Source of the DNA: Eisenbergiella porci
GTDB lineage: Bacteria; Bacillota; Clostridia; Lachnospirales; Lachnospiraceae
Assembly (NCBI RefSeq): GCF_009696275.1
Contig: NZ_VUMI01000037.1
Span: 1 to 55,602, forward strand
DNA length: 55,602 nucleotides
Reading direction: 5' to 3'
Of the stretch, positions 1 to 55,602 are shown in pieces. Position 1 is the stretch's first letter. Every line of letters begins with the position of its first letter. Made by a program: the position numbers and the translations under genes. The notes under the pieces were generated by a model that worked only from the letters and a program-made list of their open reading frames with translations, ran no database searches and was not told the origin of the DNA.

Positions 1-143
1 GTTCAGCCCTTGTCACGATAAATTTTCTCCTTTGCGAAAAACTTTTTTTTATTTTATCATGCATCGGCTAAATCTTCAGTGCTTATCAGTAATTTTTGTG
101 CGAGAAATTTTCGCCTTTCAGAGCTGTTTATTTTGCCGCAGGA

Positions 144-172
144 TTGCTAAGACGGGCGGCGGAAGGTATAAT
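144..172 (+). promoter_or_regulatory. Sigma-A-type promoter for the CDP-alcohol transferase gene
   Basis: A -35-like TTGCTA (144-149) and a perfect -10 TATAAT (167-172) are separated by exactly 17 bases. The promoter lies about 150 bases before the start at 321. Nothing else recognisable is seen in bases 1-320. Confidence 0.55.
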
Positions 173-320
173 GGGAGGTAATATGGCGGCTGCGATGAAG
201 CCGCAGTGAAGGGAACAGACTGTTGCGGCGGAAAAGCTTTCCGGTACGGCATTGACGGAAGGTAAGCTTACGGAGCGCAGGCCGAGGGCAGGCCGAGGGC
301 CGGGAAAGGACATCACAGCT

Positions 321-902
321 ATGAATAAACCAAAGATGACAGCAAAAGAGATTTTTTCCATACCCAATCTGATGGGATATTTCCGTATCCTTCTGATTCC
401 GGTTTTTTCCTGGATCTATGTGCATGCGGACGGGGTGTCGGATTATTATACGGCGGCGGTGCTGGTTGGGATCTCAGGGCTGACGGATATGTTTGACGGC
501 AAGGTTGCCAGGAAATTCAATATGATTACAGAGCTTGGGAAGTTTATCGATCCGCTGGCGGACAAGCTGACGCAGGGAGCGCTGGTGCTCTGCTTCGCTG
601 TGCGTTATCCGCTGATGCGGGCGGTGCTGGCGCTTTTTATCCTGAAAGAAGGATTTATGGGAATCATGGGGCTGCTGCTTCTTCCCAGGGGGAAGAAGCT
701 GGACGGCGCCATGTGGTTCGGCAAGGTGTGCACCGCGGTGCTTTACGTGCTGCTGTTCATTCTGCTGCTGTTCCCCGGAATCAGCCTGACGGCCGCCAAT
801 CTGCTGATATTTGTCTGCGGCGCTGTCATGCTGTTCAGCCTCATCATGTACATTCCCGTTTTCCGGAAAATGTGGAAGGAAAGCGAGCCTTGCGGAAAAT
901 AA
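321..902 (+). CDS. CDP-alcohol phosphatidyltransferase (PgsA-like)
   Basis: This 193-residue integral membrane enzyme probably transfers a phosphatidyl group from CDP-diacylglycerol to an alcohol such as glycerol-3-phosphate, in membrane phospholipid synthesis. The family signature D-G-x2-A-R-x8-G-x3-D-x3-D is complete near residues 60-85 (DGKVAR, then G, D and D at the right spacing), so the metal site is intact. Several hydrophobic helices follow. The ATG at 321 is preferred over an upstream in-frame ATG at 252 because AAAGGA precedes it and the extra residues are hydrophilic. The acceptor alcohol cannot be read from the sequence, so pgsA itself is not asserted. It stands alone and converges on the glycoside hydrolase gene. 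Confidence 0.85.
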   Translation: MNKPKMTAKEIFSIPNLMGYFRILLIPVFSWIYVHADGVSDYYTAAVLVGISGLTDMFDGKVARKFNMITELGKFIDPLADKLTQGALVLCFAVRYPLMRAVLALFILKEGFMGIMGLLLLPRGKKLDGAMWFGKVCTAVLYVLLFILLLFPGISLTAANLLIFVCGAVMLFSLIMYIPVFRKMWKESEPCGK

Positions 903-966
903 CTGTCCTTAAGGCCGTAAGAAGGAAGGCCATAAGAAGAAAGGCTATAAAAAGAAAGAAATCTGC

Positions 967-1007
967 AGGAGCTGATCAGTGCCGGTTAACGGCATTTTTC
1001 AGCTCCT
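967..1007. terminator. Nested hairpin between convergent genes
   Basis: AGGAGCTGA (967-975) pairs with TCAGCTCCT (999-1007). A smaller TGCCG/CGGCA stem lies inside, followed by TTTTT on the plus strand. It would end transcription of the upstream membrane enzyme and overlaps the last codons of the opposing gene. Confidence 0.5.
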
Positions 1008-2835
1008 GATTCAGTCTGCGGACCGTTTCACCGTTCGGCTTCAGGATTTCCCGGTCATAGGTGTACAATCCGTTTACCTCCTCCTCCACATCGGACAGCT
1101 GGGTGTAGATGGTGGCGGAAATGCCCTGCTTTACCGCAGGAAGAATGGTGGAGGCCAGAAGGCGGCGGTAGCCCCGGGTGAGAGCCTGGCGGCTGTCATA
1201 TTTTCCGTAGCCGTAGAGCTTCTCGCTGTAGCTGTGCCCCGGAATCTGCCAGGAATAGCCGCCGAACTCGGTAAGCGCCAGGGCGCGGACAGGCTCCGGC
1301 CGGAATTTCAGGGTAAAGAAATAATAGTGCAGGCTGCACAGGTCGCCGCCCTTCTGGTCAAACCAGCCGCTGGCGTGGTCTATCAGCCTTGTGGGATCCA
1401 GGCTGCGTACAAAATCCGCGGCCTTCAGGGAGTCGAACTGTCCCCAGCCCTCATTAAAAGGAACCCAGCAAACGATGGACGGATGGATGCGCAGGGCTTC
1501 TACCGTATCCCTTGTTTCACGGAAAAATTGCTTCCGCCCCTCCGCATCCCTGCGGGAAAGAAGGCTGCGGCTGTGCCTGCCGTCCTTAATGGTAACGTGC
1601 ATGGCGTTAAAAAGGGTGGCAAGGTAGGTGACGAACCAGTGGCGGTAGGAGCTGCCGCCGCATACCATATCCTGCCACACCAGCATTCCCAGCCTGTCGC
1701 AGTGATAGTACCAGCGCTGCGGCTCTATTTTGATATGCTTGCGAAGCATATTGAAGCCCAGCTCCTTCATGGCCCTGATATCATAAATAAATGCCTCATC
1801 ACAGGGCGCGGTGTAAAGGCCGTCCGGCCAGTAGCCCTGATCCAGGACGCCGGCCTGCATATAAGGCCGGTTATTCAGGAAGATACGGCGCAGGCCGTTG
1901 CCGTCGGTTTGGATATCGCATTTGCGCATGGCAAAATAGCATTCCACCCTGTCATCCCCCATTTCCAAGGCTGCGTGATAAAGGAAGGGATCTTCCGGGG
2001 TCCAGGCGTGGAAAGCAGGCAGGGGAAGTACCGCCTCTCGGTCAGGGGAAAGGGTCCGGACGCACACTGCGCCGGAGGGCTGTACGCCGGCTGCGGGCCG
2101 CGCCGGATCGTCCCGGTATTGTCTGTCCTCTTCCGTTTCCGGACGCACCGTACAGCGGATAGGACTTCCTGGTCTGCAGCCTCCGGCAGAAACCCGCACA
2201 CGGCAGCAGGAGCCGTCATAATCCGGCGTAAAAAGGACGGACGCAATATAGGGATCGGGGACAAGCTCCAGCCACACGGTCTGCCAGATACCGCTCTGGG
2301 CGGTATAGAACATCCCTCCCTTATCAAGCTTCTGTTTTCCCCTGCTGTAATAGGAGGTATCACTGTAATCCCGCACGCGCACCAGCAGCTCATTGGAGGC
2401 TTCTTTGGCCATATCCGTAATATCCAGCGTGAAGGGGAGATAGCCGCCCGTGTGCTCCCCGGCTGGTTTCCCATTTATAAAGACGGCACATTCCTGATCC
2501 ACGGCCCCGAAATGGAGCAGCACCCTTTGGCCCTCCTGCCGTTTGGGGAGGGCAAAGCTGCGGCGGTACCACAGGAATTCGTCCGGCGAAAGCCTTCGTC
2601 CCACGCCGGACAGCGGGGCTTCCGGAGAAAAGGGGACCGGTATCCTTCCCTCAAAACGGGCAGGAATGCCGGGGAAAGGGGTAAAACAGTAATCCCACAT
2701 TCCGTTCAGATTGATATAGGATGCCCGTACCATAGCGGGACGGGGATATTCCTTCCATGCATTGCCGGAATCTATGCTGCGGGTCCACCGGGTGCTGCAC
2801 AGAGCCGGTGCGCCGTTATCCTTCTTTTTTCCCAT
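976..2835 (-). CDS. Glycoside hydrolase family 2 (beta-galactosidase/glucuronidase type)
   Basis: A 619-residue retaining glycosidase of family GH2. The N-terminal third is the jelly-roll sugar-binding domain (NLNGMWDY, then FNGxxxG-type sequence and a W-x-E-L motif at its end). An immunoglobulin-like domain follows, then a TIM barrel. The acid/base glutamate is seen in FNEGWGQ near residue 461 and the nucleophile in ALTEFGG near residue 522. No signal peptide is visible, so it probably acts in the cytoplasm on imported oligosaccharides. It is shorter than LacZ (about 1020 residues) and resembles short GH2 members. Substrate is unknown. The decayed sugar-binding protein gene lies upstream on the other strand, which suggests a former sugar-use locus. 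Confidence 0.88.
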   Translation of the reverse strand: MGKKKDNGAPALCSTRWTRSIDSGNAWKEYPRPAMVRASYINLNGMWDYCFTPFPGIPARFEGRIPVPFSPEAPLSGVGRRLSPDEFLWYRRSFALPKRQEGQRVLLHFGAVDQECAVFINGKPAGEHTGGYLPFTLDITDMAKEASNELLVRVRDYSDTSYYSRGKQKLDKGGMFYTAQSGIWQTVWLELVPDPYIASVLFTPDYDGSCCRVRVSAGGCRPGSPIRCTVRPETEEDRQYRDDPARPAAGVQPSGAVCVRTLSPDREAVLPLPAFHAWTPEDPFLYHAALEMGDDRVECYFAMRKCDIQTDGNGLRRIFLNNRPYMQAGVLDQGYWPDGLYTAPCDEAFIYDIRAMKELGFNMLRKHIKIEPQRWYYHCDRLGMLVWQDMVCGGSSYRHWFVTYLATLFNAMHVTIKDGRHSRSLLSRRDAEGRKQFFRETRDTVEALRIHPSIVCWVPFNEGWGQFDSLKAADFVRSLDPTRLIDHASGWFDQKGGDLCSLHYYFFTLKFRPEPVRALALTEFGGYSWQIPGHSYSEKLYGYGKYDSRQALTRGYRRLLASTILPAVKQGISATIYTQLSDVEEEVNGLYTYDREILKPNGETVRRLNQELKNAVNRH

Positions 2836-2990
2836 CGTATTCCACCTTTCTGCCTGACGGGCATGTATTCAAAAGCTTTGTGGGTAACTGGTTACAGTAT
2901 AGCATTTTTTCGTCCGGAAAAATAGCAGGGAAAGGGTGCAAAGTACACAGGAATCATGTATAATGTAACGATACAGGTAATTATTACATA

Positions 2991-3118
2991 TTAGTTCAGA
3001 CAGTACTGCGCATTTACTGCGCAGTCCGTGAGAAAACGTGGCGGCAGCAGGCATCCGGCCACACGCGCGGCGATTTCCAGGTCGGATGCAGTAACGGTTC
3101 AGCCCGCCTGAACTGTTA
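2991..3118. repeat. Structured palindromic repeat, copy 1
   Basis: About 128 bases closely resembling 12239-12373. Shared parts are the GCGCA-TTTAC-TGCGC hairpin, an AGAAAACGTGG block, a GCAGGCATCCG / CGGATGCAG pair and a terminal AACGGTTCAG / CTGAACTGTT hairpin. It is non-coding and lies between the glycosidase and lipoprotein genes. Confidence 0.75.
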
Positions 3119-3149
3119 CACTAAATATTTTTGGGGAGGAAAGCGTGCC

Positions 3150-4400
3150 ATGAGATTATTCAGAGGGAAGATGCCGGGGAAGGCAGAAACACGGACGGGA
3201 GGCATGAAAAAGGTGAGGCTGTCTGTTTTGCTTTGCCTGGCGGCGGCAGGAATGGCCCTGTTGGCCGGGTGCGGTAAGGAGAAGGGAAAGCTGGATCCGG
3301 ACAACCCGGAGACGGTAACGGCATGGCATTATTATAACGGCGCCCAGCAGACCGCTTTCGACGCGCTTGTTAAGGAATTCAACGATACGGTGGGACTGAA
3401 AAGGGCATTTTTGTAAAAAGCGCCAGCAAAGGCGACGTGAACCAGTTGGAAGAGGTGGTAATGTCCGCCCTGAAGAAGGAGGTGGGCAGCGAGGACGCCC
3501 CGGATATGTTCTCCTGCTATGCGGATACGGCCTATGAAATCCAGCAGATGGGCTATCTGGCCGACATTTCCCCTTATATCACCCAGGAGGAGCTGAGCGA
3601 ATATGTGGACTCCTACGTGGAAGAGGGCAGGATTGGGGAAGGCAGCCAGTTGTTTATTTTTCCCACGGCCAAATCCAGCGAAATCTTCATGCTGGATAAA
3701 ACGGACTGGGATAAATTCTCCCAGGCTACCGGCGCCCAGCTGTCCTCCCTGTCAACGATGGAGGGGCTGACGGAAACAGCCGGGGAATATTATGAATGGA
3801 CGGACAGATACCCAATGACGGCAAGGCTTTTTACGGCAGGGATGCGATGGCCAATCTGTTTATTATCGGCTCCATGCAGCTGGGAACCGAGATTTTCAAG
3901 GTGGAAAACCAACAGGTGACGCTTCAGGTGGATAAAGCTGTGATGAAGCGTATCTGGGATACCTGGTACGTTCCCTATGTGAAAGGATATTTCAGCGCTT
4001 ACGGCAGGTTCCGCTCCGAGTAAAAATAGGCGAGCTTATTTCCTATACAGGTTCTACGACCTCCGCCATGTATTTCCCGGATGCGGTGGAGCTGGAGGAG
4101 GAGACCTACCCCATAGAATACATCATCCTTCCGGCGCCCGTGTTCGAAGGCGGTGAGAATTATGCGGTGCAGCAGGGCGCGGGCATGGTGGTGACCAAAA
4201 CGGATGAGACGAAGGAGTATGCCTGCACGGAATTCCTGAAGTGGTTTACCCAGGCGGAGAACAACATTGAATTCGGCTGCTCTTCCGGCTATCTTCCGGT
4301 AAAAAAGGCTGCCAATGACAAGGCTGAGCTGGATAAGATCATTGAGGAAGCCGGACTTGAGGTGCCGGAGAAAACATACGATACGCTTGTGGCGGATTGA
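3150..4400 (+). pseudogene. Frameshifted extracellular sugar-binding lipoprotein
   Basis: Four consecutive reading-frame pieces together make one extracellular solute-binding protein (ABC sugar-uptake family 1). It has an N-terminal signal sequence and lipobox LLAGC, then TVTAWHYYNG and further matching segments up to KTYDTLVAD. The frame is lost three times, near 3403, 3800 and 4015. Each loss looks like deletion of one base. The remaining sequence is otherwise well kept, so the damage is recent or the assembly is faulty. No permease genes follow. The start at 3150 has GGAGG ten bases upstream; an inner ATG at 3204 is also possible. Confidence 0.8.
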
Positions 4401-4510
4401 ACCTCAGGCAAGGGAGAAAAATATTGAATTTACCCGGGAAATCGTGATTTTAGAGGAATGGGTGACGGGCGACAGCACCGATAAGAGCCTCCGGCAGGCC
4501 GGATGCCAGG

Positions 4511-4699
4511 ACGGTCCCCATTGTAGCGATGAGCGCCAACGCCTTTGAAGAGGATGTGAAAAAATCCCTGGAAAGCGGGATGAACGCCCATCTGGCGAAG
4601 CCTTTTCAGATGGAAGACCTCATCCGGACGATGCGGCGGATTATCGGAAAAGAAAACCGGATGGAAAAGAACAGGCCCGGGGAATTAGATGTGATGTAA
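4511..4699 (+). pseudogene. C-terminal remnant of a response-regulator receiver domain
   Basis: This open stretch has no start codon of its own and no upstream domain. It encodes PIVAMSANAFEEDV, then AHLAKPF, which is the beta4-alpha4 and conserved lysine-proline region of receiver domains. The phospho-acceptor aspartate part is missing. It is probably the tail of a hybrid sensor kinase whose front was deleted in the same event that left the neighbouring lipoprotein broken. The piece at 4401-4510 has no clear identity. Confidence 0.65.
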
Positions 4700-4715
4700 T
4701 TGGGCACGCGGCCGT

Positions 4716-4754
4716 AAAAGCCGGCGGAGGGTGAAGAACCTCCGCCGGCTTTTT
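4716..4754. terminator. Strong bidirectional terminator
   Basis: A 15-base perfect stem (4716-4730 with 4739-4753) has a GTGAAGAA loop. It has T-runs on the plus strand and, read the other way, on the minus strand. It lies between the receiver remnant and the convergent SIS gene. Confidence 0.85.
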
Positions 4755-4857
4755 ATGCGCCTGGCAGGCATATGCCCTGCTTCCAGCTTTCTCTGTCAGG
4801 AGGCAGGTAAGGCTTGTGTATGTTATATTTATTTTTCTCAGTGTCTGCCAATGACAG

Positions 4858-5601
4858 TTACATATAATGAATCTGCTCCTTATACTTTTCAAACAGAACA
4901 TTATTGAATTCTTCTCCGCCGTCCACGTTGGCGCTGTGGAAAATCGGCGGTTCAATGCCCATTTCCTGCAGGTACTCCACGGTGCGGATCACGATCATAT
5001 TGACGATGGTACAGCCTACCGCGCTGGAGGTGGGGCCGATTTTCTGGTTCATGCCGGGCAGCAGCATGCTGGAGTCTTCAAAATCACCGCAGTTGTCAAT
5101 AACGATGTCGCAGACCTCGTACAGCTTTTTACCGCTTTTATGGCGGCTGCTCACCTGGCTGGTATATTCCATATTGGTGATTGCAATGGTGGATACCCCC
5201 ATTTTCCGGGCCTCTATTGCCATTTCGATGGCGGCGGTGTTTCGTCCGGAAACGGAATGGAGCAGAAGCACATCGCCTTCATGAATGGGGGTATGCTTCA
5301 GGATGGCAGTTGGGTAGCCGTCCAGCTTTTCCATGGTGCTTGTCTGGGTGACGGGCCGGGTGTTAAGCATGAATTCCGAAGGCAGGATTGCGTTGAGGAC
5401 TGCCAGCCCGCCGGTACGGTAGAACAGCTCCTGGGCCAGGATGCCGGCGTGGGATGCGCCGAAGGCAAAGACGGAATGGCCGCCGGCAATCGCCTCCGCC
5501 ATCTTCCCTGCGCAGGCATCCATGGATTCCCACTGGGTATTTTTTAACCGTTCCAGAATCTCTTCCACATGTGTAAGATAGTCAAAGCTTTTACTGTTCA
5601 T
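4858..5601 (-). CDS. SIS-domain sugar-phosphate binding protein
   Basis: A 247-residue cytoplasmic protein with one SIS (sugar isomerase) fold. GASHAGILAQE near residue 46 and the serine-rich SVSGRN loop near residue 110 match the phosphosugar-binding loops. It resembles the UPF0309-type SIS proteins, some of which are isomerases or etherases for amino-sugar phosphates. The exact reaction is not known. Its start (good GGGAGG site) overlaps the end of the BglG-type regulator by 11 bases, so the two are translated together and probably serve the same imported sugar as the divergent PTS operon. Confidence 0.8.
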   Translation of the reverse strand: MNSKSFDYLTHVEEILERLKNTQWESMDACAGKMAEAIAGGHSVFAFGASHAGILAQELFYRTGGLAVLNAILPSEFMLNTRPVTQTSTMEKLDGYPTAILKHTPIHEGDVLLLHSVSGRNTAAIEMAIEARKMGVSTIAITNMEYTSQVSSRHKSGKKLYEVCDIVIDNCGDFEDSSMLLPGMNQKIGPTSSAVGCTIVNMIVIRTVEYLQEMGIEPPIFHSANVDGGEEFNNVLFEKYKEQIHYM

Positions 5602-7603
5602 ATGATTCCTCCCTTTCTTTTTCAAGAAGATATGCAAGCAGCTCCTTTCTGTCCCGGATGCCGTCCATTTCCCGGAGGATGCGGGGATTGCTCAGCAGAT
5701 CCATCAGCCGCAGGACGTACTGGATTCTTTCGTCCTTTTCCTGGATGGCAAGGCAGATGCACCAGCGGACCGGATCGTGCAGGCGGTGGCCAAAGGGAAC
5801 CGGTTTTTTCAGCCGGATCAGGGACAGGCCGAAGAAATGCACGCCGTCCCCGGGGCCTGCATGAGCCAGCGCCACGCCGGGGCAGTAAACAAAATAGGAA
5901 CCGTTGGTTTCAAAGGACTGTATCATGGCATCGATATAACTGGTATCGATGCTGCCGCTCATCAGGAGCGGGCCGGCGGCTCTCTGTATTACCGACTTCC
6001 AGTCGCCGCAGGGCGTGTCCAGCAGGATGTTTTCCTCCCGGAGCACGGAACGGATGCCGGGCATGCTTTCACGGGGCCGGGGTTGTACGTTCATTCTTTT
6101 TTTATCCTTTTTGATATCCATGAAAAGCTTTTGCAGCCGCAGGATGTCCTCGTCCTCCAGCATGGGGGAAACCTTGACCCACAGCTCCTCCGGCTCCGAC
6201 AGCGTGATGGTGGATATTATCAGATCAAAATCGTAGTTTTTCATGATATCCGGCAGCTTGTGGTTGGAGGTAACCGCCATGATTCTGATATTGAAATTGG
6301 TGCTCAGCCGCTCCGCAAGAAAATTGGCGGTGCCGATGCCCGTGTGGCATACCACGATCACCTTGGGCAGGATATCATTTTTAAAATGCCGTTCCACGGC
6401 TACTACAAGGTAGATGAGGATTACCGCGATGTCGTCCCTGGTATAGGTATAGCCGGTGGTGGCCTCCAGCGTGGGAAGATGATGGCAGATCAGCTGAAAA
6501 TATTCCGGATATTCTGAAATCATCTGCTCCGTATAATCATTTTCCAGAGGAACGCCCTCGGCATGCGCCTTGTCAATATCGCGCAGATGGCTTTCCAACT
6601 GGTTGACGATTTTATTGTCCTCATACAGCGGGATATCCATTTCACCGCTTATTTTCATAAGGAAGCTGGTCAGCGCCATGTGCAGCTTTACGTCCTGGGC
6701 ATTTTCTATGGGCGCCCGGCTGTAAAAACGGCAATAATACAGCTTGGAGGCCAGATACTGGATCTCAGCCTCGCTCACGGCCAGGTGATAACGACGGCCC
6801 AGCACCTCCAGGATATTTCCGGCAAGCTCGTAAACAAGAAGATTCTGAAAGGTTTTTTCCTCCAGCGTGCTTTCCCTGATGCAGGCGCCTCTTTCCAGAC
6901 GGACGGTAATGATGGAGAGCATGAGCAGCAGCTCTTCAAAACACGCATCGGATACATCCAGCTCATACTGCTGTTCCACATCCAGAAGGAGCTGCTTGAG
7001 GAACGGAAAATAGTTTTCCAAATCCCACTCATCATAAAGGAAGCGTTCATATATATTCACTTCCCTGTGCAGGGAAAAAACCGCGCCCATGGCCGACTGG
7101 ATTATCCGCATGATCATGTCCCTGCGCTGCCGTTCCGTGGGCCGGAGCAGATAACCTCTGTTCATGGCCGGATCGAAGCTGATGTTGTAGCGGGACAGAA
7201 AAACCTTCACCTGCTCCATATCCTTTAAGATGGTGGTGCGGCTGACATTGAATTTTTCCGACAGCGCAAAAATATTGCAGAAATCATCACTGATAAGCAA
7301 AGTCAGCAGGATGATATGGCTGCGTTCCTCCGGAGAGAGCCGGTACAGGTAAAAATCATTATCCACAGCGGCCTGCAGCAGGAGGCTGCTTTCCTCGGCT
7401 CCTCCGGTAAATGCAATTCCCCCTTCGGAAACCGACAGAACGGGCTGCAGGTTCTGATCCTCCAGGAATTCCAGGATGGATTGGACATAATTACGCATCG
7501 AGCGGGTACTGACATGAAAACGCGCCGCCAGCTCTTCATAATGAAAATACTGGCCGGGCGAATTAAGAAGTATGGTAAGCAGTTTGCTTGTCTGCCTGTT
7601 CAT
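5591..7603 (-). CDS. BglG/MtlR-family PRD-containing PTS regulator
   Basis: A 670-residue transcription regulator with an N-terminal helix-turn-helix (EELAARFHVSTRSMRNYV), a second helix-turn-helix, two PTS regulation domains around residues 180-400, an EIIB-like domain with the phospho-cysteine in VVCHTGIGTANF near residue 419, and a C-terminal EIIA-like domain with histidine in ALAHAGPG. This order is typical of MtlR/LicR-like activators controlled by PTS phosphorylation. It is divergent from the IIA-IIB-IIC operon starting at 7901, which is the likely target. The imperfect inverted repeat at 7634-7744 between them is the obvious operator candidate. Confidence 0.9.
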   Translation of the reverse strand: MNRQTSKLLTILLNSPGQYFHYEELAARFHVSTRSMRNYVQSILEFLEDQNLQPVLSVSEGGIAFTGGAEESSLLLQAAVDNDFYLYRLSPEERSHIILLTLLISDDFCNIFALSEKFNVSRTTILKDMEQVKVFLSRYNISFDPAMNRGYLLRPTERQRRDMIMRIIQSAMGAVFSLHREVNIYERFLYDEWDLENYFPFLKQLLLDVEQQYELDVSDACFEELLLMLSIITVRLERGACIRESTLEEKTFQNLLVYELAGNILEVLGRRYHLAVSEAEIQYLASKLYYCRFYSRAPIENAQDVKLHMALTSFLMKISGEMDIPLYEDNKIVNQLESHLRDIDKAHAEGVPLENDYTEQMISEYPEYFQLICHHLPTLEATTGYTYTRDDIAVILIYLVVAVERHFKNDILPKVIVVCHTGIGTANFLAERLSTNFNIRIMAVTSNHKLPDIMKNYDFDLIISTITLSEPEELWVKVSPMLEDEDILRLQKLFMDIKKDKKRMNVQPRPRESMPGIRSVLREENILLDTPCGDWKSVIQRAAGPLLMSGSIDTSYIDAMIQSFETNGSYFVYCPGVALAHAGPGDGVHFFGLSLIRLKKPVPFGHRLHDPVRWCICLAIQEKDERIQYVLRLMDLLSNPRILREMDGIRDRKELLAYLLEKEREESYEQ

Positions 7604-7633
7604 GCATTATCCCCCTTTCCGTATTGTATGCCT

Positions 7634-7744
7634 GTACACCTGAAATTTATGTATTCCCCTGCCTCTTCTCACAGTCTGCCGCGCTGTCTGCTTTACAGCT
7701 CCACCTTTTGGCCGGCCCGGGGAGTATATAAATTTCAGGTATCC
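7634..7744. promoter_or_regulatory. Inverted-repeat operator pair between regulator and PTS operon
   Basis: Two 26-base arms (7634-7659 and 7719-7744) are inverted copies matching at 22 of 26 positions. The core ACCTGAAATTTAT is perfect. The centres are about 85 bases apart. The arrangement suits a looping or paired regulator site controlling both divergent units. Binding by the adjacent BglG-type protein is inferred. Confidence 0.6.
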
Positions 7745-7900
7745 AAACATAAAATTCCAATATAATTTCATTATAAGGGCGGGGAAGGGGAGAGAAAAGG
7801 CAAGGTTGTTTCCAAAGAATGTGAAAGAAAATGAACTAGGCATTGACCCTGAGAAATGTTATGCTAAATGCACAAAAAATGATAAAAGGAGGTCGTGTCT

Positions 7901-8350
7901 TTGGATAAAATACTCAATGAGAGTCATATACGAATCAAAGAAAAAGCGGCTGACTGGGAGGAGGCTGTGCGTAAGGCAGGGGCGGTTCTGGTGGAGGAAG
8001 GAAGCATCAGGCCCGCTTATGTGGAAAAAATGATTCAGTCTGTGAAGGAGCTGGGGCCTTATATCGTGATAATGCCCGGCTTTGCGCTGGCCCATGCAGC
8101 ACCGTGTGAAGATGTGGTAAAAAGCGACATGGCGTTGATTACACTGGATACTCCGGTTGAGTTTGGCTCACCCAATGACCCGGTGTCCGTGCTTCTGTGC
8201 CTGGGATGTACGGACAGTACCTCACATCTGGACACTCTGTCCAGGGTCGCTGAAACACTGCTTGCGGAGGAGCGGATCGATATGATTGCCAAAGCGACCA
8301 GTGTGGAAGAGGTGGTCCGGATAATGGCCGGAAAGGAAATGCCTGCCTGA
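7901..8350 (+). CDS. PTS system EIIA component (ascorbate/fructose-mannitol type)
   Basis: A 149-residue cytoplasmic phosphocarrier that takes phosphate from HPr and passes it to the EIIB protein encoded next. The phospho-histidine is in GFALAHAAP, about residue 65. The preferred start is TTG at 7901, eight bases after AGGAGG; a GTG at 7895 in the same frame lies only two bases from the Shine-Dalgarno. It resembles the EIIA-like tail of the divergent regulator, which is usual for this regulator class. It is the first gene of a three-gene operon. Confidence 0.88.
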   Translation: MDKILNESHIRIKEKAADWEEAVRKAGAVLVEEGSIRPAYVEKMIQSVKELGPYIVIMPGFALAHAAPCEDVVKSDMALITLDTPVEFGSPNDPVSVLLCLGCTDSTSHLDTLSRVAETLLAEERIDMIAKATSVEEVVRIMAGKEMPA

Positions 8351-8385
8351 ATCAGGCAGAGATTAAAGAGAAGGAGGTAAAATGG

Positions 8386-8676
8386 ATGGGCACAATAAGA
8401 ATTCAGACAGTGTGCGGCTTCGGATGCGGTTCTTCCCTTTTCCTGAAAATGAAAATAGAAGAAATCCTGAAGGAAAATAAGCTGGATGCGGAGGTATTCT
8501 GCGGAGATGTCGGCACATGCACTTCAACGCCCTGCGACGTGATTTTTACATCGGAGGAGCTTGCCGGACGTGTTCAGGAACGCAGTAAGGTTCCGGTAGT
8601 GACGATCGGCAGCTTCGTAAATAAGAAGGAAGTAACGCAGAAAACGCTGGAATACTTTGAAAGTTTGGAAAAATAG
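8386..8676 (+). CDS. PTS system EIIB component
   Basis: A 96-residue cytoplasmic EIIB of the lactose/ascorbate type. The phosphorylated cysteine is Cys10 in VCGFGCGSS, and the fold is short with a C-terminal helix. AAGGAGG precedes the ATG at the right spacing. It takes phosphate from the EIIA upstream and gives it to sugar bound in the EIIC downstream. The separate A, B and C proteins match the UlaABC/SgaTBA layout. Confidence 0.88.
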   Translation: MGTIRIQTVCGFGCGSSLFLKMKIEEILKENKLDAEVFCGDVGTCTSTPCDVIFTSEELAGRVQERSKVPVVTIGSFVNKKEVTQKTLEYFESLEK

Positions 8677-8701
8677 TGTTTCATAGGAGGGAGAGGGATT
8701 T

Positions 8702-9973
8702 ATGGTTGTATTGAATTTTATCATTAATGAGATCTTCGGTCAGGGTGCTATTTTCCTGGCATTAATCGCTATGATTGGTCTTTTGCTGCAAAAGAAGCAG
8801 TTCAGCGAGGTGGTCCGCGGTACGATGATGACCGCAATCGGCTTCTTTGTTCTGTCCCAGGGTACCGGGATTATCACAGGCAATTCCATTGACGGCCTGG
8901 CGGCGGCTTTTAATACCATGATGCCTGCGGCCAACGGCAAGCCGGACATTGATATGTCCGTGTACGGCACACAGATCGGTATCGTAATGCTGATTGCATT
9001 CGCATTTAACCTTTTGTTTGCCCGCTTTACAAAATGGAAATCCGTATTCCTGACAGGACATATGCTGTATTGGTTCCCCTATGTATTTATTGCTGCGGGT
9101 GTTGACGCAGGGCTGACAGGCGGCAAGCTGATCGGTCTGGCCACCATTTTTACGGCAGCTTATATGGTAATATCCCCGAACCTGATGCGTCCGCTGGTTA
9201 AGGAAGTGACCGGGGACGACAGCTTCACCATCGGCCACCCCACCACCGTGCTTTCCCTGATTTCCGGTTATCTGGGCAAGGTCATCGGCAACAAGGAAAA
9301 ATCCACGGAGGATATCAAGTTCCCCAAGAGTCTTGGCTTCCTGCGTGAGGTATCCATTACAGGATCTATTGTTATCTGTATTACATACATTGTAATGTTC
9401 TTTATTTTGAAGGCCAACGGCCTGGTTCCCGGAGAAGTCTGGGGCTATGCAGGCGGAAAGACCGGTATATTCACCTTTATTTTCACAAAGGCGATTTACT
9501 TCGGCGTGGGCGTTACCATCATGCTTCTCGGCGTCCGTATGCTGATTGCGGAAATCGTTCCCGCTTTCAAGGGAATTGCAGTAAAGGTGGTTCCGGGAGC
9601 TATCCCGGCGCTGGACTGCCCTGTTATTTTCAACTGTGCACCCAATGCGCTGATTATCGGCTTCATCGTAGCCATGATTACATCAACAATTACAATTATC
9701 CTCACGGCAGGAATGTTCCCTACGGTTATCATTCCGCTGACCTTTACCTGCTTCTTTGAAATCGGCTGTGCGTCCATCATCGGCAACGCCACCGGCGGTA
9801 TCAGGGGCTGTATTGTAGGCGCGGCTCTCAGCGGTATTATTATGGTATTCCTGGTAGGCTTCGGTTCCTATTTCTTTGGAAATACCATCAACAACTGGAT
9901 GCTTGTTTACGGCGGCCAGGACTTCTCGCTGTGGGGCATCGTGGAAGGGGCTATTGCAAGACTGCTCCATTAA
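8702..9973 (+). CDS. PTS system EIIC component, ascorbate (UlaA/SgaT) family
   Basis: A 423-residue polytopic membrane permease with about ten hydrophobic segments, GHMLYWFPY and a GNATGGIRG loop. Its sequence character is that of the ascorbate PTS family (UlaA/SgaT), which imports and phosphorylates L-ascorbate or a related sugar acid. The window has no ascorbate lactonase or decarboxylase genes. The SIS protein across the intergenic region is the only catabolic-looking neighbour, so the substrate may be another sugar. A large terminator follows. Confidence 0.88.
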   Translation: MVVLNFIINEIFGQGAIFLALIAMIGLLLQKKQFSEVVRGTMMTAIGFFVLSQGTGIITGNSIDGLAAAFNTMMPAANGKPDIDMSVYGTQIGIVMLIAFAFNLLFARFTKWKSVFLTGHMLYWFPYVFIAAGVDAGLTGGKLIGLATIFTAAYMVISPNLMRPLVKEVTGDDSFTIGHPTTVLSLISGYLGKVIGNKEKSTEDIKFPKSLGFLREVSITGSIVICITYIVMFFILKANGLVPGEVWGYAGGKTGIFTFIFTKAIYFGVGVTIMLLGVRMLIAEIVPAFKGIAVKVVPGAIPALDCPVIFNCAPNALIIGFIVAMITSTITIILTAGMFPTVIIPLTFTCFFEIGCASIIGNATGGIRGCIVGAALSGIIMVFLVGFGSYFFGNTINNWMLVYGGQDFSLWGIVEGAIARLLH

Positions 9974-10042
9974 TTGCAGGTTTTCGTTATTTATGAAGGG
10001 TAATGGAAAATAGAGACAGTTTAGGATGACATAATAAAAAGA

Positions 10043-10102
10043 AAACCCCCTGCATCTGCGGGATGCCGGAATTTATCCGGCGGCGGATGCAGGGGGTTTT
10101 TA
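10043..10102 (+). terminator. Strong rho-independent terminator of the PTS operon
   Basis: AAAACCCCCTGCATC pairs with GGATGCAGGGGGTTTT around a smaller CCGG/CCGG hairpin, and ends in TTTTT. Between it and the promoter at 10351 nothing further is recognised. Confidence 0.88.
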
Positions 10103-10350
10103 GAGTGAAGAGAGTCTGGCGGGTTTGGGGCGGAGCAGTTTGAAAGGGTTCCGGTTTGGAGCAAAATCCGCATAAAGGAGCTTCGTTTCAGAAGAGAGCA
10201 TTTATATTTTTCATTAAATATGCTTCGAAATATGCAGAACGCACAGGCGATACTGTGCGGCCTTTCGGGAAGAAAATGTGGGAGGGCGCATTCGAAGAAT
10301 GGGACAGACAGTGAACGAAAAACAGTTTTGATTTTATCCCCGGAAAAGTT

Positions 10351-10380
10351 GACATACAGGTTTCTATCCCCGCATACATT
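10351..10380 (+). promoter_or_regulatory. Sigma-E-like promoter of spoIIID
   Basis: CATACATT (10373-10380) matches the sigma-E -10 consensus CATACAnT. GACATACA (10351-10358), 14 bases before it, resembles the -35. In spore formers spoIIID is known to be made in the mother cell under sigma-E, which supports the call. Confidence 0.65.
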
Positions 10381-10408
10381 GTAAAAACAAGTTTTCCGGG
10401 GGAATTCC

Positions 10409-10675
10409 GTGAAAGATTATATCGAGGAGCGAGCAATCGATATTGCCAACTATATTATTGACTACAATGCCACTGTACGACAGACTGCGAAACAGTTCGG
10501 CATCAGCAAGTCAACCGTACATAAGGATGTTACGGAACGCCTGTCTCAGATTAATCCTGCATTAGCCAAGGAAGCCAGGAAAGTATTAGATGTAAATAAG
10601 TCGGAGCGCCACATCAGGGGCGGTCTTGCGACCAGAGAAAAGTATTTACATCAGTCACAAAACGGAATAAAATAA
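10409..10675 (+). CDS. spoIIID: Sporulation transcription regulator SpoIIID
   Basis: An 88-residue mother-cell DNA-binding protein that activates and represses genes between the sigma-E and sigma-K stages. The helix-turn-helix RQTAKQFGISKSTVHKDV is near residues 24-42. The basic C-terminal tail (SERHIRGGLATREKY) is the conserved DNA-contacting extension. Length matches Bacillus and Clostridium homologues (80-95). The start is GTG at 10409. Its presence marks the host as an endospore former. Confidence 0.95.
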   Translation: MKDYIEERAIDIANYIIDYNATVRQTAKQFGISKSTVHKDVTERLSQINPALAKEARKVLDVNKSERHIRGGLATREKYLHQSQNGIK

Positions 10676-10775
10676 ATAAGCAATTACTGTGTAAAGATAA
10701 GCTGATTGTAAAGAAACTGAAAAGCTAAAAATTATGCAGAGTACAAAAGAAAAATATAAGGGCAGGAAAACTCAA

Positions 10776-12116
10776 ATGTTATATTCAAACAAGGACCTGA
10801 AAAAACTGATCACTCCCCTGGTCATCGAACAGACGCTGGCAATAGCTGTCGGCATGGCGGACACCATCATGATATCCGTTGTCGGGGAGGCGGCCGTATC
10901 AGGGGTATCCCTGGTGGATACGGTGAACATCCTGCTGATTAATGTTTTTTCAGCGCTTGCTACAGGCGGCGCGGTGGTGGCCGGACATTTTCTGGGGCAG
11001 AAGCACCCGGAGGAGGCGAGCAAAGCGGCCTGGCAGATCATCATGTTCGCCACCACGCTGGCGCTGGCCATATCCATTATTTTTATCGGTTTTCATGACA
11101 AGCTGCTGCTCCTGATGTTCGGCAAAATCGAGCCGGAGGTTATGCAGTCTGCCAAAACCTACCTTATTATTACGGCGCTTTCTTTTTCCGGGCTGGCGAT
11201 TTATAATTCCTGCGCGGCAATATTCCGCTCCATGAATAACGCCAAGGTTACCATGTGGATTTCCCTGCTTATCAACGCGATCAACATCACCGGCAATGCG
11301 ATATGTATTTTCGGACTGAAATGGGGTGTTGCGGGCGCTGCGATTCCCACCACGGTGTCCCGTTTCGTGGGGGCTATCGTAATTTTCTGCATGATGTTTA
11401 ATCCTAAGCGGGAGATCAATTTCTGCGGACAGGTCAGGTTCCGTTTTAACGGGGATTTAATTAAGAAGATACTCTACATTGCAATACCCAACGGCATGGA
11501 AAATAGCATGTTTCAGCTGGGCAAAATTCTGGTGCTGAGCGTTGTAGCCACAATGGGGACCTCAGCCATCGCGGCAAATGCCGTGTCAAATACACTGGCC
11601 TCCTGGAATATCCTTGCGGGCGGCGCAATCAACCTTGCGCTGGTTTCGGTTTCCGCCGTATGCGTGGGTGCGGGCGAATACAAACAGGCAAGATATTATA
11701 CGAAAAAACTGATGAAGATAGCCATCGGCATCACCGCTGTAATTTCAGTTCTGATGTTTTTTGGAATGCCGCTGCTGATTAAAATGTACAACCTGGGGCC
11801 TGAAGCTGCAAAGATGGCCATAGAGGTGGTGCGCTTCCATAATATCATGGTGATCCTTTTCTGGGTGCCGTCCTTTACTCTGCCAAACACATTGCGTTCT
11901 GCAGGGGATGTCATCTGGACCATGGCAGTCGCTATCCTCTCTATGTGGGTGTTCCGCGTAGGCGCCTCCTACCTGTTTACTTATGAGTTCAATCTGGGAC
12001 TTCTGGGCGTCTGGGCGGCTATGGTGGTGGACTGGATTTTCCGCGCGATCTGCTACACATGCAGGTACAGAGGACATAAATGGGAAATGGCGATGCACAG
12101 GCAGAGGGAACAGTAG
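10776..12116 (+). CDS. MATE-family efflux transporter
   Basis: A 446-residue membrane protein with about twelve hydrophobic helices in two similar halves. Motifs such as PLVIEQTLAIAVGMADT at the N-terminus and SCAAIFRSMNNAKV at the end of the first half are typical of multidrug and toxin extrusion proteins, which export cationic compounds using Na+ or H+. The chosen ATG at 10776 follows AGGA at eight bases; an in-frame ATG at 10734 has no ribosome site. No specific substrate can be assigned and nothing ties it to resistance. Confidence 0.88.
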   Translation: MLYSNKDLKKLITPLVIEQTLAIAVGMADTIMISVVGEAAVSGVSLVDTVNILLINVFSALATGGAVVAGHFLGQKHPEEASKAAWQIIMFATTLALAISIIFIGFHDKLLLLMFGKIEPEVMQSAKTYLIITALSFSGLAIYNSCAAIFRSMNNAKVTMWISLLINAINITGNAICIFGLKWGVAGAAIPTTVSRFVGAIVIFCMMFNPKREINFCGQVRFRFNGDLIKKILYIAIPNGMENSMFQLGKILVLSVVATMGTSAIAANAVSNTLASWNILAGGAINLALVSVSAVCVGAGEYKQARYYTKKLMKIAIGITAVISVLMFFGMPLLIKMYNLGPEAAKMAIEVVRFHNIMVILFWVPSFTLPNTLRSAGDVIWTMAVAILSMWVFRVGASYLFTYEFNLGLLGVWAAMVVDWIFRAICYTCRYRGHKWEMAMHRQREQ

Positions 12117-12238
12117 GGATACGACCGGCGGAAATGCCAGGTGGAAAATGCTAACTGCGGCAGGATGCATGAGCCGAAGGCAGGCCCCTCCATGGCCGGA
12201 TTGTGTAAAATGGGGAAAAATCAGCAAGAAAACCGGGG

Positions 12239-12373
12239 TAACAGTTCAGGCAGGTCAGCGCATTTACTGCGCAGACCGTAAGAAAACGTGGTGGCGGCAG
12301 GCATCCGCCCCTCGCCGAAAGCGACTTATAACGGGCGGATGCAGTAACAGTTCGGCCGAAGGCTGAACTGTTA
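12239..12373. repeat. Structured palindromic repeat, copy 2
   Basis: It is bounded by perfect 11-base inverted ends TAACAGTTCAG and CTGAACTGTTA. Inside it carries GCGCA-TTTAC-TGCGC, AGAAAACGTGG, and a GCATCCGCCC / GGGCGGATGC stem. It aligns with 2991-3118. The form resembles a small non-autonomous palindromic element. It ends about 40 bases before the guaA promoter. Confidence 0.8.
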
Positions 12374-12414
12374 TAAACTGGGAAAATACGGACAAATTCG
12401 GAAAGAAAAGGTTT

Positions 12415-12444
12415 TGACAAACAGGCAGGGATTATTTTATAATG
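12415..12444 (+). promoter_or_regulatory. Promoter of guaA
   Basis: Perfect TTGACA (12415-12420) and TATAAT (12439-12444) with 18 bases between. About 100 bases of leader follow before the start. No purine riboswitch fold was recognised in it. Confidence 0.75.
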
Positions 12445-12544
12445 AAATGTATTTTTAATGGATACAATATTTACTGAAAAAAGTTGCCTGTGATTTTACC
12501 CGTAATATACGGTCGTGCCGCCCTGCGGCAGAATGGAGGAAAAA

Positions 12545-14086
12545 ATGGAAAGAGAAATGGTTATTGTCCTGGACTTCGGCGGGCAGTACAATCAGCTGAT
12601 TGCCAGAAGAGTCAGGGAATGCAATGTGTACTGCGAGGTTCACCCCCATACGATGAGTCTTGAGGAAATCCGGAAAATGAATCCCAAAGGCATTATTTTT
12701 ACGGGCGGCCCCAACAGCGTATACGGCGACGATTCTCCTTCCTGTGATAAAGGTATTTTTGAACTGGGAATTCCGGTGCTGGGCATCTGCTACGGCGCGC
12801 AGCTGATGAACCACCTGTTGGGCGGCAGGGTTTCCACAGCGCCTGTGCGGGAATATGGCAAGACGGAGGTACATTTTGACACCACTGGAAAAATGTTCAC
12901 CAACGTATCCGGGACTTCTGTCTGCTGGATGAGCCATACAGATTATATATCCCAGCCCGCCCCCGGATTTGAAATAAAGGCCTCCACGCCGGTCTGCCCT
13001 GTGGCTGCAGCCGAGAACGTGGAAAAAGGCCTGTATTGTGTGCAGTTCCATCCTGAGGTAATGCATACCCAGGAAGGAAAGAAAATGCTGGCGAATTTCC
13101 TGTTTGATATCTGTGGCTGCGCTGGAGACTGGAAGATGGACTCCTTTGTGGAGACAAGCATTCAGGCGCTGCGTGAAAGAATCGGAAACGGCAAGGTGCT
13201 GTGCGCACTTTCCGGCGGCGTGGATTCTTCCGTGGCTGCCGTGCTGCTGTCAAAAGCTGTGGGGAAACAGCTTACCTGTGTTTTTGTGGATCACGGCCTG
13301 CTTCGCAAAAACGAAGGGGACGAGGTGGAAGAGGTATTCGGACCCAATGGCCCTTATGATTTGAATTTTATCCGTGTGAACGCGCAGAAGCGTTTTTATG
13401 AAAAGCTTGCCGGCGCAGTGGAGCCGGAAGATAAAAGAAAGATAATCGGCGAGGAATTCATCCGCGTGTTTGAAGAAGAGGCGCAGAAAATTGGCGCTGT
13501 GGATTTCCTGGTGCAGGGAACCATTTATCCGGATGTGATTGAAAGCGGCCTGGGCAAATCCGCCGTGATCAAGAGCCACCATAATGTGGGCGGCCTGCCG
13601 GATTATGTGGATTTCAAGGAAATCGTGGAGCCGCTCCGCCTGCTCTTTAAGGATGAGGTGCGTGCGGCTGGCCGTGAGCTTGGCATTCCTGAAAAGCTGA
13701 TCAGCCGTCAGCCCTTCCCCGGCCCGGGACTTGCTATCCGGATTATCGGAGAGGTGACGGAGGATAAGGTCCGGATGCTGCAGGATGCGGATGCGATTTA
13801 CCGGGAAGAGATTGCAAAGGCTGATATTCCGAATAAGCCGGATCAGTATTTTGCAGCGCTTACCAATATGCGCTCCGTTGGGGTTATGGGGGATGAGCGG
13901 ACTTATGATTATGCAGTCGCTCTGCGCGCCGTGACCACTACCGATTTCATGACTGCGGAATTCGCTGAGCTTCCCTGGGAGCTGATTGGGAGAGTGAGCA
14001 GCAGGATTGTGAATGAGGTGAAGAATGTGAACCGGGTGCTTTATGATTGTACGGGGAAGCCGCCGGCGACGATTGAGTGGGAATGA
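12545..14086 (+). CDS. guaA: GMP synthase (glutamine-hydrolysing)
   Basis: A 513-residue cytoplasmic enzyme that converts XMP, ATP and glutamine to GMP. The N-terminal class I glutamine amidotransferase has GGPNSVYGD and the nucleophile Cys82 in GICYGAQ, with the HPE triad part in QFHPEVMH. The ATP-pyrophosphatase loop SGGVDSS is near residue 222 and the dimerisation domain ends in [11 protein letters not shown]. The start at 12545 has GGAGG six bases upstream. The 3' end of guaA is a known integration target for mobile elements, and here a tyrosine-integrase module starts within 200 bases of the stop. Confidence 0.97.
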
Positions 14087-14095
14087 TTTCAGAGG

Positions 14096-14125
14096 CCCGG
14101 AAAAGCCTGATTTTGCTGGGTTTTT
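14096..14125 (+). terminator. Probable guaA terminator
   Basis: CCCGGAAAA pairs with TTTT-g-CTGGG (one bulge), followed by TTTTT. Confidence 0.5.
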
Positions 14126-14144
14126 GAGGGGTTAAGGCCCTTTG

Positions 14145-14162
14145 TGGCAACGATTTGGCAAC
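14145..14162 (+). repeat. TGGCAAC direct repeat, possible integrase arm or att site
   Basis: TGGCAAC occurs at 14145-14151 and 14156-14162, 11 bases apart (one helical turn), between guaA and the integrase module. This pattern suits integrase arm sites. The matching right attachment site is not in the window. Confidence 0.4.
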
Positions 14163-14180
14163 ATTTTTTCATTATTCATA

Positions 14181-14224
14181 AAAAGAGAGCTAACTGATTT
14201 TGATTAGTCAGTTAGCTCTCTTTT
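14181..14224. terminator. Perfect 17-bp bidirectional terminator
   Basis: AAAAGAGAGCTAACTGA (14181-14197) is perfectly complementary to 14208-14224, with A/T-runs on both sides. It isolates guaA from the regulator gene read toward it on the minus strand. Confidence 0.85.
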
Positions 14225-14283
14225 TCTTTTTATTATTATCCTGTGCAACAAACAGCCTCTCCCGTGGCCTACAAGTGAGAGGG

Positions 14284-14772
14284 TCAAAAGAAATCCTGGG
14301 GCGGCACCTTCACATAGGTTTGAGCTTTATCAAACTCCGGGTAATGGTAGCGCCACTTGTCGTAATCCTCTTTGGAGATTTCGCCCGCCTCCAGCATGGC
14401 AGCGGCCTGCTGCCAGGAACAGAGCATCTCGTGCAGTCGGGCGGCGTCCTTGTTCTTCCGCATATCAACCTTCAAGCAGACTTCTCCATCTATCTCGCTG
14501 ATCTTGAGTCCGTAGTTATCCTCCAGGGTAAACAGGGTGTGCATGAGCCCCACATAGGAGTCTATGTCCGGGACGGAGAGGGCATGGGGAGAGACATCCA
14601 GTACCTTGGCTAAGGCGGCGGTAAGGTCTGCCTTTGGGGTCCTTGATCCTGTTTCGTACTGAGCAAGGCGCACATCGGCAGACTTCTCCGGGAAGCCCAG
14701 CGCCATGCCGAGATATTTCTGAGTCATCCCCCGCAGGAGACGGAAAAAGTGAATCCGTTCGCCAATCGCCAT
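14284..14772 (-). CDS. XRE-family helix-turn-helix regulator of the first mobile element
   Basis: A 162-residue protein with an N-terminal XRE helix-turn-helix (residues about 8-60: IHFFRLLRGMTQKYLGMALG, then AQYETGSRTPK) and a charged C-terminal part of unknown function. The start at 14772 is eight bases after GGAG; ATG 14781 is too close to it. It is divergent from the excisionase/integrase pair, the usual position for the repressor that keeps an element integrated. The AT-rich gap 14773-15073 must hold both promoters. Confidence 0.8.
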   Translation of the reverse strand: MAIGERIHFFRLLRGMTQKYLGMALGFPEKSADVRLAQYETGSRTPKADLTAALAKVLDVSPHALSVPDIDSYVGLMHTLFTLEDNYGLKISEIDGEVCLKVDMRKNKDAARLHEMLCSWQQAAAMLEAGEISKEDYDKWRYHYPEFDKAQTYVKVPPQDFF

Positions 14773-15073
14773 ATCATCCACTCCAATCGTTGGTTGTTCT
14801 TAGGAAAAGCGTAGCAGAAATGCTTAGTAAAGTCAAGAGAATCCTAAACAATTTTATTTAATTTATTTTGCGTACTCCGATTGACACAAGCTATTTTGCT
14901 TAGTATAATGATAATGGACTAAGCATAATAGCTTAGAATCGATAAATAAAAAAGAACTGCCGCAATCCCTGGTTATACATCCGGGAAAAAATGGCGGACG
15001 AAAGTGAGGAGGCATTTATGGAACACAATATCCAGCCGCAGCAGCCATCAATGAGGAAAGGAAGGTATTTTCA

Positions 15074-15268
15074 ATGCAGGCACAAAACTTTATACGCGTG
15101 GAGGAAGTGGCCCAGGAGCTGGGCATCTCCAAGTCCCACGCCTACAAGGTGATCCACAAGCTCAACGCCGAACTCCGTGAGAAGGGCTATCTGACCATCT
15201 CCGGGCGGGTCAATCGAAACTTTTTCATGGAGAAGTTTTGCTACGGCAAGACGGGAAAGAAGGGCTAA
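15074..15268 (+). CDS. Excisionase-like small helix-turn-helix protein
   Basis: A 64-residue protein dominated by a MerR/excisionase-type helix-turn-helix (VEEVAQELGISKSHAYKVI). AGGAAAGGAAGG precedes the ATG. It ends two bases before the integrase start, so they are co-translated. Excisionases of tyrosine-recombinase elements bias the integrase toward excision. With the integrase broken, this one has probably lost its job. Confidence 0.8.
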   Translation: MQAQNFIRVEEVAQELGISKSHAYKVIHKLNAELREKGYLTISGRVNRNFFMEKFCYGKTGKKG

Positions 15269-15270
15269 TC

Positions 15271-16251
15271 ATGGCAGTCTATAAGGAAGAAAAAACCAAC
15301 ACCTGGCGGGCGGTCTACCGCTATACTGACTGGAACGGCGAGCGCAAGCAGACCCAGAAGCGGGGTTTCAGGACCAAACGGGAGGCACAAGCCTGGGAGC
15401 GGGAACAGCTCAACAAGACCAGCGCCGACCTGGACATGACCTTTAAGAGCTTCGTGGACCTCTACACGGCAGATATGAAAACCCGGCTTAAGGAAAACAC
15501 CTGGGCCACAAAGGAGCATATTATCCGCACCAAACTGCTCCCCTACTTCGGTAAGCTGAAGATGTGCAACATCACCGCCCAACAGATTATCACCTGGCAG
15601 AACGAGATGCTGAACCACAAGGACGAGAACGGCAAGCCCTACTCGCCGGTGTACCTGAAAACGGTTCACAATCAACTCAGCGCCATCTTCAACCACGCAG
15701 TACGGTATTACAACCTCCGGGATAACCCTTGTAAAAAGGCAGGCAGCATGGGAAAAAAGAAAAACCGGGAGATGATGTTCTGGACTAAGGAGCAGTATTT
15801 GAAATTTGCCGATGTGATGATGGACAAGCCGCTGTCCTTCTATGCTTTTGAGATGCTTTACTGGTGCGGTATCCGAGAGGGAGAACTTCTGGCTTTGACC
15901 CCGGCAGACTTTGATTTTGAGAAGTGCACTGTCACCATCAACAAATCCTACCAGCGGCTGAACGGCCAGGATCTGATTACCACCCCCAAGACGGAAAAGA
16001 GCAATCGCGTCATCACCATGCCGCAATTTTTAGCCGAGGAAATTCAGGATTACCTCAAAATGCTCTACGGCATTGGAGCAGATGACCGAATGTTTACCGT
16101 CACCAAAAGTTATCTCCATCGGGAGATGGATCGGGGTTCCAAAGAGGCCGGTGTGCCGCGCATCCGAATCCACGATATTCGTCACCCGTATGTCAAGCAC
16201 ACGACAAAAAATATAATTCTGAAAAGCAGAAAACCCAAGCTACCAAGATAG
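15271..16251 (+). pseudogene. Truncated tyrosine integrase (interrupted)
   Basis: The first 300 or so residues are a normal Tn916-type integrase: an arm-binding domain (MAVYKEEKTNTWRAVYR), a core-binding domain, and a catalytic domain with the first arginine in YWCGIREGELLAL and the H-x-x-R box HDIRH. Directly after that box the sequence turns into about 20 unrelated residues and stops at 16251. The second histidine and the nucleophilic tyrosine are absent. Intact relatives are about 370-400 residues, so roughly 70 residues are missing. The loss point, about 16190, coincides with the start of the serine-recombinase element. The protein cannot catalyse recombination. Confidence 0.88.
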
Positions 16252-16276
16252 ATTTGATAGCCTGGGTTTTCCGTTT
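16229..16276. terminator. Terminator at the left end of the serine-recombinase element
   Basis: GAAAACCCAAGCTA and TAGCCTGGGTTTTC pair at 13 of 14 positions, with T-rich sequence after it on the plus strand. It lies just beyond the end of the last recombinase gene. Confidence 0.6.
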
Positions 16277-16288
16277 TTGTATCTTCAA

Positions 16289-17815
16289 TTATTCAAAGAG
16301 GTCATGGATTTTGTAAACAATCTCAATGCGGTTGTCGGGGAATACATACACCTTTTCAATCAGCAGATCGGTCAGCTCAGACGTCAGCACATCCGCTTCT
16401 ACAATCGAGTGAACGATCTCTTGTCGGCTGCTTTGGCGGGCCTGTTCTTCTCGCTTCAGCTTTGCCTGGGCGGTGACAGCAGCATAGGCATTTTTGACTT
16501 TCAGTATTTCTGCGTCATAAACTGCTTTCTCCAATTTATAAGTGTCCAGCTCGATCTGCCCCAGGAGATACCGTTCAAAGAGAGATTGCTTCTGATCCCT
16601 CAAGGCTTCCAGCTGCTTCTCATACTCAGAGCATTTGGCAGCGGTAGCCTCCAGGTGAATGGTGCCGTCTTTATGTACGGGCAGCAGGATTTCCAGCTGC
16701 TTTTTCAAAGTGAGGAGGACGGCTTCTTCCAGCCCAGCAACATCTGCCCGGACATCGCGGCAGCGGCTGTTCACATCAGCGGTAGAATGGCGGCACATAT
16801 AAAACGGTCTCTTTTGGGCGATGCGGGAGAGTGCATGATCGCAGCAGCCACAATAGACCTTGCCTTTTAGTGGGTACTCCCTGGTTTTCTTGGTCGGCAA
16901 GGAGAATCGGCGCTGCACAGCCTGCACCTTTTCAAATAGTTCTTTGTCAACGATTGCCGGATGATGGTCGGGAATAATGAACCATTTGTCCCGGTCCTTC
17001 TTGCGGCTTCTTGTGCCGCCCACTTCAATGACTGCACGACGCCCGATTACATAGGAGCCGATATAGCGTTCGTCCTCCAGGATACGGAGAACCGTAGAAC
17101 TGCTCCAGCGTCCACGGGAGCGGGAGACATCGTGGTACTGCTGCCCATGCGCTGCTTTGTATTCTCCGGGGGTCGGTATGCCTCGCTTAAAGAGTTCCCT
17201 GGTAACGGCTGCCGCTCCAATTCCGGTTGCGGCAAGTTGGAAAATGAGCTGTACCACAGCAGCGGTTTCCGGGTTCGGTTCCATTCTGCCATTGGCGCTT
17301 TTGCGATACCCGTAAGGGCAAACTTTGCTCTGGTATTCGCCGCGCTGCATTTTGGCGTACTTGGCGCTTTTGGTCTTGATGGACATATCCCGGCTGTAAT
17401 ACTCGCTGATCAGATACTTGAAAGCCACATCCATACCGCCGGTATCGCCCTTGTGCTGATCGCTGTCAAAATCATCGTTGATAGAAATGAACCGAGTGTG
17501 AAACAGAGGGAACACACGCTCAATGAAATAGCCAGTCTCAATGCTGTTTCGTCCAAACCGGGAAAAGTCTTTTACGATGATGCAGTCGATCTTATTGGCC
17601 CGCACCATCTCAATCAGCTCCTGGACTTTGGGGCGTTCGAAGTTTGTCCCGCTATACCCGTTGTCGATAAACTCAAGGACTTCTGCATGAGTGGACTCCG
17701 GCATGGAAGAAACAAATTCGTTCAGCGCAAGGTGCTGGTTTTCAATGCTCATACTGTCGTATTTATAATCCTCCAGGGAAAGGCGGATATAAAGGGCAAT
17801 CACATATTTCTGCAC
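16289..17815 (-). CDS. Large serine recombinase, third of three
   Basis: A 508-residue site-specific recombinase. The N-terminal resolvase domain carries the catalytic Ser13 in ALYIRLSLED and the arginine-rich region VKDFSRFGRN. It is followed by a recombinase domain (CPYGYRK), a zinc-ribbon domain with CGCCDHAL, a coiled coil and a C-terminal segment. All expected parts are present, so it is probably active. Its start overlaps the end of the previous recombinase by 16 bases, showing an operon. Such proteins cut and join ICE ends, with attP and attB recognised by the zinc ribbon. It is the gene nearest the inferred left element end. Confidence 0.9.
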   Translation of the reverse strand: MQKYVIALYIRLSLEDYKYDSMSIENQHLALNEFVSSMPESTHAEVLEFIDNGYSGTNFERPKVQELIEMVRANKIDCIIVKDFSRFGRNSIETGYFIERVFPLFHTRFISINDDFDSDQHKGDTGGMDVAFKYLISEYYSRDMSIKTKSAKYAKMQRGEYQSKVCPYGYRKSANGRMEPNPETAAVVQLIFQLAATGIGAAAVTRELFKRGIPTPGEYKAAHGQQYHDVSRSRGRWSSSTVLRILEDERYIGSYVIGRRAVIEVGGTRSRKKDRDKWFIIPDHHPAIVDKELFEKVQAVQRRFSLPTKKTREYPLKGKVYCGCCDHALSRIAQKRPFYMCRHSTADVNSRCRDVRADVAGLEEAVLLTLKKQLEILLPVHKDGTIHLEATAAKCSEYEKQLEALRDQKQSLFERYLLGQIELDTYKLEKAVYDAEILKVKNAYAAVTAQAKLKREEQARQSSRQEIVHSIVEADVLTSELTDLLIEKVYVFPDNRIEIVYKIHDLFE

Positions 17816-19458
17816 TGGCTCAGCACCTCCTCACAATGCTCAAATTCGCTCTGGAAGCGGAAACGAACCGTAATCCGCTTTTCTCTTGAGACCTCTACAC
17901 GGTCAATCAGGCGGTCAATCAGAGCTGCCGTCAGCTGGCGATCTTCCTTGATATGCTGTGCATCCTGGGACGGCATTTTATACTGTTCCAGCTGCTTGGC
18001 GAGAATCGCAAGCCCTGCTTTCAGCTGCTCGATTTCTTTGCTGATGGCCTCAATTTTGGCTTCGTATTTTTCTTTGAAGGTAAAATACTCGTCTTTTGAC
18101 AGATGGTTCTGGATCAGGCCCTCATACAATCCGCGCTGATAGGTTCGCAGCTGCTGGATTTCCTGTTTCCGGCTGGCGATTTTAGCCTGTATGTTTTTCT
18201 GTTCCTCGGCTTCTTTGGAGAGGTTTTCCAGACCAAGAGAGTATTGCCCCAGCGTGGTATCAAGCTGTTCCTGTATCATATCGGCCAAGGTATCCAGCAG
18301 CTCTTTTTCAAAGATAAATGCACCAGGACAAACGCCCTTTTTGATACGGTTGTTGCTGATACAGTGGTAGACATATACCTCCTGTGACTTTCTGCGGACG
18401 CATTTCTGTCGGTGAAGGCTGCGTCCGCAGTGGGCGCAGAAGATTTTGCCTTTCAAAAGATTGGGGGACCAGGAATGGATCTCCCTGTCTTTTGCCTGCT
18501 GTGCAGCCTGGTCCAACGCTTTCTGAACAGCGGCAAACAGCTCCCGGCTGATGATGGCTTCATGGGTGCCGCGTACCGTTGTCCATTCATCGGCGCTGGC
18601 TCTGACCTGCTTGTGGTCAATGATTTTAGATACCCCTTGCACCAGATCTCCGGTATAAACCTCTGCGCGAAGAATTTTGGCTACGGTGCGGGTTTGCCAA
18701 TGCCCATTGCCTACCAGATTTTCATGGGTGATCTCTCCCAAAGTCCTCTTGTAGTGGCTGGGAGAGAGATACCCGGCCTCGTTCAATCGTACCGCTATGG
18801 TGTTTAATCCTGCGCCCTCGGCGGCCCATTGGAACATGGTTTTGACTACCTCGGCAGCCACAGGATCAACAATCAGCTGGTGGCAATCATCTGGAGCTTT
18901 CAAATATCCATAGGGTGTGCGCCCACCAACATACTTGCCGTCTTTCATAGCCTGTCGCTGCTGGGCTTTGATTTTCCTGGCAATATCCATCGCATAGGCT
19001 TCGTTAATCATGTTCCGCAGCGGGATGATGATACCATCGTGGGCATTATCCGGGGAAGAAGAATCGTAGCGGTCATTTACGGCAATAAAGCGGACTTTCT
19101 GCATGGGAAAGTAACGCTCGATATAGTAGCCTGTGTCTATGACATTTCGCCCCAGGCGGGAGAGGTCCTTTACAATGACGCAGTTGATAAGACCCGCTTC
19201 AATATCGGAGAGCATCTGCTGGAAGCCGGGGCGGTGGAAGTTCGTACCCGTTGCGCCATTGTCAATGTAGGTCTGTACCACAATAATCTCCGGGTTCTGC
19301 TCCAGATACCGGGCGATAATCAGCTGCTGGGTTTCGATAGAAACGGTGTGGGTATGCTTATCCTCAACGGAAAGCCGCACATAAATTCCAGCGCGGCAAG
19401 AGGGATCTATCTCCGGTGCAGGAAGCACCACAGTTTCCTTTCTGCTTTTTCTTGCCAC
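17800..19458 (-). CDS. Large serine recombinase, second of three
   Basis: A 552-residue serine recombinase with a 20-residue extension before the catalytic Ser30 in YVRLSVED. It then has VKDLSRLGRN, a recombinase domain (TPYGYLK), a zinc ribbon (FCAHCGRSLHR) and a coiled coil near residues 420-480. All domains appear complete. It sits three bases after the end of the first recombinase and overlaps the third. It differs clearly in sequence from both neighbours, so the trio is not a recent duplication. The three may act together, or each may handle a different site. Confidence 0.9.
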   Translation of the reverse strand: MARKSRKETVVLPAPEIDPSCRAGIYVRLSVEDKHTHTVSIETQQLIIARYLEQNPEIIVVQTYIDNGATGTNFHRPGFQQMLSDIEAGLINCVIVKDLSRLGRNVIDTGYYIERYFPMQKVRFIAVNDRYDSSSPDNAHDGIIIPLRNMINEAYAMDIARKIKAQQRQAMKDGKYVGGRTPYGYLKAPDDCHQLIVDPVAAEVVKTMFQWAAEGAGLNTIAVRLNEAGYLSPSHYKRTLGEITHENLVGNGHWQTRTVAKILRAEVYTGDLVQGVSKIIDHKQVRASADEWTTVRGTHEAIISRELFAAVQKALDQAAQQAKDREIHSWSPNLLKGKIFCAHCGRSLHRQKCVRRKSQEVYVYHCISNNRIKKGVCPGAFIFEKELLDTLADMIQEQLDTTLGQYSLGLENLSKEAEEQKNIQAKIASRKQEIQQLRTYQRGLYEGLIQNHLSKDEYFTFKEKYEAKIEAISKEIEQLKAGLAILAKQLEQYKMPSQDAQHIKEDRQLTAALIDRLIDRVEVSREKRITVRFRFQSEFEHCEEVLSQCRNM

Positions 19459-19461
19459 AAA

Positions 19462-21090
19462 TCATCCCACCTTTCTTTGGCTTGTTTGCTCTGCCAGCTG
19501 GATCAGCTGGATCGCTTTCTGGTATTCGTCCTGGTATGTAAAGGTGATCTCCAATTCCTTTTTTCCAATCACCTTGATACTCTGTATCATGTGAACCACA
19601 GCTTTGCGGTCCAGGGTCTCCATCGTAGAAAACTGTGTGAAGTGGGAAATCCAGCGGTTCCGTTCACTCCGGTTCTCCAGAACATCAGCCAGCTTTTCCT
19701 TTAAGACCCGAATACTCTCTTTCGCGTTTTCCGCAATCCTCGTGTATCTGGCCTTATAGTCGGTATATTCCTCTTTGCTGATGGTGCCGGTAATCAGGCT
19801 TTCATACAGTCGGGCCTTAAATTCAAGCGCCTGTTCCACCTGCTGCTCATTGGCGGCGATGTGGGAGGCGTATTCATTGGCAAGTGCTTGGTTGATGCTG
19901 CTCTGGTCGATACCGTCCAGGATGGCTTGCAGGCAGCTCACATTGTCGATGTAGCCTTTCAGACTGTCCTTGACGCACTCGACAAGATCGCTTTCCTTGA
20001 GCATTACCGGGTTGGTGCAGCCATGCTTTTTCCCGGTGGGGCAATAATAATAGTGATATTCCTTGCCCTTGACCCGGTTCGTTTTCCGCGTCATGCGGCT
20101 CCCACAGCACCCGCAGATTAAGACACCGGAAAACAGATACACCGTATCCTGCTTGGGAGAAGTCCGGGTATCCAGTCTGCGGATACGCTGGACAAGTTCA
20201 AAATCCTGCTTGGCAATCAGCGGTTCATGGGCATCAGGGACGCGAATCCATTCAGAGGACGGCCGCTGCTCCATCTGCTTGATTTTGTAGTGCGGGGAGC
20301 CTTGCTTCCCCTGTACCAATGTGCCGATATAGGTTTCATCCTGCAAAATGCGGATGATCGTTGTAGCAGACCACTTGCAATCCTCTTTGTCGGCATAGCC
20401 GTGTTTGGCATAAGGAAAACCATTGTTTTTCTTATAAGCAAGGGGGGAGAGGATGCCCATTTCATTCAGCACGGTGGCGATTCGCAGGGCGCTCGTCCCA
20501 TCCAGGCGCATACGGAAGATGTCCTGGACAACGCGGGAAGCATACGGGTCAGGTACAAGCAGGTTTTTGTTTTCCTCAGACTTCATATAGCCGTAAACGG
20601 GAAAGGCTCCAACAAAATCTCCGTTACGGCGCTTTATATCCAAAGAGGTACGGGTCTTGATGGAAATATCCCGGCAGTAGGCTTCGTTCATAATGTTTTT
20701 GACGGATACGGTCAGATCGTCACCGCTGCCTTCATGGGCGGTGTCGATGTTATCCGTGATGGCAATAAAGCGGACCCCATAAGTTGGGAATACCCGGCGC
20801 AGGTAGCGTCCGGTTTCAATGTACTCTCGTCCCAGGCGGGAGAGGTCCTTTACAATGACACAGTTGATCTTGCCATCGGTGATGTCCTGCATCATTTCCT
20901 TAAACGCCGGACGGTCAAAAATGATACCGCTGTAACCATCGTCGATTTTTTCGGATACGATTTGGATGTCCGGGTTTCGTTCAATGAAGTTCTCAATCAG
21001 CTTCCGCTGGTTGGTAACGCTGTCGCTCTCGCTGGAGCGATCATCTGTGTAAGACAGACGAATGTAAGCTGTTGCCTGATATTTTGGCAT
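19462..21090 (-). CDS. Large serine recombinase, first of three
   Basis: A 542-residue serine recombinase with catalytic Ser13 in AYIRLSYTD, VKDLSRLGREYI, a recombinase domain (FPVYGYMK), a zinc ribbon (ICGCCGSRMTRK and CPTGKKHGC) and a coiled coil. The ATG at 21090 has AAAGGAG upstream; the longer frame to 21126 adds no family sequence. It is the first gene of the recombinase operon and is preceded by the small DUF6870 gene on the same strand. Confidence 0.9.
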   Translation of the reverse strand: MPKYQATAYIRLSYTDDRSSESDSVTNQRKLIENFIERNPDIQIVSEKIDDGYSGIIFDRPAFKEMMQDITDGKINCVIVKDLSRLGREYIETGRYLRRVFPTYGVRFIAITDNIDTAHEGSGDDLTVSVKNIMNEAYCRDISIKTRTSLDIKRRNGDFVGAFPVYGYMKSEENKNLLVPDPYASRVVQDIFRMRLDGTSALRIATVLNEMGILSPLAYKKNNGFPYAKHGYADKEDCKWSATTIIRILQDETYIGTLVQGKQGSPHYKIKQMEQRPSSEWIRVPDAHEPLIAKQDFELVQRIRRLDTRTSPKQDTVYLFSGVLICGCCGSRMTRKTNRVKGKEYHYYYCPTGKKHGCTNPVMLKESDLVECVKDSLKGYIDNVSCLQAILDGIDQSSINQALANEYASHIAANEQQVEQALEFKARLYESLITGTISKEEYTDYKARYTRIAENAKESIRVLKEKLADVLENRSERNRWISHFTQFSTMETLDRKAVVHMIQSIKVIGKKELEITFTYQDEYQKAIQLIQLAEQTSQRKVG

Positions 21091-21212
21091 GAAAAAGCAC
21101 TCCTTTCCTCCCGGAAGCTCCCGCAAGAAAAGAGTGGATTTCGAGGTTTTCAGTTTTCATCCTTTTCCATACACATCGTAGCACGCTTTTGGAAAAAGAG
21201 CGAGGATGTCGA

Positions 21213-21425
21213 TTACCTTAAAATCCCTTGCAGGCATTCCTCCAATGTGACCCCGTTGCTGGAAAATGCAGCGTTTACCACAAAATCGCCGCAGCGAAAG
21301 CGATAGGGGTTTTTGATCTGGTGAAGAAAGGCCGCGATCCGTTCCTCTTTGGGGAGGTCTTTATCTACCGTGACTTCACGGATGTCAACCAATTCATCGG
21401 TTGATGTTTGTGTTAGCTGGCTCAT
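21213..21425 (-). CDS. DUF6870-type small ICE protein
   Basis: A 70-residue protein (MSQLTQTSTDELVDIREV, later KNPYRFRCGDFVV) of the kind repeatedly found beside recombinases in clostridial ICEs and assigned to DUF6870. AAAGGAG precedes the ATG at 21425. The role is unknown. It lies 120 bases upstream of the first recombinase on the same strand, so it could take part in excision control, but this is guesswork. Confidence 0.65.
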   Translation of the reverse strand: MSQLTQTSTDELVDIREVTVDKDLPKEERIAAFLHQIKNPYRFRCGDFVVNAAFSSNGVTLEECLQGILR

Positions 21426-21499
21426 AAGTGTTCTCCTTTCTTTGAAGTCGGTTTCAAAATCACATGAATGAGCTGGCAACCAGAGCTGCCAGCTCATGG

Positions 21500-22059
21500 T
21501 ATCTGACTTTGAAAAGAAAGGACTGCACCCAAATGATGCCTTGTTGTTGCTAACAGCAAATGGACGCAGCCTTTCAGATAATATCCGTTACTTTCGTCAC
21601 ATTTGCCACGCGCCCCTGACGATAGGGACATTCCTGGTCTCCGCTGGCGCGGCTGTCATAACTCCGCAGCGTCGTTTTACTCGTGCGCCGCAGGGTTCCC
21701 CCCAAGTCTTTAGGAGGCCGTGAGGAAGTATCTTTAAGCCCCCATGCAGTCACCGCGACCCGAAGTGCCACCTCCGGGTTTCAGGCTTGCGTTGATCGCT
21801 CAGGACAGCCGGTTCATCACCTCTTTGGCTTGTCCTTCTTGGCGGCGCGCCTGATTCGCTCGTACATGGGCTATGTACCAGAAATGCCGTCTATTCGGTT
21901 GTCAAAGAACAGAGAAGAAAAAACTCCTTCTTGACAACCATGACAAAAATAGGTGATTTGTCCTGTCTGGTAATGCGATTTTTTTGAAAATATTTTTGGT
22001 CTTGCCGCCTTACAAGGAGTTTAGTGAAGAGCAAGTACCCAGCAAGCAAAATAAAATAG
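21500..22059. other. Long GC-rich stretch without a credible gene
   Basis: The 560 bases between the DUF6870 gene and the XRE operator hold only short frames with poor codon character. A small ACCCG/CGGGT hairpin with a T-tract lies near 21758-21781. From about 21930 the sequence turns AT-rich and probably contains the XRE promoter. It may be an untranslated leader or structured RNA. Confidence 0.4.
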
Positions 22060-22146
22060 GTACTATCGTACTTAAAAATACCTTTTATAAGGTTCTTCCG
22101 ACAGAAAAATGGGCACGATAAAATATTATTAAGGAGACGATAGTAC
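22060..22146. promoter_or_regulatory. Paired operator-like sites before the XRE gene
   Basis: ACGATAGTAC appears inverted at 22060-22069 and direct at 22137-22146, the latter just before the start codon at 22149 and overlapping the ribosome site region. This suits autorepression by the XRE protein. Confidence 0.5.
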
Positions 22147-22148
22147 TT

Positions 22149-22523
22149 ATGGAACTGTTAAAAGAATTGGGACGAAGGATACAAAAAGCGCGTAAGGAAA
22201 AAGGACTGACGCAACAGGAACTCGCAGATCAGAGCCATTTTTCGCTGAAGCACGTTCAAAGCTGTGAAAGAGGGGTAAAGAACCCTTCCTTTGAGGTTCT
22301 GCGTGCTTTTTGCAAAGTCTTGAATTTGTCCTTGGATTCCCTGATGAATCTCGATTTGCCAGAAGATGAGCAAGCCGCCAACGATATGCGGCAGCTTTAC
22401 CTTTCGTGCCCTCCGGCTGCCAGAAAAGTGCTGTTAAACTCGACCCGCGCGTTGGCTGATGAGCTGAAAGAGATGGTAAAGACAGCTGGGGTTGATCCAG
22501 ATGAACATTTAGAGGATAAGTAA
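22149..22523 (+). CDS. XRE-family transcription regulator of the ICE
   Basis: A 124-residue protein with an N-terminal helix-turn-helix (RIQKARKEKGLTQQELADQ, then SCERGVKNPSFEVLRAF) and an alpha-helical tail that could dimerise. It is the only plus-strand gene in the ICE part and lies between the recombinase operon and the sigma factor, typical for the element's lifestyle regulator. AAGGAG lies 12 bases before the ATG, and an operator-like repeat sits between them. A perfect terminator follows at once. Confidence 0.85.
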   Translation: MELLKELGRRIQKARKEKGLTQQELADQSHFSLKHVQSCERGVKNPSFEVLRAFCKVLNLSLDSLMNLDLPEDEQAANDMRQLYLSCPPAARKVLLNSTRALADELKEMVKTAGVDPDEHLEDK

Positions 22524-22563
22524 GCTGGTGGAGGAATAACAATCCTCCACCAGCTATTTTTTT
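22523..22563 (+). terminator. Perfect 13-bp terminator of the XRE gene
   Basis: AGCTGGTGGAGGA (22523-22535) pairs with 22543-22555, followed by ATTTTTTT. Confidence 0.9.
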
Positions 22564-22583
22564 GCCACTATGCGGCGGTCATA

Positions 22584-23009
22584 TTATCGGGCCGTTCCCA
22601 GCAGACGCGCCAGTTTCTTCAGTCCGCGCCGGATGCTATCCCACACGCGGCGGCGGTCCGCGCCCTCGATCCGGGCAATCTCGGCCACGGTCATGCCCAG
22701 GTAGAACCTGGCGTAGATACGTCGGGCCTGGATGGCAGGCAGCTGCATCAGCGCGGCGTACACTTCCTCCCGTAGCTGCTTCTGCTCCAAGATTTCCTCC
22801 GGAATGAGCGGCCGGTTGAGGGCATCGTTTTCAATGCCATCCTCCCGGTTCAGAGAGTAATGGGCCTTGTACCGGAACTTCCGGCGCTCGTAGGCAGCAT
22901 CGTCCTTCTCCTGGCCCCGGATTGCCGCCAGCACTTCCTCGGCCACGTCCACAAAGACATCGGTTTTATACACATCGGGATACAGTTCCCGAAGATTGAT
23001 CTTCTGCAT
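22584..23009 (-). CDS. Sigma-70-family (region 4) sigma factor of the ICE
   Basis: A 141-residue protein starting MQKINLRELYPDVY. The C-terminal helix-turn-helix (MTVAEIARIEGADRRRVWDSI) is region 4, which reads the -35 box. The N-terminal half lacks a clear region 2. Similar short sigma-like proteins accompany ICEs of the Tn916/Tn1549 type and may drive transfer or excision genes. GGAGGTACAT directly precedes the ATG at 23009; the longer frame upstream is not used. Confidence 0.8.
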   Translation of the reverse strand: MQKINLRELYPDVYKTDVFVDVAEEVLAAIRGQEKDDAAYERRKFRYKAHYSLNREDGIENDALNRPLIPEEILEQKQLREEVYAALMQLPAIQARRIYARFYLGMTVAEIARIEGADRRRVWDSIRRGLKKLARLLGTAR

Positions 23010-23106
23010 TATGTACCTCCATTTCGATTCACAGGTTGATGAGTGAACCGAAATGAAGGCGGTGAGCGGCACCTTTCGGGGAAATTCCCGAAAAAACGAC
23101 AAGCAA

Positions 23107-23143
23107 AAGCGCCAGCATCCGAAGAACGGCGGCTGGCGCTGCT
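23107..23143 (-). terminator. Terminator of the iron-uptake operon
   Basis: AGCGCCAGC and GCTGGCGCT form a stem followed on the minus strand by TTTGCTT. It lies downstream of the dtxR-like gene and upstream of the sigma gene. Confidence 0.5.
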
Positions 23144-23217
23144 AAAATAGGATTTATGACACTTATAGACCAGCCACGATAGTGCCTGTTTATAAGCAGA
23201 TGGAGGTTGATTGACGG

Positions 23218-23303
23218 TCAGGCTTTTTTTGACAGGTAAATCCCTGCCGAATCATGTCGAAACAGTCTTTGTTTCACGGCGGCTCCCTCCTAAAGCCGCC
23301 GTG
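23218..23303 (-). promoter_or_regulatory. Hairpin with ribosome site in its loop and a 19-codon frame
   Basis: A perfect 10-bp stem (23275-23284 with 23294-23303) has, on the minus strand, the loop TTAGGAGGG, an ideal Shine-Dalgarno. Seven bases later a GTG at 23277 opens a 19-codon frame (MKQRLFRHDSAGIYLSKKA) ending at 23218. The start codon is held in the stem. It could be a translational switch or a leader peptide. The rest of 23144-23473 shows only further short stems. Confidence 0.35.
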
Positions 23304-23473
23304 TCAGCGTATAGGCGTCACTCCTTTGTTGAGGGCATAAGGAACGGCGGCCTTGATGTACTCAAAACCGCCGCAGTCTTTGAAAATCCATTATGAGCGC
23401 ACAAAGCTACCTGCCCTGCAACGGTTTTTTTCTTTCCCCGTCTGGCGGGGCAGGATAGCTTGGCATATTTAGT

Positions 23474-23845
23474 TTAGTCTTGCCCCTGTGCAGCTGCCTC
23501 CTTCAGCCGCGAAAAGCTCTCGTCGCTGATGATGTGTTCAATCCGGCAGGCGTCGGCCTCCGCAGTCTTGGGGTCAACGCCTGCGGCGATAAGCTGCTCA
23601 GTAAAGAAGCAGTGACGCTTATAGATTTTTTCAGCCATCTCGCGGCCCACATCGGTCAGATGGAGAAAGTGATCTTCGTCCATCGTAAGAAAGCCGCCGT
23701 CTTTCAAAGTGTTTACTGCCACACATACGCTTGGCTTTGACACTCCCATGTGCCGGGCCACATCTACGGAGCGCACCATACCCGTTTTCTTATGGAGAAC
23801 AAGGATGGTTTCCAGATAGTCCTCCCCGGACGCATGAAGTTTCAT
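23474..23845 (-). CDS. DtxR/IdeR-family metal-dependent repressor
   Basis: A 123-residue regulator with an N-terminal winged helix (SGEDYLETIL, then VDVARHMGVSKPSVCVAV) and a short dimerisation domain ending after the metal site DACRIEHIIS. The C-x2-E-H arrangement is the primary metal site of the iron-sensing DtxR/IdeR type; manganese-sensing MntR usually has E-x2-E-H. The SH3-like third domain is absent. It is the last gene of the uptake operon, so it would repress its own operon when metal is plentiful. The shared operator TTAGTTnnnGCTAACCA resembles DtxR boxes, which makes this protein the main candidate binder. Confidence 0.88.
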   Translation of the reverse strand: MKLHASGEDYLETILVLHKKTGMVRSVDVARHMGVSKPSVCVAVNTLKDGGFLTMDEDHFLHLTDVGREMAEKIYKRHCFFTEQLIAAGVDPKTAEADACRIEHIISDESFSRLKEAAAQGQD

Positions 23846-23869
23846 GGAACATCTCCCTTCTAAAACAAT

Positions 23870-25603
23870 TTACACAGCCCAACCAAGACTCTCCTGTTGG
23901 ATATGGAACAGTTTATGGTACAATCCGTTCTTTTTCATCAATTCATCATGGGTACCGTGTTCCACCAGTCTACCGTTATCAAGAACGAGAATTTGGTCGG
24001 CATCCACAACGGTACGAAGCCGGTGAGCAATCATAATGACCGTCTTACCCTCCACCAGCTTTGCAATGGCCCGCTGGATTAAAACCTCGTTCTCCGGGTC
24101 AAGAGATGCTGTTGCTTCATCAAGAAGAATAATCGGGGCATCTTTCAGCAGAGCGCGGGCAATGGAGATTCGCTGACGTTCTCCGCCAGAAAGAGTGCTG
24201 CCGTTCTCCCCCAAGATAGTCTGATAACCATCCGGCAATCGCTGGATAAATTCGTTACAGTACGCTGCCTTTGCCGCTGCCATGACCTGCTCTTCGGTAG
24301 CGTTCATGTTGCCTACGCGGATGTTATTAAAAACAGTGTCGTTGAACAAGGTCACATCCTGAAATACAAAGGACATACAGCGCATCAGGTGTTCCGGTTC
24401 AATGGTGCGAACATCCATACCACCAATGGAAATCTGACCTTTTCTTACATCCCAAAAGCGGGCAATGAGTTTGGAAATTGTGCTTTTGCCGCTACCGGAA
24501 GGCCCTACCAGGGCTGTTACGCTGCCAGTTGGAATAGAAAAAGATACATCCTTGATAACATCGTCCTGATTGTATCCGAAAGTGACGCTTTTCAGTTCAA
24601 TGTCATACTTGGATACATCCTTATCCTCGCCCTCCATAGCGGGCGTGGTTAGCAGGGTACGCATACGGTTGGTAACAGTCCCCAAATGAAACAGAGAGGT
24701 TAACTGCGAAAGGATGGCAAGGATTGGGCCGTAAATCTGCGTGGAGAACATGAACAGCACCAGCAAAGGGAGCAGTTCAATTTGACCGCCAGTTATCAGT
24801 ACCGTCCCGATAAAAATGGTGATACCAAGACCTGCTTGCAGAACCAGGCTGGCTCCCTGAACCAGAATACCAGAGGCCAGTTCCACCCTGATGGCGATTT
24901 TTCTCATGGCTTGGAGTGCTTTATCCAGCGTAGAGAAACGGGAACCACCAAGACCACAGGCTTTGATAATCTTTATACCTTCCAAGTATTCCTGAATCTG
25001 GCTGGACGCCTCCAATTTCACATCCACCTGTTTGTCAAACAGACGGAGTTGCAGTTTGCGTCCGCACCAGATGATAAGAAATGTGATCGGCATCGTGCAG
25101 AAAATCGCAAGGGCCATTCTCCAGTCAAAAAATGCCAGACAAATACAGATCAGGGTGACAGAGATAATATTTGCGATCAGCGGCGGAATGGTACTGCTGA
25201 GCATGGATTCCATGCTGCTGCAATCCGCCATCATGTTTGTGGTAATATCAGATAAATCTTTTGTGTTAAAGAAGCTCATGGGGAGCTTGCGAAGATGTTC
25301 TGCGATCCGAAGTCTGGTCGTGCTGGCCTCTTTATAAGAAGCAATGTAGGTTTTTCTATAATCATTTTTTGCAGCCAGGAATACCAGAATAGCCGCAACC
25401 ACTCCCAGTCCCAGCAGCTTCCACAGTGCGTCCCATGAAATTGCCTCTCCGGTGAACGGTTTCAGCAGTTCCCAAAAGAGTAGGCAGGCCACCATTGAAG
25501 GAAGCAGCAGCACAATATTGGTTATTGTGCAGGCTGTAATTGCTTTTTTTAGGTCGGAGTAGCCTTTCTCCGACAGCATTAACTTTTCTTTCAGCTTACT
25601 CAT
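23870..25603 (-). CDS. Fused permease-ATPase ABC half-transporter B (siderophore-import type)
   Basis: A 577-residue protein with six membrane segments in the first 320 residues and a nucleotide-binding domain with Walker A GPSGSGKST, signature LSGGERQR and Walker B IILLDEATASLD. Exporter-fold half-transporters that pair and lie beside ECF genes, AraC and DtxR regulators resemble YbtP/YbtQ and IrtA/IrtB, which import ferric siderophores despite the exporter fold. It starts three bases after its partner and most likely forms a heterodimer with it. Import direction and cargo are inferred from context, not shown. Confidence 0.85.
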   Translation of the reverse strand: MSKLKEKLMLSEKGYSDLKKAITACTITNIVLLLPSMVACLLFWELLKPFTGEAISWDALWKLLGLGVVAAILVFLAAKNDYRKTYIASYKEASTTRLRIAEHLRKLPMSFFNTKDLSDITTNMMADCSSMESMLSSTIPPLIANIISVTLICICLAFFDWRMALAIFCTMPITFLIIWCGRKLQLRLFDKQVDVKLEASSQIQEYLEGIKIIKACGLGGSRFSTLDKALQAMRKIAIRVELASGILVQGASLVLQAGLGITIFIGTVLITGGQIELLPLLVLFMFSTQIYGPILAILSQLTSLFHLGTVTNRMRTLLTTPAMEGEDKDVSKYDIELKSVTFGYNQDDVIKDVSFSIPTGSVTALVGPSGSGKSTISKLIARFWDVRKGQISIGGMDVRTIEPEHLMRCMSFVFQDVTLFNDTVFNNIRVGNMNATEEQVMAAAKAAYCNEFIQRLPDGYQTILGENGSTLSGGERQRISIARALLKDAPIILLDEATASLDPENEVLIQRAIAKLVEGKTVIMIAHRLRTVVDADQILVLDNGRLVEHGTHDELMKKNGLYHKLFHIQQESLGWAV

Positions 25604-25606
25604 AGA

Positions 25607-27421
25607 TCACACCGCCTTTCCCGTACTGATTTTCCAGTTGATCGACTCCGTATAGCTGCTCCACATCTGCGCGTATTTTCCACCCTTCTTCAGCAACTCG
25701 TCATGGGTGCCAGATTCAATCAGGTGTCCTTTTTCCATGACAAGGATCTGGCCAGCGTTGCGAATCGTAGACAGACGATGGGCAATCATTACAACCGTTT
25801 TATTCTGGATTAGCTTTTCAAAGGCTTTTTGAATCAGGTACTCATTTTCCGGGTCGCTGAATGCGGTTGCTTCGTCCAGTACGATGATAGGGGCATCCTT
25901 TACGATAGCCCTTGCAATGGCAATCCGTTGGCGTTCACCACCTGAGAGATGAACGCCGGTGCTTCCAATCACAGTCTGATAACCGTTTGGAAGTTGCTCG
26001 ATAAATTCGTGGCATCTTGCCGCCTTTGCCGCCGCAATCACCTGTTCCTCCGTAGCATCTGAATTTCCCATGCGGATGTTATCCAGGATGCTCTGTTTGA
26101 ACAGGAACGTATCCTGAAATACGAAGCTGACCTTATCCATCAGCGCATCCAGAGGAATATCCCGAATGTCAACGCCGCCGATCTGAATACTTCCGTCCGT
26201 CACATCATAAAACCGGGAGATTAGGCTGGCGATGGTACTTTTACCGCCACCGGAGGGGCCGACAATGGCTGTCACCTTGCCCTGATCCGCAAAGAAAGAA
26301 ACATGAGACAGGGCCTTGACCTGGGAATCGGCTTCGTAGGAAAAGCTGACATCCCGGAAAGCAATCCCATAGTTTTCGATTGCTTGCGCCGTACTCTTTT
26401 CGGGCAGGGCCGGGATACGCAGGATTTCATCCATACGCTCCACGCTGCCGTCAATCTGCGTAAAGGACTCAGAGATATACATGATTTTATTCAGGACACC
26501 GGAAATCGCATGGACAATAATCAGGTAGAAAATAAATGTCAGCGAATACTCCCTGAAATCCGTAGTGTGCATCCCGATCAGAATGCCCACCGGAATCAAA
26601 AGCAGATAAATATTGTTGATGATCGTTGTAAAAGCAGGCATACAGTTCTGCCAGCCCAATGCGTACTCCAACACAAAAGAGGTATAGTCTGTAATGGATT
26701 TGCCCAACCGCTTAAAGGAATCGGCGGTCTGATTAAATGCTTTGATCTCCGACATACCACGTACATATTCCACAGAGGCGCTGTTCATGTTCTCCTGGGC
26801 GGTCTGAAAACGGTGCATTTTTTCCTTTGCTTCTCCGTTGAAGCCCGCAAACTGCACGATAAAGGCCAGAACAATACCGACCAGACAAACCACGCCATAC
26901 CGCCAGTCAATTCCAAGAAGAATGATAACCAGAACAAGCGGCGCGACCAAAGAGGCCACAAAGTCCGGGAGCTGGTGAGCGATGAATTTCTCAACACTTT
27001 CAATGTTTTCGTCCATGATTTTTCTCAGTTTGCCGCTGCCCAAGGTCAGATGATACCCAAGCGGAATGTGCATAATGTGGTCGGCAAAGGCCACCTTCAA
27101 TTCATAAAGCGTTCCAAACGCTGCAATGTGGGAACACAGTAAGGCAAAAAAGTAAAATACGATGTTCCCCAAAATACCAGCCAGGGCAAGCCAGCCCCAG
27201 GTTGAGATTGCAGAAACATTCAAGAGCGACATATCCGGGTAAACAAACAGGATTTCCCGAACGATGTAATAAATTGATAAATAAGGTGCAAAAGAACAAA
27301 TTGCTGCCAGTGCAGCCAGAAACCCTGATAGAAACAAAAGCCATTTATGACCCGAAGCTAATTCCAGGCAACGCGCCAGTCCAGTCTTCGCCTTCGGCTG
27401 TTTCTCATTTTGCCGTGTCAT
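25607..27421 (-). CDS. Fused permease-ATPase ABC half-transporter A (siderophore-import type)
   Basis: A 604-residue partner of the next gene. About six membrane helices lie in residues 25-340, then an ATPase with Walker A GPSGGGKST, signature LSGGERQR and Walker B IIVLDEATAFSD. The AFSD after Walker B replaces the usual A-S-L-D and is also seen in siderophore-importing half-transporters, as far as I recall. It begins two bases after the ECF ATPase gene ends, so all are one transcript. The most probable role is uptake or reductive handling of a ferric chelate at the cytoplasmic membrane. An exporter role cannot be excluded. Confidence 0.85.
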   Translation of the reverse strand: MTRQNEKQPKAKTGLARCLELASGHKWLLFLSGFLAALAAICSFAPYLSIYYIVREILFVYPDMSLLNVSAISTWGWLALAGILGNIVFYFFALLCSHIAAFGTLYELKVAFADHIMHIPLGYHLTLGSGKLRKIMDENIESVEKFIAHQLPDFVASLVAPLVLVIILLGIDWRYGVVCLVGIVLAFIVQFAGFNGEAKEKMHRFQTAQENMNSASVEYVRGMSEIKAFNQTADSFKRLGKSITDYTSFVLEYALGWQNCMPAFTTIINNIYLLLIPVGILIGMHTTDFREYSLTFIFYLIIVHAISGVLNKIMYISESFTQIDGSVERMDEILRIPALPEKSTAQAIENYGIAFRDVSFSYEADSQVKALSHVSFFADQGKVTAIVGPSGGGKSTIASLISRFYDVTDGSIQIGGVDIRDIPLDALMDKVSFVFQDTFLFKQSILDNIRMGNSDATEEQVIAAAKAARCHEFIEQLPNGYQTVIGSTGVHLSGGERQRIAIARAIVKDAPIIVLDEATAFSDPENEYLIQKAFEKLIQNKTVVMIAHRLSTIRNAGQILVMEKGHLIESGTHDELLKKGGKYAQMWSSYTESINWKISTGKAV

Positions 27422-27423
27422 TC

Positions 27424-28902
27424 CTAACCCTCCTTTTGGTCATACCCAATTTTTTCTAAAAGAAGCTCTGCTCCTCTGATTTGAAAATCATCAGTAATAT
27501 ATCCGTTTTCAAGGCGCATTGCCCGCTCGCAACAGGCAAGCGCACACTCTGCGTCATGGGTAATGACGATAATGGTGCGCCCCATTTTCGCCAGTTTGCG
27601 GATCATCCGGCTGACATTCCGCATATTCGTGCCATCCAGCCCACTTGTAGGTTCGTCAAGTATGATAATAGGTGCTTCGTGTATCAGAGCTACGCCAAGA
27701 GCCAGCCTCTGCTTTTGCCCTCCTGACAGCGTAGAGGGATGCTGTTTGATGAACGGCGTCAGTTCCAGGGCTTCCAGAATTTCTTCTGCCGCTTGCTTCC
27801 GCTCCAGGCTGGCCTCTGAGCCAGTAGTCAGTTCGTCCAGCAAATCCTCACCGAATAGCTGACTGTCTAAATCCTGGGGAATGTACCAGACCTTTCCCAA
27901 GCGGTCTTTGGGTCTGCAATGCTTTCCGAATAAAACGACTTCGCCGGATTTCTCTTTCAAAAGCCCTGCCAAGATTCGCCCTATGGTGCTTTTGCCCGTT
28001 CCGTTGGGGCCGATCAGGGCAATCACTTCTCCCTTACGGCATTGAAAGTCAATATCCTTAGCTACAATTGTTTCACCAAAAGAGTGGTTCAGTTTTTTCA
28101 CTTCCAGAACAACCTCACTGGTTGCCGCAGACGGGATTTCCGTCTGCTCAATCTGATGCAGGTTAGGAGTGCGAAGCCCCAGCGCCTGGATTTCCTTATT
28201 AGTCAGAGCTTTCATCTGCTGTGCAGTAAATTCCCGCACAATTTTCCCTTTCTGGACACACAGGAAACGGTCTGTCAGATCCATCAGATAATAAAGCCGG
28301 TGTTCCGCTATAATGATGGTTTTTCCCTTCTTCTTCAAATCGTGAATAATATCTGCAAAGCGGTAGGTAGATGCAATATCCAGATTGGCAGACGGTTCAT
28401 CCATGACATAGATTTCAGGATCAATCGCCTCTGCGGATGCAATCGCAACCTTCTGACGCATTCCATAGGACAGGCTGTGCAGGCTGTGATCCAAAATATC
28501 CTGAATCTTGATGTTCGCCGCTGCCCGGTGAACATGGTTCTGAATTTCCTCATGGGAATAACCGTAGTTCTCACAGCCAAAAGCAATCTCGCCTGCGACC
28601 TCATTGGCAAAAAACTGGCTCCTCGGGTCTTGAAATACATTTCCTGCGATTTTGCCGCGTTCCCAGGAAGGAATCTCTTTCAGCAGTTTTCCATCCACAA
28701 AAACCTCACCGCTTAATTCTCCCTCGTAAAAGTAGGGGATCAGGCCGTTAATTACTCTTGTCAAAGAGCTTTTCCCACTTCCCGATGGGCCGGTCATAAC
28801 AATGACCTCCCCGGCGGCAATGTCTAATGATATATGTTCCAGTTGATTTCCGTTCCCGCCATAGGAAAAGGTCAGGTCACGGATCATAATTTCTTTTCCC
28901 AT
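27424..28902 (-). CDS. ECF transporter ATPase, two fused ATP-binding domains (EcfA-A')
   Basis: A 492-residue cytoplasmic ATPase. Domain 1 has GPSGSGKSS, LSYGMRQK and VMDEPSANLD; domain 2 has GPNGTGKST, LSGGQKQR and ILDEPTSGLD. Domain 1 has a non-canonical signature (YGMRQK in place of GGxxQR). It powers the membrane T component and the substrate-binding S component encoded just upstream. AGGAGG lies six bases before the ATG at 28902. It is a dedicated (group I type) ECF system because S, T and A are in one operon. Confidence 0.9.
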   Translation of the reverse strand: MGKEIMIRDLTFSYGGNGNQLEHISLDIAAGEVIVMTGPSGSGKSSLTRVINGLIPYFYEGELSGEVFVDGKLLKEIPSWERGKIAGNVFQDPRSQFFANEVAGEIAFGCENYGYSHEEIQNHVHRAAANIKIQDILDHSLHSLSYGMRQKVAIASAEAIDPEIYVMDEPSANLDIASTYRFADIIHDLKKKGKTIIIAEHRLYYLMDLTDRFLCVQKGKIVREFTAQQMKALTNKEIQALGLRTPNLHQIEQTEIPSAATSEVVLEVKKLNHSFGETIVAKDIDFQCRKGEVIALIGPNGTGKSTIGRILAGLLKEKSGEVVLFGKHCRPKDRLGKVWYIPQDLDSQLFGEDLLDELTTGSEASLERKQAAEEILEALELTPFIKQHPSTLSGGQKQRLALGVALIHEAPIIILDEPTSGLDGTNMRNVSRMIRKLAKMGRTIIVITHDAECALACCERAMRLENGYITDDFQIRGAELLLEKIGYDQKEG

Positions 28903-28912
28903 TCCATTCCTC

Positions 28913-29614
28913 CTATAAAAGACAGCAGCACACGGCAGCTCCCACGCTGACAACAATCAAAACGCAATCCAGCACAGCGATCCGGCTGACATAGTAGCTT
29001 TCTTTCTTGTAGGGGCTTTCAATTCCCCTGACTATGGAAGAAGCGGCTAACTCGTCCGCGATCTTTAAGGAGCGAAATACCATCGGGACAATGGCATATT
29101 CCAATGTGTCCATTGGGTGTTTCAAAACATTGCCAACCGATTTTAAGAAACCACGAATTTTCATGGCCTCCCTGACTTCTCCAAATTCATGTAGCACAGT
29201 CGGAGCAAAGCGGAGCATGACAATCAATACAAGCATGATACGGGTAGGAATCGGCATTTTTCGCAGGCAGGCTGTCAGTTTCCCGGACGGGATTTTAGCC
29301 AGAAGATAAGCTGGCATAGCGGGAAGCAACAGCTTGTAAATCATGCTGAGTAGTAGCGGAGAGGGGATGCTGATCTGATATTTTGTCTCGATCATCAGCC
29401 ATACAATCGCCACTAAATAGACCGCAAAGCATCCCAGAGCCTGTTTATATAAGCCGAACCAGCAGAGGATTAAAAAGATCAAAAAGCTAAAACAACCATG
29501 CCCTAAAAAACTTGTTGTAAGAAAGGTCACGATGCAGGCGCACAGCGTAAGGAAAAGAACTGTGCGCCCATCGATCTGGTCAATGCGTTTTTGCTTTTTT
29601 TCTCCGGCCATCAT
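28913..29614 (-). CDS. ECF transporter transmembrane T component
   Basis: A 233-residue membrane protein with about five hydrophobic helices. Two cytoplasmic coupling motifs of the A-R-G kind are visible, MKIRGF and SIVRGI, which contact the two ATPase domains. Its start (ATG 29614, or 29611) overlaps the stop of the S gene by four bases, and it ends ten bases before the ATPase start. It links ATP hydrolysis to toppling of the S component in the membrane. Confidence 0.88.
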   Translation of the reverse strand: MMAGEKKQKRIDQIDGRTVLFLTLCACIVTFLTTSFLGHGCFSFLIFLILCWFGLYKQALGCFAVYLVAIVWLMIETKYQISIPSPLLLSMIYKLLLPAMPAYLLAKIPSGKLTACLRKMPIPTRIMLVLIVMLRFAPTVLHEFGEVREAMKIRGFLKSVGNVLKHPMDTLEYAIVPMVFRSLKIADELAASSIVRGIESPYKKESYYVSRIAVLDCVLIVVSVGAAVCCCLL

Positions 29615-30222
29615 CCTACAATACCTGCTTTTTGGAAATGCTTTCTAAGCAACCGCTGGCCGAACAATGTACCAAGAATTGCAAGAACCGCAGTAATGAC
29701 AACACCCAGAAGCATCAGCTCCGGAGAAGTCACCATAGAGAGCTGCATATTCAAGGTATTTGCATCAAAACCGCTGCTTGCTGCCATTTCCTGATAGCTG
29801 TCCCAAGACCACCACAGCGGTACGGCACAGCCTACAAAATTTCCGATTGAGTTGACCATCCAGCCAATTCGGTTGCGAACTGCACTTCGGTATGTATTCT
29901 TGCCAACCATGCATAACTCGGCAATGAGGGCTACAATCAAGAAATAGGGAACCAAGAACATATAACCCATAACACCTTGGATTAGTCCATAAACCGTAGC
30001 CCAAGCAAACAACAATCCGTGTTTGTTAATGCGATTTGCCGCAACCAAATAAAATGTTGCTCCAATAAAGGCATCAATACCAGCAGAGCCGTATAAATAT
30101 ACTGCTGGGAAAGGCAATGTAACCGTACCAATCACCATTGCAATTGCGAAATTGATGACCATCATTGCGGCAATCGTCATAATATCGCGAACGCCAAGTT
30201 TTTTCTTTAACGTTTGTTCCAT
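29611..30222 (-). CDS. ECF transporter substrate-binding S component (MptD/Trep_Strep type)
   Basis: A 203-residue hydrophobic protein with about six membrane helices (GVRDIMTIAAMMVINFAIAM near the start). It matches the MptD/Trep_Strep class of putative S components. Members beside YbtPQ-like ABC genes occur in siderophore clusters of streptococci (equibactin locus), as far as I recall. The true start is 30222 with AAGGAGG upstream; a longer frame to 30276 runs into the operator palindrome. Substrate unknown. It is the first gene after the operator at 30241-30286. Confidence 0.82.
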   Translation of the reverse strand: MEQTLKKKLGVRDIMTIAAMMVINFAIAMVIGTVTLPFPAVYLYGSAGIDAFIGATFYLVAANRINKHGLLFAWATVYGLIQGVMGYMFLVPYFLIVALIAELCMVGKNTYRSAVRNRIGWMVNSIGNFVGCAVPLWWSWDSYQEMAASSGFDANTLNMQLSMVTSPELMLLGVVITAVLAILGTLFGQRLLRKHFQKAGIVG

Positions 30223-30240
30223 TCCAGAACCCTCCTTAAA

Positions 30241-30311
30241 TATAATAGCGTTGTGGTTAGCCAAAACTAACCACAACGCTATTATACAGTAGTTCGCATC
30301 CGCTAACTACT
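30241..30311 (-). promoter_or_regulatory. Promoter and DtxR-box-like operator of the ECF/ABC operon
   Basis: A perfect 20-bp palindrome (30241-30260 with 30267-30286, loop CCAAAA) contains, on the minus strand, the shared 17-mer TTAGTTttgGCTAACCA (30254-30270). A perfect -10 TATAAT (30281-30286) directly precedes it. No good -35 is seen. In its place lies a second inverted repeat, AGTAGTT/AACTACT (30288-30294 and 30305-30311), a plausible site for the AraC-type activator. The operator would cover the transcription start. Confidence 0.75.
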
Positions 30312-30348
30312 CCAAATGAAAAGACAGTCGGCCCAAACAGCCCAAAAG

Positions 30349-31305
30349 TTAATTTGATTTTTTTACTTTACGATAATCCTTTGGAAGCATTCCAAACACT
30401 TCTTGAAAAGCCCTCGCAAACTTACTAATATTTGAATAACCAAGTTCACCAGCTATTTGAGTGATTGATTGATCTGTTTCCTGCAAATAAACAGCCGCAA
30501 GATTCATTTTATATTTTTTGATATGAGCATAGGGCGTATCACCATAAATCTGCTTGAAAATAGCTTGAAATGTGACCTTGCTCATTGGTTCTTTTCGCAG
30601 GAGTTCTTCTATGGATATTTTTTTGTCGAGGTTTTCTATAAGCTCTTGACGGATGCGTTTGATGATTTCAATTTGCTCTTTAGCATAATATGTTGCCTCA
30701 TATTGATCTTCTATCCGCAGTTGTTTGATATGATAAAAGAGTTCCAATAATTTGATGCGGAAGTAATCTTGCCCTTCAACACCTTTTGCAGCGTACAATT
30801 CATCGAAGATATGTAACAACCGCTGTGGTGTCCGACATAAAAACCACTTTTTTTCTAATTCCAATTCTCGTCCGAGATTTAGAACATCAATGTTGTAGTA
30901 CGAAAAAATCTGTTGTGTTTCCACATCGACAGAATCCTTATCAATCACACAGCTTAGTCCTACACTATATCCAAAGGGAAAGGAATAGGCCGCAGGAATA
31001 TTAGCAAGGGCATTGATGCAAAATTCTCCCTCTTTCATGTGGAAAACTTTATTATTTCTTAGCTCAAACTCAACGCGTCCTTTTTGGTAATGACGGATTT
31101 CGATGATATTCTTATTAGGAATAGGCTCATGGAATGTATCTGAGCAGTTAAAATCCATAAAAATTAAGTCAATACCAGGGAAAAGAGTGTAGTCATAGAG
31201 ACGACCTGTTCCATTACATTTATATTCGATTTGAACATAATCATTATGTTCATCAGTTAGCGTAGCATATTCACCGTACCATTCTGTTCCATGTGACTCT
31301 TTCAC
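30349..31305 (-). CDS. AraC-family transcription activator of the uptake operon
   Basis: A 318-residue regulator with an N-terminal ligand-sensing half of unknown specificity and a C-terminal AraC domain with two helix-turn-helix units (ISIEELLRKEPMSKVTF, then ITQIAGELGYSNISKFARAF). YbtA, a siderophore-sensing AraC activator, has the same neighbourhood and is the closest known analogy. The start is GTG at 31305 with AGGAGG nine bases before. The gene is visibly AT-rich compared with the ICE backbone. It precedes the ECF genes on the same strand but has its own promoter and operator. Confidence 0.88.
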   Translation of the reverse strand: MKESHGTEWYGEYATLTDEHNDYVQIEYKCNGTGRLYDYTLFPGIDLIFMDFNCSDTFHEPIPNKNIIEIRHYQKGRVEFELRNNKVFHMKEGEFCINALANIPAAYSFPFGYSVGLSCVIDKDSVDVETQQIFSYYNIDVLNLGRELELEKKWFLCRTPQRLLHIFDELYAAKGVEGQDYFRIKLLELFYHIKQLRIEDQYEATYYAKEQIEIIKRIRQELIENLDKKISIEELLRKEPMSKVTFQAIFKQIYGDTPYAHIKKYKMNLAAVYLQETDQSITQIAGELGYSNISKFARAFQEVFGMLPKDYRKVKKSN

Positions 31306-31323
31306 TCATATCTTCCTCCTTTT

Positions 31324-31373
31324 TGGTTAGCGGTAACTAATTATATGTTAAATTGTTTTTTTGCTCTCGTCAA
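31324..31373 (-). promoter_or_regulatory. Promoter and DtxR-box-like operator of the araC-type gene
   Basis: -35 TTGACG (31368-31373) and -10 TAACAT (31345-31350) with 17 bases between; an alternative -10 TATAAT overlaps (31340-31345). Immediately downstream is the shared operator TTAGTTaccGCTAACCA (31324-31340), where a bound repressor would block initiation. Confidence 0.75.
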
Positions 31374-31440
31374 CCTCTGACGACATATTCTTTATATTTC
31401 ATTTAGGATAAAAGTTCAAGGAAAAGATATGGCGGAATTG

Positions 31441-31472
31441 CAAAACAAACAGAGGCCGCAAGTAGCAGCCTC
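31441..31472 (-). terminator. Terminator behind the TnpV relic
   Basis: An 8-bp stem (31452-31459 with 31465-31472, one G-U pair) is followed on the minus strand by TGTTTGTTTTG. Confidence 0.5.
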
Positions 31473-31483
31473 CGCTTGCAAAA

Positions 31484-31617
31484 TTATTGATAAATCAGCT
31501 CTGTCAGCACAATTTCCTCCGCCTACGCTTTCAGCGTGTTCATCAGGCCCACCCAGCGCATGGGGTCACGGGCTTTCAGTTCCTCAATGACGCCCGCCGC
31601 CTCCATCATGCGGAATA
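31484..31617 (-). pseudogene. C-terminal relic of a second tnpV copy
   Basis: The minus strand encodes ELKARDPMRWVGLMNTLKA, a stop, then AEEIVLTELIY. This matches the end of the intact TnpV at 43754-44110 (LKASDPMRWVGLMNT, AEEILMAELI). Only about 45 codons remain, with an in-frame TAG, and no start. It sits next to the iron cargo. Confidence 0.75.
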
Positions 31618-31662
31618 GTGAGAACGGTGGTTGTTCCAAAATTATTCCGATTCAGGGATAAT

Positions 31663-31792
31663 ACCGGCAAGCAATGCCGGTGTTAATACACTCGGCCCGC
31701 AGAGGGAAAAATCCTGCCGTGATTTTCCCCTCCGCTTTGCTTGCCCGGGGCAGCGCCCCCAAGCCCCCTTGAACACAGAATTTCATTCTGTG
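31663..31792. repeat. Cluster of four hairpins downstream of the relaxase
   Basis: Stems occur at 31663-31681 (ACCGGCA/TGCCGGT), 31702-31732 (12 bp, one mismatch), 31742-31752 (TGCCC/GGGCA) and 31774-31792 (CACAGAAT/ATTCTGTG). The stretch has no gene. It could end the mobilisation transcript or belong to a transfer origin. Confidence 0.5.
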
Positions 31793-31829
31793 GCTGCGCG
31801 TTCTGCGAACGCTTTGGACCATGACCGGC

Positions 31830-33245
31830 TCACCGCTGGCCGTGGCCTTTTTCCTGTTCTTTTTTCTGTTCCTCGTCCATTTTCAGCAGCCGATCCACAT
31901 TGGCCTTTGCCGTTAAAAGCTCCCGCATTTCCTCACGGGAACGCCGGTACTCGGCGTAGGTTTTCTTCTTTTCCTCCAGCAGCTTTGCGTACTCGGCTTG
32001 CAGGTCTTTGACCTTGGGCAGCTTCTTCACGCCCATCTCGTCAAAGGCATTTTTTGCCGCCTGATGGAGCAGGATTTCTTCCTCATGTTCCTCCCGAAAT
32101 TTTCGAGAATAACCCGCCTTGCGGTATGCCACATAGACCTCACGGGTCTTGGCATAATTTACGATGTGAGTACGCAGAACAGCAATCTCTGCCATGCGCT
32201 TTTCAGCCGCTTTGATCTGCGCCGAAAGATCATTGTGATGTGCCGTGGTAGCCGCAGCCTTTTCTTCCAAAACCACATACTCCAGCAGATTGTTCTCTGA
32301 CAGGTAATTCATGGTCTGCGCCATTTGTTTCAGATTAAAAACTTTAGCCCATCGAGCATAGCCTGCACCTTTTCCAGCCTGCAATTTTGCCTGAATGTCC
32401 ACCAGCAGATTGACCTTGGGCGGCTCCGGCTGCACGATGGATTTTTTACGGGGCGTATGCTGTTTTTCACCGGCCAGCACCGCACGGATTTCTGCTTCAC
32501 TGTACCCGGCCCCCAGCTTGTCATCCATGCGGGCTACATTCTTCCAGCCGGGTGCTTTGAGCCGGATTGCTTTCCCGCGCCGGGATACTTCACAGCCCAT
32601 TTCGGAAAGCAGCTTCAGCAGCGCATCAAAGTCCGCCGGTTTCTGCTCCAGCACACGGTCAATCATCACCCGCAGCTGCTCCCGATGGGAGGGCTTGGCC
32701 TGATCACCCAGCCATTTGTTGTAGCTTTTTCCGTGGGGCTTGGGATTCTCCACAATAGACAATCCGTTCTCGATACAGATGGTATCGCTCAAGCGTCGGA
32801 CGGCTCTGGTGCTGCCCCAAAAGTTGCGGAATTTTCGGTCACAATCTGCATTGACCGCCGACCAGATGATGTGATTATGAACGTGCGATTTGTCTATGTG
32901 AGTGCAGACCACAAAGGCGTGATTGCCCTTGGTGAACCGCTTGGCAAATTCTATGCCCAGGCGGTTGGCTTCCTCCGGCGTGATTTCACCGGGTTTGAAT
33001 GACTGGCGCACATGGTAAGCGATCACATCGTCCGCCCCGCGCACCCGCCCGGTGGCGGCGATATACTGCCGCTTCGCCAGCAGAAACTCCGCATCGGCGG
33101 TCCGGCTGTCACAGCCATAGCCGGTAATCAGTTTTCCGTTGTCGGTCTTTTGCGGATTTGCCACATAATCAATGATGTCGCTGATTGCCTGACTTTCGGT
33201 GCGGCCCTTGCCGATATGCAGGGGCATGATGCGTGTGGTTGCCAT
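31830..33245 (-). CDS. Relaxase (MobP-type mobilisation nuclease)
   Basis: A 471-residue DNA-nicking enzyme that cuts the transfer origin and pilots the strand into the recipient. The relaxase domain fills the first 200 residues, with the metal-binding histidines in HIDKSHVHNHII and a conserved YGCDSRTA region. The N-terminus has no obvious tyrosine doublet, so the nicking tyrosine is probably in IIDYVANP. The C-terminal half is coiled-coil and charged (KKTYAEYRRSREEMREL). GGAGG precedes the ATG. In related ICEs it follows mobC and the CD1845-type gene directly; here a cargo cassette separates them. Confidence 0.92.
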   Translation of the reverse strand: MATTRIMPLHIGKGRTESQAISDIIDYVANPQKTDNGKLITGYGCDSRTADAEFLLAKRQYIAATGRVRGADDVIAYHVRQSFKPGEITPEEANRLGIEFAKRFTKGNHAFVVCTHIDKSHVHNHIIWSAVNADCDRKFRNFWGSTRAVRRLSDTICIENGLSIVENPKPHGKSYNKWLGDQAKPSHREQLRVMIDRVLEQKPADFDALLKLLSEMGCEVSRRGKAIRLKAPGWKNVARMDDKLGAGYSEAEIRAVLAGEKQHTPRKKSIVQPEPPKVNLLVDIQAKLQAGKGAGYARWAKVFNLKQMAQTMNYLSENNLLEYVVLEEKAAATTAHHNDLSAQIKAAEKRMAEIAVLRTHIVNYAKTREVYVAYRKAGYSRKFREEHEEEILLHQAAKNAFDEMGVKKLPKVKDLQAEYAKLLEEKKKTYAEYRRSREEMRELLTAKANVDRLLKMDEEQKKEQEKGHGQR

Positions 33246-33262
33246 AGATGGAGCCTCCTTTC

Positions 33263-33298
33263 CAAAAAAGAAAAGGACAGCTGTGTGAGCTGTCCTTT
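33263..33298 (-). terminator. Terminator of the nuclease cargo cassette
   Basis: AAAGGACAGCT (33272-33282) pairs perfectly with 33288-33298, and the minus strand continues TTCTTTTTT. It lies between the hypothetical gene and the relaxase. Confidence 0.85.
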
Positions 33299-33300
33299 GG

Positions 33301-33729
33301 TTAATCTAAATTTTCAACAGGCTGCTGTGCTTTTAAGACTGCAATCCGTTTGGTATCCACAAAATGAGTTGCATACCATTTCTCAATTTCCAGATTTCCG
33401 CTTTTGCTGAACCGCAGCGGAATCACCGGCTTGTGTCCCTGCCCATTTTTCTTTTTTACACCCCATTTCTTGTAGTAACAGAAGGAGGGTTTTAAGCCAG
33501 TTTTTTGTGCGTACACCCGCATCTGGTGCATGATGAATGAGAGTTTGCGCAGATTGACAGTACATACCCGTTCCAGATAATCAACCCGCCCAAACCGCCA
33601 GTCCTCATATTTCTGTTTTGGCAGGACACCGATCTCCATCAGTACATCTACCGGAGTCGCATAACCACGGCACTGGCATTGATGATAGACCGCTGAATGT
33701 ACTTTTCCAATCAGTTCTTTTTCAGTCAT
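33301..33729 (-). CDS. Conserved hypothetical protein beside YhcG
   Basis: A 142-residue soluble protein with no recognised domain. It is basic in the middle (KKWGVKKKNGQGHK) and has aromatic-rich segments (FGRVDYLERVCTVNLRKL, LEIEKWYATHFVD). Its start overlaps the nuclease stop by eight bases, so the two are translationally coupled. Proteins of similar look are scattered in bacteria as unknowns. Possible roles include a partner or DNA-binding helper of the nuclease; nothing in the sequence decides this. Confidence 0.75.
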   Translation of the reverse strand: MTEKELIGKVHSAVYHQCQCRGYATPVDVLMEIGVLPKQKYEDWRFGRVDYLERVCTVNLRKLSFIMHQMRVYAQKTGLKPSFCYYKKWGVKKKNGQGHKPVIPLRFSKSGNLEIEKWYATHFVDTKRIAVLKAQQPVENLD

Positions 33730-34762
33730 GGCAGTTATCTTTCTTATCGTGCCAGTTTTTCAAGACAGCCTCTACCTGAGCAATCAGCTGTTCCTTGTCC
33801 GGCATATAGAGAACATACCGGGATGCGAAGATATTGTTGGACAGACCGCCCAAGGCATATTCCGCCGCGATGCTGTCTTTTTCCGTACAGAGGATAATAC
33901 CGATAGGCGGGTTATCGTCAGGGTCGTTGACTTCTGCCGCATAGTAGTTTAAGTACATATTGAGCTGACCGGCAGCCTCTGGTGTCAGTTTTTTCGTTTT
34001 CAGTTCAATCAGTACATAAGCACGGAGGATTTTATTGTAAAATACCATGTCCACATAGTAGTGGGTGTTGTTCAGGGTCACGCGCTGCTGGGTTCCGACA
34101 AACATGAAGCCCCGTCCAAGTTCCAAAAGAAACTTTTCGATCTGTACGACAAGAGCTTTTTCCAAATCGCTTTCCAATATGGGCTTGTTCTCCGGCACAC
34201 CCAAAAACTCGAACACATAGGGATCACGGATGATGTCAGCTGGCTGATTGATTTTAATCCCTTTCTGCGCCAGAGAGAGGACCTTTTCTTTATTCGCATC
34301 TCCGCTGGAAAGTAGCAGCCGTTCATACAGCGAGCTGTCAATCTGCCGTTTCAGCTCCCGAACTGACCAGCCCGAATTGATAGATTCTTTCTCGTAAAAG
34401 CTGCGTTTGTTCTCATCCGTAATACTCAAAAGTTCACAGTAATGAGACCAGGACAATTTGCCAGACACTGTCTGGCATTTTTCATAAGCAAGATAAAATG
34501 CCCGCATATTTTGCAAATTAGAACGAGAAAAACCTTTTCCAAATTCCCGTGTCAGCTCTTTGGAAAGTTCCCTTAAGGTTTGTTTTCCATAATCCGCGCG
34601 AATCTGATTTTGCTGTTCATACTCCACGATAATCCGGCCAATGTTCCAGTAGGTTGTCAAAAGCTGCGTATTAACCTGCTGTGTAACATTTTTTCTGGCG
34701 TTTTCCAGCAGCTCTCGGATTTCCAAAATCATGGAGTTGTTTGGCGTTAATTGATTTTCCAT
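33722..34762 (-). CDS. YhcG-family PDDEXK nuclease domain protein (DUF1016)
   Basis: A 346-residue protein. The N-terminal DUF1016 part (residues 10-170, with TYWNIGRIIVEYEQ and GFSRSNLQNMRAFY) is helical and probably binds nucleic acid or partners. The C-terminal PDDEXK nuclease has aspartate in YYVDMVFYN near residue 238 and the E-x-K pair in LIELKTKK near residue 253. Both catalytic elements are intact. YhcG-like genes are frequent near restriction and other defence genes, yet their activity is poorly defined. It has its own promoter upstream and ends in a two-gene cassette with its own terminator, so it is cargo rather than transfer machinery. Confidence 0.88.
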   Translation of the reverse strand: MENQLTPNNSMILEIRELLENARKNVTQQVNTQLLTTYWNIGRIIVEYEQQNQIRADYGKQTLRELSKELTREFGKGFSRSNLQNMRAFYLAYEKCQTVSGKLSWSHYCELLSITDENKRSFYEKESINSGWSVRELKRQIDSSLYERLLLSSGDANKEKVLSLAQKGIKINQPADIIRDPYVFEFLGVPENKPILESDLEKALVVQIEKFLLELGRGFMFVGTQQRVTLNNTHYYVDMVFYNKILRAYVLIELKTKKLTPEAAGQLNMYLNYYAAEVNDPDDNPPIGIILCTEKDSIAAEYALGGLSNNIFASRYVLYMPDKEQLIAQVEAVLKNWHDKKDNCHD

Positions 34763-34819
34763 ACACGCCCTCCTTTATCTAAAACTATCCGCACTCGGCG
34801 GCAGAATATATTCTTATAT

Positions 34820-34848
34820 AGTATATCCTATTTTCAATGGAAAGTAAA
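34820..34848 (-). promoter_or_regulatory. Promoter of the nuclease cassette
   Basis: -35 TTTACT (34843-34848) and -10 TATACT (34820-34825) with exactly 17 bases between, inside an AT-rich gap. Confidence 0.6.
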
Positions 34849-34867
34849 ATAACATCAGTGGCATATT

Positions 34868-35179
34868 TTATCCATAAACCAAATCCTGAATGGCAAACTT
34901 CAAGTCCTGCACCTTGCCCAGCAGCCAGATGGCAGCCATCGGCAGACCATAGGGACTAATAAGGAATGCCATCACGAGCAGGATAATGCCGTTTTGCAGG
35001 GAACAGGTCAGCAGAACCGCCACACCCAGCAGGGCGATTACCATGCTGATAAGCCCCAGCACCAGACCGGAAACATAGACGATCCCCACACAAATCCAAA
35101 CGAACAGGGTCAGTGTCAGAATTACCGGAGCTACCAAAATCTTCAACAACAGTTTTAACAAAAACACCAATGCCCTCAT
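34868..35179 (-). CDS. CD1845-type small membrane protein
   Basis: A 103-residue protein that is almost entirely hydrophobic: three or four membrane helices (LLLKILVAPVILTLTLFVWI, then GIILLVMAFLISPYGLP). It matches the small CD1845-family membrane proteins found between mobC and the relaxase in clostridial ICEs. Function unknown; it may anchor the relaxosome. The ATG at 35179 has GGGAGGAGG upstream; the longer frame is rejected. Confidence 0.75.
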   Translation of the reverse strand: MRALVFLLKLLLKILVAPVILTLTLFVWICVGIVYVSGLVLGLISMVIALLGVAVLLTCSLQNGIILLVMAFLISPYGLPMAAIWLLGKVQDLKFAIQDLVYG

Positions 35180-35272
35180 TGTTATGCCTCCTCCCAAAAT
35201 CACAGTTCCTGTTCCTGATTCCATTATCCCTGTCTCACAGCCAAAAGGCAAGGATATGGGCAAAAAGAAAAA

Positions 35273-35315
35273 GCGGAGGAAGGCGCGGCGAAAAGAACGC
35301 CGTTCCTCCCTCCGC
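35273..35315. repeat. GC-rich hairpin between mobC and the CD1845-type gene
   Basis: GGAGGAA...CGGCG (35275-35290) pairs with CGCCG-TTCCTCC (35298-35309). Position next to mobC makes an oriT or an attenuator possible, but neither is shown. Confidence 0.35.
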
Positions 35316-35335
35316 AGATGGGGTATTTGTCCTGA

Positions 35336-35674
35336 TTATGAAAGTTTAGCGAGCCGGGTCAGTATCTCCTTAACGCCGTCCCATAACTGTTCCTGCCGTT
35401 GGGATATATCCTCCAAATCGGCATCATAAATCCGCCCGGTCTCATGCACCTTGCGGGTCAGCTGGTTTAAGTTGTTGCTGCTCCGGCGCAGCAGGGATAC
35501 CAGTTCTTTCAGTTCCGGCAAGTCCAGCTGCACCACATAGCCGTCCACAGCCATTTTCCGCAGATAGGCGCTCAGGTTTTTTGTCCCAAACTGTGCCATT
35601 TTCTGCTGGATCACATCCATCTCCGCAGGGGAAACCCAAAACAGGACCGGCACATCTCGCTTGCGCTTTGCCAT
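35336..35674 (-). CDS. mobC: MobC-type relaxosome accessory protein
   Basis: A 112-residue protein with an N-terminal ribbon-helix-helix-like region (VPVLFWVSPAEMDVIQQKM) and the family motif LSAYLRKMAVDGY, then LLRRSSNNLNQLTRKVHETG. MobC proteins bind the transfer origin and open the strands near the nick for the relaxase. It is three bases downstream of the DUF3848/3849 gene, inside the transfer operon. Length and motifs match the family. Confidence 0.88.
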   Translation of the reverse strand: MAKRKRDVPVLFWVSPAEMDVIQQKMAQFGTKNLSAYLRKMAVDGYVVQLDLPELKELVSLLRRSSNNLNQLTRKVHETGRIYDADLEDISQRQEQLWDGVKEILTRLAKLS

Positions 35675-35676
35675 GG

Positions 35677-36489
35677 TTATCGCTCCGGCTCCTGTTTCTT
35701 CGGGGCGGCAGGCTTATGGGCAGGCGGTTCCTGTTTGAGCTTTTGCAGGACAGAGCTTTTCTGCGGTTCCTGCATGGTTTTTCTGGCCTGCCTGGTAAAC
35801 AGGTCGGTCAGACCGGGGTTGACCCCATCCACAACCAGATAGGCACAGTGGCGGGAAGCATCGCTGTCCTCCGGCATGGGAATGGTTTTTGCCCAGGCTT
35901 TATTGTCCTGAGAGATACGCCCGTCATGGTTCTTGTGCTGGATGGTGTTGGCAAGAATGAACTGTACCCGTTCCGCCCCGAACTTTTCCAGCACATCTTT
36001 GACCGCCGCCTCCGTATCCAGCCGGTTCTCTGCATAGTGGGCGCTGATAGCCTGTTCAATGGCTTCTTTGCAGGCGCTGTTTGCCTGATATGAACGGTTA
36101 TATTGTGCCATTTCCCCATGCTGGGACGCATAGGCGGCAGAATGGGGATAGAGAGGGGCAGTTCGTAATTCTTCCTGCTCCCTGCACACATCATCGGCAC
36201 GGTTTTCAATGCTGTCCCGGATCACATCCATGTAGCCGGTCTCCAGCTTTTCAAAATGGCGGTACACATCCGCCAACGGCGAAGAAGATTCCAAAAGTGC
36301 CTGGGCCTGGGCGTCGGTCAGCTCCAGCTGCTCCATCGCCATCACGATGTCCTCCCGGACCGTGTACTCATAGGTGTGGTGCAGAATTTCCTCCGGGGGC
36401 TGGCTTTTCAGCCAGTCCCGGAATTTATCCTGTTCATCAGACATTTTCTCAAAAAGAGCTGTATTCCAATCTGTTGCATTCATAATCAT
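35677..36489 (-). CDS. DUF3848/DUF3849 ICE protein
   Basis: A 270-residue soluble protein. The first 90 residues (LFEKMSDEQDKFRDWL, IVMAMEQLELTDAQAQALL) look like DUF3848. The middle (YNRSYQANSACKEAIEQAI, VQFILANTIQHKNHDGRIS) looks like DUF3849. The tail is proline/lysine rich. Related proteins sit next to the giant helicase in Tn1549-like ICEs. No biochemical role is known. Its start overlaps the helicase stop (ATGA), so they are coupled. Confidence 0.75.
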   Translation of the reverse strand: MIMNATDWNTALFEKMSDEQDKFRDWLKSQPPEEILHHTYEYTVREDIVMAMEQLELTDAQAQALLESSSPLADVYRHFEKLETGYMDVIRDSIENRADDVCREQEELRTAPLYPHSAAYASQHGEMAQYNRSYQANSACKEAIEQAISAHYAENRLDTEAAVKDVLEKFGAERVQFILANTIQHKNHDGRISQDNKAWAKTIPMPEDSDASRHCAYLVVDGVNPGLTDLFTRQARKTMQEPQKSSVLQKLKQEPPAHKPAAPKKQEPER

Positions 36490-39400
36490 CGTACCTCCTC
36501 GTGTTGTTTTGGTTTCTTTTCAAGGCTGCGTGGTGGCACAGGGCGTTTCAGGCTGTCCAGCACCGAGGGCCGCGCACTCTTGGCAACCACGGTTTCCGGC
36601 TGGGTGTGGCCTTTGCCGTCAATGTTCAGCAAAGTGTCCAGTTCCACCAGACGGGCGGACTTGACCCGCAGATCGTCCTCAAAGGGGAACGGCTTGCCAA
36701 CTTCCTCTTTGGCAGCGGCCTGCTGCTGGTAAAGGTTCTCCAGCTGGTTTTTGACCGCCTCCAGACGCTGGGGCATCTGCGCCAGTGCGTTGTCGATACG
36801 GGTAAGATTTCCGCGCGGGTCTGTACCAAGAGTTGCCCTGTGGGTCATCTGTCCTTTCAGCAGGAGCGTATATTCCTGTTTCCAAGCGGAAAATTCCACG
36901 GACATGGCATAGCCCCGGTAACTGCCAATCTGCACCGGATCGGAGGTTTTGACCTCCTTGCAGGCATCCAGCAGGGCTGCACCGGCATTTTCTTTGTCGG
37001 TCAGCACATCGCCCCGGATCTCCATACCGGCAAAGCCATCTGCCGGGTGTGGGTGGGCAGCCAGTGTTTCTAAATCGGCTTCAAAGCCCTGGATATACCC
37101 CTTGTTGGTTTCGATTTCCTGGGGGAAGTATTTGAGCAGCTGGTCCTCCAGACGGTATTGCTTGCTCTGGTGGTCGGCTTTCATCAGCTTCAGCTTGGCA
37201 ACCTCCACATCCAAATCCATACGCTCCTTGATACGGGGGTCTCCGGCACACAGGGCCTTGATCTCGGCAAAGGAAAGCGCCGTTTCATCCACATCGTCGC
37301 AGCTTCTCACAGGCGATTTAGAAGTCATGATCTGGCTGATGAATTTCTGTTTGTTTTCCACCGTCTGCCAGAGGTAGGCATCAAAAGTTCCCTCGGTCAC
37401 ATAGCGGTAGACATGGACCAGGGGGTTCTGGTTGCCCTGGCGCTCGATACGGCCCTTGCGCTGGGCAAGGTCTCCCGGACGCCACGGGCAGTCCAAATCA
37501 TGCAGCGCCACAAGGCGATCCTGCACATTGGTGCCTGCGCCCATCTTGGCGGTGCTGCCTAATAGTACACGCACCTGACCGGTACGGACTTTAGAGAACA
37601 GCTCCTTTTTCCGTACTTCGGTGTTGGCTTCATGGATAAAAGCAATCTGGTCGGCAGGCATCCCCTGAGCAATGAGTTTCTGGCGGATGTCCTCATAGAT
37701 GGTAAAGGCAGGCTCCGGTTCATCCAGTGGGATTGCTTCTTCCAACCCGTGAAGCAGCGGATTGTCCAGCTGTTTGGCTGCCTTTTTGGAGGGAGCTGCC
37801 TGGGGCGTGGAAATGTCGCAGAACACCAACTGGGTCAGCTTGTCTGCATCCCCGTCCCGCCAGATCTGCATGATGTTGTCCACGCACTGATTGATCTTTG
37901 TGCCAGGTTCATCCGGCAGCATCTGGTTGACGATCCTCTGGTCCAGTCCCAGCTTGCGGCCATCCGAGGTGATTTTGAGCATATTATCCACCGACGGGTC
38001 CACACTGCCTCTGTGTACTTCGGAAGCGCGCTCAGAGAGTGCCTTCACCATTTCCTGCTGATGTTCGGTGGGCTGTGCCACGATGTTGTGGTATTCCACT
38101 TCCGGGGTAGGCAGATTCAGTTGGTCGGCAGTCTTAATGTCGGCCACCTCTTTGAACAGGTTCATCAGCTCCGGCAGGTTAAAAAACTTGGAGAATCGAG
38201 TGCGCGCCCGATAGCCGGTTCCCTCCGGGGCCAGTTCCAGCGCCGTGACGGTTTCTCCGAAACGGCTGGCCCAGCAGTCGAAATGGGTCATGCTCAGTTC
38301 TTGCAGGCGGTCATACTGGAGATACCGCTGCATGGTGTAAAGCTCGGTCATGGAGTTGCTGACCGGGGTTCCGGTTGCAAAGATAACGCCACGGTTTCCG
38401 GTAATCTCGTCCATATAGCGGCACTTGGCGAACATATCGCTGGACTTTTGGGCATCGCTGGTGGAGAGACCTGCCACATTCCGCATTTTGGTGTATAAAA
38501 ACAGGTTTTTGTAGTTGTGTGCCTCGTCCACGAACAGCCGATCCACGCCCAGCTGCTCGAATGTCACCACATCGTCCTTGCGGCTCTCGGCCTGCAATTT
38601 TTCCAGCCTGGCTTCCAGCGATTTGCGGGTGCGTTCCAGCTGCTTGACTGTAAAACGCTCGCCGCCGCTGGCCTGTACCTCGGCAATCCCTTCCGTGATC
38701 TCGTCGATCTGCTCATAGAGGAGCCGTTCCTGACGCTCTCGGCTGATGGGGATTTTCTCAAACTGGCTGTGTCCCATGATGATGGCATCATAGTCGCCGG
38801 TGGCGATCCGGGCGCAGAACTTCTTACGGTTGTGGGTCTCAAAGTCCTTTTTCGTGGTGACAAGGATGTTGGCGGAAGGATAGAGCCGCAGAAACTCCGA
38901 AGCCCACTGCTCGGTCAGGTGGTTCGGCACAACAAAGAGGGATTTCTGGCACAGCCCCAGACGCTTACTCTCCATGGCGGCAGCCACCATTTCAAAGGTT
39001 TTGCCCGCGCCTACTTCGTGCGCCAGCAGCGTATTGCCGCCGTACATCACATGGGCAATGGCGTTCAGCTGATGCTCCCGCAGGGTAATGGACGGGTTCA
39101 TGCCGCCAAAAACAATATGGCTGCCGTCATACTCGCGGGGGCGGGTGGAGTTCATTTCCTCGTTGTACTGGCGCACCAGAGTTCGACGGCGCTCCGGGTC
39201 TTTCCAAATCCAGTCCTTAAACGCATCCCGGATAGCCTGCTGCTTTTGGGCTGCCAGCGTGGTTTCTTTGGCGTTCAGCACCCGGCGCTCTTTGCCGTCT
39301 GCGTCCTCCACCGTGTCATAGATACGGACATCCCGCAGGTTTAAGGAATCCTCCAAAAGCTTGTAGGCGTTGGCACGGCTGGTTCCGTAGGTGGTATAGG

Positions 39401-42400
39401 CTGCCACATTGTTCTGGCTTACAGAGCTTTTGCCGGTGATCTGCCACTCGGCGGTGAAAGAAGAATAGTTGACCTCGATATTGCGCTGGAGATAAAACGG
39501 CGTATCGAAGGTCTCATACATAAACTGCTGGATGTACTCTTTGTCGATCCAGGTAGCGCCCAGGCGCACCTCAATCTCCGAAGCGTCCAGGTCTTTGGGC
39601 TGGGCTGCGGTAAGAGCCTCCACATTGACTGCAAAGGAAGGGTCCTGCTGTGCTGCCCGCTGTGCCTGACGCAGCTTGCGCCGCACATTGCCGGACAGGT
39701 ATTCGTCGGCTGTTACATAATGGGGAGTGCCGTCTTTCTCCACCTGTCCCGGTACACGGAAGATCACGCCTTGCAGCTCGGCGGCCAGTTCGTCGCTGGT
39801 CTTGCCAGTCAGCTCCGACATATACGCCATATCCACACAGGCTTTCTCCGCGATAGAGACGGCAAGGGCTTCACTGGCGGTATCCACGGTGTCCACCGCC
39901 TTGTGTGGCTTGATGGTGCGCTTGGTGAACATATCCGCCTTGCGTTCCAGCTTGCCGTCCTCGTCAATGACTTCCAGCGCGCAGAGCAGATAGTAGCTGG
40001 AATCATCGGCAAAGGCCAGTCGGTTCGCCCGGTCATTGATAAGACCATATTTTGCGGAAAAGCTGTCATAGAGCCGGTTCAGTTCAGCCTGTTTATCCTG
40101 GATGGCGCTGTCCGGTGTGGCGGCGTCCATTTGCAGATCAATGAGCTGCTGGACACATTCCCGCAGCCCCACCAGCCCTTTTACACGAGCTTCGGCGGTG
40201 GCATTCAAGTCAGGCCGCACCATACGGCTATTTTCACGGTAGTACACATCACCGTCCACAACGGTGTAGGAGTAATTTTTCACATTGGGGTCGGCGGGAA
40301 TGGAGGTGTCGATGGCTTCGCCCTCACCCAGCTCCGGCAGCTCGGCTTCCTGGTAGGTGCCGCGAATGTACTTCACGGCATCATGCAGCTGATCGGCAAG
40401 CTCCAGCCCCTCAATGGGATTCACGGTGTAGTCCATGCCATGGGCGGTGCTTTCCGGTTCCTGTCGGCCCAGCACCATTTCCGGGTGGTCCAGGAAATAG
40501 CGGTTGATGGCAAATCCGTCCTCCGTCTGTCCGGTCTGGGTCCACTCTGGTGCAATGTCCAGCGGACGGTCACGCTTTTGCAGGAAAATGATGTCCGAAA
40601 CGACCTCTGCACCAGCGTTTTTCTTGAAAGCGTCATTGGGCAGACGGATGGCTCCCAGCAGCTCGGCACGTTGAGCAAGATACCGGCGCACGGTGGAATC
40701 CTTGGCGTCCATCGTATAGCGGCTGGTGACAAAGGCCACCACGCCGCCGGGACGCACCTGGTCGAGTGCTTTGGCAAAAAAGTAGTTGTGGATGCTGAAA
40801 TTCAGCTTGTCATAGGCTTTATCTCGAACCTGATACTGGCCGAAAGGCACATTACCAATGGCAAGGTCATAGAAATCTCGCCTGTCGGTGGTCTCAAACC
40901 CGGCCACGGTGATGTCGGCCTTGGGGTAGAGCTGCTTTGCAATCCGTCCACTGATGGAATCCAGCTCAACGCCATACAGACGGCTGTTTCGCATTTCTTC
41001 CGGCAGCATACCGAAGAAATTGCCCACACCGCAGGACGGCTCCAGGATGTTGCCGGTCTCAAAACCCATGCGGCCCACGGCCTCATAGATGGCCCGGATT
41101 ACCGTGGGACTGGTGTAGTGCGCGTTGAGGGTGGAACCTCTGGCGGCAGTATATTCTTCCGGGGTCAGCAGCTCTTTCAACTGGGTATATTCCGCAGCCC
41201 ATGCGGGCTTCTCCGGGTCAAAGGCGTCGGCCAGACCGCCCCAGCCCACATACCGGGAAAGAATTTTCTGCTGCTCCGGCGTTGCCTGTTCAGTGGTTTC
41301 CTCCAGATATTTCAGCAGCTTGATTGCCGCGATATTGGCCTGAAACTTGGCTTTCGGACCGCCTTCGCCCAGGTGGTCGTCGGTGATACGGAAATTCTCA
41401 GCGGTGCGGCGCAGGTTGTCCTTGTATTCCCCGTAAGCGGCTTCCTCGGCGGCTCTGGCATTGGGGAAGGTCTGCCACTCGCCGTTTACCTGAATGGAAA
41501 CGGGGTGTTCGTCCAGCACTTCATCCAGAGTTTTTTCCGGCTCAGCGGCAGATGCAGGCGGCTCTGGCTCATTGGTTCGCAGGGTCTGAACAACCACATC
41601 ATAGGGCAGATGGTTCTTGTCACCGGGATAAACTGTCACCGGCTCAGTGGTAAAACCGGGCTGTGCAGGTTCCGGCTTCTGCTCCAAATGCTGACGAATG
41701 ACTGAAATCGGCTCCACCCGGAAGATGGGGAATCCCACCGCATTTGCAAAGGTCACATCTTGAAGTTCCACCCGGCCAATATCCGGCTCCAGCTTGCTGA
41801 CCCGGAAAGTGCGCCCATCCAATGCAAAGGTGGTCTCGCCGGGAATTAGGTTGTGACGGGCATACTCGGCATCGGAAAGCGATTGGTTCGACTGCTCCTG
41901 TTCTTCAGCGGCAATCTGCTCCACATCCGCCATCACGCGCTGAATGAATGCGTCATTGCCCAGCTTTTCTTCGTCCACCAGCTCGCCATTCACAATACCG
42001 CGCTCGGCCAGCGCCTCCCGGATGGCGATGGGGTCGATGTTGTCGAACCGGTCCTGTTCTGCTTCGGTGTAGAACCGGTCCTCCTTGATAAGCTGAGCGA
42101 TCCGGCGCTGTACCTTGGGCCAGGGCAGCTCAATTCCCTCCGGACTTCCGGCGCGGATCACAAACAGGCTCTTGCTGTCACTGCCGCTGTATTCCTGAGC
42201 CAGCCATGCAGCGGTATCTTTTTCCCGCCCATGCTGTTCCATGTAGCGGACAACGGCGTGTTTGCTCTGAATATCTCCGTTCCATGCGCGGATGGCATCG
42301 TCAATGTCATCCTGCGAGAGAGGACGCAGCATTTCATGGAGCCGTGGGTAGGTTTCGTCAATTACTTCCCGGTGCAGCCGTTGGCGGAACTCCGGCACAT

Positions 42401-44882
42401 CGGAATAGAGCCGAATCAGCTCCAAATCACCGGAGCCGAGAACGGCACGGCGGATGGCGGCATTGCCCTCAATGACAGCATTTTCATGGTCGCTGTGACC
42501 GCAGGCGTTGCGGTATGGCACATCCTCCATCACAGCGGCAAGCACAGTGGGTTTGTACTGCTCATGCAGTTCCCGAATCGTGGGAGCTGGCTGTTCCGGC
42601 ACATCCTCCTGCAAATCGTCAAGGTTTGTATCCGGCTGCTGGGACTGGACTTCATCTTCCTCCGCCAGCGCCTTTTCCGCCTGGATTTTGTCGTACTCTG
42701 CCTGTTCCTGTTTGGTGAGATAGCGTCCCTTTTGAATCAGATCAGTAATCCGTTTGGCAGCTTTCTCCCATGTGAAATGCACATCCGGGCAGCCATCCTT
42801 TTTGTAACGCAGACCTTTTCCATCGTGATCTTCCCAGCTGCCCCCAGCGCCGGACAGGGCGTGAGAGTGTCCGCCAGTGCCGTACTCATTTTTGAGAAAA
42901 TCCACCTTTTCTTTATCCGTATGGGGCTTCTGGAAAAAGGTAAAAATCCGGCCTTTACCACTTTCAAATCCGCTGCCTCTGGTCATGGCGGCGTCGATCT
43001 CATCCTCGGTAATGAAGTGCTGGACGGTTGGCACTTGGGAAAGGTCCGAAGAAAAAGTCCTGCGGGACAGGGACAGGTCTTTCAGGTTTTCCCAAATCTC
43101 TCTCGGTTTGTGGTAGTGGAAGCGCAGCAACTCCCGGTCCTGCTGGTAGGCCGTCCAGAAGGCAGCGTATTCTTCCGCAAGGGTCTGACGGAACTCCGGG
43201 CGGTTCAGCTGCTCGGCAAGCCATGCGGTTTCTTCCGGGAACCCGTTTCTCTGAATACCGGACAGACAGGACAGATACCCGGAATCTCTGGCTTTATCGC
43301 TGAAATCGTGGTACAGATGCCAAAGTTTTTCCGCAAGGAGGGAGCGTTCATAGCCCGCCGCCTCAGCCAGCTCCACATTGGCGGCAAACTGGCCCTCCTG
43401 CAAAAGCTGGCCGATACGCTCGGCGGCGCTCTCCCAGGAAATGACCTGGGCGGACTTGTCGTAACGGGCTGTTTTGCCGTGGGAAAGATGGATGCCGTCC
43501 TCGGCATACCATGCGGTGACGCTGCCGATCCCGTTGCCGCCGTGATACAGATTTTTCAGAGTGTCTGCGATTTCGGCGGTGGATTTCTGCTTCTCAAAGG
43601 CCGCCACAATGCGCTCCCTTTGGCGATCCGTGTTGCCGCCCAGCCGCAGCACATGGTCAATATCCGCCTGGGCAAAAGAAAAAGCAGAGGATGTTTTCAC
43701 ATTCTCTGCTTCATCTATGATTCGGATTTGTTCGTTTTCGGAGAGGAAGAAACTCAGCTGTGAATAAGCTCCGCCATCAGAATCTCCTCGGCCTGCGCCT
43801 TGCAGGTGTTCATCAGGCCCACCCAGCGCATCGGATCGCTGGCTTTCAGCTGCTCCGTCGCGCCCGCGTCTTTCGCCAGCTGGGGCATCAGCTGCTCCAG
43901 ACGGCTCTGTGCGGTCTCGTCGATTTCCAGCAGGTGTGGGTACAGCTTCTCGCTCATCAGCAGCTGGTTGTATAGGATGGGACGGTGTTCCTTGAGGTAT
44001 GCTTTCCGCATCCTGCCGTACTTGCCCAGGGGCTTCTCCGGCTGTTCGCTCAGCTTCAGGTCGGGAATCAGATAATCTCCGTTCTGGATGTAGTTCATGG
44101 GATTCTTCATGTTGGGGTCTCCTTTCTTTGATGGCCTCACGCTCGGCATTTCGGATGGTAACGCCGATCTGCCGCAGCACCTGTTGATTGATCTGGCTGA
44201 CCGCCGTTCCCAACGCCCCGATGGTAGACGGGGTGTTGAAATCAAAGATCGCCATGAAATCTTCGTGGTCGAAGTAGCGTTCCGGCTCCAGTCCACAGCG
44301 GGACATCAATGCGTAAGTGATGCTGACGGTGGCGGCTGCCTTAAACTGTACTTCGATGTTAAATTCATCATATTCCTCTAAAAAGGAATCGTCAACGATA
44401 TAAAGAAAGTCCTGACGATGCTCGTTCCAGTATTCGCCCGCCAGTTTTCCGGCCACCGCCTCCAGCTGCTGGGCAAGGTCATCGCCGCCAACCTCGTAAG
44501 TGCGCTCCAGCATGGCCGACACAGAATCCCTGTGCTGTTCCTCCAGCTTCCACAGCCAGGGGGTGCGGGAATGTTCGCGGGTCCCGGTGTCCGTGATGTC
44601 GAACACATAGCGCAAACGGGGTTTATCACCGGAATCGTCCACCAGGGCGATACCCTTGGAGCCACGGCGCACATAGCGGCCCATTTTTTCATTCCATAAA
44701 TCATACTCCGCACAGGCGGTAGCGTCGGGGCGCTGGGCATAGATCAGCAGCTGTTCATGGAATGGATACTTGTAAAGGCGGGCAGCAGTGTTCAGAAATC
44801 CCGCCCATTCCTGCCAGCTGCCAGTGAGCTGGGTCGCCACATGGTCGGCCATCTGCCGGTAAAATTCTGTTTTGGATGGCAT
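36486..44882 (-). CDS. Giant DNA methylase-helicase fusion of the ICE
   Basis: A 2798-residue polyprotein-sized gene. Residues 1-250 are an ArdC/LtrC-like N-domain (WAGFLNTAARLYKYPFHEQL). Residues 257-376 are a low-complexity linker that coincides with the nested tnpV. Three related modules follow, each ending in an I-x-x-L-I/L-Q/K pattern (RIGQLLQEGQF, RITDLIQKGRY, RIAQLIKEDRF). An N6-adenine methylase-like fold has LEPSCGVGNFFG near 1280 and GNVPFG in place of NPPY near 1344. The SNF2-type helicase has AHEVGAGKT near 1957, VDEAHNYKN near 2120 and QRKGRIERQGNQN near 2480. It may protect or process DNA during transfer. The methylase motif is degenerate, so methylation is unproven. GGAGG precedes the ATG. 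Confidence 0.9.
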   Translation of the reverse strand: MPSKTEFYRQMADHVATQLTGSWQEWAGFLNTAARLYKYPFHEQLLIYAQRPDATACAEYDLWNEKMGRYVRRGSKGIALVDDSGDKPRLRYVFDITDTGTREHSRTPWLWKLEEQHRDSVSAMLERTYEVGGDDLAQQLEAVAGKLAGEYWNEHRQDFLYIVDDSFLEEYDEFNIEVQFKAAATVSITYALMSRCGLEPERYFDHEDFMAIFDFNTPSTIGALGTAVSQINQQVLRQIGVTIRNAEREAIKERRPQHEESHELHPERRLSDSRPEAERTAGEAPGQVRQDAESIPQGTPSHPIQPAADEREAVPTPAGNRRDRTEPSGAADAPAGERRGRDGAAESQRSDALGGPDEHLQGAGRGDSDGGAYSQLSFFLSENEQIRIIDEAENVKTSSAFSFAQADIDHVLRLGGNTDRQRERIVAAFEKQKSTAEIADTLKNLYHGGNGIGSVTAWYAEDGIHLSHGKTARYDKSAQVISWESAAERIGQLLQEGQFAANVELAEAAGYERSLLAEKLWHLYHDFSDKARDSGYLSCLSGIQRNGFPEETAWLAEQLNRPEFRQTLAEEYAAFWTAYQQDRELLRFHYHKPREIWENLKDLSLSRRTFSSDLSQVPTVQHFITEDEIDAAMTRGSGFESGKGRIFTFFQKPHTDKEKVDFLKNEYGTGGHSHALSGAGGSWEDHDGKGLRYKKDGCPDVHFTWEKAAKRITDLIQKGRYLTKQEQAEYDKIQAEKALAEEDEVQSQQPDTNLDDLQEDVPEQPAPTIRELHEQYKPTVLAAVMEDVPYRNACGHSDHENAVIEGNAAIRRAVLGSGDLELIRLYSDVPEFRQRLHREVIDETYPRLHEMLRPLSQDDIDDAIRAWNGDIQSKHAVVRYMEQHGREKDTAAWLAQEYSGSDSKSLFVIRAGSPEGIELPWPKVQRRIAQLIKEDRFYTEAEQDRFDNIDPIAIREALAERGIVNGELVDEEKLGNDAFIQRVMADVEQIAAEEQEQSNQSLSDAEYARHNLIPGETTFALDGRTFRVSKLEPDIGRVELQDVTFANAVGFPIFRVEPISVIRQHLEQKPEPAQPGFTTEPVTVYPGDKNHLPYDVVVQTLRTNEPEPPASAAEPEKTLDEVLDEHPVSIQVNGEWQTFPNARAAEEAAYGEYKDNLRRTAENFRITDDHLGEGGPKAKFQANIAAIKLLKYLEETTEQATPEQQKILSRYVGWGGLADAFDPEKPAWAAEYTQLKELLTPEEYTAARGSTLNAHYTSPTVIRAIYEAVGRMGFETGNILEPSCGVGNFFGMLPEEMRNSRLYGVELDSISGRIAKQLYPKADITVAGFETTDRRDFYDLAIGNVPFGQYQVRDKAYDKLNFSIHNYFFAKALDQVRPGGVVAFVTSRYTMDAKDSTVRRYLAQRAELLGAIRLPNDAFKKNAGAEVVSDIIFLQKRDRPLDIAPEWTQTGQTEDGFAINRYFLDHPEMVLGRQEPESTAHGMDYTVNPIEGLELADQLHDAVKYIRGTYQEAELPELGEGEAIDTSIPADPNVKNYSYTVVDGDVYYRENSRMVRPDLNATAEARVKGLVGLRECVQQLIDLQMDAATPDSAIQDKQAELNRLYDSFSAKYGLINDRANRLAFADDSSYYLLCALEVIDEDGKLERKADMFTKRTIKPHKAVDTVDTASEALAVSIAEKACVDMAYMSELTGKTSDELAAELQGVIFRVPGQVEKDGTPHYVTADEYLSGNVRRKLRQAQRAAQQDPSFAVNVEALTAAQPKDLDASEIEVRLGATWIDKEYIQQFMYETFDTPFYLQRNIEVNYSSFTAEWQITGKSSVSQNNVAAYTTYGTSRANAYKLLEDSLNLRDVRIYDTVEDADGKERRVLNAKETTLAAQKQQAIRDAFKDWIWKDPERRRTLVRQYNEEMNSTRPREYDGSHIVFGGMNPSITLREHQLNAIAHVMYGGNTLLAHEVGAGKTFEMVAAAMESKRLGLCQKSLFVVPNHLTEQWASEFLRLYPSANILVTTKKDFETHNRKKFCARIATGDYDAIIMGHSQFEKIPISRERQERLLYEQIDEITEGIAEVQASGGERFTVKQLERTRKSLEARLEKLQAESRKDDVVTFEQLGVDRLFVDEAHNYKNLFLYTKMRNVAGLSTSDAQKSSDMFAKCRYMDEITGNRGVIFATGTPVSNSMTELYTMQRYLQYDRLQELSMTHFDCWASRFGETVTALELAPEGTGYRARTRFSKFFNLPELMNLFKEVADIKTADQLNLPTPEVEYHNIVAQPTEHQQEMVKALSERASEVHRGSVDPSVDNMLKITSDGRKLGLDQRIVNQMLPDEPGTKINQCVDNIMQIWRDGDADKLTQLVFCDISTPQAAPSKKAAKQLDNPLLHGLEEAIPLDEPEPAFTIYEDIRQKLIAQGMPADQIAFIHEANTEVRKKELFSKVRTGQVRVLLGSTAKMGAGTNVQDRLVALHDLDCPWRPGDLAQRKGRIERQGNQNPLVHVYRYVTEGTFDAYLWQTVENKQKFISQIMTSKSPVRSCDDVDETALSFAEIKALCAGDPRIKERMDLDVEVAKLKLMKADHQSKQYRLEDQLLKYFPQEIETNKGYIQGFEADLETLAAHPHPADGFAGMEIRGDVLTDKENAGAALLDACKEVKTSDPVQIGSYRGYAMSVEFSAWKQEYTLLLKGQMTHRATLGTDPRGNLTRIDNALAQMPQRLEAVKNQLENLYQQQAAAKEEVGKPFPFEDDLRVKSARLVELDTLLNIDGKGHTQPETVVAKSARPSVLDSLKRPVPPRSLEKKPKQHEEVR
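43754..44110 (-). CDS. tnpV: TnpV, nested in another frame of the giant gene
   Basis: A 118-residue protein (MKNPMNYIQNGDYLIPDL, HRPILYNQLLMSEKLYPHL, DPMRWVGLMNT) matching the transposon protein TnpV of clostridial elements. It lies wholly inside the 2798-residue gene, same strand, frame shifted by one. AAAGGAG sits eight bases before its ATG, so it is set up for translation. A broken second copy exists at 31484-31617. The function of TnpV is not established. Confidence 0.8.
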   Translation of the reverse strand: MKNPMNYIQNGDYLIPDLKLSEQPEKPLGKYGRMRKAYLKEHRPILYNQLLMSEKLYPHLLEIDETAQSRLEQLMPQLAKDAGATEQLKASDPMRWVGLMNTCKAQAEEILMAELIHS

Positions 44883-44919
44883 GGTGTTTTGTCCTCCTTT
44901 CAGTTTTGGGTAAAAGAAA

Positions 44920-44947
44920 AGCAGGAAACCTTGAAAGATTTCCTGCT
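44920..44947 (-). terminator. Terminator of the methyltransferase cassette
   Basis: AGCAGGAAA and TTTCCTGCT form a 9-bp stem, followed on the minus strand by TTTCTTTTAC. It separates the cassette from the giant gene. Confidence 0.75.
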
Positions 44948-44964
44948 GCTTATACGTTTATTAC

Positions 44965-45588
44965 CTATTTTTTTGCCAGAATACAGATATGATGTTTTTG
45001 GTTTTTGTGATCGATGGTGATTTCTGAAAATCCTGCTTCAGTTAGAAAAAATTCTAACTGCTCTACAGTATAAATTTTCATGTTGTCAATGATTTTCAAC
45101 CACTTATCATCCGCTTTATTTGTACCATCGGATTCATTCACAATTAAAAACCTGCCACCTTTTTTGAGGATTTGGTACACCTGTTTAAAACTCTCAAGAG
45201 GTCCCGGCCAGAAATATACAGTTTCAAATGCTGTAGCCAAATCAAAAGTGTCTGCGTTAAAAGGAAGCTGCAAAACATTTGCATGAGTAACCTGCAATCT
45301 TCCGTTTTTAATCGCTTGCTGATTGAACTGTTTTGTTTTTTGGACAGAAATCTCAGAGTAATCTAAAGCATGCACCGTTGCAGCCGGAAATCGCTTTAAT
45401 AATTCTGCTGCATTTCGCCCACCTCCACACCCCAGATCTATGATTTTAGATGGGTGCAATTTTGTAATATGCTCCATCCCCCAATCCGAAACAGCAGCGT
45501 GGCCTTTATTCATACTTTTCACCATAAGTTCGCCCAGCAAGCCTTCTGGTTTTCTTGTGCTATTAAATAATTTTTTTACAATTCCCAT
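44965..45588 (-). CDS. Class I SAM-dependent methyltransferase (cargo)
   Basis: A 207-residue soluble enzyme. Motif I IIDLGCGGGRNAAELL near residue 51 binds S-adenosylmethionine, HALDYSEISVQK is the acidic-loop motif, and DTFDLATAFETVYFWPGP is motif IV. It belongs to the UbiE/small-molecule methyltransferase group. Substrate unknown. It follows a small membrane protein behind a promoter with the same operator as the iron-uptake operon, so it may modify a metal chelator or a compound needed under metal starvation. The cassette is AT-rich and interrupts the usual ICE gene order. Confidence 0.82.
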   Translation of the reverse strand: MGIVKKLFNSTRKPEGLLGELMVKSMNKGHAAVSDWGMEHITKLHPSKIIDLGCGGGRNAAELLKRFPAATVHALDYSEISVQKTKQFNQQAIKNGRLQVTHANVLQLPFNADTFDLATAFETVYFWPGPLESFKQVYQILKKGGRFLIVNESDGTNKADDKWLKIIDNMKIYTVEQLEFFLTEAGFSEITIDHKNQKHHICILAKK

Positions 45589-45617
45589 TTCCCATTTCCA
45601 ACCCGTTCTTGATATAT

Positions 45618-45845
45618 TTATATCTTTTTCCTGTATTCAATTCCTAAAATAAACAACCCAGTGATAAATATGATTGAAAAACAACCGATGGGAACAGCAA
45701 TACCATGTTCAAGCATGGTACAAATCAATCTGCCCGGTGGTGTTATCCAACTCGTTACGGGATTTAAGATACAAGCCGCCAGCAGAATAACAATGCCAAT
45801 CGTTCCACTCAAAGTTAAAAAACCGCCAATTAGTGTTTTTTTCAT
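45618..45845 (-). CDS. Small two-to-three-helix membrane protein (cargo)
   Basis: A 75-residue protein: a hydrophobic N-terminal helix (LIGGFLTLSGTIGIVILLAA), a short polar loop and a second long hydrophobic segment (IGCFSIIFITGLFILGI) ending in a basic tail. No family is recognised. It is the first gene after the operator-bearing promoter at 45880-45930 and is followed 29 bases later by the methyltransferase, so both are one unit. AGAGG lies before the ATG at 45845. Confidence 0.7.
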   Translation of the reverse strand: MKKTLIGGFLTLSGTIGIVILLAACILNPVTSWITPPGRLICTMLEHGIAVPIGCFSIIFITGLFILGIEYRKKI

Positions 45846-45879
45846 AGCATCTACCTCTTTTTATATCCGAAGATATTAC

Positions 45880-45930
45880 TGGTTAGCATTAACTAACTAT
45901 AAATATACCACAACAGGCAGCAATTATCAA
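45880..45930 (-). promoter_or_regulatory. Promoter and DtxR-box-like operator of the methyltransferase cassette
   Basis: -35 TTGATA (45925-45930), 17 bases, -10 TATATT (45902-45907). Directly downstream is TTAGTTaatGCTAACCA (45880-45896), identical at all 14 defined positions to the sites at 30254 and 31324. The position over the transcription start fits repression. Confidence 0.8.
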
Positions 45931-45938
45931 GTATTTGC

Positions 45939-46154
45939 TTATTCATCAAAATCCGGGTACAGTTCCAGCTGGGCAAACTCGGCGTCGCTCATAGCCTGGA
46001 GCTTCATCAGGGCGCTGTCGGTCAGTTCCCTCAGTTCCGTTTCCTCCGGCGAAAGTTCGCCGCGCATCTCGGTCAGAGCCTCCATCAGCCCGGTGCGGCT
46101 GCCGGTGTTGTAGATACAAAGCAGGTTCATTTCTTCAAAAGTAAAGTTTCCCAT
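45939..46154 (-). CDS. Transposon-transfer assisting family protein
   Basis: A 71-residue acidic protein (FTFEEMNLLCIYNTGSRTGL, later MSDAEFAQLELYPDFDE) that matches the short family described as transposon-transfer assisting in clostridial ICEs. Molecular role unknown. It begins two bases after the upstream primase-ArdC gene ends and belongs to the transfer operon. The methyltransferase cassette is inserted directly after it. Confidence 0.75.
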   Translation of the reverse strand: MGNFTFEEMNLLCIYNTGSRTGLMEALTEMRGELSPEETELRELTDSALMKLQAMSDAEFAQLELYPDFDE

Positions 46155-46155
46155 A

Positions 46156-48927
46156 TCAAAGCTCCCTTTCCGCGCTCTTTTTAGGCGCTGTCTTTTTGTG
46201 TTCCGTCCGGGGCTGGCTTTTCAGCTGCTCCATGACGGACTTTTTCTTGTCCCGTTCCTCCCGGTGGACAGCTTCCGCTAAATCCATGAGAGAGATTGGC
46301 TGGCCGCTGCGGGCCTGCTGTTCCAGCTGCGCCACGGTCGGCTCTTTTGGGCCGTTGTTGATGATGCCGTCGATCATGCCGTAGTCATCCTCCAGCATCA
46401 TTTCCGCATTTTTCAGCGGATTGTCCGGCAGGAATCCGGGAATCTCGGTGAAACCAACGCTGTCGCAGTAATGACAGGATACCTTACCGTCCTGCTTGAT
46501 GGCAACGATGTCGCTGACGCTCAGGGACGGGCTGTGAAAATCCACAGGCTTTTTCAGGTTGAACTGTTCATACAGCGTTTCCAGCTGCTCCATAGTGCTG
46601 CCGGAACCGTTCAGCGGGGCGGTGTAGATCAGGTCATAATTACTTCGGTCCACGGCCAGATTGTGCGATTGCAGCCAGTCCAGATTCATAAACCGTACAT
46701 TCTGCGGATCGTCCCGGCTCACCTGATAAATGGCAAAGCAGCAGCCCTCATGGGCAAGAAATGCCTGCTCCCGTTCCAGCTGCCGTTCCTGCCGTTCCAG
46801 CACCTTTTCATGGAACTGGGGGCTTTTCTCCCATTCCTCGTGTTCCACACCGAAAAGTCCGCCATGCTCCATGATTTCTTCGGTGTCAAACACCATGCTC
46901 TCCGTGTTATCTTCATGGAGGACATAGACGGTCAGACCGGCAGCGTCCAGTTCCAGCGCCCGTTCTCTGGTGACAGGCAGCATCCCATCGTAAAAGTAGC
47001 CGTATTCCTGCATATCCGAAACAGATACTTCGCTGTCGGGCATGGGGTACTCATCCAAAGACTGTTCCTGAGCATCCGGCAGCTGGGTGGCGGTTGCTTC
47101 TGCGGTCTGCTGGTTGACCTGTTCCGGCTCCTGTTTGGCGGTCAGGTCAATGCCGCGCTCCTTACAGATTTCCTTGTAGTGGCATTCGATGTTGTTAATC
47201 AGCTCACAGGAAGTCTTATTGATGGTCTCCAGGCTGGCTCGCAGCTCCTTCAGCTCCTTGTCCTTGCTCCAGGTGGCGATATACCCGAAACTGTTTTCCC
47301 CGGTCTGGATGCCAAAATACTGGCAGACTGCATAGGAAATGCTTTCTGCTTCGACTTCTTCTGTGCGACGGTCCTTTTTCTGTTCCTGCAAAAACTGCGA
47401 GAGGGTAAGCATACCGCCGTTAAAATTCAGTCCGGTCTCATCTGTAAAATACAGCCTGCCTTCTTCTGAAAACTCTAACGGAGCAGTCAAAATAACAGAA
47501 CCAGCGTGGTTCACCACCACTCTTTCCTCAACACAAATCGGGGAACCGGGGTCCTCATCCGAACCACGCAGGTCATAGCAATAAACGCCTTCGGGCAGAT
47601 CATCACGGGAAATACGCCCGTTGGAAAACAGAGCGGGTTTCTCAAATAACTCTACTTCCTGATATTGTTCGTCATTGTCAATCTGAATTTTTTTCTGATT
47701 ATGGAGCTTGCTGTGTGCAATTTCATGGACAGTGGCAGAAACGGTCTGCACCTCGCTCATGCCTTCCCGGATGGCGATGCGCTGCTGGTCGGGGGAAAAA
47801 TAGCCGTCCGTGTTGGCGACCATCGGCTCAAACTCGATGGGAACCGGGGCAGAGCGCCGCAGGGCTTCCAGAAAGGCTTCATAGTGCGGCACAGTCCCCG
47901 AAAGGCTGGAGGACAGCTCTGGCAGGGGCTTGCCATCGGTCTGGCTCACATCAAACACCTTAACCGGGCGAAACATGGGGATTTCAATTTCTTTTTCCTC
48001 CATGACCGCCTTACCGTCTGCATCCAGAATGGGGGCATGGGTGTCCGGGTCGCGCTTCATTTCCTCGATTTTCTTTTTGTAGGGCGTGGGGGCGATGATG
48101 GTGATGTCATGCTCGCCCTTTTTCACATGGCGCGCAAACTGGTTTTTCCACTTGTTGAATCCAGCCACCAGCGTAGCTTCCGGCTTCTGCATATAGATGA
48201 GCATGGTGTTGTTCACCGAATAACGGTGAAACTTGGACATGACGGACAGATAGCGCATATACTTTTCGCTCTCGAACAGCTCCTTGATACCCTGTTCGAT
48301 ACCCGCTGTGATTTCCTGCAACCGTTCCCGGTTGGTGGGCTTATCAGCCATGATGTTCACTCTCCTCTCTAAATTGGCGATTGTTGATTGATGTTCAGCG
48401 ATCCATAGCTTTTGTTCCTCCGGGCTGTCCTCCAGAAAAGAATCCAGCAGATAGCCGATATAATCCTTTTGCTGCACCGCCTCTAAAAAACGGGGGTGCA
48501 TGGGTTCCTCCTGTGTTTTGGGTGTGTAGCCCGCTTCCCACTTGCGGAGAAGATGGAAGTAGTCCGCCAGAACCCGAAAGGCATGGTCCCGGTTCTCCTG
48601 AAACTTCTGCGCCTCGGTTTTCTGGCGAACATAGTTCCTCCGGGGAGGAGCCTGACTGTCATAGATAAGGCCAAAATCCTGCGCCAGCTTCTCGGCGGCT
48701 TCCTTGGGGGACAGGTTGTAGAGCCGGGCGGTCAGGTCTATCACATCGCCGGTGGCTCCGCAGCCGAAACAGTAGAAATATTCTTCGTTCAGCTTCATGC
48801 TGGGATTTTTGTCATCGTGGAAGGGACAGCAGGCCATGCCGCCCCTTTTGACCTCAATCCCATATCGTTCTGCGGCTTCCCGGACGGTGACAGACTGCTT
48901 GACCATCTCAAATACATTTGCGCCCAT
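46156..48927 (-). CDS. Primase zinc finger fused to ArdC/LtrC-like protein
   Basis: A 923-residue fusion. Residues 1-100 form a CHC2 zinc finger of DnaG primases (CCPFHDDKNPSMK, then YCFGCGATGD). From about residue 193 (MADKPTNRERLQEI) the sequence becomes an ArdC/LtrC-like protein with an N-terminal DUF1738-like region and a zincin motif TVHEIAHSK near 405. YodL-like and acidic C-terminal parts follow. In most related ICEs these are two genes. Here no stop separates them, and AGAGGAGAG lies eight bases before the internal ATG at 48351, so the second protein may also be made alone. ATG 48927 is preferred over an upstream TTG. Confidence 0.85.
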   Translation of the reverse strand: MGANVFEMVKQSVTVREAAERYGIEVKRGGMACCPFHDDKNPSMKLNEEYFYCFGCGATGDVIDLTARLYNLSPKEAAEKLAQDFGLIYDSQAPPRRNYVRQKTEAQKFQENRDHAFRVLADYFHLLRKWEAGYTPKTQEEPMHPRFLEAVQQKDYIGYLLDSFLEDSPEEQKLWIAEHQSTIANLERRVNIMADKPTNRERLQEITAGIEQGIKELFESEKYMRYLSVMSKFHRYSVNNTMLIYMQKPEATLVAGFNKWKNQFARHVKKGEHDITIIAPTPYKKKIEEMKRDPDTHAPILDADGKAVMEEKEIEIPMFRPVKVFDVSQTDGKPLPELSSSLSGTVPHYEAFLEALRRSAPVPIEFEPMVANTDGYFSPDQQRIAIREGMSEVQTVSATVHEIAHSKLHNQKKIQIDNDEQYQEVELFEKPALFSNGRISRDDLPEGVYCYDLRGSDEDPGSPICVEERVVVNHAGSVILTAPLEFSEEGRLYFTDETGLNFNGGMLTLSQFLQEQKKDRRTEEVEAESISYAVCQYFGIQTGENSFGYIATWSKDKELKELRASLETINKTSCELINNIECHYKEICKERGIDLTAKQEPEQVNQQTAEATATQLPDAQEQSLDEYPMPDSEVSVSDMQEYGYFYDGMLPVTRERALELDAAGLTVYVLHEDNTESMVFDTEEIMEHGGLFGVEHEEWEKSPQFHEKVLERQERQLEREQAFLAHEGCCFAIYQVSRDDPQNVRFMNLDWLQSHNLAVDRSNYDLIYTAPLNGSGSTMEQLETLYEQFNLKKPVDFHSPSLSVSDIVAIKQDGKVSCHYCDSVGFTEIPGFLPDNPLKNAEMMLEDDYGMIDGIINNGPKEPTVAQLEQQARSGQPISLMDLAEAVHREERDKKKSVMEQLKSQPRTEHKKTAPKKSAEREL

Positions 48928-48929
48928 CG

Positions 48930-49211
48930 TCAATCAGCTTTCGGTTTGGGGATGGGCGGCCTGTACCCGGCAGCCTTGGCCCGTTCACTGGCAGCCTTGC
49001 GGCGCTCGGCGCTGTATGGCTCCCGGACGGACACACAGCGTTTGGGGACTGTAAAATTGTGCTTATCCTTTTTGCAGACCTGTTCCGGGTGCTTTTTGGA
49101 AAGGCGGGTCAGCTTCTCCATCAGTTTTCGGTCATGGGTATAAACTTCGGCGGTGTCCTCGGCCTGATTGTAGAGGAGAATGGTTTCCTGTTCATAAAGG
49201 GAGAGCTTCAT
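48930..49211 (-). CDS. Conserved hypothetical ICE protein, 93 residues
   Basis: A small basic protein (LYEQETILLYNQAEDTAEVY, then a KKHPEQVCKKDKHNF region and a C-terminal ERAKAAGYRPPIPKP). Homologues stand between the topoisomerase and primase genes in Tn1549-like ICEs. The role is unknown. Start and stop overlap both neighbours by a few bases, so it is part of the same operon. Confidence 0.7.
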   Translation of the reverse strand: MKLSLYEQETILLYNQAEDTAEVYTHDRKLMEKLTRLSKKHPEQVCKKDKHNFTVPKRCVSVREPYSAERRKAASERAKAAGYRPPIPKPKAD

Positions 49212-51310
49212 TTTGCACCGCCTTTCTGCCGGTCAAATTCCAGCTTGAAGTTGGCGTACCGCCCATCGTCCTCCAGAACCACCGTGGCATCATAGGTCTT
49301 GCCGGTCTTTTCGGAATAGCAACCGGTGATCCTTGCGCGGCCATCCTTGAGCAGCGCCGTCACCAGTGCCTTGGTAGGCTGCTTTTTCTTGGCTGCCCAC
49401 CATTTGTTGTTTTTCCAGATGGCAAATTTGCAGGATTCTGTCTGGCAGAAAAATCCTTTTTGCAGTTCCGCCACATCGCCGCCGCAGCGGGGGCATTTGC
49501 CCACCACTTCGCGGGACGGCGTGAACAGGTACTCAGTCCCCTTGATGACCTGATAGGTCTCCACCAACTCCCGGAGCATGGCGCAGATCCCGCCCATGAA
49601 GTCCTCCGGGGACAGCTCGCCGCGCTCGATCTCGCTTAAACGGTGTTCCCATTCAGCGGTCAGCAGGGGCGATTGCAGCTGTTCCGGCAGCACGGTGATC
49701 AGGGACACCGCATCTTTAGAGGGCATGAGCTGCACAGCTTTCTTACTCTTTTTGCGCTCCAAAAAGCCGGTGGACACCAGCTTTTCCAGAATACCGGCGC
49801 GGGTGGCCGGGGTTCCTAAACCCTGACGCTCCGCATCCTCCGGCATATCGTCTTTCCCGGCAGTTTCCATCGCGGAAAGCAGCGTATCCTCGGTGAAGTG
49901 TTTGGGCGGGCTGGTTTTGCCCTCCTTGACGGCAGCGACGGACAGGGCAAGCGTCTGACCTTCGGTTAATTCAGGCAGAGCCTTGTCCTCAGCTTCCGGC
50001 TCCGCATTTTTCAGCGCAGCGCGGTAGGCAGCGTCCAGCGCCCGCCAGCCGGGGCGTTTCACCGTTTTGCCCTTGGCGGTAAACTCTGCACCGGCACACT
50101 CCACGGTGACAGCAGTTTCTGAGTAAGTATGCGGTTCCGCCACCGCGCACAACAGGCGTTGTGCTACCAGCTCCAGCACCGCCTTTTCGCCCACCGGCAG
50201 GCCGGACAGGTCAGCGTTTTGGAGATTGCGGGTAGGGATCACTGCATGGTGGTCGGTCACTTTTTTGTCGTTGATAACCTGAGCCGCATCACAGGAAATG
50301 GCGATCCCTTTGCGAAACGGCATGGCATTGGCAACCAGATTGACCAGCACAGACAGGCTTTCAGCCATATCGCTCGTCAGATAGCGGCTGTCCGTGCGGG
50401 GATAGGTGCAGAGCTTCTTTTCGTACAGATTTTGGAGGTAGTCCAGGGTTTGCTGGGCCGTATATCCCAACAATCGGTTGGCATCCCGTTGGAGGGTAGT
50501 CAGGTCATAGAGGGAGGGCGGCTTTTCCGATTTGTCGCGGCATTCCACCTTTTTGACCGTCACATCCGCACTCTGGCAGGCGGCTTTCAGCTGCTCGGCA
50601 GCAGCCTTGTCCGCCATGCTTTCCCCGGAAACGGAAAAACCGGGCAACTCCAGGACTACCGTGTAAAACGGAACCGGCTTGAAGGTGTCGATCTCGGCTT
50701 CCCGTTGGACGATGAGCGCCAGCGTTGGGGACATGACGCGCCCGATGTTGAGGGTACGGTGGTACAGCACGGAAAACAGTCTTGTGGCGTTGATCCCCAC
50801 CAGCCAGTCTGCCTTGGCGCGGCAGAGAGCAGCTTGGCGCAGACCGTCATAATCGGCACCGGGGCGCAGGTTTGCAAAGCCCTCCCGAATAGCGGAATCC
50901 TCCATCGAGGAAATCCAGAGCCGCTTCATGGGTTTGCTGCATCCCGCCAGCTCATAGACGCTGCGGAAAATCAGTTCGCCCTCGCGTCCGGCATCGCAGG
51001 CGTTTACCACCTCGGTCACATCCTGGGCGTTCATCAGCTGTTTCAGCACAGCAAACTGTTTCTTCTTGTCTTTACCCACCACCATCTGCCAGTGTTCCGG
51101 CAGGATGGGCAGATCGTCATAGCGCCACTTGGCGTAGTCCGGGTTATATACATCGGCATCCGCCAGCCCAGCCAGATGCCCCACGCACCAGCTGACACGC
51201 CAGCCGTTTCCCTCCAAATAGCCGTCCTTGCGGACAGTCGCGCCGATCACGGCGGCCAGACTTTGGGCAACGGACGGCTTTTCAGCGATTACCAGTTTAT
51301 ATCCCATCAT
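49208..51310 (-). CDS. topB: DNA topoisomerase III (ICE-encoded)
   Basis: A 700-residue type IA topoisomerase that relaxes and decatenates single-stranded DNA during transfer or element replication. It has the TOPRIM motif LVIAEKPSVAQ at the start and DAGREGELIFR with the acidic pair. The active-site tyrosine is in CTYPRTDSRYL. A C-terminal four-cysteine zinc finger (CPRCGGDVAEL, FCQTESC) follows. Start codons at 51310 and 51307 both follow GGGAGG at fair spacing; the long upstream frame to 51580 lacks family sequence. Confidence 0.93.
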   Translation of the reverse strand: MMGYKLVIAEKPSVAQSLAAVIGATVRKDGYLEGNGWRVSWCVGHLAGLADADVYNPDYAKWRYDDLPILPEHWQMVVGKDKKKQFAVLKQLMNAQDVTEVVNACDAGREGELIFRSVYELAGCSKPMKRLWISSMEDSAIREGFANLRPGADYDGLRQAALCRAKADWLVGINATRLFSVLYHRTLNIGRVMSPTLALIVQREAEIDTFKPVPFYTVVLELPGFSVSGESMADKAAAEQLKAACQSADVTVKKVECRDKSEKPPSLYDLTTLQRDANRLLGYTAQQTLDYLQNLYEKKLCTYPRTDSRYLTSDMAESLSVLVNLVANAMPFRKGIAISCDAAQVINDKKVTDHHAVIPTRNLQNADLSGLPVGEKAVLELVAQRLLCAVAEPHTYSETAVTVECAGAEFTAKGKTVKRPGWRALDAAYRAALKNAEPEAEDKALPELTEGQTLALSVAAVKEGKTSPPKHFTEDTLLSAMETAGKDDMPEDAERQGLGTPATRAGILEKLVSTGFLERKKSKKAVQLMPSKDAVSLITVLPEQLQSPLLTAEWEHRLSEIERGELSPEDFMGGICAMLRELVETYQVIKGTEYLFTPSREVVGKCPRCGGDVAELQKGFFCQTESCKFAIWKNNKWWAAKKKQPTKALVTALLKDGRARITGCYSEKTGKTYDATVVLEDDGRYANFKLEFDRQKGGAK

Positions 51311-51980
51311 CTTCATCCTCCCATTCTTCCCGCACAGGCGTGTGCAGTTTTTTCTCAATGCTGTTTTCCTCATCCAGCAGCAGGTCATAGCCGAACCGGT
51401 AGTCATAGCGGTACAGCTTTCCCAGCAAATCGTTGATAAGGATACGGCAGGCCAGAATGACACGGGTTTTGTCCACCTGCAACAATCGGTAGCGTTGATA
51501 ATTGCTGTAATATTCCTCATGGCGGCGGGTACGGCGGACGGTTTCCTCAAACAAAATATCCACCGGGTCCTGACATCCATCCTCTTTTTCTCCCTCCATG
51601 CAGTTCAGAAGTTCCATCACCATAGGGAAGCTCCGTTCATCCATGGGGGCTTCTTCTGCCAGAAAGCCTACCAGTGCGGATAAGAGCAGGCGGGCGGCTG
51701 TCTGTTCCCGGTCTGTCAAAACTGCCATTGTCTGCGCAGCATCCGGCAGGAGCGTTTCTTCCACAAAATCCGCTGCGTCGCCTGAATAAAGCTGACGAAT
51801 GGAATCTATGGACAGGGGAACCGCTTCGGTATCCAGGGAGAAATCAAAAGGTTCCTCCCGTATGGGCTTTTTCCGAAATTTGCTCCACACAGTTGAGAGA
51901 ATGTCGCTGCCAAAATACACGGCGATCACCAGCAGGTCAAAAATCGCAAGCAGCTTAATAAATGTAATCAGAATACTCAT
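51297..51980 (-). CDS. ICE membrane-anchored hypothetical protein
   Basis: A 227-residue protein with one N-terminal membrane helix (LITFIKLLAIFDLLVIAVYF), then a soluble helical domain (AARLLLSALVGFLAEEAP, RRTRRHEEYYSNYQRYRLL) with an acidic end. No domain recognised. It overlaps the topoisomerase start and the small gene upstream, so it is in the transfer operon. The start at 51980 follows AAAGGA. Confidence 0.7.
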   Translation of the reverse strand: MSILITFIKLLAIFDLLVIAVYFGSDILSTVWSKFRKKPIREEPFDFSLDTEAVPLSIDSIRQLYSGDAADFVEETLLPDAAQTMAVLTDREQTAARLLLSALVGFLAEEAPMDERSFPMVMELLNCMEGEKEDGCQDPVDILFEETVRRTRRHEEYYSNYQRYRLLQVDKTRVILACRILINDLLGKLYRYDYRFGYDLLLDEENSIEKKLHTPVREEWEDEDDGI

Positions 51981-52171
51981 TTTTTTCGTTTCCTTTCTTT
52001 GAGCCATCGTTCCATCTCACGATGGCAGACTCCCACGCAGGGCTGCCCATAATTCCCACAGCCATAGCAGGGGTGGCTTTTGGGTAAAGAGAGAGGACGG
52101 GAAGTGTCCTTCCCGCCCTCCGGCCTGCGTGTCATCATGCGTTCATAGGGGCTGTCGGTGAACCGGGTCAT
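51977..52171 (-). CDS. Small cysteine-rich ICE protein
   Basis: A 64-residue basic protein with HPCYGCGNYGQPCVGVC near residues 33-49, which could hold one zinc ion. The start overlaps the DUF4366 stop (ATGA), so translation is coupled. Similar short proteins recur at this place in clostridial ICEs. Function unknown. Confidence 0.7.
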   Translation of the reverse strand: MTRFTDSPYERMMTRRPEGGKDTSRPLSLPKSHPCYGCGNYGQPCVGVCHREMERWLKERKRKK

Positions 52172-52926
52172 GGGGTGTCATCCTCACTTTCTTCACCGCC
52201 GCCCCTGTCAGCGTCCAGCTCGCCCGATTCCTCGTCCTCCAGTTCAGTTTCTTCCTCATCCGGCAGTTCCTCGCCGTCCTCATAGTCATAATCGTCTGGA
52301 TTGCTGTTGTTTTTATGGTTGGCTTTACCCTTAATAAATTTGAAGTAGGCAAAGGCAGCGCCGCCCATCACAGCCAGCACCAGCAGCAGGACAGCCGGAT
52401 TTAACCCTGCGGGTTCTTTTTTCTCCGGCTCCGTGGGTTCCTTTGGCGGCTCCGGCTTCTTGCCGGTACAGCCGGTCATGTCCGTACTGCACACTTCGCA
52501 TTTGGTGTTGACAGCACCGGCTTCACATTTTTCCGTGCAGTTGCAGACAGCAGGCGGTTTCTCGGCGGATTGCCCGTCCTCCATCAGCGCCATCAGGTCA
52601 GCTTCGTCCACCTGATTTAAGAAATGGACGGCGGTCTCCTTGTCCTCGTTGGCACGGTCAATGAGGATGTAGAAATAATTGCCGGATTTTGTGGTGACGG
52701 TGATGAGCTGCTTGTTGCCGCCGAAATCATCCACCAGGGCAGCGTTGCCCTCCGGGGTCAGGGCAGGACTGTCCTCAGTTTCTTCCACCACATTGGTATC
52801 GTTGGTGGCATCCTCCGCCTGGGGCTGCTCCGGCCCTTGAGCAAAAGCGGTGACAGAAAAACCGCCCATCAGCACCAATGCGGCGCAGAGGGCGGAAAGG
52901 GTCTTAAAAATTCTCTTATTCTTCAT
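52168..52926 (-). CDS. DUF4366 secreted/membrane-anchored ICE protein
   Basis: A 252-residue protein with a signal peptide (residues 1-29, ending TAFAQ), an extracellular domain with TTKSGNYFYILIDRA, a cysteine-rich stretch (CNCTEKCEAGA, CEVC, TGC), a C-terminal membrane helix (VLLLVLAVMGGAAFAYF) and a strongly acidic cytoplasmic tail. It matches DUF4366. It is probably part of the cell-surface portion of the conjugation apparatus. It follows DUF4315 with an 11-base overlap. Confidence 0.8.
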   Translation of the reverse strand: MKNKRIFKTLSALCAALVLMGGFSVTAFAQGPEQPQAEDATNDTNVVEETEDSPALTPEGNAALVDDFGGNKQLITVTTKSGNYFYILIDRANEDKETAVHFLNQVDEADLMALMEDGQSAEKPPAVCNCTEKCEAGAVNTKCEVCSTDMTGCTGKKPEPPKEPTEPEKKEPAGLNPAVLLLVLAVMGGAAFAYFKFIKGKANHKNNSNPDDYDYEDGEELPDEEETELEDEESGELDADRGGGEESEDDTP

Positions 52927-53158
52927 GGGCGGTGTCCTCCTGTTCTTCATGAGCATCCATACCGGGGAGTGTGCCGCCGGACAGCATGGCGCTTAACTGC
53001 TCCGGGGTCATACGCATAGCGCGCACCATCTGGACGATCTCCAGATTTTCCGCTTCGGTTTTCTGCGCTTCCAGCGATTTCAGCTTTTCCTGATACTCTG
53101 CGATTTTCTCACGGGTTTTCGTAATTTCCCGGTCAATGCGTTCGATTTTCGTAGCCAT
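52916..53158 (-). CDS. DUF4315 family protein
   Basis: An 80-residue protein whose first half is a coiled coil (REITKTREKIAEYQEKLKSL) and which ends with an RMTPEQLSAML helix and an acidic tail. This is the usual DUF4315 layout and length. It always sits between the CHAP hydrolase and the DUF4366 gene in such ICEs. Function unknown. The ATG at 53158 follows AAGGAG; an upstream TTG is rejected. Confidence 0.78.
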   Translation of the reverse strand: MATKIERIDREITKTREKIAEYQEKLKSLEAQKTEAENLEIVQMVRAMRMTPEQLSAMLSGGTLPGMDAHEEQEDTAHEE

Positions 53159-53186
53159 AATCAATCACTCCTTATCAAAAGATTTG

Positions 53187-54884
53187 TCACCAGTTCATCA
53201 GACCGTAGCCCTTGATGCACTCGTAGTTCACATCGTAGCTTCTGATTTTGCAGGCATCGCCGCTGTTTCCCTCTACGGTATAGACCCGGCTGCCGTCTGT
53301 ACCGATGACGATGCCCACATGGTCGGCTCTGCCGTCCAGATTCCAATCGAAGAAGATGGCATCGCCAGGGGCAAGGTTGTCATAGCCGCGCGCGCCCCAT
53401 TGTCCATGGGACTGGAACCACGGGATGCCCTGGGACTGGCAGGCGGCAAAGCGCGGCTCGGATAATCCCATCTGCCCATAGCACCAGGACACAAAGCAGG
53501 CGCACCATTCCACACGGGAATTGAAGCCGTACCAGCTCCAGTAGGGCTGCCCGCCCACATTTCCCACCTGACGTTTGGCCAGTTCCACCAGCTCCGGGTT
53601 GCCGGGGCGTGTGCCATTTACAAACTCCACACCGTCCAAACTCTCGGAATCACTGGTATTTGTGGAGCCGCCGCCGAAGATCAGCGGCTTGTTGCCAAGC
53701 GTCTGCCGGTACACCTGATACATTTCCAGCTGCTCCGGGGTCAAAAGCTCTGTGGCAAGAGAGGAGATGGGGCGGCTCTCCAGCTTGACATGAAGAATCC
53801 GGTATTCGTATTCGTGGGTGTCGCCATCCTCGTCCGTATAGGTGCGAATCTGGATTTCCTCGGTGAGCGTCAGGGTATATTGGGCGGAAAACACGCGCTC
53901 CAGTTCGCCTTGGGCGCTGGACTGAGTGTAACCTTGCAGCACGGCGGACAGGTAGGCTGCCAGCTCATGGGGGTCATGCCCGATCATATCAAGGTCATAG
54001 CGGTACTCGTCATATCCCGGATGGCTGCTTTCGATGTTGTCGATCTCGGCTTGCAGCGCCGTTTCTCTGGCGGCGTAATCGGCCTCCACCGCAACAAGTT
54101 CCGGGTCATCCGACGGATAGGTGGAGCCGGAAATGGCAGAACCGATGCTCTGCGCCATCATGGAGCAGGAGGACATGGTGTTGAGCAGCAGGCAGATGAG
54201 CAGAAAAATTGCGCCCACAAGCAAGAAACCTTTTTTGTGGCGCATAACAAATGCTCCGGCCTGCTGTGCCTTTTCCTTGACCGTCTTGGCGGCCTTGCCG
54301 GTCTTTTTTGCGGTGTTGGCGGTGTTTCCGGCGCGCTTGGCGGCGGCGTATTCCTTTTTGATGGTCTGTTTCTGCTGCCAGCGTGAAAACGGATTGCTGG
54401 TAAGCTGGGGATTTTCCCGCAGGGACTTTTGATACAGGGCATTTACATTGGCCTTTTCCAGCTTTTGCTCCGCCTGTGCCGCCTTGCGGTAAGGTTTCAG
54501 ATTGTGACTGCGGTAGCCTTCCCGAACAAGCCTAACGCCGGTCTCTGCGGTTTCCTCAGACTTGTGGGCGCTCTCCACGCCCACATTGTCCTGTTCCGTT
54601 TCACGGATTTCCTTGTGGAGTTTCCCCAGCACCGCATCTCCCGGAGCATCCCGGACCGCATGGGACAGCTTGGAGGGCGGTTTTTTCTTGTCCTCCAGCA
54701 CCAGTTTGGTGGTCACTTTGCCGGTCTTAGGGTCCACCGTTTTTTGCCGCACCTGCTTTTTGGAGATTTTCGCCTGCGCCTTGTCTGCTTTGGCGGCGGC
54801 CCGGTCAGCCTTGCGGATGGGCTTTTCCAGCGCCGGGTCAGCGCGTTCCTCGTCTGTAAAGTGCAGGCGCGGTTCCTTACGCAT
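53187..54884 (-). CDS. CHAP-domain peptidoglycan hydrolase of the conjugation system (CD1108-like)
   Basis: A 565-residue protein: a long basic cytoplasmic N-terminal part, one membrane helix (GFLLVGAIFLLICLLLNTM) near residue 225, an extracellular stalk and a C-terminal CHAP amidase/endopeptidase with the catalytic cysteine in EWCACFVSW and histidine in ADHVGIVIG. It opens the cell wall locally so the conjugation channel can assemble, like Orf14 of Tn916. ATG 54884 is chosen; GTG 54893 is also possible. Confidence 0.88.
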   Translation of the reverse strand: MRKEPRLHFTDEERADPALEKPIRKADRAAAKADKAQAKISKKQVRQKTVDPKTGKVTTKLVLEDKKKPPSKLSHAVRDAPGDAVLGKLHKEIRETEQDNVGVESAHKSEETAETGVRLVREGYRSHNLKPYRKAAQAEQKLEKANVNALYQKSLRENPQLTSNPFSRWQQKQTIKKEYAAAKRAGNTANTAKKTGKAAKTVKEKAQQAGAFVMRHKKGFLLVGAIFLLICLLLNTMSSCSMMAQSIGSAISGSTYPSDDPELVAVEADYAARETALQAEIDNIESSHPGYDEYRYDLDMIGHDPHELAAYLSAVLQGYTQSSAQGELERVFSAQYTLTLTEEIQIRTYTDEDGDTHEYEYRILHVKLESRPISSLATELLTPEQLEMYQVYRQTLGNKPLIFGGGSTNTSDSESLDGVEFVNGTRPGNPELVELAKRQVGNVGGQPYWSWYGFNSRVEWCACFVSWCYGQMGLSEPRFAACQSQGIPWFQSHGQWGARGYDNLAPGDAIFFDWNLDGRADHVGIVIGTDGSRVYTVEGNSGDACKIRSYDVNYECIKGYGLMNW

Positions 54885-55245
54885 ACCAGCCACCCGCCAT
54901 CAGGTCATCCAGCAGCACACAGGTTTCCGCATATACCGGAATCTGAATGGTTTCTGCCGGAAAGACCGTTGTGGACAGGAAAATCGCCATCAGGGTTCCT
55001 CTTGCCATGTCCCGATCCTGAATCGGGCTGCCTATAAACAGCTTGGGAACATCCGGTATGCCCTCTGTCCAGATATGGTGAATCCGGGTAAATCCGGCAT
55101 AGCCCTTGGGCGTGAGATTTTTTGCTGTCTTTTCCTGCTCATAGCAGTAATGGACGGCGGCGCGAAGCAGTTCCACCATCTGCTCACATCCGCTGACGGC
55201 GGCCAGAAGCAGACCTGCGCCTTTTTCAATTTCTTTCTTTGTCAT
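54877..55245 (-). CDS. Hypothetical ICE protein after VirB4
   Basis: A 122-residue protein (IEKGAGLLLAAVSGCEQMV, HHIWTEGIPDVPKLFIGSP, VYAETCVLLDDLMAGGW). No domain recognised. It starts at 55245 with GGAGG nine bases upstream, overlapping the end of virB4, and its stop overlaps the hydrolase start. It is a regular member of this operon. Confidence 0.68.
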   Translation of the reverse strand: MTKKEIEKGAGLLLAAVSGCEQMVELLRAAVHYCYEQEKTAKNLTPKGYAGFTRIHHIWTEGIPDVPKLFIGSPIQDRDMARGTLMAIFLSTTVFPAETIQIPVYAETCVLLDDLMAGGWYA

Positions 55246-55482
55246 GCTGTTCATCCTCCTTTTTTAAGTCCAACGGTTTGGTGGTCATTATGGCATAGAG
55301 TTCGGTGTTTTTCGGGAAGTGGTCCACGAAGGGCAGGATGGTGGAGCCGTAGAACAAAAGCCCTTCACCCTCGCCGGAGTGGGTCACATAGGAAAGCTGG
55401 TGCGGGGAAATGCCCAGCTGTTTGGCAAGAATCTGCCGGTCTCCGCCCGCCTGGTTGAGCATATACACGAAGTCGGAGTTTT
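55226..55482 (-). pseudogene. C-terminal exon of a VirB4-type conjugation ATPase, split by an intron
   Basis: The last 84 or so codons (SDFVYMLNQAGGDRQILAKQ, LLFYGSTILPFVDHFPKNTE) match the C-terminus of VirB4/TraE ATPases, which power the type IV secretion channel. Upstream the coding sequence stops at the 3' end of a group II intron. If the intron splices, the gene works; if not, it is dead. The N-terminal exon is outside the window. The frame must be joined to an exon ending in phase. Confidence 0.82.
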
Positions 55483-55602
55483 ATAGTGATAGGTAAGCCC
55501 CTGATATCATCTCAGGCTTTTCCCCCACTTCACACCGTGCATGCGACTTTCACCGCACACGGCGTTCCATCGGTTAGTAGATTTCGTTGTCTAAACAATC
55601 AA
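55483..55602 (-). mobile_element. Group II intron, 3' end (domains V and VI)
   Basis: The 34-base domain V lies at 55531-55564 on the minus strand, with the CGC catalytic triad start, the GGTGAAAGTCGCAT core and a GAAA-type tetraloop. Domain VI follows (AAGCC...GGCTT around 55497-55520) and the intron ends in AT near 55483. Reverse-transcriptase sequence would lie beyond the window edge. It interrupts virB4. Confidence 0.85.

Follow-up and report, generated by a model that had tools for sequence, protein, structure and literature searches.

The question raised by this locus is whether an operator repeated at three transcription units of an ICE joins them into one iron regulon, and whether such a regulon belongs to the element alone or also to its hosts. 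The window analysed here is the whole 55,602-nt stretch of Eisenbergiella porci DNA (NZ_VUMI01000037.1, assembly GCF_009696275.1, forward strand positions 1-55,602). On the comparisons given below, we consider it very probable that a single-dimer DtxR-family operator, GTTAG-N6-CTAAC, serves three units of the ICE within a DtxR/iron regulon.

Gene content of the element

The gene content is that of a Tn1549/CTn-type ICE: a relaxase (31830..33245; PF03432, 4.1e-33), an integration module of three serine recombinases (16289..21126; PF00239 and PF07508 in all three) and a CD1107-like protein (PF14283). All window genes given here with coordinates lie on the minus strand. The uptake operon encodes (i) an ECF S component of the MptD/Trep_Strep family (29611..30222; PF09605, 6.9e-41; TIGR02185 over cut-off), (ii) the transmembrane protein EcfT (28913..29614; PF02361, CbiQ), (iii) the double ATPase EcfA (27424..28956; two ABC_tran stretches; TIGR04520, 1.7e-88, under cut-off), (iv) the first (25607..27421) and second (23870..25603; Pfam ABC_membrane and ABC_tran) halves of a YbtPQ/IrtAB-like ABC transporter pair, and (v) as its final gene, a DtxR-type metalloregulator of 123 aa (23474..23845). 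The first ABC half was assigned by phmmer, with matches to a YbtPQ chain (6p6i_A, 1.5e-104), IrtA (7wiu, 2.3e-91) and MsbA (3b5x, 8.5e-73); two-domain eukaryotic ABCB chains outscored these through the summing of two stretches. Its nearest bacterial solved relatives are YbtPQ/IrtAB and not MsbA-type exporters, which, by sequence only, makes it importer-type. An AraC-type regulator of 318 aa (30349..31305; PF12833 and PF00165) is encoded upstream of the operon.

The third unit starts with a gene for a 75-aa hydrophobic, membrane/lipoprotein-like protein without a Pfam match (45618..45845), which is followed by a class I SAM methyltransferase of 207 aa (44965..45588; PF08241, 2.1e-18). Both cassettes are separated by the backbone gene of a 2798-aa SNF2/helicase-methylase protein (36486..44882; PF00176 and PF04851). 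No NRPS genes were seen, the 2798-aa gene being helicase/methylase-like.

The three sites and the form of the box

A search of the window confirmed that the 17-mer TTAGTTnnnGCTAACCA, reported as identical at three sites in the initial annotation, occurs without mismatch at 30254-30270, 31324-31340 and 45880-45896, each time on the minus strand. Elsewhere in the 6.1-Mb genome we found one exact copy (C112:16708-16724) and a copy with one mismatch (C59:39795-39811), both at related araC/ECF cassettes. Only 6 of the 97 distinct gene-linked boxes contain the 17-mer, and their consensus is T-[GA]-G-TTAG-N6-CTAA-C-[CT]-A. Judged by this consensus, the 17-mer is an off-centre slice, and the predicted true core is the palindrome TTAG-N6-CTAA, mostly in the form GTTAG-N6-CTAAC.

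The corresponding boxes (all on the minus strand) are located 35 bp 5' of the ECF-S ATG (box 1, TTAG-N6-CTAA, 30257..30270), 22 bp 5' of araC (box 2, 31327..31340) and 38 bp 5' of the 75-aa gene (box 3, GTTAG-N6-CTAAC, 45883..45896). Their placement at or after -10 boxes, as first described, holds for the sequence of all three: site 1 begins 10 bp downstream of a TATAAT, for which the promoter scan gave no paired -35, site 2 lies 4 bp downstream of a TAACAT and has its first base overlapped by a TATAAT, and site 3 lies 5 bp downstream of a TATATT -10 having a TTGATA -35. Each site has inverted TTAG/CTAA halves at the six-base spacing of one dimer, in agreement with the DtxR/IdeR-type operator form that had been suggested. 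According to extracts of PMC8464063, a single IdeR dimer occupies a half site with the consensus TTAGGNNNNCCTAA, i.e. TTAG-N6-CTAA; metal dependence of IdeR binding is described there as well. The boxes share these half sites and their spacing with DtxR/IdeR operators (TTAGGTTAGSCTAACCTAA) (PMC8464063, in part), but consist of a single dimer unit and have the conserved G and C outside TTAG/CTAA, not inside. The core was observed 3 times in the window against 0.53 expected (at least 3 in 2 of 100 shuffles). Such enrichment is modest inside the window alone; the stronger evidence is that of the genome and the relatives.

Distribution of the box in the genome and in relatives

TTAG-N6-CTAA is present in only 20 places in the 6.1-Mb genome, so that the commonness of the motif, named at the outset as grounds for discarding the proposal, was not observed. 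Iron or ECF-linked genes were found at 11 of these sites, and an evident iron context was absent at 7. The box lies 23-94 bp upstream of all five ECF S-component (PF09605) genes of the genome, and also before three araC genes, feoA, feoB and the methyltransferase unit. As with DtxR operators, metal-gene promoters (ECF-S, feoA and feoB here, feoB in relatives) are thus among its locations. Boxes are situated ~23 and ~134 bp before araC on C59 and C112, and 22 bp before araC, as in the window, in L098, L105 and L106. The C112 cassette carries two boxes and its operon has no dtxR; therefore, a local DtxR seems unnecessary. A control pattern, TTAG-N7-CTAA, was found in 17 places, 8 of which are one repeated sequence and none of which is at the cassettes. 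The reversed pattern gave 142 matches in the same genome, but serves badly for comparison, as it is made up of other dinucleotides.

The scan was extended to 80 loci carrying relatives of the window DtxR (1.31 Mb in all). The N6 spacing of TTAG/CTAA occurred 107 times and other spacings 0-13 times. Upstream of ECF-S, N6 was found in 38 of 55 cases (any other spacing in at most 2), and upstream of EcfA in 0 of 55. In a PF09605 sample picked independently of dtxR, 17 of 29 genes had the N6 box. In relatives, 16 chromosomal dtxR regions were inspected and yielded five feoB loci next to dtxR, in genomes that gave no ECF-S or methyltransferase matches. All five feoB loci carry the box; 10 of the 16 regions have none.

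This comparison identifies TTAG-N6-CTAA as the probable common operator of this DtxR family in the sampled Clostridia and their relatives, independent of araC. Uptake operons of the ECF/ABC kind, feoAB and a good part of these methyltransferase units are marked by it. The idea of an operator private to the ICE was rejected, because the box also marks feoAB and the four other ECF-S genes of this genome, as well as feoAB of relatives. Instead of forming a regulon of their own, the ICE units seem to belong to a DtxR/iron regulon that spans the clade.

The N10 spacing was also raised, with 13 occurrences in the 80 DtxR loci (4 of 67 first ABC genes have it upstream), and 3 among the 29 ECF-S genes of the dtxR-independent sample.

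The methyltransferase unit

Matches to the methyltransferase at E<=1e-50 were detected in 39 of 397 family genomes, its own included; no NCBIfam model scored over cut-off. A similar small ORF precedes the gene in L064 (by eye). An N6 box lies within 900 bp of the methyltransferase in 15 of 29 relative loci, with other spacings in at most 1, and is absent from that distance in 14, including L037 (G015), where the gene stands beside the same ECF cassette. The methyltransferase accompanies ECF/ABC genes on six further contigs (fetched for that linkage) and in Blautia luti (L118). Of the 22 genomes that have the methyltransferase 15 also contain PF09605, compared with 27 of the 178 that lack it (p 4e-7, uncorrected for kinship or genome size). 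By these footprints in other genomes the unit, 14 kb from the uptake operon, is most probably a genuine member of the regulon, as had been proposed.

The split cassettes, proposed as one functional iron cargo, do not form a fixed one. A backbone in another genus (G046), 89-93% identical, carries the methyltransferase unit without the araC/ECF/ABC/dtxR cassette of the window there, although ~26 kb from the unit there is another ECF/ABC operon, partly broken, that has a box of its own.

Recurrent neighbours of the methyltransferase include a second methyltransferase, alpha/beta hydrolases and ATC-hydrolase-like proteins. The last were seen at 2 of the 29 loci plus L118 and L179 and are only a lead.

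The palindrome at the uptake promoter

Box 1 sits in the middle of a perfect inverted repeat of 20 bp (30241-30260/30267-30286). Across eight homologous cassettes, 7 of the 20 arm pairs are maintained by changes on both sides; neither the count of pairs changed in this way (18 of 500 shuffles) nor that of further pair types (as high in 495 of 500) goes beyond the shuffles. Such a long repeat is not general, since 10 or more of the 14 outer pairs were matched at 9 of 62 ECF-S boxes (null 0.3%). In the eight-cassette alignment, a block just upstream of the -10 (30292..30316, minus strand) is mostly invariant between two promoter alleles, and is a candidate AraC activator site.

The DtxR-type protein and its metal

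The protein has the N-terminal DNA-binding (PF01325) and the metal-binding/dimerisation (PF02742) domains of the DtxR/MntR family, both over cut-off, and lacks an SH3-like domain. It is 82-88% identical to the C59 and C115 proteins and 46% to the chromosomal C133 protein. DtxR of the window type was detected in 40 of 42 family genomes (profile E<=1e-20), of which 22 had been picked for the methyltransferase and 20 had not.

Like MntR of Bacillus and E. coli, it has two domains, and aligns with MntR at D9, E12, H78, E103 and H104. It differs from MntR in having C100 for glutamate and in that the box-bearing genes include feoAB. C100, E103 and H104 make up the C-x2-E-H metal site noted earlier in the last gene of the uptake operon. 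The metal ligands of iron-type DtxR/IdeR are M10, C102, E105 and H106. In the window protein C100, E103 and H104 are present, the cysteine presumably being as in DtxR, but D9 takes the M10 position and the third domain is absent, which sets it outside that subclass. It also falls outside the MntR subclass, with 86.7 bits against an equivalog cut-off of 153 and a cysteine instead of glutamate. The metal is likely iron, and the metal site seems to be mixed, combining an MntR-like D9 with a DtxR-like cysteine.

Alternative readers, metals and origins of the boxes

The sites might be operators of the AraC-type regulator, used for autoregulation and activation of the uptake operon, since araC is flanked by two of the three sites in the window, with C59 and C112 arranged alike. 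Box presence could be compared with regulator type in 50 operons, the other 30 of the 80 dtxR loci having no operon or one too short for this. The box was present in 33 of 35 operons with an AraC-type gene, but also in 13 of 13 in which a TetR-type gene replaces araC (several of them near-copies: L154-L156; L130 and L140; L160 and L161), and in 1 of 2 with neither type (L126, which lacks the box, has an upstream transposase; locus L138 is truncated). A three-protein AraC profile was too narrow for this purpose, because of the 30 operons that it scored as araC-less 15 have AraC-type and 13 TetR-type genes; the araC figure of 10/28 from the 80-locus scan derives from that profile. The box-bearing TetR-type operons and feoAB promoters led us to reject the AraC operator, and this reading is extremely improbable; moreover, the element is palindromic, and the conserved block upstream of the -10 is better suited to an activator. 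A box standing by chance before a methyltransferase unit unrelated to iron would fit the generic class I enzyme without an NCBIfam model over cut-off, the 14 of 29 relatives without a box and the G046 backbone. We regard this as very unlikely, given the six-base spacing in 15 of the 29 relatives against at most 1 for any other, the linkage to ECF/ABC genes on the six contigs (selected for it) and in B. luti, and the co-occurrence with PF09605, in which kinship and genome size are uncorrected.

Two further alternatives accept a DtxR-family operator. Manganese, sensed in an MntR-like manner, is kept as a decidedly unlikely alternative to iron because D9, retained in all 75 scan-derived proteins that cover this position, follows MntR, and because MntR is the best NCBIfam model, far under its cut-off; the best PDB match is MntR as well. 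Against it stand the cysteine in place of glutamate at position 100 in 74 of 75 scan-derived proteins, the boxes at feoA, feoB and the YbtPQ/IrtA-like importer, and the binding of EqbA after EDTA, which is enhanced by Fe2+ or Zn2+ and less by Mn2+ (PMC3672683, in part). It is unlikely that the boxes are read solely by the host chromosomal DtxR, the ICE-borne protein having another target or competing. This would account for the feoAB boxes in genomes without ECF-S or methyltransferase matches, the C112 cassette without dtxR, and the difference at recognition-helix residue 42, where 63 of 76 scan-derived proteins have H or R and 11 of the 16 chromosomal proteins have V. On the other side, both types share conserved K37 and S39, and V40 nearly so, many genera have box-bearing operons that end with an ICE-type dtxR, and EqbA binds its own operator of like form (PMC3672683, in part). 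Repression, as initially proposed, is plausible, and the ICE-borne DtxR may exert it in place of that of the host.

Relation to known systems

The closest precedent appears to be the equibactin locus of ICESe2 of Streptococcus equi, whose regulator EqbA lacks an SH3-like domain and requires a palindrome with a GTTAG-N6-CTAAC core (PMC3672683, in part). Common to both elements, as far as extracts of that source describe ICESe2, are (i) an ICE-borne DtxR-like regulator without an SH3-like domain together with a ferric-siderophore-like importer, (ii) the core, which for EqbA is embedded in a promoter-located inverted repeat of 36 bp, and (iii) a backbone related to Tn1549 and the C. difficile CTn elements (PMC3672683). 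The window differs in that an NRPS locus was not seen, that it has araC and, at a distance of 14 kb, a methyltransferase unit, and that three units each have a copy of the box, which is common to host feoAB.

In yersiniabactin uptake, which YbtA activates alongside Fur, an exporter-fold ABC import pair (YbtPQ) is likewise combined with an AraC-type regulator; here, however, the setting is Gram-positive, an ECF module is added, DtxR takes the place of Fur, and adjoining siderophore synthesis genes were not seen. Word searches confined to open-licence papers returned none that we recognised as dealing with this box, with ECF/IrtAB/DtxR cassettes of gut Clostridia or with this methyltransferase. 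What seems new here is the shared operator, a putative, unrecognised iron-box methyltransferase family and a possible covarying 20-bp hairpin at the uptake promoter.

Proposed mechanism and significance

In the DtxR/iron regulon that we favour, the operator lies between the -10 and the start codon of the uptake operon, of araC and of the unit for the small membrane protein and the methyltransferase. With sufficient Fe(II), a DtxR dimer (the ICE's, the host chromosomal one, or both) would cover the start region and block all three units, which would open together upon iron starvation. AraC, itself released, may then further activate uptake, like YbtA beside Fur. The units might move separately, as the box could be read by whichever DtxR of the clade is at hand.

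A broader reading is possible, though less likely than not and somewhat weakened by the box-bearing operon near the G046 methyltransferase: the box may be a public iron address across Clostridia, the methyltransferase unit and its recurrent neighbours an unrecognised iron-starvation enzyme set, and the uptake promoter the origin of a 5'-terminal RNA hairpin. If so, arriving units would be wired to whichever DtxR is present, the host feoAB regulator or the ICE-borne one, and a distributed iron regulon would be built up by independent transfers on different mobile elements. The methyltransferase set would perhaps process imported thiazoline-type metallophores, and the RNA hairpin from the same 20-bp palindrome would add a second regulatory layer.

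The cargo units bear the operator of their hosts' own iron genes; therefore, moved cargo seems to be wired into the iron control of a new host. This suggests a rule for regulating mobile cargo in new hosts, namely to bring an operator that the hosts already use. As a 14-bp pattern with few chance matches (20 in 6.1 Mb), the box may allow iron control of many uncharacterised uptake operons of gut bacteria to be predicted, and through it a widespread family of methyltransferases emerges as a probable part of iron starvation.

Distribution of the operator in the E. porci genome

The 17-bp sequence that the initial annotation had placed before three transcription units of the ICE is present, in exact form, at all three sites in the window, and a scan of the whole genome (6,104,383 bases) revealed only one further exact copy (C112:16708; C numbers denote contigs of this genome) and one copy with a single mismatch (C59:39795). 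The symmetric element in all five copies is TTAG-N6-CTAA, mostly GTTAG-N6-CTAAC, here termed the box (box 1 precedes the ECF S-component gene, ECF-S; box 2, araC; and box 3, the methyltransferase unit). Its enrichment within the window alone is modest (3 copies versus 0.53 expected, a number reached by 2 of 100 shuffles).

The genome contains 20 boxes, 11 of which are located at ECF-S, araC, feoA, feoB or the methyltransferase unit. All five PF09605 ECF-S genes carry a box 23–94 bp upstream (start codons as chosen), three boxes lie upstream of araC genes (C59, C81 and C112), two are found at feoA and feoB of C133, adjoining the chromosomal dtxR, and one belongs to the methyltransferase unit. 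The other nine comprise one before a flavodiiron-type gene, one before a DNA polymerase IV-like gene and seven without evident iron context, as judged by eye. The spacing variant TTAG-N7-CTAA, used as a control, occurs at 17 places, eight of them one repeated sequence and none at the cassettes.

In the first of these nine, GTTAG-N6-CTAAC (C1:252443; fetched locus L023:2944-2957) lies 61 bp before the gene (ODP domain), which suggests that this flavodiiron-type enzyme is a member of the regulon. The same motif is situated just before the DNA polymerase IV-like gene (IMS domains; C142:6644, L030:3045-3058). A PF02742 search identified four DtxR-type genes (C81, C59, C115 and C133). The C112 cassette carries two boxes along with araC, ECF and ABC genes, and its last ABC gene is not followed by a dtxR. 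Two box-bearing ECF/ABC cassettes are present within ~22 kb of C59 (33000-55000), one with araC and dtxR, the other with neither seen.

Relation to known operators and conservation among relatives

As initially proposed, the box has the character of a DtxR-type operator, judging from its spacing and core. In PMC8464063, one IdeR dimer is reported on a half site with the proposed 14-bp consensus TTAGGNNNNCCTAA, whose TTAG-N6-CTAA spacing is that of the window boxes. The nearest experimental precedent is EqbA of ICESe2 which, according to PMC3672683, requires a 36-bp palindrome with the shared core GTTAG-N6-CTAAC, and whose binding after EDTA is raised by Fe2+ or Zn2+, less by Mn2+.

Genome contigs were scanned with a three-DtxR alignment and the best 80 of 417 relatives were used. 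These originate from Lachnospiraceae, Oscillospiraceae, Christensenella, Peptoniphilus, Erysipelotrichaceae and others, and their identity to the query reaches 94%, suggestive of a recent transfer. The 80 loci together span 1,306,738 bases, in which k=6 accounts for 107 copies of TTAG-Nk-CTAA and each other k from 0 to 14 for 0–13. When 300 bp before and 30 bp inside each gene were considered, the N6 box was detected at 38/55 ECF-S genes, 10/28 araC genes (the araC profile being narrow) and 15/67 first ABC genes (N10 at 4, N8 at 2). The corresponding counts were 2/74 for dtxR, 0/55 for EcfA and 1/61 for the second ABC gene; the boxes mark the starts of operons, not internal genes. The N10 spacing is itself raised in L094-L173 (13 copies; the next highest other than N6 has 8).

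A second sample, chosen by ECF-S independently of dtxR (29 loci plus one from the own genome, out of 42 positive among 200 family genomes), carried N6 in 17/29 and N10 in 3/29. Since 8 of the 12 box-free loci have a same-strand ABC gene in the fetched stretch, some of these ECF-S genes may lie inside operons.

The upstream regulator could be judged by Pfam scans in 50 of the 80 DtxR loci, the other 30 having no operon or too short a one. An AraC-type gene was present in 35/50 (box in 33/35), a TetR-type gene in its place in 13/50 (box in 13/13, several being near-copies), and neither was seen in 2/50 (box in one). At L111, L114, L117, L122, L130, L143, L154, L160 and L162 the TetR-type gene occupies the araC position, about 70–320 bp before the first operon gene. 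The second regulator of these uptake operons is therefore exchangeable, with the box and dtxR constant. A candidate AraC site in the window is a block upstream of the -10 (30292-30316) that is largely unchanged from one promoter allele to the other; no -35 paired with the -10 was found beside it.

Inverted repeat at box 1

Box 1 is centred in a perfect 20-bp inverted repeat (30241-30286). Eight homologous cassettes carry two main alleles of it, and 160/160 pair cells remain paired. Seven of the 20 pairs are changed on both sides; six of these distinguish the alleles from each other and the seventh occurs in L124 only, so few events are involved. The counts of paired and of two-sided cells, and the covariation, were higher than in any of 500 shuffles; the number of two-sided pairs fell just short of this (18/500), and pair types were not beyond the shuffles. 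Folding of the 65-nt leader as RNA predicts a strong hairpin at its 5' end (-29.3 kcal/mol, z -7.4). Long arms of this kind accompany 9/62 ECF-S boxes. The repeat may serve as a stem-loop at the 5' end, widen the DNA operator in the manner of EqbA, or result from templated palindrome repair.

The methyltransferase unit and its association with uptake cassettes

The methyltransferase of the METHYLTRANSFERASE unit has a match (E<=1e-50) in 39/397 family genomes, own included, and 29 of the 40 matches other than its own were fetched. An N6 box lies within 900 bp upstream in 15/29 (12 within 400, 8 within 150), and any other spacing occurs at most once. The 15 include L036, whose gene matches that of the window at 97% identity, and the mutually close L038/L039. 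The proposal that one DtxR-type operator ties the three units, including the distant one, is right in its main line; as to the metal, the direction of control and the DtxR that acts, it is a hypothesis. PF09605 was found in 15/22 genomes with the methyltransferase versus 27/178 without (Fisher p 4e-7, uncorrected for kinship or genome size; the 200 genomes taken to be G000-G199). The unit is accompanied by ECF/ABC genes on six contigs, fetched because the two had been noticed together, and in Blautia luti L118.

Neighbours include a second methyltransferase (6/29 loci), two types of alpha/beta hydrolase (3/29 each) and ATC-hydrolase family proteins (2/29); a PF01497 binding protein occurs in a single locus. 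Such methyltransferases, alpha/beta hydrolases and ATC-hydrolase-like proteins adjoin the relatives in L118 (9998-15818), which has two boxes in tandem, and in L179, L043, L057, L061 and L175. That the enzyme processes thiazoline metallophores is only a suggestion.

The window's ECF/ABC/dtxR cassette is 90–94% identical over about 7.7–7.9 kb to seven other loci, C59 included. An ICE backbone in genome G046 aligns with window 31647-49690 at 89–93%, interrupted by one gap of ~1 kb; it carries the methyltransferase and its box, and the alignment stops before the araC box. Roughly 26 kb from that methyltransferase lies a different ECF/ABC operon (L199:11953-18420), preceded at 31 bp by a box of its own; its ECF-S is split over two frames, its dtxR is a broken remnant, and a 313-bp fragment of the window's ICE (92%) is located close by. 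Hence this backbone lacks the window's cassette, yet uptake genes with a box are found at no great distance from its methyltransferase. In G015, where the backbone is another one, 3 kb separate a window-type ECF cassette from a methyltransferase of 59% identity, with no box within 900 bp of the latter. The modules are thus combined differently from element to element, and their separate movement is likely, though not proven. The two cassettes had been regarded as one cargo; a fixed pairing with the window cassette does not hold, given the G046 backbone. The window backbone also encodes a YhcG/DUF1016 nuclease (33722-34762), between the relaxase and helicase genes.

The DtxR protein and the chromosomal regulon

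Both family domains are present in the window DtxR, and a third is lacking. Aligned to MntR, it keeps D9, E12, H78, E103 and H104, and C100 replaces glutamate. The residue survey comprised 77 sequences (the window protein and 76 distinct ones from the scan), including lone dtxR genes of L163-L173, where no ECF operon was found; among those with a residue at the position, D9 occurs in 75/75 and C100 in 74/75. In the 16 chromosomal proteins position 9 is N (11) or D (5) and position 100 is C throughout (16/16). The DtxR residues at these two positions are M10 and C102. Iron is favoured as the metal, because feoAB is a target and because of the EqbA assay, though the sequence does not settle this.

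A DtxR of the window type was matched in 40 of the 42 family genomes tested (22 picked for the methyltransferase, 20 not). Among 16 chromosomal dtxR regions of relatives, feoB adjoins dtxR in five (L183, L186, L187, L191 and L195), all with a box at feoA and/or feoB; in the other 11 a box lies near dtxR in one and is absent from 10. The five genomes with feoB beside dtxR (G001, G007, G012, G017 and G107) gave no methyltransferase match at E<=1e-50 and no PF09605 match at E<=1e-25, so the operator exists in hosts without matches to either cassette. The view of a regulon private to the ICE is thus contradicted by boxes at chromosomal feoA/feoB and other ECF-S genes of E. porci, and at feoAB of its relatives.
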